Assembly: GCA_001599975.1 (NCBI GenBank)
Contig: BCIO01000006.1
Coordinates: 553,587-617,586, forward strand
Length of the DNA stretch: 64,000 nucleotides
DNA from: Cystobasidiopsis lactophilus
Lineage: Eukaryota; Basidiomycota; Agaricostilbomycetes; Agaricostilbales; Chionosphaeraceae
Direction of reading: 5' to 3'
In this document: piece by piece, positions 1-64,000 of the stretch
Layout: each line of letters opens with the position of its first letter
How positions within the stretch are numbered: the stretch's first letter is position 1
Made by a program: the position numbers and the translations under genes
The notes under the pieces: generated by a model
Database searches by the model: none
Seen by the model: only the letters and a program-made list of their open reading frames with translations
What the model was told of the DNA's origin: nothing

Positions 1-576
1 CGTCAAACGCAGGGTGGGCAACAATCGCCGGATTCGAGGGGAATCGGTAGCCGTACGTGTCGTTAAGGGCAGTGAGCGATTTAAGCAGTGGAAGCCTCTG
101 CAGGCGCCAAGCGGAGCTGGAGGGCGCGTAATTGATCCCGCGCATTCGATAGCGCAAGCCACCGGCTTCCAGGAAGCAGTCCAGCGAGCCCTGAACATCA
201 ATAGGCTGCAATGGAGGGGGCTGGAGAAGCGATAGGATACTGTCTTGAAGGTGAACTGCTTGACATCGATGAGATGGTGGTAAGCCGCAATGATTGGGAG
301 AGAGTTACCATCCGAGGCCCTCGTTCGCCTGTCCGACGCGTCCCAAGACCGGATTGTGTCGGATAGGCCTAGTTTTGCTGGCACACTGGTTCCCAATGAT
401 TTCAGTTCTTAACCCGGGAACAGCAGACACGGACGCCAATCTGACCTCGAGAATCCTGTTGCCATCAGAGACAACGCGCCGAGCCAGCAGATTTTGCTCT
501 TGACACTGGAGATGCGCATTATCGTGCGCGGCACCATCGCCGGGGAGCTATCTCCAGGGAACTTCTCCTTGGACAT
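1..576 (-). CDS. Possible partial gene at left edge, unknown product
   Basis: On the minus strand a frame stays open from about position 260 to the window edge and reads like real protein (for example LRYRMRGINYAPSS and TALNDTYGYRFPSNP). A candidate start ATG at 576 opens a short peptide with basic residues followed by a hydrophobic stretch (ICWLGALSLMATGF), as in a type II membrane protein. The pieces lie in different frames, so one or two short introns must be assumed; GT donors near 456 and 305 are possible. I do not recognise the family. It lies head to tail after the GT92-like gene on the same strand. The gene could equally be a chance open frame; the 3' end is outside the window. Confidence 0.3.
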
Positions 577-882
577 GCTGTTCAAGAAAAGGAGAGAAAC
601 GCAATGCTGTTCAAGAGAGAAGAGCCAAGGCCATCGCGACCCGCCGGGAAAACCAAATTTGCCAGCGCCATGATCATCAGCTTCCTATAGCTGGCATCCT
701 GGCTCCAATCCCCGTCACAAAAGAAATTGCTTGGGCTCCTGAGCTAGATCGTCGAAGTCACTAGTGGCAAAGAACCGACAAGGTGGTAGAATAATAATAT
801 GGCAGCTCGTAATAAGCTACAATCATGGAAGCTTTCCGGCTCTGCGTAATCACCTCTAAAGATGGACATCCTTGTAGGCATC

Positions 883-2535
883 CTAAGGCCATGTCGACCG
901 CGCCAGATCGAATCGGCACGGCACATGGGGACATGGCCAGCCCATCTTCTTGAAAACGGCCTCTCTTCGGGTCCACAGATTCGCCACGTAACTTTGAAAG
1001 CTGGCGGACGCGTTGGTTGCCAAGTCACAGCTCGTTCCATGGTCGGTTTCGTGATAGAAACTTAGCGCGGTGATGTTGTCCTGCAAAAACTTTGCCTCAA
1101 ATCCGCGATACCAGACCTCGCCGTAACTGCAGTGACAAAACCAACGTGAGCTCTTTCGAATAGCTTGAAGCTTCAGAACGCACTGTACCGACGCCGTTTC
1201 AAGACCATCAACCCGGTGCGTGCACTTGTTGTTCCATTCTCCCGCGTTGCGCTTGTGCGTAAAGTATGCAAGCTCGGAAAGTGGACTATTTGCAACGGTC
1301 GGTTTGACCAAGTGCGAAAGATCCATCGGAGGGCCGCATTTGTAGCCCTTTTGAAAGCACAAGCTGCCATAGGAGCTAGAAGCGAATTGGGCGTAGAAAC
1401 GTGGAATGGCGGTGGCGAGGTCGGCAACATCTTCTGGGAACGGTTCCGGAAGGAACATTTCGTCGATGTCCATAAATGCCACCCAGCGGCTCGGATATGG
1501 GTATGCTGAACGGTGCTTGCAGTGCAAGAGATAAAGCACCTAAAGCCGCTCTCAGCAGGTGTTGGTGGCCTCGTTCAAGACAAGCGTACCTGGTCTGCAT
1601 ATAGGCCGGAGTGCTCCATACTGGTGCGATGGCCATACGTTTCGGGACTCAGAGGTGGTGCGTAGGTGAAGGTGTCGTGAGCCCCGGTCGCCTTTGTGTA
1701 CATCTTGACGAAGTCGCGGACACTTGCATCGCGTCCATACCAATGAACGGTCTTGACACCGAGTTCTAAATGATGGTGCCGCCAATCCAACAATCGCCGG
1801 GCTTCTGGGTGGCCATAGATCGGGCTGATGCAAATAGCGAGCTGCGAACAGGTAAGCAACGTGCATATACGACAGGCATGAGATCCGCACCTCTGTTGGA
1901 GCAGTCGGTGCTTTTTCAACCAATGAAGTCGAGAAATCAAAAGTAGTTGTTGTCCCCTTGAGGTGAAGTCGCAGGTCGACTCGTAAAGTGCCGAGTGCGA
2001 GCTCGCGAGGAATGGGACAGTTGATGAGGAGAGCCCATCCAAGAGTAGGTGGCAGTACCGCTTGTGTGCGATAGCTTTCGTGACCTATCGACAGGTTGCA
2101 CTCCACGGCCTCAACGTAGGAGTAGTCGGCCAGGCGAATCTGCCAATCCGGGGTGCCCCCTGGCCGAGGGAATTCTACCGCGAACCATCAGCAATGGACA
2201 CTACTCCGAGACTCCACACACTGACTCTCCAGAAAACTCAGAATGGAGACATAAGAGTCATAGTCGCTGTTGGCGTCCCGATATGTCTCATTTTGCAGGC
2301 GCATGGTAGCACTGAGGAATGTGAATCTGACTTTGTCGTATGGAACCGGTAAATTTGATTGCCAGGGCGAGTCAAAGGACATTAGGACTGGCGGCGGGCC
2401 TCTTGACCAGATCGGAAACGAGCTGGCGCGTTGGCGAAAGAACAGAAGAAGACAGCTGGCGCCAAGTAAGCAGGTAAAAGCGAGGAGTCGCGCTCCACCC
2501 ATTTGCCGATACGAGAAACGCAGCTGAGGCAACAT
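883..2535 (-). CDS. GT92 (DUF23)-like glycosyltransferase, type II membrane protein
   Basis: Spliced by hand into four exons (2535-2226, 2174-1891, 1841-1590, 1539-883; introns 51, 49 and 50 nt), all in frame, giving about 500 residues. The start ATG is followed by a basic stretch and one membrane segment (residues about 16-33, LLAFTCLLGASCLLLFF), the topology of a Golgi enzyme. The middle carries ISPIYGHPE then LLDWRHHHLELGVKTVHWYG, and MDIDEMFLP supplies the metal-binding DxD of GT-A folds, the pattern of GT92/DUF23 proteins. In animals GT92 enzymes add beta-1,4-galactose, in C. elegans onto core fucose; donor and acceptor here are unknown. Divergent from the SGNH gene at 2865. Family call is firm at fold level, less so at subfamily level. 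Confidence 0.8.
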
Positions 2536-2864
2536 GACGGGGAGAGCAAATGAAGGAGGAAATCCTCAGCAAAACGCGCTTGGACAGCCCCCCCCCTTGT
2601 ACCCCCTTGTACCCCCCTTCCCCTTCAGGTTTCACCACCACCCACCACTTTTTTCCCTGCCCAGCTGCACCAATTCCCGTTTGTGACACCTGTCTCTTTG
2701 ACGACCTAGTTTGCTTTTGTGGATGCTCTGTCGCTCTAGGGAGTGCGGCCAGACCGCGTGAAACCTTCCTGCGTGCACAGTGACCTTCCTTATTATTTCG
2801 ACTTGATTCTGTTGTGATCTCCTCTCCTTCTGGCGGACCGCACCTTGATCTGTTCGATGCATTC
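2536..2864. promoter_or_regulatory. Divergent promoter between GT92-like and SGNH genes
   Basis: About 330 bases separate the two start codons, so both genes must be driven from here. The interval is pyrimidine-rich on the plus strand and holds four C-tracts (listed separately). No TATA box is convincing. Confidence 0.5.
2588..2623. repeat. Four C-tracts (G-quadruplex/i-motif candidate)
   Basis: C-runs of 9, 5, 6 and 4 bases at 2588-2596, 2602-2606, 2612-2617 and 2620-2623. The first two gaps are the same 5-base spacer TTGTA and the last is TT, so the tract also looks like an imperfect CCCCCTTGTA tandem repeat. The minus strand fits the usual G-quadruplex pattern. It sits about 53 bases upstream of the GT92-like start codon. 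Confidence 0.65.
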
Positions 2865-4397
2865 ATGGGGCTTAACGACTTTGACGACTCTGCACGCCAA
2901 AATGCGCCCCCCTCTTTGACGGCCACGCCCTTACACTCTAGCTCCTTTTCTTCGAGTAGTCACGCTTACACCCCGGGTCGAGCTTGCGCGCTATTCGTAC
3001 TGCTAACATGCATGATGACCGGTGTACGCTTTTTGAATGGCCGTCAGGTCAGCGGATTGCCGTGCGGTGCTCGTCTCTTCAACTGGACAAGGCTGACGCC
3101 TCCACCGTGCAGGTTGGCTTGCAAAGACCCCTACAAGGAGCCCGGATTTATATGGCGTGTCAGTTCTTACACCTGAGCCGGGGTGCCATCCGTCTTATTT
3201 GGTCTCGCAAAAAATCGAGCAGGGTCCCAACATTGACGACATTCGATGGATCCCGTTTGAATCTAGCACAGAGGGCGACAGTCGGTGAGGACTTCTACTC
3301 CACAAGTCCACCGAGCGCAACCTGAAGGGTCGACTTTTAGCATGAGCATTGCTGATGTGGTGAGTTACAAAATAGTCGCAACGGCATAGCTCCTTAAGTA
3401 CCTTTGAGAAAGAGCACCGACATGCCAACGGCTACCGCCGCCGAACATGCGTCGCCTCCTTTTATGCGCCATTTGATGCAAGCGATGGACCGAGATCCTA
3501 GCGGTGGCAGTCTCGCGAACGATCCCGCCTGGATGTGGGCCAGGGGGCGAGCCGTCGTATTCGTCGGCGACAGTCACGATCGAAACAATGTGGAACAACT
3601 ATGCCAGCTAGCAAGAGGAAGTCGATATCAAAGCAGCGGCTTCCACATTGGCGGCATGTGTACCGTCCCGGGGTTGGACTTGAAGATAATCAGTTTATTT
3701 CACGTTGGTTTGGCGGAAGCATCGGAATCATGGTATGGAGACGCCATGAAGGAGCTGCCATGGACGGTGGAGGATCGGTGGCGCGTCATCTTCGAACGGC
3801 TGTTGCAGGATTATGGGGCCTCCACGCCGGACTTGGTGGTCTTGAACAGTGTTTGTTGCGCTACTCTCCTTGCCACAACGACCTGATGAATCGTCTGCAG
3901 GGCTACTGGGACATGCGATACCTTTTGATGAGAACACACGACGAAGGCACTGGCCGCCCCTTCACTTGGGACGAGATGCGCTGGTACCGCAGCCGGCTTC
4001 ACGACTTCGTTCGTCTGGCACAAGAAAAGACTTCAGGCGCGCCGATCATGTACCGGCTTATTCAGCAAAGTCGAACTAACGCAAACAGCACAAATGTCCA
4101 AGTCTTTCAACTCAATGAAAGCGCCAAGTTTGTCATGCGCCAGCTGAAGCTACCTACATTTGACTGGGCGAAGCTGATTCGGTAAGTCGTTGCGGTCCGC
4201 CTCGCAAAGAAGCAACACTGACCTTGCTTGCCAGGGGTGATGGCGAATATTCGGATGGGCAGCAGCACTTCTCCCTTGGCCACACGTCCTACCTATTTTC
4301 GCAAATGGCTCTACACTACCTCTTCCGCGCTGTCCATGGACGCAGTTGCCGACACCTAGAAACAGCGCTCGACTTCATCCTCCGCCTTATTGTCTAG
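2865..4397 (+). CDS. Membrane-anchored SGNH-type protein (GDS-x-DR family, copy 1)
   Basis: From the ATG at 2865 a Ser-rich cytosolic tail leads to a membrane segment (ALFVLLTCMMTGVRFL). The luminal part has GPNIDDIRWIPFE, the block I motif VVFVGDSHDRNNVEQLC (nucleophile serine in GDS), then LVVLNSGYWDMRY. Introns supported by frame: 3285-3340, 3360-3412, 3851-3900 and one ending just before GDGEYSDGQQH at the 3' end; exon 3341-3359 is only 19 nt. The first luminal exons (about 3030-3180) could not be resolved. Same family as the gene at 62075. Block V here reads SDGQQH rather than the D-x-x-H of the sister copy. SGNH proteins of this kind are acyl esterases or O-acyltransferases; the substrate is presumably a glycan, which is inference. 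Confidence 0.75.
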
Positions 4398-4577
4398 TTC
4401 GGCAATTAGACACTTGAGGGGCATTTGGGGGTGCTTCCGGCACAAGATTGGAGTCGTCTTTTATTGTGCATTACGAATACCCCAATTCGCGGGTCCGAGG
4501 ACGGCAATGCCGGAGCGAGCGCAGGTTTGCTCCCCGTGCGCTTCAACATTGCTGCATCGGTTGCCGCGCTGCGCTCT

Positions 4578-6340
4578 ATGCGCAAAGCATTCTTTGCTGC
4601 AAGAGCCCAAACTCGCAGCTTGTCGTCGCAGAATGTGGTCCAGAGTCTAGAAGCAAGAGGCCTGGTGGCTGCTTTGACCAGGTGCATGAACTGCATCAAG
4701 CTTACTAGCAAAGCTAATTGCGGCGGGCATGCAGTCGATCTCTTGTCTCTCATCTAGCCGAGCCCAAGACGGTCTACCTTGGAGTCGACCCTTCGGCGAA
4801 GTCTCTGCATGTTGGAAATTTGGTCGCCTTGCTGGCCTTACTGCACTTCCGACTGCATGGCCACAGGATCATAGCGCTGGTAACATTCATTCACTAAGCG
4901 ATTCTGGTCGAACTCAAGCCCTTTGGTAGGTAGGAGAGGCGACAGGCGCGGTGGGAGATCCTTCTGGCCGCTCTTCAGAGAGGGTGGCATTGGAGCCGTC
5001 GATTTTAAGGGCCAACACACAACGCATCGCCTCTCAAGTGAAAGTTTTGCTCAGCAACGGCACCCGAATGGCCCTAAAAGCTGGCCCAGTCGCCTTGGGC
5101 GAGTTGCAGATGGCCAACAACCTGGACTGGCTCCGGCCATTATCGCTCCTCGACTTCCTAAACGGGCCAGGCAAACGTAGCAGAGTCTCTACAATGCTAG
5201 CTAGAGAAAGGTGGGTACAGGCACCGTACAACGCCAGCGGACAGCTGAATGGGCCCGCAAGCATCAAATCTCGGCTGGCCTCTTCTAGCGGCATTTCCTT
5301 CACCGAGTTCACTTACAACCTGCTCCAGGCCTATGACTTCCTGCACTTACATGACGAGATAGGCTGCACCGTTCAGCTGGGCGGCTCAGATCAATATGGC
5401 AACATCATGGCAGGCATCGAAATGATTCAAAAGGAATCCGCCGCCGCCACATCGGAATGCGCCAAGCCAGAGGCTTTCGGGCTGACCGTGCCTTTACTCA
5501 CCACGTCCTCTGGGCAAAAGTTCGGCAAGAGTGCCGGGAACGCGATTTGGCTGGACCCCGAGATGACCAGTCCCTTTGACCTCTACCAGGTGAGATAACC
5601 TATTTGACCTCATTTTTACTCCAGGTTTATGAAGAGAGACTTCTAGTTTTTCCTCAAGACGCCGGACGACGATGTTGGAAAGCTGTTGAAGATCTTCTCG
5701 TTTGCACCACTGGAGGAGATTGATGCTATAATGGTTGGACATACGGTTCGTCGTCTTTCAAGAGGGAGAACTCTTTCTCGAAAGACCGAGACAAAAGACC
5801 TCAGGAGGACCCATCGCTCCGAAGAGGGCAAGAGGAATTAGCTCGAGCGGTGACAGATTTGGTCCATGGCTGTGAGCTTCTCTTAGTTGTATTAGCGGAC
5901 GCGGCACTCACCTGTACTTCAATTGAAACCAGATGATGAGCGCGTTAAGGCCGAAATGGTCTCCGCCACTCTTTTCAGCAAAACCCCAACTGTTGGAGTT
6001 TCAGCTGGCGACTTAATACCGGCACTGCCGCCTAGCTTACTCTTCGAAACGACCGCCACCTCCATCATGGGGACTCCGTTATCTTCACTTTTAGCCAGTA
6101 TGGCGCTAGCGCCGTCTAAGAGTCAGTTAACCAGACTTTTACGAGACGGCATGTCTGATTCAAAGTTCGTCGTACGCAGAACAAGCTAGACAGGCCATTT
6201 CAGCAGGCTCAGTCTCCATCAACGGCATCAGCGCGCCATCAGATCTGGTGCTGGGTGCAGAGCACATATGGCAAGGTCGAGCACTGATCGTCAAAGTCGG
6301 TCGCTCCGTCAAAGTGGTGTCCGTGCTGCCAGAGCGGTGA
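4578..6340 (+). CDS. MSY1: Mitochondrial tyrosyl-tRNA synthetase
   Basis: Charges mitochondrial tRNA-Tyr. Seven exons (4578-4681, 4735-4879, 4930-5589, 5647-5745, 5805-5871, 5933-6121, 6180-6340) join to exactly 474 codons plus stop. The N-terminus ([17 protein letters not shown]) is a matrix-targeting type leader. Class I signatures follow: [18 protein letters not shown] (HIGH region), [13 protein letters not shown]-like block, [10 protein letters not shown], and [11 protein letters not shown] (KMSKS equivalent as in bacterial-type enzymes). The C-terminus holds an S4 RNA-binding domain ([18 protein letters not shown]). Length is normal for the family. The start was chosen because upstream sequence in this frame belongs to the preceding intergenic stretch. 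Its stop lies only 25 bases from the stop of the convergent MOR2/TAO3 gene. Confidence 0.95.
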
Positions 6341-6365
6341 AAATACATTTTGAGCATGCCTTTTG

Positions 6366-9300
6366 TTAGTGCGCTGCGTGGAAATACCCCGTATCACTCC
6401 TCGTCGATGCCTTTCGCCAAAACACGCTGCGCCGCTTCCTTTTCTTGTCCGAGTCGATGCTGGACGCGTCATCGCTCATCGGATCAAACTCTTCGCTGTC
6501 ACGACCGAAAGCCCCAAGACTGTCGCTGGAAGTGTTGACATTATCCCAATGAGCGGAAGTATCCGAATGGGCATCGTCCGCAGCCCGATTGGGTGACTGG
6601 CCATCGCGCGTAGCTTCAGCAAACGCGGCCGAGAACGGCGTGGAAGTTTCTGGAATAGTAACCATGCTGCCGGTTCGTGCGTGCGATGAGAGCGAGAACG
6701 AGCCCTTGTGGGAGCGGGCCAAAACTGCTGCCACGCGCGAAGCTGAACCAATGTGCTGGGAAAGCCGCAGCGACGTTGATGTGGTATCGTCCTCAAAAAA
6801 GCTACAATCGCCGATCAGGGTCAGTTTGTTTGACTTGCATGGCAGACCTGAGAGCTGCTCATTTACCTTCCAAGGTCGTGCAAAGCGGAAACCATGTCCC
6901 CGAGCGTAGAGACGTCGTCCTTGTCAGACTGGTTGGTCGTATCAAACCCTTGCGAAGCCATCGAAGTCTCCATGGCGAAGGCAAGCGGGCTACTGGCTTC
7001 TGAGGAGGTTGGCACCGCGCCGCAGGTTGCGATCACGTCCCGCAGCTTCGAGCGCGCGCCCTCTCTGTCTGTCACTTCATCCGGGCACGACCAGCCTGTT
7101 GCCGACGCAGAGCCAAAGCAGAGGTGCCGGGTGGGCCCATTGCGCAGAGGTTGTGGCGTTGCATTGCCGCTGAGGCTGCCAGCTCTTGACCGCTCTGAAC
7201 CCTTGATCAGCGGAAGTTGCTCGTCCAGCACTTCCAGCGCTTGAGACGCATGATCGGAGGAGTTCAACAAGCGGAGGAGGGGCGCGAGGAAGTCTGGGCC
7301 CAAATGCTGCAGCTCTGACTCTTGAAAGTGGATTTGGCGCAAGAAGAACTTGAGAAGTGTGAGGCAGGCCGAGCGAATCCAAGGAATGGCGTTTTGAAGG
7401 CTCCCCATAAAGAGCAAGAAAGCGTCGACGCGATCGGCCAGATCGAAGTTTTCGCGAATGCCACCAATTGCTTGCTGGACGAAATCCTCCTTTGTTCGGA
7501 AGCGATTTTTGCCCAGCGACCGCATAACCCTGCCCAGGCCGGGCTCGTCCTCTGCGTCGGAGAGGTCAGCCATCGCTTCGCACATGACCTCCACATCGTG
7601 CGTAATGGTAGAAGTTTCCAACGCGCGTAAACCCCAAATCAGGCTGCAAGCGTACATCATGTGCAAGCCATCAGTAGGGTGCGTGACAGGGTGCAACGCC
7701 TTGGCTGTCAGAAGCGACCTGACGAAATCCCAAACGGGCTGTAGCGTAACTGACGAGCGGAAGCCCTTGAGAATGACGTCCCGAGCTAGCGGTCGAGGCG
7801 GATCCTTGAGCGAAGTGGGCTGGGCATCCTCGATGGCTGGCAGGCAGGCGATTTGGTCGTTCATGCGCTTCAGCATCAGGGTGCCCAACAGCAAGCTCTC
7901 TTGAAACTCGCGCTCCCGGTTGGTGTGCAAGCACGCGACTAAGACCCACCAGACCTGCGGCAGCTCTTCTAAGACCGATTGAGGGCCGTGCTCGACCAGA
8001 CTGTAAAACGTGTCCAGGATCTCGCGGGCAAAGAGCTGTGCGTCCGGTGTTTCGTCGGCGATCGTGTTGGAAAGGCGGGAGAGCATTTCTGCGACCATGC
8101 GCTGATTTAAAGGCGGCAGGAGAAGGCGAAACGCTTGGAAGGACCGGCACGCGATGTGTCGCAGTGGGCAAGTGTTGGCCCATTCTAGCGCCACAACGCC
8201 CCAAAGGCGACAGGCGTCTGGTATGCGGCGTTCCAGCAATCGCACAGCATCTTCGACGAGTCGCTTCATGTTGAGAACGGTCCGCCGTGTGTCCCGAGAG
8301 AGTTCCTGATCTTCGTGCTCCCAAAACTGCCGCCAGCTCCAGAGCACTTCGGCCGGCCCAGCGAGCTTGATGGCGCTGTTGGAGGGCGCGTGCGTTTGAA
8401 CCTTTTCCAGCTTTTGCAGCAGCGTCAGCAAGCGGACCAAGATGTCGCGGGCTTGCGTGCGAATAAAGAGCGTCGGGTGGTCGACGTGCATCATGAGGGC
8501 GTGAAAGAAGCGGAGGACGTTTGGGTCGGCGGTATCGAGCCTAGAGATGACCGCGTCGCCGGCCAGTAGAAGAACAGACTGAGCGGGCGCAATCAGCATG
8601 CGGCGGGAATTGATGGGAAACAGGGTGTCCAAGTTCGTGCGCCGTTGGACATTTGGCTTTGCCTCGTTGGGGGTGCTGTGCTCGCTGTCTTCGGTGCTGA
8701 TGACGATCATCGAAGGCTGCAGGTATTCGCCCAAGGTGTTGAGGATGAGCGCGCAGAGGTCGCTCTCGCACAGGCAGCCGACAATCTTCTGGGCGTGCCT
8801 GGTGAACTCTTTCGACCCTCTGAGGCTGGTCTCGCTGGCCAAAAAGTGCACCACTGCGGACAAGTTGGTATTTTTGGTTTCTTGCGCCGCGCCCGCACTG
8901 CTGCCAGCCAAGGCTAGCCACATGGTCCGAATCTCGTGCTGGTAGACTTCGCCGTATTTAGCGCTGAGTAAAAACAGGTTGGCCAAAACCGGATCGGTGG
9001 CTTTGGCGCTCAGCACGAGGGAGTCGGGCGGCGCAAGGCTGATCGCACGGAGCCAGGCCGGCAACAGCTGCATCAGAAGCCGAGTTTGCTTGGTGCCGAT
9101 CTGCAGGATTCGGATGGCCAGTTCCAAAAAGACGGCACGGGAGTCGGCCACCGAACTTGTGGCGATGTGAATGCAGATCGTGAGGCGAGCTTGCAAGGTG
9201 GCGCCAGAAAAGGTGCTGTATATTGCTGCCTCGCAGGTGCTAACCAAGGACTCGCGGAGCTCTGGCGATAGCCGGGTGATGATGATGTCGAGGGCTCGCT

Positions 9301-12300
9301 GGCGAGTAGGCAAGTCTGCCTGGCCAAGTTTCCAGAGGGCTAGGCAGATTGCCGTTGATGACTTAACGGCGATGGCGGCCTCCGCTATCAACGCTCCGCT
9401 GAGGACAGAAAAGGTGCTCTGCTGTAGCGGCAAGCTATCGGGCTCAGCAAAGCACTGGTAGACAGTGGCATCGAGGAAAGCCCGGTTGTCCAGGTTGCAG
9501 GCGATGAGCCCGCCAATGGCCCGCCTACGGATTGTACCTGCATTAGCAACGCTGTGCGAGCTGCCAGAACTACCCAAACTCACCGCGCACAGGCGTGACC
9601 ACTACTGCCGGTGGATTCGAACAAGGCCTGGGCCCAGCGCAAGACGTCGTGAGGCTCGATGATGTTGCGCCTGTCCGAGTGTTCGCGCTTTATGGTGATG
9701 CCGTCGTTCTCGCACAAGGCGGCCATGACTGAAACGGCCGGCAGGAAGGTCTCGAAGCCTTGGCCCTGGGACTGAGAGCCGACAGAAGAAGCACGACTTT
9801 TGGTGTGGTGATGACCAGAGTGGCCTTCGGAAGAACGAGAGGTCGTATTGCGATTGATGTCGGGTGAGGTAAGGGAAATGGGTCGAAACGACCAAGAGTC
9901 GAAGAGGCTGAACAACTGGTGCCGGACCTCGACAGTGAGCCAACGCTTGATGGAAGCGTCCGCGCCGCAGTGCTCGATGAGGTTTAGTATGCACAAGCAA
10001 AAGGCTTTTCGAAGCGCTAGGACGACAGAGTCTTCCGCCATGTCTGAGTCCCACACAAATGTGAGGGCTTCTTTGATGTATTGTGAGACTAGAGTGAGCT
10101 CCACATCCGAAAGCGCGTTTGTGCGGAGTAGCCGCGAAGAGAGCTCGTGAACTCGGGCGACCGAGAGCTGAAGCCGGCTGTGGCGCATGCTCTTGCGCGG
10201 TGCGGCTGATCTACTGTCTGGCATCTGCCGGAGCCGATGGTCTTCTGTCAGGTGTCGCATGATTGAGTTCAGCCCTTCGAGCAGAAAGCGGTACGTTGCC
10301 GCATTGACACAGCCAAGCCCCTTGACCACAGCGTCGCGCAAAGGCGTGTTATCGGAGGCGAGGAAAGGAACAGCCAGGCGAACAATGTCCGGCCCAGAGC
10401 TGAAGCGCTCAACATCGAGCTGATGTGACCCTGGTTCTGGCTGTGATGCTCCTGGTGTTGGGCCAGTGCCGATGGTGGCGATTGCACACAAGGCCATAAG
10501 ATGGGTTTTCCAGTGCTCGGCCAAGAATGCCACATCGACCGGGTAGGCGATGGGAAGAGGCCCCTGGCGAACGGTGGTGGGCGTCTGGGGCACCTTCGAC
10601 GGCACCAAATTGGCAGCTGTCGAAGCCGCCGGGTAGGCCTTGAGGAGTCGCGCTGCCAGGAAGGTGCGAGCCAGGGTCGTCGGTTTTGAAGCCGATTCTA
10701 GACAAAGCGCAAAGAAGGAGGCGAGAACCTGGTGCCACAAATTGACATCGATGAGCAGGTCGCTCTCAATTAGCTTGATCATGACATCTTGGCTTTTCTG
10801 GCGTTTCCACCACTGCAACCGGCTCTTCTCGGCGTTGGTCAAGAACTCGTCATCCAGGTCAGTGAGCAGTAGACCATCCGAAGACGACAGGAGGTTCAGG
10901 ACGCGCTCCTCGTTGGTAGCGATGGGCGTGCCAGAGACCAGGTTGCTCCACGCAATGAGGTCCTGCTCAAGCTTGGTTGCCAGCCGCAGCACTTCACAAG
11001 CACGCCGCCGAAGCAGGGCCGACTGGCTGCAGACGAACACGAGAGCGATGCTCTCCAGCTCGGCGAGGATGGACCAGATGGTGCGAGGCTCGACGCCGTC
11101 CAAAGGGTGTTCTGATTCGGTGGGTGCGGCCGCTTGTCGGTGGTGGGTTGCTGCAGAGACGCCAGACACCGTGCTGATCGTGCGCACTTTGTCCGCCAGA
11201 GTTTGGGCCAGTTCAGTCCACAAGCCCACCAAGCTCTCCAGCTTAACCGTATTGGCACCTTGCAGCCCTCCGTTCTCCCTCAACACCAACTCTGGACGCA
11301 CAACGAACCGGCCCAAGGCCCTGAGCACCAAGTGGCCGTCCTTTTGGCTGACAAGTCGCTCCAACGCTTTCCGGGCGGCCATGTAGACTTCGGGATCCAC
11401 ATGCACGAGCGCCCTAAGAAGAATATCGAGCGGCTTGAATTCGCCGATGGGTTTGGTGGCCAGCAGCCGCGGCCAAGACTCGATGCAGATCCGCAAGAGG
11501 TCGAACAGCGGCTGGCGATCTTTAGGGTAAACCACCATGAAGGGGCCGTGGCGCTTGTAATGAGTCATATCTCGCTCGGGCGAGTGAAGCGGGGGCGGTG
11601 GTCCTCGCGCCAAAACGTTACGCTCGTCGAGCAAGCTGAAACTGTCGCAAGCTCGGTCGCAAGCCATGGCGATCCTGGCGATGGTGCCTGAGGCCGATTC
11701 GACTAAGTTCTTGATATGGCCCTTGGCAGCAAAGGTGGAGGAAAGAGGGTCGAGCGTCGCTGTCAAGACTTCGTATTCGGGTGGCAGCAGCTCGCCGTCG
11801 TAAGACGGCGTCGGGGAAGGCAGGACCGGGTCTTTGCCTTGTTCAAGGGTTTCTAGCGTCAGGAGGAGCGCGCGGATGGCGACATGCATCTTCTCGAATG
11901 AGAGGACATCGACCGACCAGCGGTCGGTGGAGATGGCGGGGTAAGGGTTGAGCAGAGAGGCGATGATCTCTTGGCCGTACTCAAAGTGGTAGGTGGCAAT
12001 AAAGTGAGGGATGAGGGCGACGAGCGAAATGGAGATGTCGGGAGGGTAGAGCTGCTTTTTGCCAGGCGGGAAGACGAACTTGACGATGGGGTCCAGCCGC
12101 TTGGCCACTTGGGTGTGGGTTTCGTGGCACCGTCGCAAATAGGCCCAAAGCAGCTGCAAGATGCCGTACACTGCTGAGAGCCGGGTGGCCTTTTCCTTGG
12201 CTTTGGCGAAGCACACGTCCAAGCAAGTCGCAAAGTTGGCCGACAGGATGTCTTCTGGTGAGGCGGCTGTGGCAGCGCAATAGAGAGGCAAAGCTGCATT

Positions 12301-13829
12301 GAGATAGCGCAGCTTGGCCACCATGACTTGGGCCTTGCTTTGCACGCTCTGGATGGCCCGAGCCCACAACGGGTGGTTGACTTCAGCAGTGGCCGTCTGT
12401 TTCCGTGATAGGCTTCGCTCAGCTGCGTCGATTTTGGAGCCGCAATGAGCTCATCCGTACCAAAATGATGGGGTCCAGCAAAGCGGTCAAGGTGGTCGCC
12501 ATGCTCGTCTTGATCTTCGCCCCGCTCACGGCCTCAAACACGCCGGACAGCGCCTCCAAAAACTCTGACGCCTCCTCGAACTCCTCCATGGGGTAGATCC
12601 GGAACTTGATGAACCGCAGGCCGCGGATCAGGTGCTCGGCCTTGGCTTCGTCCTCTTTAGTAGGCGTGCCGTAGGTCAATTTGGACAGGTCCTGCACAAA
12701 GCGGTCCGTCACGCTGAGGAACCTGCTCATTGACGCGGCGTCAGACGGATTGAACGGGTCAGGAGATTTGAGAGGAAGCACAAAACTGACCTGGTGCCAG
12801 AGAGCAGGCCAATGATCTTGGCGTAGTACTCCATGTTCGCCTTGCGGTTCGGCGAGCGGTCAACCAGGACTGGGTCGGCGTTTTTAAGCGAGTTGAAAAT
12901 GATGTCCTCCAGCTTTGACCCCAGCTCTTCCCCGAGGGCGTCGCGAGAGACGCAGGCAATGATGGCCGAGAGCGCGCGGCAGAGGATGTAGATGGAGGCG
13001 AAGGACTTGCGATCGGTGAGCACCTCTGCCACGGACCGAGAGGCTATGGGGTTTGGTGAAGTTGCTCTGCAGGGTCCGAGTGCATAAGAAGCGGGCTAGT
13101 AGGCCGCAGTAAACAAGGGAGCACGCACAAAGATCGCTGCACCGAGACTTCGTCGATGCCTTCACCCTGCGTCTTCCGCCACCGCATGACCAGATCAATG
13201 ACCATCCTCGGCAAGCGCTTGGCCACAAATGCGATGGATTCAAGCAACTTGTCAAACGCTGGGTCCACGCCTTCGCCCAAAACATGGGGTAAATACACGT
13301 CTGCATCCTGCAGGGTCGGTCCACGTCAGCAGGCCGTCTTGAGCAGCCTGATCTAAGATGATAAACTAACCACGGGCCGGCCTAGGATATCACCAATCTT
13401 CTGCTCGGCCTTCTCAAAGAACGCATCCAGCACCATGTACAGGCCGACCTCGAGCGGGCCATGTGGGCTCTCGGTGTGGTACTGCGCCAACGAGTCCTTG
13501 CGAGTCGAGCCTTGAGACGTGCTCAGCGACGGCACCGGCGGCAGGCCGTGGTTGAGGGAGTGGAGCGAGGAGGAGGATGCATTAAAGGCGAGGTCGTGGT
13601 GGCTCGACGAGGCGGACGCGGACTGCTTGTGGCCGGTGGACGCCTGCGAGCGCGACCTGGCGTGGACAGACGAGGCTGGCAAGGAGCCCTTGCGAGGGAC
13701 GACGGGGGAGAAGGTGGCCTTGGAAGCTGAGGCTACAGGCTGGAACGGGTCGGCGGCGCTGGAGCCCCCAAAGTTGAACAAGCTGATCTCATCGTCGTCG
13801 TCTAGCGTTGGGATCACGATCTCAGTCAT
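6366..13829 (-). CDS. TAO3: Cell morphogenesis protein, Furry/MOR2/TAO3/PAG1 family
   Basis: Scaffold of the RAM/MOR network that works with NDR-family kinases in polarised growth and cell separation. Seven exons (13829-13371, 13307-13143, 13095-12791, 12722-12461, 12396-9584, 9524-6867, 6801-6366; introns 47-68 nt) join to 2365 codons plus stop, close to the roughly 2200-2400 residues of yeast TAO3 and fission yeast MOR2. After a Ser/Thr-rich N-tail comes the conserved MOR2-PAG1 N-terminal domain (GLYMVLDAFFEKAEQKIGDI, then VIDLVMRWRK and SVTDRFVQDLSKL). The remainder is helical repeat-like (HEAT/Armadillo type) across two long exons. The C-terminus is a Ser/Asp-rich tail ending in a basic patch KKRKRRS. 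Divergent from the GT92-like gene at 14460. Confidence 0.93.
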
Positions 13830-14459
13830 CGATGGGCTTCGGCCTGGCGGTCACCACCGCCGTCTTGATGCACACCACCACCCGATTCGAAGCTCCCTCT
13901 CCGTTCCCCTGGCTTGCGGTAGCTCCACGACCACAAACCCTCTTTTGCTTCATATTACTTGACTGCTCGAGAGCAAAGCCTCTCGACCGTCTCGAGACGG
14001 ACGGGCTCGATCAAGGGCTCCCCGGAGGACGACTCGAGGCACACGCGCAGCGAATTATGCAAATGCCCTCGGCTTGCTGGTCGACCCTGATGTTGCTCCT
14101 GGACCTTGAGACGCTTGTTTGCTCTTGTGACCCGAAACGACCCGAATTGCCCTTACAGATTAGATGCGCGGCCCGAGGATAGAGGCCTCGATCCAGCGCG
14201 AGTTTGGCCCAGGAACAAACGCAAGGGCCATGTTTCGTGTTTTATCGCGTCCCCTGGTCCTACATTAAAACAAGCAGTCAGGAAGAACACAGTCAGGAAG
14301 CGAATGATGTTACTTTCTTCGTCCAACTATCCAACAGAATTGGCGGCTCTGTGCACTCCTCCGACCGAGCGCTCCCGCTTGCTCCTCCTCAACATTCGCC
14401 CTTCCGCATCTCGAGGGAGAAGGAAAAGGCTGCTGCGGCCGAACCAACTTTTCCACACA
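13830..14459. promoter_or_regulatory. Divergent promoter, TAO3 / GT92-like gene
   Basis: 630 bases between the two chosen start codons. An open frame on the plus strand runs from 14106 into the GT92-like gene, so its start could lie further upstream (ATGs at 14304 and 14307). I see no clear box elements. Confidence 0.4.
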
Positions 14460-16290
14460 ATGTTCAGCCGGCTCATGTCAAAGTCGCCAGCCTTGTCGCT
14501 TGACAGCCCATCACAGGCGCCCGCCGCGACTAAGTTGACCTGGCTTTGCGTCTTTGTGTCCATTGTCATCACGGCCCAGCTATTCATCATCCAGCCCTCT
14601 CTCGGCTCCGACCTCTTCGCCCTCTCCAGCCTTAGCTCGCAGCGCTATGACCGAGACCCTCTTCAGGATGCTCCTACCATCACACCAGAGGCGCACAATC
14701 TAGCAGACCTGGCAAGGGCGTCTCCAATACCAACAGCTCCTTACAAGTTGGCCCTCTGCTCGCTGGCTAGGAACGAGGGCGCCTATTTGGAGGAGTGGAT
14801 CATTTACCATTATTTGATGGGTGTGTTCGCTCCCTCCTTTCTTGGCGTGGCTGCAAGCTCAATGAGACCGCGGACAGGCTTTGACCACTTCGTCATCCAA
14901 GACCACGGAAGCACTGACAACACGAGAGAGGTTTTGGCGCCCTACGTTGAAGCTGGCCTCGTCACCATCCAGCCGGTCCCGGAGCACCTCAGTCTCCTCG
15001 AAGTAGAGCACGAAATGCATATTAGCTGCCTGAACGGCTCGGCAGTTGACACTGACGTAAGCCTAGCTCTTCCTCCCCTGACTTGCCCGCCTAACTCGAG
15101 CGCAGTGGGTGGCGACTTTTGATGTTGATGAGATGTAAGTTGGTGGATGACGCCATGACTCTTCTTTGAATCCAGTCTGAGGCCCAAATTCAGGCTCATC
15201 ACGACCTTCATGCCGAAAGCCGACATCTTCCGGCCAACAGCGCTTCAGAAATGGTTTCAAGATCGAGCGGATGCGCACCAGTCTTTAGTCCAAGTGCTTC
15301 GCTGGTCTTTCCTGCTCAATGGGCGCCAAGACGCCCCAGTGGCCCCCTTTGGAGCTGCAGACTGGTTCACCGAGCGCCGAGTCGAAGGGTCAGCAGCGGT
15401 GTCCTCTCGTTCTGAAGCGCCGAGATCTGAATATTCTGTACCGACAGTGGACCGACTATTGGCGGGGGAAAGATCCTGGCCAAGCTTGGCACATTCGATC
15501 TGAACGGCGTCCCATGGGTGCACCACTGGCTGGAACCAACCGAGGGATGGTGAGATTTCGTCTGCTGCTGTGCTCCTGATGTTGGCTGACATCTTGCCTG
15601 AAGGAACCGGATCTTGACCAACATGTGCGTTTGTCGGCATTTGCTTCACAAGGCTTGCATGCTAAGGGACCGAGTCCAGGGCCCCGTCTCTCGACTTATA
15701 CGCAAACCCGCCAGTCATGGAGCCGCTGCGCCTCGCACACTTTGAAACCCGGTCTTACAACGAGTGCAAGTCGAAGTGCGAAGATCCTAACCAACGAGGC
15801 ACCTGGCGGTACAACGCCACCGTCGAAGTCTGCGACTCGAAGGTTCCCGGCGGAAAGTATTACTGTTCGCACCTCTCACTGCACTCGCTGCATTCTCTGC
15901 TCATTCTGATTTCCATAGACACTGACTGGGTCACCCAAGAATACACTTTACGAGAGTCGGTCTACAACCAAGCAACCAAATTGATCCGCAGCCAAGGAGG
16001 GCTTTTCACGAAAGTAAGCCAGCACAGTCATCTTCATGGCCAGGAACAAGCCTCACTGTGCGCCTCTCAATCAGAACTAGATCCACGTACGATACCTGCC
16101 GCCAGTAATGCACTGGTCCGGGGGCATAGGATTTGCCACACGACTTCACACTATTGTAACACTACCACACTGTTTCGATTCGGATGCAATGCCCTGGGCA
16201 GGATTGCAGTCTATCAAACGTACAGCTGAGCAATGGTGGGCCAACGAGGACCCAGGAGTTGTGAGCAGGCTTCATTCGGCCGCGGAATGA
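14460..16290 (+). CDS. GT92 (DUF23)-like glycosyltransferase, second copy
   Basis: Ten exons (14460-14820, 14878-15056, 15106-15134, 15176-15388, 15448-15549, 15604-15624, 15680-15864, 15919-16013, 16081-16290; nine joined boundaries all keep frame) give 464 codons. Counted this way the gene has nine exons, two of them only 29 and 21 nt. A short N-tail precedes a membrane segment (LTWLCVFVSIVITAQLFII). Then ARNEGAYLEEWIIYHYLMG and FVIQDHGSTDNT mark the nucleotide-sugar half, and WVATFDVDEI, encoded by the 29-nt exon, carries the DxD. Later LAHFETRSYNECK resembles the C-terminal block of GT92 proteins. Acceptor and donor sugars are unknown. The ATG at 14460 was chosen for its distance to the membrane segment; earlier in-frame ATGs exist. 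Confidence 0.8.
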
Positions 16291-17414
16291 CGAGCGACTT
16301 TTTCTTTCTCTTGGGCAGCGACAGCGTGCTCCTGAGTTTTCCTGCTTCCGCGTTGCCATGTACCTTGCATCGTCAGCTTGCAGCCTTGACTTGGCCGTGC
16401 AACATGGTTCGAGGTACTGGCGGCAGCGTGTGCCTCAGCCTATCACGGTGTCACCTCAGCCTTTGGACGGGAATCTTTTCCTTGTGATTTTGTGCGCCGT
16501 GATGATCTAGCACAGATGTGCTGTTCCTATTTCTGCTGCGATGAGCGATGCATGCGCCAGCGGTGCCGCCCGCCAGTAGCGACAGCTGCAATAGTCCTCT
16601 GGCAGATCAATTTCAGGAGGCAATCGGCCACTGGACCGGCCATTCAGCCCAAATTATATGCGACTTGGGGAGCATCATGCCGAATCTAATGCTTCGCGAA
16701 GACAGTCATAGATGTCCGCCGAATATCTGAAGTGTTCAGATTGGTTGATGTTATGCCTCGCTTCTGGCGTGCAAAAGCCAAGCACCAGCAGGCTCATTGC
16801 TATAACACAAGATCATCATGGATCGAATGCATCGCAAAGGCGTACGACGAGAGCCGGCGCGCGACTTAATGGTTCAACAAGCTCGATGAACTTGTTTGCT
16901 CGTCACAACCGTCGGGCGGGTCAGAGTATTGTCTGTCCACCTCCAAGCTATCTCTCCATAGTACTTCTGACTCCAATTTGACCAAGGCGGAGAGTGGATC
17001 TACTTGGACCAGCTGCTGCCTAGTTCGGCCTTTTCGTAGACAACCAAACTCTTACAAGCGTCGGATGGTCTTCTCCCGTAAGCTCACAACATCTCTACTG
17101 TGATCCTCCTGGAGCTCAAACGATTAAGCTGCGACGATGATACGCCTAGTCTGGAACGCCACTCCGTGTCGATTTGATTAGGGGACGTTCCACTGCCTGA
17201 GACTGTAGTTATCGTGGAGACGTTTTGCAACCCTTTGAAACTCGTTTGCTCGTTCATGTTCGGTCTAGTCAAACTCAAAGAAAAAGCCAAGAGTCCGTGC
17301 CCACAAGCAAGAAGATGGGGCGTCTCGGCGCAGGCCGACCCGAACGCCCTCTCATCGCTGCTCGACCGACAGCTTCTCATGGGCCACCACTGAAATGCAG
17401 AACGACTAGTGAAC
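16291..17414. other. Stretch without a recognised gene
   Basis: About 1.1 kb between the GT92-like gene and the permease. Only short open frames without family features or plausible splicing are present on either strand, and the 167-codon minus frame at 17084-17587 is antisense to the permease N-terminus. It probably holds the 3' UTR of the first gene and the permease promoter. Confidence 0.5.
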
Positions 17415-20071
17415 ATGTTGACCGAGAGACCTGGCTGGGCGCAGGCGCCAGCGACGCCCGATAGCCAAGTGGCGCACTCCTTCCTCGCTGTGGATCCGGC
17501 ATCGCAAGCCTCCACGCACCGGCTCCAGTCGTTCTCGTCCAGCGCCACTTCCCAGCGCTTTCTTATCTCAAAGGTCGGCAGCGGCAAGTCGGTTCAAGGG
17601 TCGATCGTCGTCAAAAGCGCCTCAGCGAACTCCAGCTTCAAGGGCAAGCAAAAGGAGCAGCCGCTTTATATTCGGTGCGGGCTCACCTTCTTCGGGCCAT
17701 CGCCAGTCGCTCACCAGCACTGCACAACAGCACCCTAGAGAACCTGGGGTACGATGAACTCCGCCGGGACCACACAGCCCTCAGGTGGGTCGATGTCCTG
17801 AGCCCCAGTTTGCTTGGCTTGACCTCTGCGCCCGCCAGCCTGCTCGGCGCCTGCGTCGCCAACATTGGCTTCCTCCAGGGCTCTCTCTTTGGCGTCATGA
17901 CCTCAGTAACGTCCGGCGGGTCGTCCATGCTCGCGATTGGCTGGCCCTTGACCGCCCTGTTCATGCTCACGCTCACGGCTTCGATGGCCGAGTTCGGATC
18001 AGCCTACCCAGTCTGCGGCGCCATGTTCACCTGGGTCTGGAAGCTTTGCAGGGCTGTTCCGCGGCTCAGGGAGTGGGCCCGATTCCTGTCCTGGGTCGTT
18101 GGTGGCTTCCTGCTCTGCGGCCACATCCTCTCCCAGATCTTGCTCTGCTACCAATTCTCTACCGCCTTGCAAGGCACTATCCTCATCTACCACCCATCTT
18201 ATACCGTCTCGACGTGGAGAACGATCGCCATTGCCATTGTTCGTATCTTTTTGGCTTGGCAGCCCGAAAATCTCTCCGCTCCGGCTTCTGATCTTTTGGC
18301 CTATGCTGTTGCCAGGGAGAGTTGCTCGGCGTCGCGTTTGTCACATCCTTCTCTATCAGCCGCTCCCCGTGGTTCTGGAAAGCAATCCGTACGTTTTGTG
18401 GTGGCCCTGATCCAGGCCTCTGAGCCTTTTTGCTGATCTAGGCAAAATCCAGTCTTGGAGATCCTCATCGCCTTTGTAATCACCCTTGCCTGTCTGTTGG
18501 CTTCAGGCGGCCCCAAAGTGTCAGCTCACGACATCTTTCTCACCTATTCGAACGAAACTGGGTGGGCAAGTCGGCCTTACGTCTACCTCTTGGGCTGGTG
18601 TGGATCGGTGAGCCAACCTGCATTATCCATCTGCTCTTCGAGCTGACCGCAAGCTCGCTTCTACCAGTGCATTGTAACGTGAGCAGATTTTCGGTGGTGT
18701 TCGGACATCCGAGAGTGCCACGGTTGACCAATCCCGCCTGTCGCGCTCAGTGGTCAAGATCTGGCCTGCCATCTCAGTGAAGAAACTCGCGAGCCATCTA
18801 AAGCTGTACCTTTGGCCTGCTTTTGGAGCGTCGCCCTGTCCTACAGCTTGGGCTGGATTCTCACCTGCATCCTTTTGCGCGCGATCCCGGAAAAGCTCGC
18901 CATCGACATTTCTCAGCATTATTTTGCGCCTGGCGAGATATTGGCTGCCAACATGAGTAAGCTTGCCATTGCACTTGCCGTGACTCTGTCCAGCCAGCTG
19001 AGCCGGGTCTCAGGCAAACACCTGGCTCTGGTCATTCTGATTCTGGTCCTGATTGCCATGTTCGCTCAAGGCATAGCTCAGCTTTTGGCCTCCTCTCGCT
19101 ATGCCTATGCACTTGGGAGGGACAAAGGTCAGTTATCCCGCCAGGCGTTTGGGTTGGGTGAAAAGAGTTGATTTGATCCCATCTTAGCCATTCCTTTCGG
19201 GCGCTACGTCGCTCGAGTCTCAAAAATGGGCGGGATACCTCACACGGCCGTATGGTCTGTTGCCACGCTCGTTTCCCGTGAGTTGCGATTTGCGGCCAGC
19301 GTTTGTTCGGCATTCGAGGCCTGACCTTTTGGGTTTCACAGTCGGCCTCCTTCTATGCGCCATCAGCACAGAGATTGTTATCACTCTGGTGCTAGCTGGT
19401 GCAGGGTTCTCTATGATCTTGGCATACGGGTGAAGACATCTTCCGCTTCAAATCAAAGCATATCCTGACTTGGAAAGACAGTGCTCCAAGCGTGATCTAT
19501 CTCTTTACTGTGGGCAGCGATGTCCTGGACGATCGCACAGGAGAACGCTGGACGCTAAGAAAAGCCAGCAAGCCAGCTTCGGTGGTCGCCGTCCTCTTCG
19601 CTTCCCTCATTCTCATCGCCCTCTCCTTCCCGAGCCACTACCCCATCACCGCCATATACGTTGGCTGGTCGCCCATCGTCTTTGCGCTCGTCTTAATGGC
19701 CTCTGTCCTTACCTGGCTCTTCTACGGAAACGGTGCGCTTTGACCTTTTCGTCAATCTTCCAGGCCAAAGCTTAATTTGCGCTCAAGCCCATTACGCTGG
19801 GCCGATCAAGATCCTGCTCGGGCCTGAGGTCGAGCTACCGACTCACGCGCCTCTCCCTTCCCAGAGCAAGCCTCAGACTGCCTCTGACACCCATGGGCGC
19901 ACTGCTCGGGTGCTTTTCAACTCGGAAGACGGCACCGAACAAATAACCACAAACGGCGCCACCGAGACCAATTTCCAATCTGGATGGACGGGAGTGCAGT
20001 CAGACTGGACCGAGGCCGAGTCAGAACTGGATAGTCCGCTGGCAAGTCGAATTGGGCCACCACCGCCATGA
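17415..20071 (+). CDS. APC-family amino-acid / GABA / choline-type permease
   Basis: Plasma- or organelle-membrane transporter of the amino acid-polyamine-organocation superfamily, most like the fungal GABA/choline branch. After a Ser-rich cytosolic N-tail of about 80 residues and an intron ending at 17730-17734, the family start GYDELRRDHTALRW leads into the first membrane helices. EFGSAYPVCGAMFTW is the conserved helix 3 region. Further helices follow (SWVVGGFLLCGHILSQILL, VLEILIAFVITLACLLASGG, LVILILVLIAMFAQGIAQL), then SSRYAYALGRDK and the PFGRYVARVS loop. The C-tail from about 19800 is hydrophilic and Thr/Ser-rich. At least seven introns are implied; the part between 18600 and 18800 is not resolved. 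Converges on the gene ending at 20318. Confidence 0.85.
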
Positions 20072-20317
20072 GGGCGACTTTTGGGTTTGGGTGGAAGTGG
20101 GTCGAGGGACTGTTTGGATAGGTGAAATTGGGGGCATGGACTCTGCTATTTCCTGTATTACCATGTACAAACACAGCCAGTTCCAAAACACAAAACAGTT
20201 CCCAAAACGACCGCGAAGGCAAAGCGGCCCTCGACCCATTGAACTTCCATCGAGTTAAAGACCTGGCTCCTGCTACGTCCATACAGCTACTACTTCACAC
20301 TCACGCCACTGGCGTTT

Positions 20318-22648
20318 CTAGGTCGAATCATCGACAGAAGAAGGGCCGAAAGTATCCGAGGAATGCCTTTTAGTTTCCCTGGAAGTTGTCGAGACAAGGT
20401 GAGTACGAGAAGGTGGTGGACGTGCGACCGTTGTCACAACAGGGTCGGAGCGGTGTGAACGACCGTCCTCGGACACCTCTGTGATGGGAAAGAGGGAAGA
20501 AGTGTCTTCCTCGCCAGCCAACCACGGAAAAGCGCGCGACCAAGCAACAACATGGTCACCCTCTTCTTCATAGCCTTGCAATGGGATCGACGGGGGCACC
20601 GTTGACGTGACCAAGGGTGGTGATGCGGGGAGCGCCGCGAAGTAGTCGCGCGGCTGCAAGGAAATCGGCCCAGAAGGCGGCGAGTCGAGAACTGGCACAG
20701 GCTGGTAGGTGGTAGCGGAAGAAGGGATCGCGGAGGCACGCTGGCTTTGCTGGATGTCCGCTGCAATTCGGGGCCCACGCCGAGCTGAGAGGCTATCTTG
20801 CCGACAAAATGCTGCGGCGTTCTTGCAGCGTGTCTCAAGGCGAACAACCCAGCCCTTCATGATAGACTCTAATTTAGCGGCAGAAATACAAGGGAGACAT
20901 GGACTGACGGGCAGACGAAACGTCAACGGGGTGGAATCGAATTCGCTCGAGCTGGTTTCTCGCGCCAGGTGGCCATGCCAGAGGAAGGCCAGGCCATGCT
21001 TCCCAGATGTGGACATATAGATCAGAAATGCCAGCAGTAGCAGAATCAAACGAGTGGCGAGCCAGCCCGAGCTAGCGAGGCCGACGACCAGTCAGTGGCA
21101 AACGAACGGCTTCGGAAATTATCACATACTTTAGGACCAGCAGCACCTTACTGTAGGAGGTCAGACGTCCGTATCGAGTGAAAAAGGCCGAATCGGCCAT
21201 TGGCACATTGATCCGCATGCTGTTCGGTCGGAACTGCACACCAAAAAGTACAACCGAGCAGATGATGGCCTTGACGATGCCAATCAGCACGAAGGGCCAT
21301 GCTATAAATACTGTGAGCAATATGTTTGGTAGATTTAGAGAAACCGCTGACATTGTAAAACCCAGTAAGTCTCCTGGCTGAAAAAGTCGCTGGGCCACCG
21401 CGCCGACAGGGAAGAACATCGGCACGAACGAATAGGAGAGAGCCGAACATGTTGAAGAAACGAATAGATCTCTTCGGAGCGAGCAACGCAGGCAAAGGAG
21501 AAGCTCGCGCTCGATAGGAAGATTGGTAAAATACGAGGTCGACTTGGCGTCCATACTCGAAAGTAGCTGCGAGGGAATCACTCAGTTCCTCCCTGGGCTT
21601 TGAAGAACCCTTAAACTTACTGGAATGCAATGCGATGAATGTATAGCACGACTAGGAGGATGTCAAGAAGGCTGTATAGGACGACGCCGACTGTGAAAGC
21701 AGGTCTAAAGCTAACGGCGTGGATGGAGAGCTGGACCAAGATGAAGACGGCATTGTAGTCGAGGAAGAGAGCCAGCGGTAACTCGTAGAAAAGGGGCAAT
21801 AGCATGAGAGACCGGTGTAGAATGGCGAGTCGTCGATGCGGGAATCTGCCAACGCCGTTTGAAGTGCAACCTGAGCATCTCAGACGACGAACGTACAGTA
21901 GGAGCTTTAAATTTAACGATGGGTTCCTAAAGGCGAGCAAGACTGGCACGTCTCCGTCTGAGACCGGGGTCACCACCTCGGCCTTGGGCCGAATTGGTGC
22001 TGGCAAAATCTCGTCCTCAGGTAGCGTTGCCATCGGGGTCCTTGGTTCTCCAGATGGCTCGATCCGATACTATGAAGACATGACTGTAATCCGCGAAAAG
22101 GAAGTGCGTTGGGTGACAGGAGAAAAGGTTGAGGGTCGTTGACGGAGCTCGAGGCGGCAGAGACTTCACGTTTCAGCGACCTCGACTCTTTCAAGCTCGG
22201 CCGTAGGCACGTAAAGAACCAGGGCACCATCGACGGACATCATCTTGGCAGGCGGACAGGAATCTGGACTGCTGAGAGCTGGAGATGTGCTTGCGCCTGA
22301 CCGGGCGTCGCTCGCCCACGCATGGAGGACTCGCGGATTGACCTGGGCTTGACAGAATGCGTTTAAGGGTTTCATCAGTACGCGCACGAGAGCAACAATG
22401 GCCACGAAGGCGTTTCGGGCATGTCGGAGCCCATACAGTATGTGTGGGTTTCGCTGGAATGAGCGCAAGAGGTGCGCAAAGCGCTAACTATTAACAATTT
22501 AGTTACTTGAGGACTACATCTGTCTATGACACAGAATGAGGGACAATGCGAGCGGGAGAACGAGGTTGGGGGTTGCTGGAGCGAGGGAACAGCAAGGGCA
22601 CAGCGCAAACAAGTACAGAGGGCTGCAAGAATATCAAATCCATAGAAC
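20318..22648 (-). CDS. Polytopic membrane protein of unknown function
   Basis: I do not recognise the family. Several hydrophobic spans are visible on the minus strand: SLMLLPLFYELPLALFL, FILVQLSIHAVSF, TVGVVLYSLLDILLVVLYI, NILLTVFIAWPFVLIGIV, AIICSVVLFGVQF and RLILLLLAFLIYMS, so six or more. A hydrophilic C-tail of about 200 residues rich in Ser, Pro and Thr follows (20318-20940). The body from an in-frame ATG at 22033 is well supported. Coding-like sequence with good intron signals (VAIVALVRVLMKPLNAF; MSVDGALVLYVPTAELE) extends to an ATG at 22648, only 70 bases from the SCH9 stop, so the true start is uncertain: 22648 is the outer limit, 22033 the conservative choice. Confidence 0.55.
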
Positions 22649-22717
22649 ATTCATGTTCGTCTGTTAGCTCAAGTTCAGCACGGCGGTCCGGGCCACGAAG
22701 CTCGGCAAGGCACTCAC

Positions 22718-25612
22718 TCACCGTGTGGAGTTGTCGTAACTCTCGGAGATGCTCATGGAGCGCAAACCATTTTCCGGAGGCGTGATCTTGATGTGGCCGT
22801 TCGCCCACGGCATATCCTCGAGGTCTTGCTCGTCCCCTGCATAGGAGAAGCCTCGGAAGGCATCCTGGACGCTGCCGCTCAAGCTTGACGCCAGCTCGCG
22901 CCGGCGGATAGGCATGGCGCCGTTCGGGTTGTCGGGCAAAGAAGACGCTTGGCCGATCCAGTTGTCGGACGCATCCGAGTCGTCAAAGATGGCGGCGGCC
23001 GGCGCCTCCTTCGCAATGTCGACGTCGGTGAACTCGGCGTCAAAGTTCGCCACCGACTCGTCTGAGTCCACGAACGGGGTGAACGGTGGGACGACCTTGC
23101 GGCCGGCCAGCGCTATCCAGTCGATGTTCCTGAAGAAAGCGTGCTCCTTCAGCTCTTCGGCATCCCGGTGTGCGCCAAGGCGGTGCCGAGGGTTTCGGTT
23201 GAGGAGCTGGGCAACGCGCCTTAGTTGTCGTTTGCAAGAGAGAGAAGCCCTGACTCACCCCTTTGACGAATTGCTTGCCGTCGTCGCCAATGATGCCCTG
23301 AATGCAAAAGCTCGGCATTGGCATCGTGCTAAAGATGGGGTGAACTGCTCACCCTTGGGAATTTGATCTTGCCAAAGCAGATGTTTTTGTACATTGACTG
23401 CGTGTCTTCCGCATAGAACGGAGACCAGCCACAGCACATTTCGAATAGCAACACGCCGAGGGACCAGAAATCCACAAGCTGTGTACGGTCAATTGATCTC
23501 AGCGACATCCTTCGGCAAGCCGCCCAAGTCTCCGAGCGCACCTTAGAATAACCATGGTCGTCCAACAGCACTTCAGGCGCCAAATACTCCGTGGTACCGC
23601 AAAAAGCTTGAAATAAGGAAAGGCAATGAGACGGCTGCACAGCGCGGGGCTGGGACGGCCCAGAGGGTCGGAATGCTCACTATTCGTGAGGGCATCAGAA
23701 GGTAGGTCGGGTTTTGACAGCCCAAAGTCGCAAAGCACAATATGGCCAGTGGCATCTAGCAGGATGTTTTCAGGCTTGAGATCCCTGGTCGGCGAGCCCG
23801 CCATAATGAGCCCAATTCCAGGCAATGGCAGAACCAACAATGTCCTCACCGGTAGACGATGTCGAATTTGTGGAGGTGTTCGAACGCCAACACTATTTCG
23901 GCGGTGTAAAAGCGGGCGCGATCCTCTGTGAAGCGGCCCTCTTGTTGTAGGTGATGGAACAGTTCGCCGCCGCTCTTGTAGTCCATGACCAGGTATAGCT
24001 CGGTTTCGCTCTGGAAGCTGAACTTGAGGCCGAGCAGGAAGGGGCACTGCGAGGAGCGTTGGAGGATTTTGCGCTCGCCAATGGTGTGGGCGACCTCCTT
24101 CTTGGCGATGATCTCGCGCTTGCTGAGCACCTTCATAGCGTAGATCCGGCGAGTGTCCTTTTTCCGCACTTGGAAGACTCGCCTTGATGCGCACAATGGC
24201 TTATTTAGACTGTGATCTGCGGGGGAATAGGCTCGGAACGCACCCAAATGTGCCCTTGCCAATCATCCGCAGAAACTCAAAATCCTTGACATTCAAGCTG
24301 CGGCGCCCCTGATACCAGCAGCTAAATCTTCCTACGGGTTGCTGGACAACAAGCCAGACGCACCTCTATCTTGTCGAAGCGGTACTGAATTCGGATCTCA
24401 CCAGAGACATTCTCGTCTGCCCGCGGTTGTAGCCTGTTTGGAGAGACCTTGAGTAGAGGCCCGAAATGGTTGCGAAATGTGTAAGGGCCCACTTGAACCA
24501 ATTGTCTATGGTCTGGGAAATGGACAGACGCGGCGAGATGTCGACCGCGCCGAGGAAGCCCTCGTCGTGAACTCGGTCGTAGACGCTAATGGAAATCTGC
24601 CCTGGGTCATCGCTGACCACGTCGCTGTTTGCGGTGTGTGTTAGCCAAAAAGCATCCAACGAGGCAGCAAAAGCAAGAAGCTTGACGAACAAGATAACTT
24701 CCTGCTTCCAAACCGGGTCGTACGCTGACGGCTCCCTCCCCTTGGAGCCGGCCGACTTGCTCGACTTGGTGGACCCGGCTGAGGCGTTCCGTGCGTGTCC
24801 GGCGGCTTCTGAGGCCCGGTGCGCCTCGAGGCTCTTGGCCAAAGCATGCTGTGCTCCGGAGGTGGCCAGCGAGCCAAAGTTGCCCCCCGCGCCGGCCTTT
24901 GGGGGCGAGTTGCGCTGGAGGGGCGTCTGAGTGCCAGAGCGGCCGACGTAAGAAACCATGACGGGCGCGTCGTCCGCGATGGGCTCCCGGCCGACGAACT
25001 CGTTTTGGTCGTACGAGGCGACGATGTAAGGCCGGGCGGCGGACGAGGTGCACGCCAGGTTGCGGGCCTGGATGACCTTTAGGGAGAGCATGCCACGCTG
25101 GGTGGCCGGGCTGGTGGAGCCGCCAGCGGTGGAGGAGAGAGACGGGGTGGGCGAGTGCATCGAGGAGGTGTTGTTGTCGGAGGTGGTGTTGCCATTGGGG
25201 ACCTGCTTGTTGCGCGCCGCCGGGGGCTGGGCGGTGAAGGCGAAATCAGGCTCGGCGCGGGTGATGGACGTCGTGGCGGCGGCCATGTTGCTGGTGTTGG
25301 GCCCGCCTGGCGTCAAAGGCTCTGACCGGTCCGAGCCAGCGCTGACTGAGCCAGAATCATTGCCGGAGAAGAAGGGGATCTTGAACCCCTGGCTGGCTGT
25401 AGCCGCTGTGGGCGTGGCGGGCGCGTTGAGGAAGGAGGAGCGCCTTGAGCCAGCTGGCGTCGACGGCTTTGCAGACCCGCCTGCGAACTCGAACGGGTTG
25501 CCTCGGTCGGCTGCCTTTGGCGTGGCCTGGTCCGAGGGCCTACGCGATGCCGCTGAGCTGCATGTTACACGGCAACAGCGAGCCAAACGAACCCGAAGAA
25601 CGACTTGAGCAT
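22718..25612 (-). CDS. SCH9: AGC protein kinase SCH9 (C2 domain plus kinase)
   Basis: TORC1/PDK1-regulated growth and nutrient kinase. The ATG at 25612 joins through a 35-nt intron to a Ser/Thr-rich tail (NPFEFAGGSAKPS). A C2 domain follows (MLSLKVIQARNLACTSSA; ISISVYDRVHDEGFLGAVD). The kinase domain starts DFEFLRMIGKGTFGRVFQV and continues with YAMKVLSKREI, HTIGERKILQ, YRDLKPENILLD, CDFGLSK and the PDK1 site TFCGTTEYLAPEVL. The AGC tail has LLNRNPRHRLGA and a hydrophobic motif FRGFSYAGD. Kinase sequence is split by several short introns. The stop taken is in CGGTGA at 22718; the same bases form a perfect GTGAGT donor, and splicing there would end the protein at 22651. Divergent from the small gene at 25901. 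Confidence 0.93.
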
Positions 25613-25900
25613 GGGAAGGCCGGAAATCGATGTCGCCAGAGGGCTGGGGCAAGAGTCAGAAATTTGCCAGGGCACTGCTTTTGGTTCTCGGGGCGGTGAT
25701 GGGCGTCGACGTCGCTGTAGGCAGACGAGACCAAGATCAACTTGGACGGAGTAAGCGCGGGGAAGGACTAAGAAGCGCTAAGATGAAGAGCAGGTGTGCC
25801 AGAAGGCGAGCGCGGCGGGCATCATGACGACACCGAACATGAGCTGCAACTCTGTTTTTATCTCTTGTGCAGCCACGGCAGCAGCTCTTGTTATTGCAGC
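25613..25900. promoter_or_regulatory. Upstream region of SCH9
   Basis: About 290 bases between the SCH9 start and the ATG of a possible small membrane protein on the other strand. If that gene is not real, the upstream region of SCH9 is over 2 kb long. No element is distinct. Confidence 0.35.
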
Positions 25901-26154
25901 ATGAGCTCCCAGCCTTTGCTACCCAAGGCTGTCCCCTATAAACAGGACCGGAGTTGTTTGCAGTATGTCAAGGAGGAGTTATTCTGTTACGCCTGGCGAA
26001 CTGCTGTGCGCACACCCTCCACCGAAGGGCTCTTGAGAAGCTTATAGCTGTGCTGTGCTGCCGCCAGGTCATCGTCCTGCCCGCCCTCGTCGTGATCGGG
26101 CTGCTGGTGTGGATCTTCGCGGTTCGACCCAAGGCACCTCCAGCACTTCTTTAG
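25901..26154 (+). CDS. Possible very small single-pass membrane protein
   Basis: ATG at 25901 opens MSSQPLLPKAVPYKQD, and an exon ending with TAG at 26154 encodes VIVLPALVVIGLLVWIFAV followed by RPKAPPALL, a clean membrane helix with a positive cytosolic-type flank. A GT donor after the TAT codon at 25964-25966 and the acceptor GCCGCCAG before 26070 would remove about 100 nt and keep frame, giving a protein of roughly 50 residues. I do not recognise it. The arrangement (divergent from SCH9, 290 bases apart) is gene-like, but the intron is longer than its neighbours and the call rests on one helix. Confidence 0.4.
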
Positions 26155-27653
26155 CAGCTTGGAAAGGGCGGATTGCCAGTGGCAGTGGGACAAACGTCGA
26201 GCTCTGGGTCGGTCGCAGTCAGGGTTGGAGCGCTTGCGGCAGAGGCGATGGAGCCGACGGCGCAGGTTGGTGGCTGAACTCGAGCAAGTTCAAGCGACCA
26301 ACTCGCTCGCTCTGAGGTTCTAAGTAGGAAATGAGCAAGGTGTACTTCTGAAGTTGGAAGAGGTTGGCGAAAGGAGAAGATGGCGGGAGCACCACCAGAT
26401 CTTGGTGGCGTGCTGCCGAAAGGGTCAGCTACATCGGGAAGCTCTCGGCGTGTCAATCTCGGATTCAATCTCGGGAGCTGTGAGCAGGGCCATAAATGGG
26501 TGATCGTTTTGTCAGAAACATCACTGCAGTGGGAGTAAGTGGCGCAGTGGGCAACGAAAGGTGAACCTTCAAACGCGTTAGGCGAGGCATAGAACCTAAC
26601 CGCACAGGGCAGGGGCAAGCAAGGAAAGCAAGGAGGAATTGGAAAGCACGATAATTGGCTGGCAAGTTGAGCGAGCGGGAGCCTGAACAAGAACAGGACC
26701 GACAGCGACAGCGACCGCGACAGCCTGCAGGGGTTCAACTTCAATCTCTGGCAGCTGCTGGGCTGTGGGCGGCTGTGGTCGCATGCAGTAGATGGTGATA
26801 CCACGCTGTTACAGCTGCGCAAGGCTGCAACGGTGGTCAGTTGCAGATGAGGGCCGCTCTCGCTGAACACATCACACTCTGGGGAGTCCGGCCCGGCGGC
26901 AGCTGGCCAAATTGTTCAAGCGCACCAAGAGACAAGCTGAGGCTGGGCCCAATCAGCTGTGTGTTCGTCATATAACGGAACCAGCGAGTAGGAAGAGTCA
27001 GCCGTCGTCGAGGCAGGACAAGCCAAGTTAGCCCGCGGCCAATTGGCTAAGGGCAAGGTCGCCACCATGCTGAGCGTGGTTTGAGCCCGTCAACGATCAA
27101 GCGCCTCTTTCCGATGAGGCCTGACCATCCTTTCATGCCACTTGACTGCCCCTCTTCATGCACAACGACTGAAATTTGTCGCCCGCCACCTGTCAGCCTC
27201 AGGAGGCTCAGGCAAACTTGTTGACACCGAGCTGGCATCTTGAAGTTTGGGGCTGGGGGTCTCTTGCATTGCGACGTTTTGTCAAGATAGGCCAAAAAGA
27301 CGCGGCAGTTCGCTTCCAAGTAACGGGAGAGGTTTCTTACGTCGCACCGGTGATGACGGGCGGTCTGTGCTCCAGTCTCAGCGCCCCATTTCTTGCCAGC
27401 TTTGTCCTGATCCACGACAAATTTCAAAGACTGCTCGCCATGATTGGGGCAGCGAGCAACTAAGGCGGCCTAGCAGCCAACTCTCCGCTTCGTGCGTGCA
27501 GTGTTTGAAGGCATCGATTGCTCCCTTGTTGCGCTGCAGCCTGAACTGACTTGGTGGCTAGAATCCCTAAGCTGGAGACGACGAAGAAACAAGTCTAGCA
27601 CCTTCTCTCAAAGAGCGCTCCCCGAATCTGGCAAACGACGGGCGCTTGCGGCC
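26155..27653. other. Stretch without a recognised gene
   Basis: About 1.5 kb upstream of the PC-esterase-like gene. The longest open frame (minus strand, 26151-26870) is a low-complexity Ser/Pro/Leu/Cys composition without any domain. CCAAT pentamers lie at 26950 and 27039. It is probably promoter plus untranslated leader. Confidence 0.45.
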
Positions 27654-29328
27654 ATGGCTCGACACAATTCCCAGGCAGCGCTTTACAGCAGGCGGTTCAA
27701 GCGCTCCCCCGTCGTTGCCATCACCGCTCTGTGCGTCGCCGGCTGGATCCTCGTAGGGCTGTACTCTGGTCGTCAAAGGGCATGGACTTCCGATCGACCT
27801 TGCCGTTCGTTCGAGGATGTCGCTGTTGGCAGTTGGATTCCACGGCCGGAACCTTTCTCAATCTTCAATGAGGTCAAGGGCAGCTACCGCGATGACCCAG
27901 ACCTCCTGGAGTGCTACAGCGAAACCGACAATAAGGCATTGACCAAAGAACGCCTGGTGCAGGTGCGGCCAATCCCTTGTGTGCCACACTGCTCTTCTTG
28001 TGCGATTTGAACTCTCGCTCCCAGGTATCAAGCTATCTGTGGCAGCCCGCATCCTGCTCGATCAAGGCTTTCGACGTCGAAAAGTTTCTGTTGGCGGCAC
28101 TCGCTATGCCCGAGGGTATCCTTTTGATTGGCGACAGTCTTGCTGGCCAATTCTACGCAGCTGCAGGGGCATTTATTGGCGTCGGCCCCCGATTTTGGCT
28201 GGTGGAAAAAGCACCAGCTGGGTCAAGGATGCGGTGAGCTTTTACGATGATAGGGCATTGGCCACCACTTCAGATTTCTAAGGCCTATTTTGCTTTGATA
28301 GATTTCCGCGGACGTCTTCCTACTTCATCAATCCCCACCACCCGTTCCACGCCTCCGTGATTCGACAAGGCTTGCACTCCGCTGAACGCCTGGGCCGTCC
28401 TGTTCTCACTCGGTTCACGTCCTATCACTTGCTGCCTGACCATCTTTTGAACGACTATTTGCCCGACTCTGGCGATCCAGACTTGCCCGTGCGCCGCGAC
28501 CCAGAGCGCTACGCCGGCAGCGATCCGAAGTAGGCCCTCGCTCTCTATTCCACCTGGCCAGTGAGACGGTCTGACGCCTCTCATTTTTTAGCTGGATTCC
28601 CGAACTGAGACGAATTTTGAAGCACTACAGCTCTTTGCCCGTGGAAAGGCCGGTGGTCGACACACTCGTTGTCTTGAATTCGGGCGCCCATTGGAACAGC
28701 CTCAAATTCGTCAACCTGCCCGAAGAAAGGATGGAACTGCTCAAGGACAGCTATGCAGCTGTCGTGGAACATGTAACATCAGCAATGCGCCAGCTGCCTT
28801 ACAGTCAACACTTGCGGATCGTCTATAGGACCAGGCACGCTTGTCTCTCCAGCGGCTTCGTGATGCTTTGGTTAATCCACTTCCCAGTCCGTTTGTCCAC
28901 AAAGAGCACTGCAGCCTGTACGCAGAGCCTTTGAGGTCGTCGACACCTCTGAACTTTACCAGCCACTTCTATCAGGTGCGTCAGATTGCCTCCTGCTAGA
29001 ATTGCCACTCAAAGGATCCGAAAAGAGGCTCTATCCTGCGCTGGATCAAGTGTGGACCAAGGTGACGAGGTCGCCCTGCCGGTCTTTTCACAGTGGCTCA
29101 GATCTGCCGGCCATCTGCAGCTCATCCCACCGGTCGAAGTCTGGAACATCTCCTTCGCTTCCGGGCTACGCCCTGACGCGAGAAGAAACCCGTGGGCGGC
29201 GGACTGGTGAGGTACTCCTCGTCGCAATCGCATGAGACTGGCTAATGCCATCCCGCAGCTTGCACCTCTGCCTGCCAACGGTGTTCGAGCTGTGGCGCGC
29301 TCTCAACCACTTGATGACCCAAGACTAA
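27654..29328 (+). CDS. PC-esterase (PMR5/TBL-like) membrane protein, copy 1
   Basis: Type II topology: basic tail, then VVAITALCVAGWILVGLY. The luminal region has the TBL-type N-domain pattern (W-x-P-x-S-C around SYLWQPASCSIKAF) leading to block I ILLIGDSLAGQFYA with the nucleophile serine. LVVLNSGAHWNS follows, and the C-terminus ends AADCLHLCLPTVFELW, the Asp/His block (D-C-x-H). Plant TBL and fungal Cas1p-like relatives transfer or remove O-acetyl groups on polysaccharides. Frame-supported introns: 27963-28023, one ending near 28301, one at about 28533-28590, and one ending at 29256. The exon order between 28830 and 29090 is unresolved. Convergent with the GT92-like gene at 29502. The same C-terminal block occurs in the gene at 52250. 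Confidence 0.8.
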
Positions 29329-29501
29329 GTCAACGACGCTATACATGCTTCTGACTGCTCGTTGTGTTGATCTTCGGACAGTTGTTGGCTGGTAAGTGAA
29401 AGCAATGGGCCGGAGAAGCACGCCCAGCACGCGTTGACCACGGCCAAGCAGGAAGGATGCGAACGCTCGTACTATACAAGTCCTGCGCAACCAAATGAGG
29501 G

Positions 29502-30959
29502 TTACAGTGCTATAGGCGTGGCATACTGCGAGGCGATGCTGATCCACTCCGTTTCCTGCTTCTCCGCCCTGAGATTCTGCAGCTCTTGCGTCGCCTTTAC
29601 CCCTACCGCGGCGTAGAAAGATTGCTGCCACCTAGTGTCGACGGCAAACCAGCGCCTGTCTGGCCGAAACTTCTTGTCCAAGAATGATTCTCCTTCCCTG
29701 CACCAGCTGATCCCCGCCTTAGCACGCCATGAGTCGGGGCAGCATTTCTCCCTGACCCGGAATTTATCCTCGCAGTCATGCAGGTCGCGTTGGAGATAGT
29801 GCGCTATTGTCAACTGACCAGACGCAATGTGGTCGGAAATCCCGGGATACATTTGGGTGTAGCCAGGAACTTCGGTGTGCGGCTCCATCAAGCGGCTCGA
29901 GATAGGCTGCCCAGAGGTATCGACCACAACGGCTTTAGGTTTGAGCAGCATTTCGTGCGCCGCAAAAGGTGCAGATGGCGGATGCTCGCTCCGGTTTGTC
30001 GCTGAGAAAGACTGGCAACGATTGTTCACTTGGCTGCCGATCGCTTTCCAAAAGATGCTCACTTTGGTATACCACTCCGTTCGTGAAAACGACACTTCAT
30101 CTGGCAGACTCTTCAGCGTTTGCAGCTGGACCAAGAGGCTGGCGGGTTCCAAGCGTTGGACGCCGAAATTGATGAAGTTTGCGCGATTGACTACAACTGC
30201 ATCGGCTCCTGCCTTCAGTTGATATTGAGAAAGGATTTCGTGCATCGGAAATGACCAGACAGAGTCGGTTTCGCTGAACAGTGGGAATGTAACGTTGGAC
30301 GTGGTGGCGTTCGGTTCGACAAAGACGAACTCGTCGACATCAAAATGAGCCAGCCAGTCGACATCTTTAGAATAGGACTCTCGGCAGTGTCGTAGAGCCG
30401 TCATTTGGAATAGTGACGGGTCGCCTTTGAAATCATTAGCCGACAACGCGGTTGGCTGCTTCAAACGAGTGTGCTCACCCATGTGTAGGTCGTGCATCTT
30501 GACAAGGCGACTCTCAGCGAATGGCGCCAGCGCCAGAAGATCGTCGTCCCCGGGATTGATGAGATAAATGTAAAACTCGTTGAATCCCGCCATCCAGTGC
30601 CATAGCAAGAACTCTTGCATCCACCGCGCTTCATGCGTCGCAACGACACAAATGCCGACTTTCAAATGCGCAGGCAATCGGAAGCTCCCTGCGCGTACGA
30701 GGCTGAGCAGCCTTCGCTCTGAGTCTAAAGCCAGCAGTTTTTGCTCGGCGCTTAGATTGCTGACATGGAAGTCGTGCGGGACGGCAAACGAGAGCCACTT
30801 AGAGCTGCAACGCACGCGCAATGCATTAGAAGCTGCACGAATCAGCGAAAGAAACGCGCTCAACTCGGCTCCATAGGTCATCTTCAAAAGCGCGACGACG
30901 CAGAGTCCAATTGAGATACAGAGGGCGCGCACGACGCGTTGCCGAGCCCAACCCTTCAT
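29502..30959 (-). CDS. GT92 (DUF23)-like glycosyltransferase, third copy, intronless
   Basis: A single uninterrupted frame of 485 codons, unlike the heavily split relatives. The ATG at 30959 was chosen because it precedes a short basic tail and the membrane segment VVRALCISIGLCVVALL; the open frame runs further upstream without a better start. GICVVATHEARWMQEFLLWH and FNEFYIYLINPGDDD form the nucleotide-sugar binding half, and WLAHFDVDEFVFVEP has the DxD. IAHYLQRDLHDCEDKF near the C-terminus resembles the closing block of GT92 proteins, and several Cys may form disulphides. It is only distantly similar to the copies at 883 and 14460, so these are not recent duplicates. Donor and acceptor unknown. 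Confidence 0.82.
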   Translation of the reverse strand: MKGWARQRVVRALCISIGLCVVALLKMTYGAELSAFLSLIRAASNALRVRCSSKWLSFAVPHDFHVSNLSAEQKLLALDSERRLLSLVRAGSFRLPAHLKVGICVVATHEARWMQEFLLWHWMAGFNEFYIYLINPGDDDLLALAPFAESRLVKMHDLHMGEHTRLKQPTALSANDFKGDPSLFQMTALRHCRESYSKDVDWLAHFDVDEFVFVEPNATTSNVTFPLFSETDSVWSFPMHEILSQYQLKAGADAVVVNRANFINFGVQRLEPASLLVQLQTLKSLPDEVSFSRTEWYTKVSIFWKAIGSQVNNRCQSFSATNRSEHPPSAPFAAHEMLLKPKAVVVDTSGQPISSRLMEPHTEVPGYTQMYPGISDHIASGQLTIAHYLQRDLHDCEDKFRVREKCCPDSWRAKAGISWCREGESFLDKKFRPDRRWFAVDTRWQQSFYAAVGVKATQELQNLRAEKQETEWISIASQYATPIAL

Positions 30960-31687
30960 ATTAATGATGATGGATCCAAATGGATGGCTCAGGAGGAACA
31001 CCAGGAATGAAGAAGAGAGCGACCGGTCGACGCCAAGACAAGGGAATTGCGAAAATCGGTTTTTGCGCAGGGGCCGGCTGCAGGAGCCGGAGCAACTCCG
31101 AGCACCTGAAGAATAGATACTAACGTGCAATTGCGTGCAAGGCTTGAGATAGACACGAAAAGATACAAGGTGGCTCATGGATCATTTCTGGCTTGCCTTC
31201 AAGTTCTTCAACTATATCATGCGCGCCACCGAGAACGGCCCTCAGAACTGGTCTGGAAAGGAGTCCGCATGCATGCTGACAGTCACCTCTACGTTTTCAG
31301 GCATTCGATGGTCGAAAGCCAAGGGATGGCTTGTGTTCGTATGAGCTCCGGGGGGCCCAGAAGAGCGATGGCACGAGGACGCACTCGAAAACGTTGGGTC
31401 CTCGGCCTTCGCGAGCCATATCCGGGTCTTGAAGGTTACACGCCTTGCCGTTCTTGATCTAATCGCCGCACGCACTCGACATTAGCAAACTGGCAGCTGG
31501 AATCGGCCTGAGGAGGGCACCAACGCACCATGAGGACGGTGAGCGCGCTCTGATCTTGGCGGTGGTTCTGTTTGTTTCGCAGACGCAATCAGAGCTTGCT
31601 TGCCCTCGGAGGACGGGGCAGGCTCCCACCTCCACGCTAGGCCCTTCTGGTGCGATGCAACTTTTTTTCCAGGGCACACGACCGCCA
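30960..31687. other. Intergenic stretch upstream of GT92-like copy 3
   Basis: About 730 bases between two minus-strand genes. Short open frames only; the first part is open in the GT92 frame. It likely contains the promoter of the GT92-like gene and the 3' UTR of the DUF1647-like gene. Confidence 0.4.
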
Positions 31688-33223
31688 CTAAGTGCGCGTT
31701 AGGTACACCCATTCTGTAAGTTTGAAATCAATGTATGGGCTCACTGGCTCCACAAGGTGGGTTACGTCGGCGGCTTTGAGACCATTGAAGCCGATCAACC
31801 CGCCATTGCACATGTCGCCGGCGCCTTCACTTTCTGGCAGCCCTAAGGCATCAAACTGGGCAGGGAACACCCAGCTAATCACTTCGGTCAGCACATACAG
31901 GTTGCGCTGGTTACTGCGAAGATACGCACTCGAGGCCATGCGAGGTGTAGGTCGAGAAGGTCCCGCGCCTTATCTGCCACAGTCGAGTGATCGGCTTGTG
32001 CAACCCATCGACATCCATCCAGTAAACCAGTCCGCCAAACTCGCGCAGCACATTGGTGGCGATTAGCTGCAGCATGGCTCTTTCACGCTCAGTCTTTGGG
32101 GCTTCATGAAAGCGACGTACCGGCTTCCATGAGCACTCTCCACAATTTAAGTTGATGTCGACATGGGCGGGATACTGCTCGAAAGGAAACCGCCGGAGTT
32201 CAACGCCAAGGCATATGCTGAGCTGCTGTTGCTGGTCTGCGTCCAGGCCCAGGTTGTAGACGATCAAGCGAGTATTTTCAAACTTTCGAAAGCTGCGGTA
32301 GAAGCCGGCCAGCACCCAGAAGTGATTGGCACCAGAAGCCGAGACGACAGTACTGTCGCAGCAATAAGTCATTCACTCACAGCTAGGAACCACCAGCGCG
32401 AAAATCTTACAGCGGCAATTCATCGTGAGATGGGGGCTGACACCGACATCTTGGCAGTGTCCAGGATGATAAGAGACGAAGTCGCTTCGAACGTAAATTG
32501 TGGATGTAGTCGGACGTCAAACGAGGGGTGATCGCAACGGAAGCTGTCCGCCTGCTGGGCGTAGTGGTGCAGCTGCCTGACAAAGCCACCAGATCGGGCT
32601 GGGACTGCAAAGCCTTGGATAGGTATTCGTCCCAGCCAAAGGTAGTCTTCGCCACAAGCGTGGTTAGAAGGGATATTTTAGACTCTGTGGAGGAACCCTA
32701 CCAAGGGGTATGAGCTGTCGTGGAAAACGGCCAGACTGGCAGAAGCAAAGTGGTGCATCACTGCCAGTAGCAATCACTCCTGCTTTCAACGACGCCGACA
32801 CAAAGGAGACTATCCCTTGATAAGAAGCGGCGTGGTGCTCCCGATACACCATACTTTGCTTGGCTTCCACCTGTTCACGGACCATCTGCTGCACATTTTG
32901 CAGAGTCGAATCTGAACATGTCGAACAGATGGCTAGGAGCGACTTTGAGAGGGGAAACGAAGCAGCTATCTTGAGCGTAAGCCTACTAATGAGCTTAAGG
33001 GGTGGATGGTTGTATCCAGCACGCTTTGGACCACTTCAGCAGCTAGCGTCGAGTTCGAATCCAAGTGGATCACAACGGAAAGCTGCTCTTTGGCGCCAGT
33101 GGCGACATTCAAGGCGGCCAAGCTGTGGAGAGTCTTGCCGCTGGAAAGCCATTCCTTTGCTGGTCCGGCGCGTTTAACACCCAAAATAATTAGACAGGCA
33201 AATAGCGCTAGGCCTCCGAGCAA
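31688..33223 (-). CDS. DUF1647-like putative glycosyltransferase
   Basis: Fragments on the minus strand share one plan. A membrane helix (LLGGLALFACLIILGV, near 33220) precedes a luminal part. The core exon has VVSASGANHFWVLAGFYRSF, TRLIVYNLGLDADQQQQL, VELRRFPFEQYPAHVD, WKPVRRF and GGLVYWMDVDG, matching the DUF1647 pattern (A-S-x-N-H-F, YDLGL, F-x-x-YP, WK) of putative transferases. A last exon carries CNGGLIGF. Introns are certain between these pieces but not all positions: the start codon and the section 32660-32970 are unresolved, and the true ATG is probably near 33290. The function is inferred from its DxD-like MDVDG and context. Divergent from the O-fucosyltransferase-like gene with under 270 bases between. 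Confidence 0.65.
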
Positions 33224-33489
33224 ATAACGACGAGACGCAGAATTCGCAGCTTAGCTCTTCGATGTCGGCGCGTCGTGCCGGCCCACCAAAGGCGACTGCG
33301 GCTCGAAGTACCCGTCTCTCTTCTCCGCGACATCAATTTCAATGTGTAAACTTTGAGAGAGATTCATGACGACCCACTTGGAAGAACATGGTGCGCTAAG
33401 GTCGAGAGTCACTCTTCGGGACATCCTGAAAGCCGTTGAGAACTCGTGATTTTGGCTCTTTTCTTGCCGCGTCCATCACATCCAGCGCG
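33224..33489. promoter_or_regulatory. Short divergent promoter, DUF1647-like / O-fucosyltransferase-like
   Basis: At most 266 bases separate the two coding regions, so both are likely controlled together. Part of it may be the first exon of the minus-strand gene. No individual box is convincing. Confidence 0.4.
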
Positions 33490-35149
33490 ATGGCCTTTAG
33501 GGATTCAGAAAAAGGAGACCCTGATTCGACGCCGTCCTCGAGCCCACAAATCTCCCTGCCGTTTCGAGGTCCAGGACGAGACTTTGCGCATCCAAGGCCG
33601 ACCACGACAGACAGCGCAGTCACTCTGAAACGCGTCGGTCTCGTAGCCTTGAGCCTCTTCGTTCTCTTTCTGTGCTGGAAAGCAATCCCCGTTGGACGCG
33701 AATTGCCTTCGCAATCTCGACTTTCCCTCAATCTGCCTCCTTCCGCGCCGGCAACCTCGTATTGGGACGGCCTGCTTTCGCAAGAGCACTATGTCACAAT
33801 ACTAGGGAACCAGCCGTATGCAGGAATGAGTACGTCAGCCTTCCTCGGGGCAGAGCTTTTGCTCAAGCGCTTTCCGTGCGCAGCGAACCAACTTTGGGGA
33901 ATTTTCAATCTCGTCAACTTGGCTAAGATGTCAGAGCGTATTGCCATACTGTCAGTCGATCCAGTTGCTAGGTCATTGTGGCCACCTAATCGTTAGGGAC
34001 AGTCCCAACTTTTACGCCACGCACGGCGAGGGAGAACCCGCGCTGGTCGGGCGGTACTTCAATTTGGACCGGTTTTCGACAGAGGCAAATGTTCAAGTCG
34101 TTGAGTGGCAAAACGTCAAACCGGTGTCATTGGGTTCTGTTCAACTGGAACCGATCTCGTGCTACAACAAGCAATGGCAGCCCGCTCCGACCCAATTGCC
34201 CCGCTTTGGGCTACAACAGGAGGTCCAACCACTGCCTCAAGAGATTTCGTGGACGTGGCAGGGCTTGCTGGAGTTGGCGGCTTTGGAAAAGCATCGCTAC
34301 AGGCAAAGTCGTAACACCAGGAGTGATTTACTGTGCCTAGGTGCGTTGTCTTGTTTGAAAGCGCCTTTGCCTTGATTGACGCTTGGATCGCGGTACCAGG
34401 AAACGAGCTGTTCTCCATGCCTTCAGTATCCGCCGACGCCGCAATTGGGGACTTTCTTCCGCAGGACCCTGTTGTCCAAACGATCTTACCTCGCTTTCAC
34501 TTTTCACATCTTGTGGACTCTGCGGCTTCGCAAATACGCAAAACACTGCTTGGTCCACTCGCGAACCGACCTTACATTGGCGTTCACATCCGCCGCGGCG
34601 ACTTCAGCGAATGGGGTCTGATCCATGCCAACGATGTCAGCGGTTTTCAACAAGCCGTTGACGAGGTTCAGAACGCTTTGTTGCTTCAACATGGGCAAGC
34701 CTACGCCGATTTGCCGGTTCTGGTTGCTACGGACAGCAGCGAAGACCACATTCTTCAGGCTATAGATCGAGCCGGCTGGTCTCTGCTCGATCACGCCCAA
34801 CTGAACACAGCAGAGCTCTACAGCGACTTGTGGATGTCATCTAGTAGGCCAAATGATCGATGCACTGTGTGTTTGACCTCACGCGACAATACCAGTTGTC
34901 GATTCAGCTCTCCTGGGCGGAGCGGCCGGCTTTGTTGGGTAACTGAACTTTGATTGTCTTCAACCATCGCTCTATTCTGATTTCTTCTCTGGCGCAGGAC
35001 GGACCGGAGCACTTTCACCCATCTCGCTGCGCGCCGAGTGGAAGCCTGGCAAAACGGGCCAACGCGGATTGTCAAGGGATGAGGAGCTTTGGGCATCGGC
35101 TTGCGATCATATCATTATTCTGTTCGTGCTGAGAATGCCCCACTTGTAA
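33490..35149 (+). CDS. O-fucosyltransferase-like protein, type II membrane
   Basis: The ATG at 33490 starts a tail of about 45 residues, then a membrane helix (VGLVALSLFVLFLCWKAI). The first luminal exon contains NQPYAGMSTSAFLGAELLL. The signature is PYIGVHIRRGDFSEWG, the HxRRGDF motif that binds GDP-fucose in O-FucT (PF10250) proteins, followed by LPVLVATDSSEDHILQAI. The last exon ends CDHIIILFVLRMPHL. Several introns are needed; those around 33955-34010, 34340 and 34800-35000 are not fixed. Fits the GDP-fucose transporter-like gene at 54322. Protein O-fucosylation or polysaccharide fucosylation are both possible. Ends 84 bases before the ATM1 start on the same strand. Confidence 0.75.
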
Positions 35150-35233
35150 ACATTTGGCATCGCGTGCGAGAGCGGGCGCAAGCTGGCAGCTGGCCGCCCG
35201 TTTTCTTTCTCGGTTGACCGACCGTGTCAACCA

Positions 35234-37897
35234 ATGCTGCGTTTTTCAATACGTGGCACCGCTGCCAGACTGGACAGGCGGAGAGTCTGCTCGCCCTTGA
35301 AAGCGGTCGCCTCGCCCTTCTTGCTTCAATGCACCTGCTTGACCAATCAGGCGGATTGGGCCCAGCGCAGACCATCCAGCCTCCGATTCCATGCCTCCAT
35401 TGCACCGACCGTGCCAAGTACGGAAGGAGGGGGGCCAAGACATCCGGAGCGCGAAGAGGAGAAGGCTGCCCAAGCGGCCGCCGCGGCCGCCTCGTCTTTG
35501 GAGCCTAAAGAGCTGGATAACAAGTCCCAGCGGCAGCGAGACATTGAGATCATCAAGCAGCTGTTGCCCAATATCTGGCCGAAGGGAGACCGCTCGACCA
35601 AGGCCCGCGTCGTTGTCGCTATGTCGCTGCTCGTTGCCGGCAAGCTCCTCAATGTCCAAGTGCCCTTTTATTTCAAGAGTGTGGTCGATACCCTCAACAT
35701 CCCAATGGCCGAATTGTCGACTGAGCAAACAGTGTGGACCATTGCTGGCACTGCTATCGTGGGCTGTTAGTGATTTTACCATCGAGGCCGACTCATTGAC
35801 TTTCGCTGACCGTTTTGTAGATGGACTGGCCCGCATCTGCTCCACCCTATTTGGCGAACTGAGGAACGCCGTCTTTGCCAACGTAGCTCAAGGGGCCATC
35901 CGGCGAGTCGCCCGCAATGTGTTTTCTCACCTGCTTCGGCTGGATCTGGGCTTCCACCTCACCCGTCAAACCGGAGGCCTGACCCGGGCGATGGATCGTG
36001 GCTCTAAGTGTGTCTTATGAACTCACGGCATGAACAGCGCTTAGCCGCAAACCTACAGAGGCATTTCGTTTCTGCTCACCTCTATCGTCTTCCATGTGGT
36101 GCCCACGGCGTTGGAGATGTCCATGGTCTGCGGAATCCTCGTCAGTGTGAAGCTTTTTGATAATCAGGCATACGGCTTACCGAATACGCCCAGAGCTATC
36201 AATTTGGCTGGAGCTTTGCAACCCTAACCATTGCCACGATGGCTGCATACACATGGTTCACAGTCAAGACGACGGCCTGGCGCACAAAGTTCAGACGTCA
36301 AGCCAACAAAGCGGACAACAACGCTGCTACAGTGTCTGTCGACTCTCTCATCAACTATGAGGCTGTCAAGGTAGCGGAGTTGTGTGCTCTCGAACCAAAG
36401 CCCGGCCTGATGTTTAAATAACAGTACTTCAACAACGAGGCGCACCAGGTCAAGCAATACGACAAGGCCCTGTCTGTGTACGAGAAAGCGTCGGTCAAGA
36501 TTGCCACTTCGCTGTCTTTCCTTAACTCTGGCCAAAATATCATCTTTTCCGGCGCCTTGACGATGATGATGTTCTTGGCGGCCCAGGGCGTCCGGAACGG
36601 TACCATGACTGTAGGAGATCTCGTCATGGTCAACCAACTGGTCTTTCAGTTGAGCTTGCCGCTCAACTTTCTTGGTGCGCCGCCAGCTGAGTATTAATCG
36701 GCTGCGTCTTTTGACTAATATTGTGAAAGGCACGGTATACCGCGAGCTGCGGCAGAGTTTAATCGACATGGACGTTTTGTTTGGGCTGCAAAACACCAGC
36801 CAAAAGATCGTGGTAGGGCTCGGATCGCGGGCGGCGCTTGGGTAAAGCTGACTTCTCGGCTCACAGTCGCCCCCATCTGCACCGGCACTCTCCGTGGCTG
36901 GAGGAGAAATCGTTTTCAAGAACGTTTCGTTTGCTTACAACCCCGGAAGACCCATTTTGAGGGATGTCAGCTTCACCATTCCGGCGGGACAAAAAGTTGC
37001 CATCGTTGGCCCCTCTGGCTGCGGCAAATCTACCATCCTTAGGCTCCTCTTTCGATTTTATGACTCGACCTCCGGCTCCATAAGCATCGACGGCCAGAAT
37101 ATCTGCGGCGTACAGCTGGACAGTTTGCGCAAAGCGATCGGCGTCGTCCCCCAAGACACGCCTTTGTTCCATTCCAGCGTTATAGACAACATTAGATATG
37201 GTAATCTTGAAGCTTCAGACGAAGAAGTGAAGCAAGCTGCTCGACAGGCACAAGTGTATGACACCATCGAGCGGCTTCCGGAGAAGTGGGATGCCCAAGT
37301 CGGGGAGCGAGGGTGGGTCGCTTGCAGCTTCCAAGCCTGAACTCCCGTGGCTCACGTCCTAGCGTTACAGGATGATGCTAAGCGGTGGCGAGAAGCAACG
37401 GCTTGCGGTAGCCCGACTGCTGCTGAAGGATTCGCCCATCTTGTTCTTCGACGAAGCGGTGCGCCACTGCCATTGACCTCTAGACATCAAGCTGATCCAT
37501 CACACACTCAGACCTCTGCGCTGGACACCTATACCGAAACCGAGCTCATGCGAAACATAAACTCCAGCCTGCTGTCGAAGAAGCGAACGAGCGTGTTCAT
37601 TGCGCACCGGCTGAAGACTATTGCTGACGCAGGTGGGCCGACCGCCTTAAGTCATTCAAAGTGTCCGCTCAACATCTTGTCAGACTTAATCATTGTTCTC
37701 TCGGATGGCTTTGTCGCTGAAAAGGGCACACATCCTGAGCTGTTGGCCAACAAAAGCGTGTACGCGCAACGTGAGTGGTCTCCCAGAATTCCCGCCTGGG
37801 CTCGGTGCTCACTCGAATGTTAGTATGGGAGGCTCAGCAGAGGACAGACATCGAGTCGGCGGAGGAACGGAGGGAGGGCAAACCTCATGTGGCATAG
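35234..37897 (+). CDS. ATM1: Mitochondrial ABC half-transporter ATM1
   Basis: Inner-membrane exporter that links mitochondrial Fe-S synthesis to cytosolic Fe-S assembly. The N-terminus [17 protein letters not shown] is a matrix-targeting leader. The membrane domain has the ATM1 pattern ([62 protein letters not shown]). The nucleotide-binding domain has Walker [11 protein letters not shown]-loop VVPQDTPLF, signature [13 protein letters not shown], Walker B IL/FFDEA, TSALD-type D-loop and the H-loop FIAHRLKTI. About eight short introns. Length is normal. The stop at 37897 lies only 47 bases before the ALG8 start. The last exon ([11 protein letters not shown]...) was chosen because WEAQ is the usual end of the family. 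Confidence 0.93.
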
Positions 37898-37944
37898 AGT
37901 CGTCCGAGGCGGCAGCGTGCGTGCAGGTTGCTCTCGCCCTTCCA

Positions 37945-39912
37945 ATGAATAAGCGCCAATGGCAGCTGCTTGCCCTTTCCACCAGTCTCAAAGTTCTCTT
38001 GTGGCCAGCCTATAGATCCACGGACTTTGATGTTCACAGGAACTGGCTCCGCATCACAGCCACCCGACCTCTGAGCCTCTGGTATTTTGACGAGCTGTCA
38101 GAATGGACGCTAGACTATCCGCCCTTCTTTGCCTACTTTGAGAAGCTTTTGTCGCTCTCTGCGGGTGTCATGGACCCCAGCATTGCGTCGACAGAGCCAG
38201 TAACGTGGGCCGCCATCGTCTTCCAGCGGGCTTCTGTTGGCGCGTCTGAGCTGGTTTTCTTCTATGGCTTGGACCAGTCAGTGCACTTTGGTATTGATTG
38301 GGAGATCTTGAGATCTTCTGATGTCCTTCGCAGAGTGCTAGGCGGCATGTATCCGAAACAATCGACGGCGGCAATGTTGCTGCTGGCGGCCCTCTTCATG
38401 CACCCCGCCCTCATCATTGTGGACCACATTCACTTCCAATATAACGCCATGCTTTTCGGCATTTTGTGCCTGTCATTCCACGCCGCGCAGCGAGTAGGTT
38501 CACTTCACAAAATCTTGTGCCATCAATGCAAGGCATTCTGACCCCAGGGCTCAGGAGCGCTATCGCGAATGTGCGATTTGGTTTGCCATCCTCCTCAACT
38601 TCAAGCACCTTTTCGTGTACATTGCTCCACCTTTTGGAGCCTACCTCTTTCAAAATTTTTGTGTGCCCCAAGGTGCGTAACTAGCGACCAAAGTTGCCTT
38701 CAGCACAACGTCCGCTCACGGCTATTTTGAAATCCAGGGACCGTCAAGATCGACCACTTTATCCAGCTCGCGTTCCTAGCAGCAGCAACATGCGCCTGCT
38801 CCTTTGGTCCTTTCTTGCTGGCGTCTGGACCCGCTGGCCTCAAGCAAATTTTCTTGCGGCTGTTCCCTTTCCAACGAGGATTGAATCACGCGTACTGGGC
38901 GTCGAACTTCTGGGCAGCGTACACCGCGGTGGACCGGCTGCTGATGAAAGGTGCGAGCGCAGCCTTTTTCAAAAGAAGCTCTAGCCCGTCCTGATTGCGA
39001 ACGACAGCTGTGGCACGCGGCGGCAGGGTTGTTGTACCGGAGGCACTGCTATCCGCATCGAAGGGTTTAATTGGCGACACAGTCTTTGGAGTGCTGCCAC
39101 CCGTTACACCAGCCACCTGCTTCGCTTTGGCGCTTTCGATGAACGCCGTACGTGATTCTTCACCTGTGATTGCTCTCAAAGTTTGGTCGTTCTTTCACTT
39201 ACAGTGGGTCTAGTTGATTGTGACCCGCCTGTGGTGGAGCCCTCGATCGTTCACAAAGTTTTTGGAGGCCATCACGCTGTCTGGCTATGCGTCTTTCCTT
39301 TTCGGTTGGCATGTCCACGAGAAAGGTATAACCCCTTTAGATTCGCAACGGAAAGCATGTGAGCTGAGATCTTGCACTGACCAGCCGCCTTGTTGTTCCT
39401 GCTCCCGCTCAGGTGCGCATTGTCCGAAACGCCGCCTTATATTTCACTCAGCTGGACCCAGTCTTGTGGCCTTGAAGAAACAGTCACTGTTCCGAACCTT
39501 CCTTCTTGCCACCATTACATCGACCTATGCCTTGTTGCCTCTCTTGATCCATCCCGACGAGCAAGCCTTCGTTCTGGCCTACTTCGCTTTGTGGACGGCG
39601 TCGGTCGGATGCTTGTTCTCTGCTCTGCTATTCAGGTAAGCACAGCGCTCCCAAGCACCTTCGACAGACTGCGTCTCAAAGACTCGCAGGTGGGAAAAGT
39701 CAGAGCGCCGGTTCGGCGCCATCGAAGCAGCGGAAACTTCCTACGTGGTCGGCTTCGTTTTGCTGTTGCTAACGACCCACGTTGCTTCGCCTTTGGCTTT
39801 GTCCCGGAGCGGGCGCTATGAATTCCTGCCGCTGATGTTGACGAGTACATATTGCTCGATCGGGACGATGTGGACCTTTATCAAAGTGGCGTGGGATTAC
39901 ATGCAATTATGA
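37945..39912 (+). CDS. ALG8: ER alpha-1,3-glucosyltransferase ALG8
   Basis: Adds the second glucose to the dolichol-linked N-glycan precursor, using dolichyl-phosphate glucose in the ER lumen. The start [11 protein letters not shown] leads straight into the first helix and the family signature [14 protein letters not shown], then [21 protein letters not shown], which separates ALG8 from ALG6. Later [38 protein letters not shown] and [14 protein letters not shown] are typical of GT57. Multiple membrane helices follow to [13 protein letters not shown] at the stop. At least five short introns interrupt it. Converges on the SET9-like gene. The promoter has to lie in ATM1 coding sequence or the transcript is shared. 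Confidence 0.92.
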
Positions 39913-40093
39913 TAGCCCGGCTGACAGCTGGGCAAATGCCAGAAGAATGTTACAAGAAAGACCAGTGGCAGGAGGCATCCTCGGTAGGGCAATAGCGCGA
40001 CCGTCGTTCGACGTGCAAAAAATTGCGGTATCTTGATGGATAGAGTAGGTGCAAGGGCAGACGGGCGTGATGACAAAATGCGGAGACAAAAAG

Positions 40094-43000
40094 TCAAATG
40101 AGGTCGTATAGCGGATGGAGGATTCCCGGCTGAGGTTGGTTGTAGGGCGCAGGAGGGTACCATTGAGAAATGGAGCCCAAAGCCTGAGTGGCATCTGCCC
40201 GCGGCGAGGGCGTCCTGTGCGGGGACCCAGCGGCGTACTGCTTGGATCGAGCAGAAGTCTTCTTTGACTTTGCGCTTGGGTACACGTGTTCGCGCGCCTT
40301 CGGCAAAGGTTGTGCTTCCACTTTGCGGCCGACCTTGAGGGCCGCCTGCTGCACGGCGATCTTTTGGAGCCCGGTTGAGCCAGAGGCATAGCATGAAAAG
40401 TGGGAACACGTTACCTCGTCGGCAGCGGTCCTACGGCCTTTTCTGACGACCCAGAGATTCCTGTACTGGCTCCATTGCTCCCTGAAGAAACAGTGAGCGC
40501 CAGACCAAGCGAGTCAGGTGGTTTTGCGTACTCATCGTCTGATTTGTTGAGATTGTAGTCCTGGTTGCGACAAGATTTCCTTGAGCCAAAGAATTCAATA
40601 TCAAAACAGTGAGCTGCTTACTTTGGGGTCAGCATCTGCGCGCTTTTTGTTAGAACTCTGTTGCTGACTAAAAGACAATTTACTCACACTCGGGAACGCG
40701 AGGAGCGGGCCCTCGAGTGCTGCTGCGAAGAGACTTCTCTTGCACTGCAGTCTGCTCCAAGGACATGCGAGGCTTCTTTCGCTTGGGTGTCCTTCCATCT
40801 TCCTCCGCTTTCCTCTTGTGACTCTTGCTCAGCGAAGCAGAATGCAAGGAGGGCACCGGGGCTGAATGGCGACGATTGGGAATGGATCCTTTCTTTGAAC
40901 GCTTGCGCTTCCGGTCTTCGTCCTCTTCCGTATCGGCGTCAGAGCCATCCTTTCGCTCCCGTTTCACCTTGAGCTTTGTGGGGCTGTGCCGGTTCTTCGA
41001 AGACGCGGGGTTTTTAAGCGAGTTGGGCTTCGCGAGGACCTTGGGGGCGGCAGGTTCAGACGCCCGTTGCTCGCGTAGCTTAGCCAAAGACGCAGCGCCA
41101 TCCTCGGTGACTTTGTCGGCCTGGCCTTGAATGACTGCTCGAAATCTATTGTCGTTCCATTCGGCGTAACCGTAGACCGCCAGAGTTTGTTTGGCGATTT
41201 CCATCTTGCTCGGTTGGGGTACGTATCCTAGCTCCTTCCTTTGTCCCCGAGTCAGCCTACCCTCCGTGAGGTCGGGTTCTGGTACCTCCCAAAGGTTAAA
41301 GTCGAGAAGCTCGGGTGGGCACCATGCCCACGCTAGTGGTGAAGCCGGCTCTTAGTAAATGCAGGGATTGGACATCTTGATTCGATAAACTTACTGGGAC
41401 GGAGTGCAGGTACGCCACTTTGGCGGCGAGCCATCGTGTACTTGATGTCGACGATATCTTCTTCCTCGTCCGATCCATCCGAATCCTCGGACGAGGAGTC
41501 AGAATCGGAGTCAAAACCTCGATCGGCGAACCACTCGATGGGTTCAACCAAGTGCTTGGGAAGTTGGATTGGCGGGTCGGCATCACCGGCCCTTCGTCTC
41601 CGCTTGGTCTCGCTAATCAGGGGAATCGAAGGGGCCTGTCCAGTGAACGCGCCCTTTCCGTGGCTGCACACAATACAGCGTTAGGAGGAAAGTCACAGGA
41701 CGAGCAAAGGAGACAGACCGTTCGCAAGTCAAGCACATGCATGACGCGTTTTCGTCGTCAAAGTAGTCTTCGCCGTAGAAGGAGCAGATCTCCTGCCAAG
41801 CGAAACGATCAGAAGAACAACTTGACATGACGATTAAATCGACGCGCACCTGTCCCCTGTGGATTGGCCGAATGACTTTGAAGCCAATGTTCTTGCCCTG
41901 CCGGACCATTTGAACGTTGGGCTCGCAATCGTGCTGCAAGGGCCCGAGTAAAACTAACGGCAGAGAGCAAGGTCAACTGGGTGCTCACGTTGCAGAAGCG
42001 CGCGGGACCCAGGAAGAGCTGAAAGACCTTGCGGATGGGGTTGAGCAGAACGCTGAAGTCGCTTTGGACGCCATTTCGTTCTTCGCGTAGGCTCTCATCT
42101 TGCTCCGCGGTCAAGTCGGCCAAGTTGCCTTGAAGTAGGTTCAGGAAGGTGCCCGGTTCGAGCTTTTTGGTCGCGCGCAAGGCGAGGTCGAGAACTGCCG
42201 CCGGACCTGGGGCCTCTTCGGTGACTTCGATAGTTGGGGCGACAGGAGCGTCGACATTTGGTGCAGAAGGAGGCACGGACGCTTCCAATTCGATCTGGAC
42301 GATGCCTGCGGCAACGACATCTTGGGCAACAGCGATGCTATCCTCGGGAACCAATCCATCGGCTGAAAGGTCGAACGTTAATGGGTCGTCAATGGCGGCC
42401 GGCGTTTCTGGAATAGTCTCTCCAGATAATTCGAGCTGAGGCGGGGCAAACAGCTGCAAGCTGTGCGCAAGGTTGCTCGGAGGGAGATCCATTGTCTCGT
42501 GGCCGACAGAATCTGGGATCGTTTCGCCGGAGACGCTTTCCATCGAGACATCATGATAGTCAGCTTCATCGTGGGCATTGAGAATTTCCGGATAGTCGCC
42601 GGAGCTCGACGCGAGCGGCAAATCGGTGGGGAGGGCGAGGTCGGCAATCGCCAAGACTGGTTTGGGCGACATGATATCGCGGTCTGTACGGGGAGTCGCA
42701 GCCTCAGATGTGGCCGTGGACACGACCGAGCGACTGCCGCTGGCGCTCGAGGCGTAGAAAGTTGGTGTGCGATCTTCAACTTTTGGCCCTTTGGCGTTCC
42801 CGATCGCCACGGCAGGCAAGTAGCGAACAGTCTCGACGACTTCAAAGCCAGTGTTGGGGAGAAAAATCGAAAGATAGCGCCTGAGGTGCCTGTCGAAGGG
42901 AAGTCGGCCGTCAGCACTGGTCTGTGGCACACCATTCGCAAAGCCACGTACTCTTCGAACGCCTTCTCGCCTTTTGCGTCGGTCGCCGCAATGTAGGTTT

Positions 43001-43681
43001 TGTATACATCGAGTCTGGCGTGCGCCCAAGTCTTGGTCAGAGGCTATCAGCAGCCGCGAAGGCGAACTTGAACGAACTCCTGGAACTTTTTGACGGCCTT
43101 TCGAAGCGCTTTGCGCTGTCGACTCTGATCCTTGCGGTTGCGGGAGTTTTGGAGCTGGGGTATAGTCAGTGAAGGGCTCTTGGTCAGCTAAGAAAAGTGC
43201 CGCACCGAATTGACGATGCAGGCGATTTCCTCGTCCTCCGCCGCAGTCGTCGGCTGCATGCTCGTGTTAGCTTGGCACCAGCAGGGGCAGAAAGCGAGCC
43301 AGTCCCACCACGCGTTTGAAGTCGGCGTTGATCTTGCGGCAAATCCGGCTTTCGCCTGAGAACAGGATGCGGTCCACAAACAGGTCGCTGTTGATGTTTT
43401 GGGTGGATCAGCTCCGTCCTTCAGCAATAGGGCGCCGATATAACCAAAACACACCTGAGAAAATCGTCGTCCCTGCTGGGTCGCGGGAGGCCCTGCGTGG
43501 CTGGCTTAGGCGGCTTTGCTAGCCGCGAATGCTTGACTTCGACGGGCTCGGGAACGGCAGGCTGCATCAGCGACGTTTCTGCTGGCTCTTCAGGTTCAAA
43601 GTCGAATGCACCAAAGTCTGAAGGAGCGGATAGAGCTGCCGGCGAGGCCGCAGCGTCGAGCAATAGCGACTTCACGTCCAT
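40094..43681 (-). CDS. SET9: SET-domain histone methyltransferase, SET9/SUV4-20-like
   Basis: Probable histone H4 Lys20 methyltransferase. From the ATG at 43681 a short acidic tail leads to the helical N-region (DLFVDRILF, DEEIACIVNSV) and LRRYLSIFLPNTGFEVVETVRY, the start of the SUV4-20 SET region. The second half is FLGPARFCNHDCEPNVQMV, FKVIRPIHRGQEICSFYGEDYF and the post-SET cysteines SCMCLTCER. Between the halves lies an open, Ser/Asp/Pro-rich insertion of about 200 residues (about 42205-42820). After the SET domain comes a disordered, Lys/Arg-rich tail with nuclear-localisation patches (RKRKRSKKG, KRKAEEDGRTPKRKK). A stop at 40680 is possible; coding-like sequence continues to 40094, so that limit is approximate. 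Confidence 0.8.
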
Positions 43682-43924
43682 TGTCGCTATTGTTTGGCGC
43701 CAACCTCAAAACCGGCCGACACACAATAGCACCGTCTTTCACGTCCGCCACGACACTTGCCTACTCGAACGCCTTGTTGTGACTGGCGAACTGGTGAAAA
43801 GAGACAGGCGTCGCTGTGGGGAGCAGAACGAACTTTATAGGCAAAAGCGACGTGCAACGGTCGCCGAAGCTGTGCACTACTTCTGGGTCCGGTGTCATTG
43901 CAATGGTACATTCCACGGGAACCT

Positions 43925-45020
43925 TTAAGCTGCACTCTCGTGATACAACAAGTCGAGTGTATTGAGCCAAAGCTGGACTTTCTCCAAATTAACCTGATGT
44001 GTGAGAAACTGTCAGTCCAGTCCTGGTACTCTCGAGCAGAAAGGCGGACGTACTTGTAGTCCATAGTGGGTCCCGTCAAAGCTACACGCGTTGTACGTTG
44101 TCGCAAAGAAGTCGAAGATTGACGGCGGGCTTTCGACGTCTAGCCCCGTTTGCGCGCGCTCCATGGCTTCGTTGAAGGCCTTGGCGGCTTCGCCGCCTTG
44201 CGGCCTTGCGCAGGAAGATATTCTGGCGGCTTGTTGATGCCCGGCGAGTGGTGGGCGAATCAGTGATTGATGGGCGGCGGAGACGGGTTGCGGCCCAGCA
44301 GGGTGTTGAAGGGGAGCACAGCCTGAACAGTGGCGTCCACGTCAAAGTTCCAATGAATGCCATGCGAATTGGACGACGACTGGCGAGTAAATCCGCTTGT
44401 TGTCGGGCAACTCGCGCGTTTGCCAATCTTGAAATCTTGGTAGGCAAAGCGCAACCTGCGGCACATAGTATTGGCGCTCACTTGGTCGAATACGGAGGCT
44501 CACCTCTGATAAGGGCTGTCGTCATCAGTAATGACCTTGGTCCAGAGCGCCCCGGTGCACATGTACTCTGCGGACTCTTGGGAATCAAGCAGCGACTCGG
44601 TCCGGCAAGTGGACGTCTCTTCAAACATGTCCTCGCCCGAGCATCTCTCATCTAGCCCCTTGACTGCACCGTCCGATCGGTTCCGCAACAAGATGAAGAG
44701 GGCGTTAACAAAATGCCGGACGAGGGACTCGCCATAGCGCAGGACCCCACCGAACGACCCCAAGAGATCGCATGCCTCTGCTTGAGAGTACACGTGGAGA
44801 TTGTTGCACTCGGGCATATCGAACGAGAATACAAAGGTCGAGAACTCGAAGTCGCTGGAGTTGGCCAAAGGGAACATGGACGCGCCGTCAGGTCGAACCT
44901 GGGCATGGTGAGCGGCAGCCAATAGGCTCGACGAAGAGCAGTTCGAACGGGGCGGCGTGAGTCGCCTGGGCCCAGCCAGATGCCTTGGTGCCCGAGAAGG
45001 AGGAGGAGCAGAACCGCCAT
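43925..45020 (-). CDS. Secreted SGNH-like protein with GES instead of GDS
   Basis: Start ATG at 45020 gives a signal peptide (MAVLLLLLLGHQGIWLG). A 50-nt intron then joins to VRPDGASMFPLANSSDFEF. The core reads CNNLHVYSQAEACDLL, then GGVLRYGESLVRHFVNALF, which is the SGNH block I position but with Glu in place of the usual Asp of GDS. NSHGIHWNFDVDATVQ follows, and the C-terminus has SFDGTHYGLQVN, where D-x-x-H supplies the catalytic Asp/His. At least three introns; the one between 44100 and 44280 shifts frame and is not fixed. No second membrane helix, so probably secreted or wall-bound. The fold call rests on motif order, not on overall similarity. Divergent from LYC1. Confidence 0.65.
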
Positions 45021-45622
45021 CTTGGGCCACCGTTTGCTGCTGTGGCGGCGACATGCTCTGAGACTATAGCACTGTAGCCACCAAGGCGCCCAGCAGGCAC
45101 AATGAACCTGCCCAAAGCGCGTTGTAGATCTGGTGCAACAGCAGCTCTTTTGCTCACGAGCAAGCCCACCCATGTTATGGGGTTTATCGAAAACCTACCC
45201 ATTGTGGACGGTGGGTTAATGGCCCCAGAGGCCAGTGCGATTCATCGGCCCATGTAGCAAGCGACGCTGGCTGCTCTGCAGCAGACCCAACAAGGACGTA
45301 TTACATTTGACTTTGGCGTCAGAGATCAAGATCTGACAAACGGCGGTCGAAGCGCAGCAAGGGATTCTAGACAAGTGGGCGCGAGTTGAAGCGCCAGCAG
45401 AAAAAGATTTGCTCAGCTGGAATTCTTTAACTGCCGGGATCGAGAGCGGGTTGACCGTAGCGGGCGCGCCGGCAAGCCAGTGTCCTCCCCCATCTTTTGA
45501 GGATCTGTGGGATTGGGCGATTGCCATGATAGATGATAGCATACAAATGTAACATGTAGCACCTTGAGCAGACGAGCAGGGCAGAAGGCACCTGAAGTGG
45601 CGAACAACGAGGGCTAAGCATT
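45021..45622. promoter_or_regulatory. Divergent promoter, secreted SGNH gene / LYC1
   Basis: About 600 bases between start codons. No long coding-like frame and no distinct element. Short frames on the minus strand (45216-45542 and others) lack any family feature. Confidence 0.4.
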
Positions 45623-47220
45623 ATGTCCAATTCGAAACCACCTGCTGCCCACGCACTCTCGGGTTCGACGCGGGTTCGTCAAGCTCGACGGCTGGTTCAG
45701 TGATTGGCACAACCTCAGAGTGCGCTTGATGGCGCTGGATGACCTCGTGGTGAGTGGGCAAACCCCAAGCAAGCGTCGAATAGCACTCAAAAGGTTTCTA
45801 AACAGCTCGTCCGGGCATCCGAGCAGCAAGCGAGTCGCTGCGCCCTCGAGTCGTTCATGAGCTGATCACGTCCACCAAAACAGTATGAAAAGACACTTGA
45901 AAGGCAGGCACCGTTCTGGGGCAAGCCTCTGACGGCCGAGCAATTCATCAAGTGAGCACATCCAGAGAATCTTGGTTGATNCCCCGCCAATAGTTCATCA
46001 CCGGGCACGCACAGGCGGGAGCATGCTCTCAGGCAGTCAGCTTTTGCGCAAGCAAGAGACTTTCAGTGCTGGTGAGGCTCGCAACGCCACACCAGAGGTT
46101 TTGCTCACTTTCGTCGTTCTTCTGGGCCGCCAGGGTTTTAGTTCCTCGCTCGGATCCTCAGACCTTGAACATTCTCGCCGGGTGCGAAACGTACCGACGC
46201 GAAATAATATACCGAGCGCCTGGCTACAGCTCCGACCAAGAAAGCGGCATCGCATATTCGTGAGCTTTGGCTCTAGCCTTCATTTGGCGGCCTCCTGAAG
46301 TTGCTGTCAATTAGGATTGCAAGTGTGATGGTGGATCCTGATCGGCGTGGCAAAGGCTACGGGCGGCGAATGCTCGAGCTTCTGCACACCAAGCTGGCCC
46401 GATCCAATGAGCGGCCGTATCCTGAAGGGACTTTGCCGGAAGAGTATGGTCGCAACGACGCGATCTGCTCTTTCCTGTTTTCGGACGTTGGCGACCTCTA
46501 TTCGCGAATCGAAAATGTTTTTGGCACACCATGGCAAACCCAAAGCCCATATGAGATCGAGGTCTCGGCCAACGACGAGTTCTTACAGACGGCCAACCAC
46601 ATCGACATGGAGCCCCTCGGCTTACAGGAAATCGAGGAGATTAGCAACATCGACCTGATCTCCCTCTGCCAAGAAATTGACGCCGAACAAATGATGGTTC
46701 GGTACTCCAGCTACGAAGTGGATTGGTTTGCCATTCGAGCTCTTTGCTACCACCGTACGTGCAGCTTAAATGCTCAAAGAGTTCATGCTGAGTGTCGTCG
46801 AGCAGAGGCCATGCCCGAGTTTGCGGCCATTTCTGCGCCTCGGGTTTGGGGAGCTTCCATACGGTTGGTCATGTCCCAATTTCCGCAGCTTCGTGCTGAC
46901 GTTTCTTGCTCTAATGGTGCAGCCTGCCGTCCAACAAAGACTACGCCTTCGCTTTTTGGACCTTCGATTTTCCCAAGCGAACCGTCAACATCCTGCGGCT
47001 GCGAGTCAGCCGGACAGAGCAACTGGTGGCCCTCCTCCGAGCAGCAGCACAAGAAGGACTCCGCCTCGGCTTCTCAACCATCTACGCCTGGAATGTCGCC
47101 CCAGACCTACTCGAAGACACGCCGTGGAAGGCAAGGCCGCGAGATCATGCGTTGCCCATGCTGGCTTTTTATGACCACGCGCCACTCCATTGGAAGGCGG
47201 AGCACATCTACTGGTGCTGA
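45623..47220 (+). CDS. LYC1: LYC1-type lysine N-acetyltransferase (GNAT)
   Basis: Fungal lysine N6-acetyltransferase family acting in lysine catabolism, cytosolic. The first exons have FWGKPLTAEQFIK, and LNILAGCETYRREIIYRAP marks the family-specific N-part. The GNAT core has IASVMVDPDRRGKGYGRRML, where RRGKGYG is the acetyl-CoA loop, then SFLFSDVGDLYSRIENVFG, a LYC1 hallmark. The C-part includes WTFDFPKRTVNILRLRV and the ending APLHWKAEHIYWC. At least five introns; the exact N-terminal exons (45623-45960) are tentative and the ATG at 45623 is the first that opens a suitable exon. One undetermined base (N) at 45981 falls inside a probable intron. Confidence 0.8.
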
Positions 47221-47478
47221 GCGATCGGTGGACTTGGGTTGATTGGTCTTTTTCTCCCTAGACCTGGGATTAGAGCACATGGTTTCAGGAGATTATACCA
47301 GCGTCGGTGTGCGATTCCCTCATAGTTAGAGCCGTGGCTCATAAAGCATAGGATGCATTTCCAGTGGAGCAAGCGGACAGTAGTCGTAGGCAAGAAGTGC
47401 CGTGGAAACGCGTCTTTTGGTCATTATAAAAATGTCTAGCTGAAAATGATGAACAGCACGCCACGTTGTGCCAAAGAT

Positions 47479-49927
47479 CTATGCAGAGTTCTCCACTCTG
47501 CCTTCGCGCAACACGCTCGCCCACTCCACTAGCATCCGATAAACGTACACCTGCGCCTTGATGTCAGGTCTCTGCGGGGCACTTTTGCCAGACCAGGCGA
47601 TAAGAATGGGTTGCTCACCTCCATGTCCTCCTTCCGCAGATGCCGTCGCTTCCACCTCGAGCCTGCCATGGCGATATCCTTCAAAGCCTGGTCCCCGTTC
47701 AAAGTCGATCCGATGTCTGCCAATGGGTCGATCGCGGCCGTAGGGCCCTTCTCGGGCGTCACGATGACCATCTGCCCTCGCCCTTCGAGGGTAGCCCGCC
47801 GGACCAGGTTGGAATCGCTGAGGTCGGGGTGATCGATTTTGATAGGTTCTGGCTCTGCGACCAAGTCTTTGGAGAAGCCAGAGAAGAAGGCTTGGATGTT
47901 GTGGAGCTCTAGGTAGGTCGTGGACAAAGGAATGAAGTGATACCTGGAAGCAACGCAGAGTTGCCGGCAGGTTCAGCATATAGTGCAAAGGTGTGCGAGG
48001 CCGTAGAAGAGAAGGCTCACCAAGGCACGATCCAGTCGTTCCAGAACTCGCGCTGGATGGTCGACTTGATCACCGCGCAGCGGCTCTCCATGAGCGCCAT
48101 GAACTTGGGGCTCAGACCCACTTCGTCCAGGTCGACCAAGTACTTGTGCTTCCACGCTTGGCTGAGCGGCCTGGGCGGCGTGACCCTGAAACCCTGCTCC
48201 TTGATGTAGGCGCATTCGCCCAGGCGCGGGTCGCAAGCCAGAGCAACGTCGGTGGTGAGCTCGTTCAGGCGCCCAACTGGTACGGAGAGGGAGGTGAGGG
48301 CCGAGGTGGAGGTGTTGAGGGAGATGATGCTGCGGATGGTTTGCTCGGCCTGGGCAGGGTCGGCGGCGCGTTCGAACTCTTCTTCCTCGTCGAACAGCTC
48401 GCCTGGGACCTGCAGGCCGTTATCGTTGGCCCAGGCGACGAAGCGCTGCTTTTGGAAGTGAGCCTGGTGCGCAAAAGGCACGTCGGCGCCTTTTGTGACC
48501 TTGCCGCGCCAGAAGACCAAGTCATCCTTCTCCGCCCAGTCTATGTCGGCGGTGGTTTTGGCGCGACCTTGCTTCAGCTCCCAGTCGTAGCTGAACTCGG
48601 AAGAGGGGTTCCAATACTGGTGGGAGGGGATGAGCAGGTCGGCAAAGCCATTGGGCTTGGAGGGCGAGAAGAGGGGGTAGAGGTGGGGGATGGAGCGCGT
48701 GTTGGTGAAGAATGCAGAGTGGAAGGCGTGCAAAGAGGGGGAATTGCAAATGTTGGTATAAGCGTCCGTGTTGGCGACGAAGGTCATCTCGTTGCGCGGC
48801 GGGATGACCCCATTGGCGGCGGTCCGCCGTCTAGATAAGACCGAACCATGTTTGTACTGCTTCTCTTTGTTGGAAGACACTTTTGGGCGCCAGCCAGGCA
48901 GCTTGATGGAGGCCAAGCGCTGTTGGCGGACGTGGTCGTCGGTCTCTGCCGAACGCACTGACTCGTGCAAGCGGCGGGCGGCCGAGTCGGGTGGGCAGGA
49001 CCGACGAAAGGTTTCCCAGGTGGAGCCAAACTCGGAGCCGTCGAGTTGCCACTCTGGAGGAAAGGGTAGCATCGAGGCCAGTGGGTCCGTCTTGTCTGTG
49101 GCGTGGTGTCAGCTCGCAGGGTTAGACACGTAGCAAAGGATTGAGAACGCACTCTCGGCAGTGGTAGGGTCCTCGTCCTCCCACTCCTGCACCTCGACGG
49201 TCCGCCGCGCCTCAGGCAACACGCGGCCCTCCAAGCGCTCGTTGATGGCAATGTCCATGTCCGGCAGGTCCTTGACAAAGGCTGCGATCATCTCTTGGAA
49301 AGCCAAGGCTGGCGCCCACCGCCCGCTCTTGGAGTGGATCTCGCTCTTGCCGTTCCTGATGCTCACAATGGACACGCCGGCGAGCGAGCCGAGCGTGGCC
49401 GTCCTGGCCTTGATGGCGGCGGGAGAGAGCGCGTAGAAGGGCTTGAGGTCGGCCATGAGCGAATCGTACTCGTCCACCAGGGTGTGGTTGCGCGACTGGG
49501 CGAAGGCGAACCATTCTGAGAAGCCAGTGGGCGGGACCTTGCCATAGCGGAGCCTGTACTGGGCGGTGGCTTTTGACAGAGACTTGCTCTGGGAGTTGAT
49601 GAGGCGGGTGTGCGACTGGCGGCCGTAGATGAGCAGGGTGAGGATGGGGTGGACCTCGGCGACCCTGGCGACGGAAGCGGAGGCTGGGGCGACGTACGAG
49701 ACGAGGTGGGTGATCAGGTCCTCGTCCGCGCTGGAGCGCCAGGCCTTTGAGAAGAGGAAGGCGATGAAGAGGAGGATGGCGCCGTAGAGGACTTTGAGCG
49801 AAGTGGGCCGCGTGCGAGCTGTCACTTCGCTGCTCCTCCGGCGTGGCCTGGGCGGCGAGCTGCTGCCTAGGAGGGGCGACGGCGCGATGTCGACCGCCTC
49901 AAACTGGTCTGACTTCTCATAGCCCAT
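47479..49927 (-). CDS. GT90 (CAP10-like) glycosyltransferase
   Basis: Type II Golgi enzyme: tail of about 48 residues, membrane helix VLYGAILLFIAFLFSKAW, then a stem. The catalytic region (two long exons) shows LVFWRGKVTKGADVPF and FQKQRFVAWAND, the W-x-G-K-x-T/K and R-x-R-F-like blocks of GT90, then KYLVDLDEVGLSPKFMALM, SCAVIKS-like and EFWNDWIVPWYHFIPL, the closing GT90 motif. Introns near 49090-49150 and 47940-48020, and one at about 47570-47620 ending before AQVYVYRMLVEWASV. In Cryptococcus CAP10 is needed for capsule, and other GT90 members are xylosyl- or xylosylphosphotransferases; which applies here cannot be told. Convergent with LYC1, divergent from the leucine-rich gene. Confidence 0.88.
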
Positions 49928-50603
49928 CTGACAGCCGCATTGTTCAAAGGCAAGGGTGGATGGCCCGGCTCAAGAAAGGCTCAAGCCTCTCGTTTTGGGA
50001 AACCTTATTTCGCTGGGTGTTGGCTCCAGGTCGTCAGGCAAGAGTGACTTCCTCTGAGATCCTCTTTAACATGTATAACTTCATTGCAAGTGAGTCCCAG
50101 AACCAGAGCGCGTCTCTCTTGCTCCTCCATCACCCCTTCAACTTCTTGCGCGGTTTCGTCCATGTGCCTTGCACGCTCGTGCCATTCTGCCATGTTTTAG
50201 CTGTTGCTGCGTCTGTCTGCTTCTCTCGCCATTGCTGCTGTCCTACTCGAGCGATGTTTTGGCTCCAGAGTGGCCACCCAGGCAGAATGCACGAGTCCAC
50301 GAACCGGATGGAGACAGACTTCCACACGTCAGTGCGATTGAGCAATCAGCTGTGATTGATGAATGAGGATCGTGAGAGCCTTTGTTGAGGGTTGTCTTCT
50401 GGTTGAAGAGAAGTACTTCGGGCAACTCCGAAGACAGCCAACGTCCTGCCACCTGCCCTCTTGCGTCTCTTCCAACTACTTGCTCTACCTCTTTAAGCAA
50501 AGAGTACTTTGTGTTGCCCAAGAACTGGGCTAGCCGACCTTGAAACGAGTACGTTTTTGAGAAACGGAGAGGTGACAGCTCTGAAAGTGGCTCATGCTTT
50601 TAC
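49928..50603. promoter_or_regulatory. Divergent promoter, GT90 / leucine-rich protein
   Basis: About 670 bases. The first exon of the plus-strand gene probably lies in its last part, because the frame at 50604 begins at a likely splice acceptor (CTCGCAG). Nothing else is distinct. Confidence 0.35.
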
Positions 50604-52014
50604 TTGCTCGCAGTGGCGAAGCTTAACGCGGACTGCTGGCAACTTCTGATTATAGAACTGTCCCATCTGCGCTGGCCCGAAGATACCAGACCCCATCCAC
50701 TTTCCTGGGGTCTCCAGCCCTTCGCCCCAAGCTCACCCCTAATCTGCTCCCGCTCGCCCACACCTCGCGTCTCGTACGAGGACTCTGCTTGAGAACGGCC
50801 TTTGCTGCAATCAACGCAAGCGCCTTCCCGGACGCCTACACTGTGCGCGAGTACATCGACCTCATTCTCCGACCTTTCGGCGCTCTCATGAAATCGATCA
50901 AGGTGATGCCGGGACATCGAGGAGAAGACTTAAGTTGGCGCAAGCGGAAGCTGTGGACGTGCTGGTCAAGGCCGAGGCCGAGGTGCTCCTTGAGGCCATT
51001 CTGCCAAGTTTGCGCTCCGAGGCCTACGACACGCTGCTCACCGCGCTCCCAGCTCAAGGTCGGAACTTTGGTGGTATACGCCAGCTCACACCTTCACGGC
51101 ACGGAGTTCTTCCAAAGCGGCAGGAAGGACTCGGACCTGGAAGACTTCACCCGATTCTTTCAATTTTGGCCCGCCGTCAAGGAGCTTTACCTGTGCGACT
51201 TTCATGGCTCTCTGGACTGGAACAACATGCTGCATCGATATGCCCGGGTCGCTGCCATGATCAAGCTGCAAGACACGGAGAAGTTGGTGCTGCACGATAT
51301 CGACGGTCCGCTCATTGAGAAATTGGCAGTTCTGGCCGCAAAGAAGCAGGGGCCTCTCTTTCCCAACCTCAAATTTTTCTTCCTTGCTCAGCAGACCCCG
51401 AACAAGCTCGTCAAGTTCTCCTCCATAATCAGGCTTTTCGTCAGCTACCACCGCCAATCCATCAGAAGGATCAGCCTTGTCCACACCGAACCAGACTGGG
51501 AAGAGCTCGACTTCGAGAAAGAGGAGGACGAGGAAACCACCAAGGCCAGGAGTTCGGTCTTCTTCAGCGCCAAGGGCAAGCCTACGTTCGCCGTTGCGTT
51601 CCGTCACCTCAAAGCCATCGCTCTCGACTGCCGTAACTCCGATCTCGACCTGCCATCGTTCAAATCTCTGGCGAATAACGCACCAAAGCTCCAGAAGCTC
51701 GCGGTAGTGGGGACCGAAGTTCCTGCACTCCAGCTTCAGGAGTGGCTGGCCTCAAAGCCGGTCCTCAAGCTCAAGTCCGTGAAGTTCTGGGCAGGTCGTT
51801 TCACTCAACCACGCTTCTTCTTTGGTCTTCTCGAGGCTCCACTACTGCTCGAGGTGTCTGATCAAGTAAGGCTGAGTGTCTAAGGCACGGCGCACGGTCT
51901 GACTGTTTGTTGGTTTGTCGGCAGCAAAAGACCGAATCGCAGAATCTTGCCAGGTCCCTCGCTCAGCGCGGGATTCCCTTCATCCATTACATCTCAGCTC
52001 TCGATCGCCGATAG
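50604..52014 (+). CDS. Leucine-rich, F-box-like protein of unknown function
   Basis: I do not recognise an exact family. The first exon reads VAKLNADCWQLLIIELSHL, like the start of an F-box/LRR protein, and TSRLVRGLCLRTAFAAINAS follows. The long exon from about 51050 carries repeated leucine/isoleucine spaced strands (FWPAVKELYLCDF, LQDTEKLVLHDIDGP, FPNLKFFFL, FRHLKAIALDCRNSD, APKLQKLAVVGTEVP, LKLKSVKFWAGRF), as in irregular leucine-rich repeats of basidiomycete F-box proteins. It ends AQRGIPFIHYISALDRR. Introns near 50900-50932, 50980-51051 and 51867-51925 keep frame. The start codon is upstream and not identified; the F-box itself is not clear. Confidence 0.6.
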
Positions 52015-52249
52015 AAGGGCTTGTCCATCGGAAGCGGCGCTGGGTGGTGGCGAGGGATAAATTGCAGTGATTGCACGTCGGCAGGACCTGCGATCAGTAG
52101 GGGCACCATCCTTTGAAGTCGCAATTCCAGCTGGATGAGTTCAAGTTTCCACTACAGGTCACTGACAACCCATGAGCCAAAAGACGCCACCAAGTGCAAA
52201 TCCACTCGTCCGCGTTCAAAGCTGCTCTTCGCCATCACTTTGAGCGAGC

Positions 52250-53903
52250 ATGATGGGCTCTCCATTTCTGTCCGAAAGAAAAGATCGTGCCTCCGATGCG
52301 ATGCCTCTGCTGGCAGAGGGGACAATGGACGACGACCTAAGTGCAGGGCACATCTTCAATGACCGGCCCAAGCGACGCGCCTTTCCGACCCGATTGGCAT
52401 TGTCTGGGCTCCTTGTCGTCCTGCTGGTCAGCGCTATTGGATCTCAGCTGTGGCGCTCAGTCAAGCCTTTGTGCACTGCCGACGAATTGGTGGTGGGAAG
52501 GTGGGACACAAGCTGCCTACTGGGCGACGCGAAGCTGATGCGGACAGCAGCTGGCGACTCCGGGCAGCTCCTCCAACGTCCATCCAAGCACTGCGCGATC
52601 AGTACCAGTACCGGCCATACGTAAAGAAGACGGCACAAGATGGCGTGTGGAACGACGATGAGACTCGGATGGACGGGCTGTATGCGCCTTGGGCGACATA
52701 CGCGGAGCGGGCGGAGAGCGAGGCAGCTGCAGCTGCTGAAGAGGCTCGCTTGCTTCGCATTGGGTCTTGGGAGTGGGTCCCGTCGGCGTCTTGCACCATC
52801 AAGCCGTGGGATTTCAAGCAAGTTGTTCGGCGGCTGTTGCAGGCCCCTGCTGGAATATTCTTCGTCGGAGGTGCGCTTTCCTTGTCTGGGACTGGTTGAA
52901 ATTGGTTATAGATAACCTGTGGCATGTAGACTCTGTCATCAGTCAACAGTTCGACGCCCTTGGTCTCGCTTTGGGCAATCAGGGCCCCATCCGGGAGCAG
53001 ATTTCATCGCCGCACTATCGCTTAGACGCCGTGCGACAGCTTTACATTGATCCTGACCACCCGGAAACTGCCGCAATCATGCAAGGTCTCGGCATTCCAC
53101 CCTCTCGCCTTAACTTCCCAATCGCTACCGTCTTGAGGAATGATTATTTCTTCACGCCACAAGACTCAGGCCTGACTTTGGGTGGCGTAACTCTTCCAAA
53201 CGAAATGATATCGACGGATTGGCACGCTTATGCGCTCAACCTGGCCGAACAAGCCAAAGCGGGCAGTGACGCCGATTGGCTTCCCTCTATTCTGATCGCC
53301 AACAGTGGTCAGTGGTTCATGGCTGACCACGGTGCGAAAAGCGTCAGCGACGTACGTTCTTGCAGCTGCAGAGCCAGCGACCGGATCTCACATCAAGCAA
53401 TTGCAGGTGGCCACCAGAGTCGATTTTTACCGCGAATCAGTGAGTGTTGTTGCCGACTCTTTGCTGCGCATTATGCAGACAGTCAGCCAAACAGGCCCGG
53501 CGAACTGTTTCGCGCTTTGAAGATCTGGCGCCCAATTGGGTTTCGTACTTCCGGACGAGCGTTGTGGGATTTGACAATTGCTCTCTGTTCGAGTCCCCTG
53601 TCGGCGCTCTTGACGCGCTGCACGCCGACCCTCACGGCTACCAGTGGTAAGGGCCTTTCTCTCGCTTCTGAGTGAAGCTAACGCGTTGAGGGCGACAGGT
53701 TTTTAGGCCCCGTGCTCAATAATGTTTGGAAGCAAGTAGTAGCCACCTCGTCGCCCTCTGTCCGTATACTCGACATCACCGTTCCTTCTCATCAGCGGCC
53801 CGACAGTCATCGCTTGCCGGCAGCTGGCGACTGCGTCCATTTTGCCATGCCTTCAGTCATCGATGACTGGAACAAATGGCTTTGGCATCTGATCGCACAG
53901 TGA
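52250..53903 (+). CDS. PC-esterase (PMR5/TBL-like) membrane protein, copy 2
   Basis: ATG at 52250, cytosolic tail of about 47 residues, membrane helix LALSGLLVVLLVSAIGS. Introns 52501-52547 and 52871-52929 are fixed by frame. Removing the second restores block I as GIFFVGDSVISQQFDAL; a shorter acceptor choice would wrongly give GDN. The N-domain has the TBL pattern SWEWVPSASCTIKPWDF. Later blocks are VSYFRTSVVGFDNCSLFESP and the closing GDCVHFAMPSVIDDW with the D-C-x-H dyad. Family members O-acetylate or de-acetylate polysaccharides in the Golgi. It shares the C-terminal block with the gene at 27654 but differs elsewhere. Followed on the same strand by the GDP-fucose-type transporter. Confidence 0.85.
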
Positions 53904-54321
53904 CTAGCCCGGGCCGAGCGCAGCTTTACTCATTGTATTGCGGGTTGCCCATTGATAGCATTCGTGTCATTTATGAGCAAGTCGAACAAAACGCGTCCGC
54001 TTCGCCAGTGTTTGGCTTTGCTGCTCTTTTCGACTACGGGGAGCACCCAGCGTTCAACATTGTCGAGTCGATGAAGGCGATCGAGGCACGGCCCAACCTA
54101 ACGGCTGAGGACAGCCTGGTTGAGGCTTCAAGTTCGGCGCGCGCTTCTTGCGTTCCTGCTCTCCATCAGCCATCTCGCCTTATCTTTCTGGTTCTTCTTG
54201 CATCAGCGCGAAGCCAGTCTTCTAAATCTGTTTACTGTCTTTACTGTCCTATCCCTTCAGCCTTTGGGTCGCGTCGAACTTGAAGACCAAAACAATCCAA
54301 ACACCCATTCATTTATTTTCA

Positions 54322-55899
54322 ATGTCGCGTCCTATGCAGTCTTACGCGGCCTCTGACAATGCAAGAGGCCAATACTCCGACCTGGGTGACGGTGAACGCT
54401 CTCCGCCGCCCTACTCGAGCCCGATAGCCAGCGAAAAGGCCCTGGGGGCCCAAGCGCAGGCTGCAACCGAGCCCAAGCCCACCAGTCGCGTCGCTGTGTT
54501 CGCTTCCGTCTCGTTCTATTTGGTTGCTGCCCTCGTTGTGAGTGCAAAGGCGTCTAGTGCGTGGGGATCAAGCCCGATATTGACACAACTCCTTTCTACT
54601 CTCGTAGATGGTCATGGTCAACAGTAAGCGCTCGGCCAACCCCTCGACAATCAACTGCACACTGACCTTGTGGTGACTCACACTTGCAGAATGGGTGCTC
54701 AACGCGGTTCCCGTACCCTTGTTTTTCCTCTTGGTCCAGCTGCTCACCGCTGTTGCCTTGTTGTAAGCCCAAGACCATATCAAGCGTGTTACATCTTAAC
54801 CATGTCAATAGGCACATCACTGCGCTGTTTGGGTTCTTCAAGGTCCCCGAAATCCGAGTTTCGACCTGCCGAGGCCTGACGCCGCTGATCGCAATGAATT
54901 GCATCGGCCTCGCCTTCAACACATACTGCCTTCAATATGTCGACGCTTCATTCTATCAGGTAAATTTCGACTGTCGCGAGCCAAGTCCAGACCTTCGATT
55001 GACCGACGTGAGAAACCCAGGTCGCCCGTGGCTTGGTCCTCCCGTTCACGACCATCCTCAGCTACTTCTTCCTTGGCACCAGATCATCCATGTTGCTGCT
55101 CAGCGCCATTGGCATCGTCTGCTTGGGCTTCATGGTCGGCGTCGGCGGCGAGAACCTTTCGGTCTCTGGAATCGGCATCGTCCTTGGCGTGTGCTCCTCG
55201 GTGACCACTGCCGGGCACGCGATCGTTGTCAAACGCGCCCTCCCTGTCGTCAACGGCTCTACAATGGACCTGGCCTACTTTGCGAACTTTTTGTCGGCTT
55301 TCGTCATGGCCCCGGCGGCTGTGTTGGTGGAGGGCGGCGCCATCTTGCAGATGTTCGCTGATGGAGGCGAGCAATTCCGTACATTCTGGATCGGCGGTTT
55401 GGTCACTGTACGTTAACTCGATGGCAGGATGCCATGTCAAGCACTGAACAGCTACAAACAGGGTGTATTCGGCTTCCTGATCTGCGTTGCTGGTTTTATT
55501 TCCATCAAGGTCACTTCGCCGACTACGCACATGATCTCCGCTGCCGTGAGGGGTGTCATTCAGACCGCTTTGGGTGTCTGGCTCTTCGCTGACATTGTGA
55601 CTCGGTAAGTGCTCATCGCTTTGTCCGGGCATGTTTACGACTAATAAGGGCACTGCTTTAGCGGTCGGCTGTCGAGCATCGCTCTCATTCTCTCTGGCTC
55701 GATCCTCTACACCTACCTGAAGGACTTGGAGCTGCGCAAGAAGGAGGAAGCGCAGGCTGCCAACACCATCGCCCTGTCGAGCTCAAAGGGCGGCGAAGTC
55801 ATCTTTGACATGGACCGCGAGCGAGCTGAAGAAGAGCAGGTCTTGTTGGCCGCTGATGCGCTCATCGCTGAGCAGGACGCTAGAGCGTCCAAGCAATAG
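54322..55899 (+). CDS. GDP-fucose transporter-like nucleotide-sugar carrier (SLC35C type)
   Basis: Golgi or ER membrane antiporter of the drug/metabolite superfamily. After a Ser/Pro-rich N-tail of about 60 residues come ten likely helices. Characteristic points are VMVNKWVLNAVPVPLFF, AFNTYCLQYVDASFYQVARG, FTTILSYFFLG, VVKRALPVVNGSTMDLAYF, GFISIKVTSPTTHMIS and GSILYTYLKDLELRKKEE. The NGS-x-x-x-L and K-x-TSP-x-TH blocks align with animal SLC35C1 (GDP-fucose) better than with triose-phosphate or UDP-sugar carriers; substrate is inference. Introns lie near 54540-54607, 54626-54691, 54765-54812, 54960-55025, 55408-55461 and 55604-55660. The supply of GDP-fucose in the Golgi would serve the O-fucosyltransferase-like gene at 33490. 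Confidence 0.82.
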
Positions 55900-56131
55900 A
55901 TGCGAAACCCTGTTTTGTTGTCTTCATGTAGCACTTTCGGCTGCTTTGCATTCTACTGTCTACGCACGCACGCACCATCATCGGCTTGATCCCTCAACTT
56001 GTTTCATTGCGTTTAGCTAGGCGGGCAGAGCAGTGCCAGTGACGAGGTGGCGCGGAGAGCTCTTGGGGGGCGGCATCCATCTTTGAGGCCATCGCTGTTG
56101 CCTCGCTGCCTGCTGTTGCCATCTGCGTATC

Positions 56132-57125
56132 ATGAACAAAGCTCCAGCGACCATTGGAGAGCCCGAGGAACTGTTCAAAGGTGCTTAACGGCCTGAATTG
56201 GCAAGTCGGCCGCGGTCGCGGTGCATGCTGATGCGTTCTAAGGCTACATCAATGTGTATGGGCACACCACGCGTCGACCTGGCAGAAGAGAAGTCGTCTG
56301 GCATGTCGCAGGCCTTGGCGGGACAGCGCCTCACGCTGTGGTTCGCGTTGCTTGATTGCAATAAGTCCACGGGACCTGTGCTCACGGCGCTGGCAGCACA
56401 TCTTCCCTTACAACTCACAGAAGCAAACAGTGACATTGGTATAGTACGGCTTTTGTTTGTTGATTATTGCTTGGAGTTCAACCAGGTGACGCAGTGAATA
56501 CTGCCAAGGGCCCGCCGGCATGCGCTACTCGTTGCCCGCTGGTCGAGTGGGCGGCGGCAGGTCCGCCTTGGAAGCAGCAATGGCCGAGCTGAGTGAAGAA
56601 GTCGGCCTTCAAGCCCCTGCCGAACGATGGGTGGAACTTGGTCAATTCGCGGAGGGCAAGGTAAGCCATGGCGGTCATCTCTCGCAGCAAGACCATTCTC
56701 ATCTGATCTTCCATGCAGTGGATCAACACCATGTGTGTCATATCCTTCCGTGTGCCTCATGTTCAAAACATTCATCGCGCGCGAGTGCAGCGGAGCTGGC
56801 CTGCTCGTCATTGACCCAGGTGTGTATGTTTTGTCGTCTATACCTTTATTGATAACGACTCTTGTATAAAGAGAAAGATGAAACGCCGGGCCTCCAAGAT
56901 GAGGAAGGTGCGCTCATTTGGTCAAGCCCGCTCAATTCTTTCTCAGGCTGGCCTCATGCCATAACAGAGGACATCGAGGTCGTCGAGGTCTCTCTCACCG
57001 AGTTGAAGCGGTTGATACGACAAGGACAAGTACTGGTCTCTTCTGTTCAAACGGCCATCATGGCCGTGGAGCACTTGAAAGAGCACGAGCAGTACTCTGA
57101 GGCGTTGGAGCAGGCAAAGTGGTAG
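56132..57125 (+). CDS. Nudix-hydrolase-like protein with altered Nudix box
   Basis: ATG at 56132 (MNKAPATIGEPEELFKGA). Middle exons have INVYGHTTRRPG-like sequence, then YSLPAGRVGGGRSALEAAMAELSEEVGLQA at the Nudix position. The usual G-x5-E-x7-R-E-U-x-E-E-x-G-U is kept for the G, the last three Glu and final G, but the first Glu is Arg and the Arg is Ala. The remainder fits ADP-ribose-pyrophosphatase-like Nudix proteins (ITEDIEVVEVSLTELKRLI; HLKEHEQYSEALEQ). Introns near 56660-56717 and 56820-56872. Activity may be lost or changed. Convergent with the GT2 gene. Confidence 0.65.
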
Positions 57126-57309
57126 CCTAGGAACGTGTATAATCATAACATGCTTGCTGTCTCTGTGGGCGTCTCGTGGCCACGAGGACCCCGACTGCAG
57201 TGCTCTAGTCATGTTCGCCCGCCCTTGAGCCTCAAATACCACTCTTCCTCTTCACCGCAGCCAACGGATGATAAAGACAAGTCCGCGTTGCTACCATAAC
57301 TATGCCACA

Positions 57310-58745
57310 TTAGCGCGCATCAAGGCAGACAAGAAAGATTACTTGCTGGGTGGCTGAAGTGGTCACGGTCTTGTACAAGGTGTCCATGAAAGCAAGAGGC
57401 TCCTGCCATCTCCGAGCCTTCCTTGCCTCCATCCAAGCTATCTCTTGGTCCGTTCTGGTGTGAGGACGGCGGGTGTTGGACGATGGTAAAGCTCGCCATG
57501 GGACGGGCAAAAAGCCCACTGTCCAGTTGTACTGATGATAGGCCCGAGTCGCCAGATCCTGATCAAAACCGCAGCAGTAAGAGAGAGTGTCCGGGGCAGC
57601 ACCAATTCCACTTGCATGGTCATCGTCGCCCAGGTAAAAGTGTTCTTCGTCAAAATACTGAAGCTGCCGCACCATCCAACCTCGGTACAGGATCGGGCCT
57701 CTGTTGGCAGTGTCTCGAATGAAGAAAGTACAGGCATCGTAGTCTTGCGTCGGCAAAGGGGGGCATATGCCGGCTCCTTCGAAGGCGTTGTTCAGTGGGA
57801 GCGAGTGCGCGCATTTCGTTGTAGTCGCCAGGACACCTTCCCACACTCGGAGTGGGGCGGCCATGAGAGAGTTCCACCCGCGAGTCGTGGGAACGACATC
57901 GTCTTGGATGAACAGAATGTATTCCCCTTGGCTCAAGCGCGCACCCTTCGTGCCAAATTCGTCAGGTCTTCACCTGAGTATGGTCGCAACCCACGCACCA
58001 AATTGTTCGCACTGGTCTCAAAGATGGCAGTAGCTTGGGCTATCAGCAACACCTTCAGCAGCCGAGTGCCGTCTGCTGCAGAAATGAAGTCGCGGACTGC
58101 GGCACTGGCGACCTCGATCGAGTTATCTGAGCATTGATCGAAGACGACAATGAGCTCGTAAGACTCCGTAGTATGCTGAAAGATATGCTGGAGGGTTTCT
58201 GCCACGGTCTCCTACAAATCTTTGATGTTGAGGGCGATCTGATTTTAAGCCCGGAGCAGACTTACTGCCATGTCGTGGACTGTCAACACAATCGAGAACA
58301 CTGGCACTTCTTCTAATTCTGTCTGCACCTCGAGCACCTTGCAAGGCTCGGCCTGCGTGCCCTCAACAGCGGGATCCGGCGGGGTGTGTAGCTGGAGGAA
58401 AGTGGAGCTGGGCAGTCGACAGGCTTGGGCGCCACCAGCCGGCAACAGATCACTTGTGCACGCACAGGGCCCTGGTCGAAGGACTTGCAGAGCGCTTGTC
58501 CGCGATCGACTCGAGACGCGTTCGACAGCCCAGTTTTTTGTTGGCCATACGACGAGGAGAGCCACAAAACAAAGCAGGCTAGCAGCGCGTAGTCGAGACC
58601 ATCTAGTGAGGCTCGTGTGGTGGGCCGCAGTTGGGGAGTCACTGGAAGGCAGCTGGGAAGAGCGTCCACTTGAGCACACGCGCTTACAGGCCAGACTCGA
58701 GCTTTTGCTGCTCACCACTTGATAAGACCCTGCCGTGGTGCCCAT
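57310..58745 (-). CDS. GT2-family glycosyltransferase, type II membrane protein
   Basis: ATG at 58745, Ser-rich cytosolic tail, membrane helix AASLLCFVALLVVW. The GT-A core begins VFSIVLTVHDM, and after an intron TLQHIFQHTTESYELIVVFDQCSDNS gives the classical GT2 nucleotide-sugar fold. LSQGEYILFIQDDVVPT supplies the metal-binding QDD, and FYLGDDDHASG a second acidic cluster. It ends VIFLVCLDAR; the last residues may change if a further intron is used. Introns: about 58270-58207 and 57990-57935 in minus orientation. Donor and acceptor unknown. The prolonged stem with Cys suggests a Golgi luminal enzyme. Confidence 0.8.
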
Positions 58746-59015
58746 TGTCGGTTCGATGACAAATCAAATAACAATAGATCCAGTGCAGAAGCTAGCGAAG
58801 GCGGCTGCCGGCCCTTAGGATTTCGAAGTCGGTCGTCCGCGCGAAAGAGGTCGGACCCGAACGCGAGGAGGTTACTCTCCCCTTAAGTCGACCATTGGCT
58901 CTGGTATGGATAGTGGTCATTATAAACACTGCTACTCCCTGGCTCCGTCCTAAGGCTAATATACAACAACCCAGGACAATCTGTAGAGCGAGCGACGCAA
59001 CCGCGCCCCGTACCT

Positions 59016-61279
59016 CTACGTCAGCAAAGCTGTTATCACGCCCAGCCCTACAACACTAGAGTCTAGAGAAGCACGAGAGCGTTTTGGAGAAGCTGACACA
59101 CCTTTGGCTCGACCCTCTCGGAAAAGTATTTCTGTTCGCTGTATTGTCAACGCTGATTGAGGAGCTCCTGAGAATATGCATACTCTGGCCCACTGTCACA
59201 GCCTCTGGCTTGGATACAAACTCCATCACTACCGTGGCTCGGTCTCCGGTTCGCAGCACAGACTTCTCCTGGATCTCGCTGATGCGGACGGTCTGCCGTA
59301 TTGACGCAACGTGGAGCATGGCTTGATACTTCTGGCTGATGGTCGTGTTGTGATACAAGACCTGCGGCGAAGGTGTGAGCTCCAAACGATAATGGGACCT
59401 CGCCAGACACACCAAGATCGATGCCTCGAAACGACTGATAGCCTTGGGAGGGGCAACATTGTTCGCCACGATTATCATGCCCTTCCTGAGATTCTGTTGA
59501 GCAAACAGCGAGATGCATTAGACTGGGAACTCCCTTTGCATTTGACAGAAGCGCCTCACAGACCGCTTGATCCGCTTCAGCGCAAAACAGACAGATTGCC
59601 CCGCCTCGGCACGGTTGACGCTGACTCGCTTTCGGTGCATACTTCGTATTGAAGTCGGGGTGAACTGGCCCAAAGAGTCCGGCCCTAGGAGGACGTTATC
59701 GCCAACCTTCACGGCTCCGCTGAGAATAATTCCGCTGCAAGTCCCCTCTCCCTGTTGGTAACTCGTTCCCTTGTGATGAGTGATCACTCACGATGCAACC
59801 GCGCCAACAAAAGGCACAGAGAAGATCTCAGACACCGAGAAGTGGAACGGACCAGAGCTATCATATGCACCGCTGTCCTCCGATGTCGGCAGAGCATTCA
59901 GCAGGCATTTCAGCCTGAAAGAAAGACGTGAGCGAAGTATAGGCAGGAAGTATATCACCCACGCATCAAGGCCGTTTCCGTCCACGTTGGAGACCTCGAT
60001 GATTGGAGCTGAGGCGGTCCGTCAGATCCAGGGAGCAGCTCAGAGTACAACGAGCACCTTACCTAGACGCTCGGCCTTGGATGTGATCTTTCTAGCCAGC
60101 TCCACCGCCATTCCCTTGTCTCGCACGAATACCGGCGTCTTCCGGCAGCCAGGGGACTTCAATATCTTGACCAGCTGCTTTCTGGTTTGGGCCTGGATTT
60201 GAGGCGGGGTCATGTCAATCTTGGTGATAACGGTGATGACTTGAAACAGGCGTCAGAGTGGGAGATGGCGAGAAGCAACCTAGGCGCGCACCTGGAACGT
60301 TGAGGGCCAAAGCGACCGAAAGGTGCTCTTTCGACATGCCAATCAACCCGGCGTTGGAGCCCACAATGAGCAAGATGAAGTCAGGGGCCGAACCAGTCAG
60401 CCCGAAAATCGTGGTCTTGAGATACTTCTCGTGGCCGGCGAGATCAATGAAGGAGATAATCTTCGAGGCAGCGGAGCTGATTTGGTCCCAGCTGAGCTGT
60501 TGCTTCCTGATGGTCGACTCGCCGTGCTGAGATGTTACCGCATCAGGCATGACCTCGCGACTGGCGGCGTCGAAACCCAGAATCTCGAGCCCAACTGATG
60601 AGGTCCGCCCAGTCTCGATCTCATGCTTGTGCTTGAACAGAGCGACTCTTGCCCGTCCACGTCCATCATCGAGACGCCCTTTAGTCAAGACTCCAAGCAA
60701 CGTCGACTTTCCAGCATCGACATTCCCGCAGACGCAGATGCGCAGCTCGGAGATGTCCTCCGCCGAGCTCGCGCAGTGCCGGATCAAGAGTCGGAGGCCT
60801 CGAGCTCTGTACTTGATGTCGACCTCCTCGTCATTGCGGTCGGGCAGGTGTTGAGCGTCGCCATCCGTGTTGGGGTTGAACAGCAAGCCGACTTTGGCCT
60901 GGATGCCGTCGCAGGTGGCCTCGATAGTTTGCACTATGCACTGGGTCTGCTCTTGGGACAGCTTCCATGCCTCGTTGGACGTCGAGTCTGACTCGAATAT
61001 TGAGTTCCAGTCTCTCGAATTGAGGTTTCCGGGGTAGCTGAGGCTGACGAGGACCTCGGTCCGCATTGATAGGCGCTGGAGGACGAAGTCTTGGAGCTTC
61101 GAGTCGATCGATGGCTCCAAGAGACGGTCCTTCGACCACCAGGTGAGCTCCATCGGGCAACCGGCGATGAAATGCTCGCTCACAAGCAGCGTCCGACCGG
61201 CGTCAGGATCGGCGTCGATGTCCGGCTGCTTGAGCCGCAAGTTGGCTACTCGATTCTCGATATCGTCTTGACTGGTCAT
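59016..61279 (-). CDS. GTPBP1-like translational GTPase
   Basis: Relative of EF-Tu/eEF1A in the GTPBP1/GTPBP2 group, cytosolic, linked in animals to elongation and mRNA turnover. The ATG at 61279 opens a long exon with a helical N-domain, G1 [12 protein letters not shown], the effector region [12 protein letters not shown], and G3 [18 protein letters not shown]. Later exons give G4 ITKID and an EF-Tu-like domain II ([23 protein letters not shown]). Domain III has the closing block [28 protein letters not shown], obtained by splicing a roughly 54-nt intron with donor GTATGC and branch GTTGAC. Stop at 59016 follows. The fit is clear; length is normal for fungal members. Confidence 0.88.
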
Positions 61280-62074
61280 CGCGGGTGTGCTCCAACTTGC
61301 TTGAAAGGGGTGCGCCCGAGCCAGTCAACTTGGCTTTGGGTCTTGACTCGACCAGTGGCAAGCCGTTGCCGTCTATCGATCAATTGCGTCCCGCGGTAAA
61401 GCGACTTGTTATTTGCTGGACACACTTAAAGGCAAGCTCAAGGCTGTTGCAACCAGAGCTAGGGAAGAACAACGAGGGTGGCGGAGGCATCTCGCCGAAC
61501 GCCATCCACAAGACATCTCTGTTGCCACCTGGTCCCGTCTCCTTTCCTTTTCTTTGGCTGCGTCCACTACAATGACTGAAACTGCTCTCTGTGCCACGAG
61601 CTGAACTGAAACGATTTTGAACAGCCAATAACGCGGCTATCAGGTCAGGACGAGAGCATGCGCGCCAATTTGCCAATCGAGTTGGCCAATAAATCAGCCC
61701 GAATTCCTTCGGCAAGCACCGCCGTTCCAACGGTTTCCGTCGAGAAGTAGAACAAAGGCATGGCTAGTACACGAGCTGGCAGCTGTCACCATTCCATGGC
61801 GCCGCCACTTTGGAAAGGCGCGTCTGGAACCTTGTTGAAAGATGGGTCAAAGCCAAATGCAGAAAAAGGCGATCTTTCCCGAACATTGCTCTCGCTCTCT
61901 CCCAACTACTCTCCATAGCTAGTCGTCCCTATCACTGCTTCAGACTGTCGGTCCGAGCTGCTTTCTGATTCGAACCGGGCTTCGCTCGCAAACAAAAGGG
62001 CTTGCCCATCTGCAAGTGCCCCTGGCGATCTTTGAACGAGGCTGGCGGCTTTTCTTCAACCGCCTGCCGCTAAC
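61280..62074. promoter_or_regulatory. Divergent promoter with four CCAAT boxes, GTPBP1-like / SGNH
   Basis: 795 bases between start codons. CCAAT pentamers in the same orientation occur at 61625-61629, 61665-61669, 61673-61677 and 61686-61690, four in 66 bases. CCAAT is the site of the HAP/NF-Y complex in fungi. No coding-like frame. Confidence 0.5.
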
Positions 62075-63657
62075 ATGCCAAATTCAACATATCAAGCTCT
62101 GCCAACGGACGCGGAAAAGGTGGACTCGGAGCGGCGGCTCTCAGTAGGGTCGATTGCGCTCAAGTCGCCTTTGATCAAAAGTGCTGCCGCCCTCCTCGCT
62201 TGCTGTGGCCTCGTGTACTTCTTTCTCCAGTTCAATGACTTTGACGCCATCCACGCCCTGCCACCGCCGACACCAGCGCTGGAATCAATACCCATCCTCG
62301 TCAATCCTTACGCCTGCCCTGGTCGCATGGCCGAACAGTCGCACGGCAACATGGCATGGAAACCATTCAACGGAGCCGAGCCGGTCGACTATGTGGCGCT
62401 CTTACAATCAAAACACATCGACGACCACCTGCAGTTCTTGCGCAACAAGACTGTCCTGTTCGTCGGCGACAGCATCGATCGCTACAACATTCAAACCCTG
62501 TGCGACAACCTGGGCGAGGAGAGGTCGAACCCGCCAGAGTTCTCGCATCTGTGGGACGAGTATCCGGAGAAGGTGTGTCACGTCGCAATTTTGTCGCATT
62601 TTTGGCAGGGACTGACCATCGCGCTTAGGGGTGCTACGTCGAGAAGCTCGATTTGTTGTTCACGTTGGTCTCGTCCTTCTGCTTTTCCTGACCCGGCTCA
62701 AATTTGGCGTACCAGCAACATTTTTCTATTCGGCAACACCGGGGATGATTCGTGCGGTCTGCTTCCGTCCGGCCTTCGGATCGATGACTAAAATTGACTT
62801 GGCTACAGTTTCTTCCACCACAAGAGTCTGACGGAGGCGCCGTTCGTGACCGAGGAGCGACTCCAAAAGCACGCCCCGCGGATCGCTCAGCTCGGACGCG
62901 TGCCCGACTTTATTCTCCTCAACTCTGGGTGGGCTTTCTCCCTTCACCCCCTTTTTCGTGTACGACAAATCTGATTGCCTGGCCGCAACACAGCGTCTGG
63001 GACATGTGCGCCTTCAACTTCCAGGATGCCCAGCACTGGCTGGAGCCCTCGCAAGAGCTGCCGGACTACCAGCTGGAGATGTACCGCGAGGGGCTCAACC
63101 ACATGATTGACTTAATCGACCAGTGGTGGCCGAGCGCGACCAAAGTGTGGCGCCACACGACCTACCCCAGGCCTGATACCACGAACAATTGGTGGTCCGA
63201 CCGTGAGCCCTTCTGCCTCACTTTCATCTCCTTTTCCAAGAACTGATAAACGACGAAAAAGGTGTGGCCAACGTATCGGACATAGAGCGCACCCAGTATG
63301 CGATCGTCAAGACGGCGCAGACGATCGAGGTGGCGGAGGACGTGATGGCGCTGCGCCAGATCCCGGTGGCCGACTTTGCGCGCATCACGATGGGTCAGTA
63401 TTCGATGAACTTCATCGACGACCTGCACCCGAACCCGCAGCTGCGCTATGCGCTGCTCAACTATGCCCTTTTCCAGTTTGCCAAGTGAGCTTCTTCACTT
63501 TTATGCACTTTGTACACGCAGGTCTTATTGGATTACTCCTGATTACAGCTTGGCTCCACTGACATGCACGTCTGAACCAGCTGCACCTCCCGCGCCATCG
63601 AAAGGATGGCCGCACTCTGAGTGGCTGCTTGGACAGCGACCGTCTCACCCCAAGTAA
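62075..63657 (+). CDS. Membrane-anchored SGNH-type protein (GDS-x-DR family, copy 2)
   Basis: ATG at 62075, cytosolic tail of about 35 residues, membrane helix AAALLACCGLVYFFLQF. The luminal domain has YACPGRMAEQSHGNMAWKPF, block I KTVLFVGDSIDRYNIQTLC with the nucleophile Ser, PDFILLNSG followed by WDMCAFNFQDAQHW, then RHTTYPRPDTTNN and the block V MNFIDDLHPNPQLRYAL with a full D-x-x-H. The last exon after a 64-nt intron encodes a Pro/Ser-rich tail. Introns begin at 62573, 62674 and about 62928, 63203 and 63487. Shared block order with the gene at 2865 shows a common family. Acyl transfer or hydrolysis on a secretory glycan is the likely role; substrate unknown. Confidence 0.82.
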
Positions 63658-63743
63658 TTCCACCCGCACCTAATCCTAGCATATGGACTATTCGACTTGT
63701 ACAATACACTAAAAGGGACTGAAGGGGCTTCTAGAGGCTTTAG

Positions 63744-64000
63744 GATGCAAACCGATTCAGAGCCGGGGGAGAAAAAAAAAGTTCAGCTTCGACCCCCCTT
63801 GGAACAAAACAACGGGAGCGTGCAGGCCCAAGCTGCCTACTGTGAGGGTCCAGCTTCGTTTGAGACAGACAGCACAGCTCACAGTGACAGCGGATCAGAT
63901 CGCGGCATGGACGAGGAGGAGCTGCCGAGGGCGTCGCAGGAGGGCGGCCGGGTCTACTGGGTCTCTGGCCGGACCGAGCTGCTCAAGCGACTGGTGGCTT
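63744..64000 (+). CDS. Start of an unknown gene at right edge, partial
   Basis: From the ATG at 63744 the frame is open to the window end (85 codons), too long without stop to be likely by chance at this composition. It begins with an acidic and charged stretch (MQTDSEPGEKKK; SDSGSDRGMDEEELPRA) and ends GGRVYWVSGRTELLKRLVA. Such an acidic leader is seen in nuclear or cytosolic proteins. It lies only 86 bases after the SGNH stop, on the same strand. No family recognised. Confidence 0.45.

Follow-up and report, generated by a model that had tools for sequence, protein, structure and literature searches.

The 64,000-nucleotide stretch of Cystobasidiopsis lactophilus DNA analysed here (the window) forms the sparser right half of a locus that is probably one large gene cluster of ~124 kb for a fucosylated, O-acylated surface polysaccharide of mannan/galactan type. 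The locus spans C6:492.8–617.2 kb, that is, −60.8 kb to +63.6 kb relative to the window, and carries ~36 (about three dozen) sugar-polymer genes, including both genes of GDP-fucose synthesis. Glycan-gene density climbs steeply immediately left of the window start. A BIR1-like gene forms the left border, with an ABC transporter, assigned by reading, as further neighbour, and the right-hand end is the SGNH-C gene at 62075–63620. We searched the genome (22.1 Mb, 8 contigs, GC ~0.55; introns are short and frequent) for the families involved; the counts are lower bounds, since six-frame exon searches overlooked some cluster genes (O-FucT, GT90). These genome features and the GT92 genes fit a member of Pucciniomycotina (Microbotryomycetes or kin), and GT92 makes a Tremellomycete less likely.

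We predicted window genes with a custom-written gene finder and then classified them with Pfam. The 25 models of at least 60 amino acids include two evident fusions (ATM1 with ALG8, SGNH with SLC35) and correspond to ~27 genes, close to the ~28 of the preliminary description. Twelve of the 27, with ALG8 left out of the count, are glycan-synthesis genes, and the previously proposed set of three GT92, one DUF1647, O-FucT, GT90, GT2 and SLC35-type carrier genes was confirmed by the gene models and Pfam. The GT92 glycosyltransferases lie at 883–2304 (minus strand; MDIDE motif; PF01697, E 1.6e-14), 14307–16080 (plus strand; GT92/GT2_4; PF13704, 1.1e-15, and PF01697, 7.5e-15) and 29502–30881 (minus strand; PF13704, 6.9e-10, and PF01697, 6.8e-7). 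The DUF1647 putative glycosyltransferase at 31242–33367 (minus strand; PF07801, 5.3e-9) has a DVD motif. The O-FucT-family gene at 33480–35082 (plus strand; start approximate) encodes a putative fucosyltransferase with a hydrophobic N-terminus, judging from PF10250 (E 1.5e-9; 38.4 bits against a cut-off of 31.5), its HxRRxD motif, HIRRGD, and a match to solved POFUT2 (E 1e-4). The CAP10-like GT90 gene at 47479–49927 (minus strand; PF05686, 4.1e-9) is 40–46% identical to GT90 pieces upstream where short segments align, and the GT2 gene lies at 57310–58745 (minus strand; PF00535, 2e-7). The SLC35/TPT nucleotide-sugar carrier at 53950–55899 (plus strand; start approximate; PF03151, 2.7e-19) has GDP-mannose transporters as its only solved relatives, at low similarity (E 2.8e-7 in the PDB); two paralogues are found elsewhere in the genome, on C4 and C1. 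FYNN and GALNK, important motifs of GDP-mannose transporters, are not retained in the alignment. At the level of the TPT family, the gene is a possible GDP-fucose carrier (SLC35C1), as the preliminary description had it.

The preliminary description counted five SGNH/PC-esterase-type genes, whereas we found four, all on the plus strand and all with the G-D-S block. Only the PMR5/TBL-like SGNH-A candidate at 52301–53900 (end approximate; fused with the carrier by the gene finder) passes the PF13839 PC-Esterase cut-off (27.9 vs 27 bits); the PC-esterase-like SGNH-C gene at 62075–63620 falls just under (E 7e-6, 26.6 bits), and two genes fall far under or match another family. These are (i) a second SGNH-A O-acyltransferase candidate at 27654–29328 (PF13839, E 0.003, under cut-off; 25–29% identity to upstream SGNH-A), which has an N-terminal hydrophobic stretch, and (ii) a gene at 3400–4397 (start ~3400) with an FVGDSHDR block, read directly as an exon, which is of the same type as the SGNH-C gene (29% identity) and matches GDSL at E 0.011, under cut-off. 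One SGNH-B exon, folded without an alignment, gave a mean pLDDT of 35 and was not used.

Interspersed among these are genes for TyrRS, a TAO3-type protein, an ABC protein (ATM1), ALG8, an EF-Tu-type GTPase and a NUDIX protein, all above Pfam cut-offs. Amino-acid permease and GNAT matches are below cut-offs, and SCH9, SET and F-box-like genes were identified by reading only, their exons being without a Pfam match. ALG8 was excluded from the cluster as N-glycan housekeeping. To the right of the window, we predicted genes over 40 kb and read them by eye, putting the GDP-mannose pyrophosphorylase (67378–69574) alone to Pfam; as a housekeeping gene nearly 4 kb beyond the last cluster gene, it was not counted as a pathway neighbour. 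A scan of the window for RNA families and tRNA gave no match to either.

The left half, from −60.8 kb to the window, is nearly unbroken: 24 of 27 predicted genes (29 models, with two fragment pairs merged) are glycan genes, where some of the 24 are identified from fragments or similarity alone and the classification is our own. The earlier judgement that this is not a tight cluster thus stands for the window, where housekeeping genes are interspersed, but not for the locus. The left half contains two GT69/CAP59, two GT64 and two GT92 genes, a DUF1647 gene and representatives of GT14, GT25 and GT90, together with ESKIMO1-like and esterase-like SGNH genes; a CPL1-like family is also present in the cluster. 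In thirteen of the glycan-gene models, the first 45 residues include a hydrophobic stretch, as in Golgi type II enzymes.

Both predicted enzymes of GDP-fucose supply are encoded 6.8–13.4 kb left of the window, alongside a GT10 gene. The GDP-mannose 4,6-dehydratase (GMD) matches solved GMD at E 1e-161 and PF16363 over its full domain (1–332 of 332, E 8e-157), with the YxxxK motif read as YGVAK. The GDP-L-fucose synthase, ~3 kb away, matches its solved counterpart at E 5e-116 and is readable from start to stop when the frames are followed by eye across introns in the genomic DNA. The GT10 gene, ~2 kb further on, has the domain and an FENTN...DYVTEK motif and is interrupted by an in-frame TAG before the last quarter of the profile. 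Each of the three is the sole copy found in the genome searches, which lends support to the fucose theme of the preliminary description; by a rough, after-the-fact estimate, three single-copy fucose genes would fall into the same 10 kb by chance with a probability of ~1e-6. That the two unrelated GDP-fucose genes, both sole copies, lie so close together supports a single cluster. Several SGNH-A copies are fragmentary and, together with the GT10 stop, suggest that parts of the cluster may be decaying.

The distribution of SGNH-A, DUF1647 and GT92 connects the left half with the right. The genome search reported 15 SGNH-A matches, every one of them within C6:522.6–606.5 kb and spread over both halves, and the two DUF1647 matches are both in the cluster, one per half. 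Five cluster genes, three in the window and two upstream, have PF01697 above cut-off with a D-x-D-E motif and are GT92 by model; the genome-wide profile search places three of four listed matches inside the cluster. Counting against a single cluster, SGNH-B searches place three of six loci in it, with a pair on C1. CAP59-type searches place two of seven loci in the cluster; none of four O-FucT and none of five GT90 matches lies there, where the same searches missed the O-FucT and GT90 genes of the cluster itself. Among the cluster proteins scanned, none matched a gene for UDP-glucuronate or UDP-xylose.

These distributions bear on a narrower reading, in which the cluster is confined to the left block (−60.8 to +4.4 kb) and the other window glycan genes are incidental neighbours. 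From 4.6 kb rightward non-glycan genes outnumber the others and surround GT90, GT2 and the carrier; yet 10 of the ~25 genes there are still glycan genes, and the genome matches of SGNH-A and DUF1647 are confined to the left block and the window. We regard this narrower extent as unlikely.

In the single-cluster reading, GMD and GDP-L-fucose synthase, assigned by clear orthology, would convert GDP-mannose to GDP-L-fucose in the cytosol, and one or two SLC35/TPT carriers of the cluster would import nucleotide sugars into the Golgi. GT69/CAP59-type, GT90, GT64, GT25, GT14, GT2 and GT2-GT4 enzymes may build and branch a mannose- and galactose-rich chain, to which GT92 enzymes, judging from their relatives, would add galactose, and the O-FucT-type enzyme, perhaps with GT10, would add fucose. 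Golgi SGNH proteins may carry out O-acetylation or acetyl trimming. The product would be a polysaccharide of capsule, slime or outer wall that bears fucose and O-acyl groups, and the window genes would represent the looser right flank of the cluster, broken up by housekeeping genes. The proposed O-acylation holds at family level only, where the SGNH-A A2 profile matches the plant TBL/PMR5 O-acetyltransferase ESKIMO1 at low similarity (E 5e-5) and the SGNH-B profile matches a GDSL-like protein. The GT92 profile likewise matches a galactan synthase (8d3t) at low similarity, and the Gal-Fuc unit of the preliminary description is a hypothesis.

The same GDP-fucose and Golgi enzymes could instead serve protein glycosylation, extending the N- or O-glycans that secreted proteins carry rather than a free polysaccharide, which we consider quite improbable. 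In favour of it, GT10 finds its best solved match in a protein named glycoprotein 3-alpha-L-fucosyltransferase A, O-FucT has a weak solved relative whose substrate is protein, and ALG8 is present in the window. However, GT10 carries a stop, ALG8 is a lone housekeeping gene, and CAP59/GT69, GT90, CPL1-like, GT64 and the three sorts of SGNH gene resemble a polysaccharide set.

We compared gene density with 130 kb from five other places in the genome, where 66 control genes were predicted and 64 scanned, two being without a usable exon. Among the Pfam matches listed (19 of 19 and 25 of 27 families seen), no glycosyltransferase family occurs in the 64 control genes, compared to 12 glycan genes of 27 in the window, so that the density above chance claimed earlier is borne out. 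Fisher tests gave p ~6e-7 for the window, with a weak relative of the window SGNH-C genes (L018, from 2337) counted as control-positive, and p ~1e-15 for both halves together; the test is rough, as linked duplicates are not independent draws and local duplication accounts for some of the density. Cluster models (at least 60 amino acids) were classed by Pfam to E 0.05, blastp, solved-structure matches and reading, control genes (at least 80 amino acids) by Pfam to E 0.001 on the two longest exons (113 exons, 64 of 66 genes) and blastp. The controls also held one polysaccharide deacetylase and four AA14-type LPMO exons. Controls and family searches together led us to reject chance or artefact as the source of the density. 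A fast-evolving region in which wall-enzyme families duplicated in tandem and became linked by chance, with no pathway, would account for the SGNH-A, SGNH-B and GT64 tandems and fragments and for the SGNH-B pair on C1, but is very unlikely given that the linkage extends to more than ten unrelated families, with the two enzymes of a single pathway among them, and given the ~1e-6 estimate for the fucose genes.

Cryptococcus capsule genes (CAP59, CAP10/GT90, CPL1) are largely scattered, and their product is an O-acetylated glucuronoxylomannan. The GT69/CAP59, GT90 and CPL1-like families are present here too; to our knowledge, the Cryptococcus capsule is made without the fucose pathway of this locus. 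In the Aspergillus galactosaminogalactan cluster (gtb3, agd3, ega3, sph3, uge3), too, polysaccharide genes for a sugar-nucleotide enzyme and for acetyl editing are neighbours (PMC13202872); the locus described here resembles it in the physical linkage of unrelated pathway families, here above background. That cluster comprises five genes for a different sugar, with a membrane polymerase and extracellular remodelling enzymes, whereas this locus has ~36 genes over 124 kb, with Golgi-type glycosyltransferases and SGNH enzymes. Fucose itself has been published: the wall of Microbotryum lychnidis-dioicae contains fucose, and its genome encodes a candidate fucosyltransferase and holds five GT92 genes (PMC4469406), Rhodotorula red-yeast slime contains galactose, mannose and glucose with terminal fucose (PMC7760879), and another fucose-bearing slime also contains rhamnose (PMC8419279). 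The available parts of the Microbotryum and Rhodotorula accounts report no linked gene set and no GDP-fucose genes, and 'GDP', 'GT92' and 'physical cluster' have zero occurrences in the Microbotryum main text (PMC4469406). The earlier statement that such a glycan is not described in fungi therefore fails for the sugar, and the novelty, if any, may lie in the cluster; the open-licence literature searched yielded no comparable fungal fucose-glycan gene cluster.

More tentatively, the locus could be to a eukaryote what a capsule locus is to bacteria, with the whole route to a fucosylated, acylated capsule-type polysaccharide (sugar-nucleotide synthesis, carriers, ~10 families of glycosyltransferase and SGNH acyl enzymes of three sorts) contained in one ~124 kb fungal cluster and with copies born and lost like antigen-diversity genes; we consider this possible rather than probable. 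In the open-licence literature searched we found no genetics of fucose-bearing wall or slime assembly in basidiomycete yeasts. With GMD, GDP-fucose synthase and about three dozen candidate genes in one place, this assembly becomes testable, and the locus supplies fungal candidates for GT92 galactosyltransferases and for O-acyltransferases of the Golgi. If the single-cluster reading is true, large fungal pathway clusters reach beyond secondary metabolites to complex, capsule-like polysaccharides.

The glycan genes of the window continue to its left, and we delimited a cluster of about 124 kb (contig C6:492.8–617.2 kb, the window being C6:553587–617586; C1–C6 are contigs of this genome, and negative positions lie left of window base 1). 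The genome comprises 22.1 Mb in 8 contigs; genes in the window and neighbouring stretches were predicted with a small splice-aware gene finder trained on 264 kb of it (median predicted intron, 58 bases). Within the window, Pfam recovered all glycosyltransferase and carrier genes named in the preliminary description: GT92 (883–2304, 14307–16080 and 29502–30881), DUF1647 (31242–33367), O-FucT (~33480–35082), GT90 (47479–49927), GT2 (57310–58745) and a TPT/SLC35 carrier in the second half of model 52301–55899, with paralogues on C4 (≤78% identical by exon) and C1 (50–60%). Four SGNH genes, rather than the five described, were found, each with a GDS block (~3400–4397, 27654–29328, 52301–~53900 and 62075–63620); one of the four exceeds the Pfam cut-off for PC-Esterase and one lies just below it. 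Interspersed are TyrRS, TAO3-type, ABC/ATM1, ALG8, EF-Tu-type GTPase and NUDIX genes above Pfam cut-offs, permease and GNAT matches below them, and SCH9, SET and F-box-like genes identified by reading. For a predicted 423-aa protein at 20318–21805, which has four hydrophobic stretches, Pfam gave no match.

Between −60765 and −647, 29 models of at least 60 aa were predicted, corresponding to 27 genes once the pieces of a split GT90 and of the likewise split GDP-fucose synthase are merged; by our own classification, 24 of the 27 are glycan genes. These encode (i) glycosyltransferases of families GT14 (−60765..−59133, E 1e-11), GT64 (−56351..−53097, E 3e-11; −51817..−48283, E 1e-47), GT90 (−41628..−40931 with a front piece at −39703..−39274, E 1e-10), GT69/CAP59 (−36504..−35063, E 1e-66; −34597..−33180, E 2e-28), GT92 (−30095..−28511, E 6e-11; −2468..−1399, E 4e-14), GT25 (−14852..−13551, E 5e-7) and GT10 (about −16179..−15270), a two-domain GT2-GT4 protein (−6416..−2848) and a GT90-like protein placed by similarity alone, with no Pfam match (−27665..−25929); (ii) a DUF1647-like protein (−11710..−9193), 30% identical to its window counterpart and below cut-off (E 2e-4); (iii) the second TPT carrier of the cluster (−47926..−46589, E 2e-28); (iv) four PMR5/TBL-like SGNH-A genes between −31060 and −17268, two of them fragments, and four GDSL/esterase-like SGNH-B genes between −43011 and −22268, one model lacking the GGS block; and (v) GDP-mannose 4,6-dehydratase (GMD; −8784..−6755) and GDP-fucose synthase (about −13415..−12005). 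The other three are a BNR_4 repeat protein (−58394 to −56542, E 1e-8), a CPL1-like protein and an unplaced 91-aa model. The SGNH-A genes at C6:522.6–536.3 kb (−31.1k to −17.3k) include broken copies as well as near-identical ones (96% over 131 aa), and a GT92 model predicted there ends in an SGNH-A tail; these features point to duplication and loss in the recent past and perhaps to gene conversion.

To the left of the cluster lie a BIR gene and an ABC transporter (the latter by reading). To the right of 63.6 kb follow a low-complexity protein and a formate-dehydrogenase-like protein (by reading) and GDP-mannose pyrophosphorylase (Pfam; 67378–69574, outside the window), which supplies the GDP-fucose precursor and lies nearly 4 kb past the last cluster gene. 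The cluster thus extends over about 124 kb, dense at its left and loose in the window, which is half of the whole. The signal first described was real and named the right sugar, but was viewed from the thin end.

As a control for this density we took five other places totalling 130 kb, with 66 predicted genes, 64 of them scanned with Pfam. The Pfam families listed for the 64 control genes include no glycosyltransferase, nucleotide-sugar enzyme or PC-esterase; the control genes did include a polysaccharide deacetylase, AA14-type LPMO exons (four, among C3–C5 genes) and, by blastp, one weak relative of SGNH-C, the PC-esterase-like type found at 62075–63620. DUF4246 genes stand in tandem in control stretch C3:1000000–1029999 (L018–L020). 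Fisher tests against the controls gave p values of ~1e-15 for the two halves together, ~1e-17 for the left block alone and ~6e-7 for the window alone. The comparison is uneven: more kinds of evidence went into classifying the cluster genes than the control genes, and paralogues, being linked by duplication, are not independent. The controls and the window's p value bear out the above-chance density proposed earlier. In genome-wide searches by family, the cluster holds all 15 SGNH-A matches (within C6:522.6–606.5 kb), both DUF1647 matches, three of four GT92 and two of three PC-Esterase matches, but only three of six SGNH-B loci. Just two of seven CAP59 loci and none of the genome-search matches to O-FucT (four) or GT90 (five) fall inside. 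Possible satellite glycan loci are an SGNH-B tandem of two further genes at C1:4938.5–4941.9 kb and an SGNH-B relative adjoining a CAP59-type gene at C3:3062–3064 kb.

The proposal of fucose is backed by GMD, GDP-L-fucose synthase and GT10 just left of the window. GMD matches 6gpk, a solved GMD that we take to be human, over the entire domain (E 1e-161), and the synthase, readable from start to stop across introns, matches 4b8w, presumably also human (E 5e-116). Each turned up only once in genome searches; other PF16363 matches reached at most 53 bits. Orthology shows the putative enzymes for conversion of GDP-mannose to GDP-L-fucose to be encoded in the cluster, where ~3 kb and the DUF1647-like gene separate them. 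The sole GT10 found by genome search (both exon matches belong to this one gene) lies ~2 kb beyond the synthase, on the far side of the GT25 gene. Its domain (E 4.7e-20) is nearest to glycoprotein 3-alpha-L-fucosyltransferase A, but the frame is interrupted by a TAG ahead of the profile's last quarter. The gene may be dying, truncated yet useful, or misread. Fucosyl transfer could come from the window's O-FucT-type gene and from O-FucT relatives on C2; O-FucT-family matches form a tandem pair outside the cluster at C2:2674.5–2677.9 kb.

A profile built from all five GT92 proteins of the cluster matches galactan synthase 8d3t (E 1.9e-9), the SGNH-A profile matches ESKIMO 1 (E 5e-5), which we take to be a plant xylan O-acetyltransferase, and the SGNH-B profile matches the GDSL-like protein 6hfz (E 9e-29), presumably active on acetylated mannan. 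Thirteen glycan-gene models have a hydrophobic segment among their N-terminal 45 residues. In the proposed mechanism, nucleotide sugar would be imported into the Golgi, where GT69, GT90, GT64, GT2 and GT2-GT4 enzymes would make a mannan/galactan chain; GT92 would add galactose, O-FucT and perhaps GT10 fucose, SGNH enzymes would put on and take off acetyl, and the exported product would form a capsule, slime or outer wall.

A published analysis of a red-yeast slime gives Fuc 1.9, Man 27.6, Glc 17.6 and Gal 52.9 with terminal fucose (PMC7760879), a makeup that would fit such an enzyme set, though in another species. According to its genome report, Microbotryum has five GT92 genes, a family that in that comparison is otherwise restricted to Mixia osmundae and Sporobolomyces roseus, together with a candidate fucosyltransferase and a wall stated to hold fucose (PMC4469406). 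The encapsulated R. graminis is described with CAP59- and CAP10-like genes (PMC4585186). For R. toruloides, candidate glycosyltransferases and carriers were gathered by keyword and blast, and the passage on composition lists mostly glucose, plus galactose and mannose, without fucose (PMC12628781), so fucose is not universal among these yeasts. The fungal polysaccharide cluster described in PMC13202872 is GAG, with five genes; searches of the open-licence literature showed no fungal cluster comparable to the present locus. Support is good for the clustering and for the synthesis of GDP-fucose, and from the predicted genes the best interpretation of the locus is a very large polysaccharide cluster that provides its own GDP-fucose.
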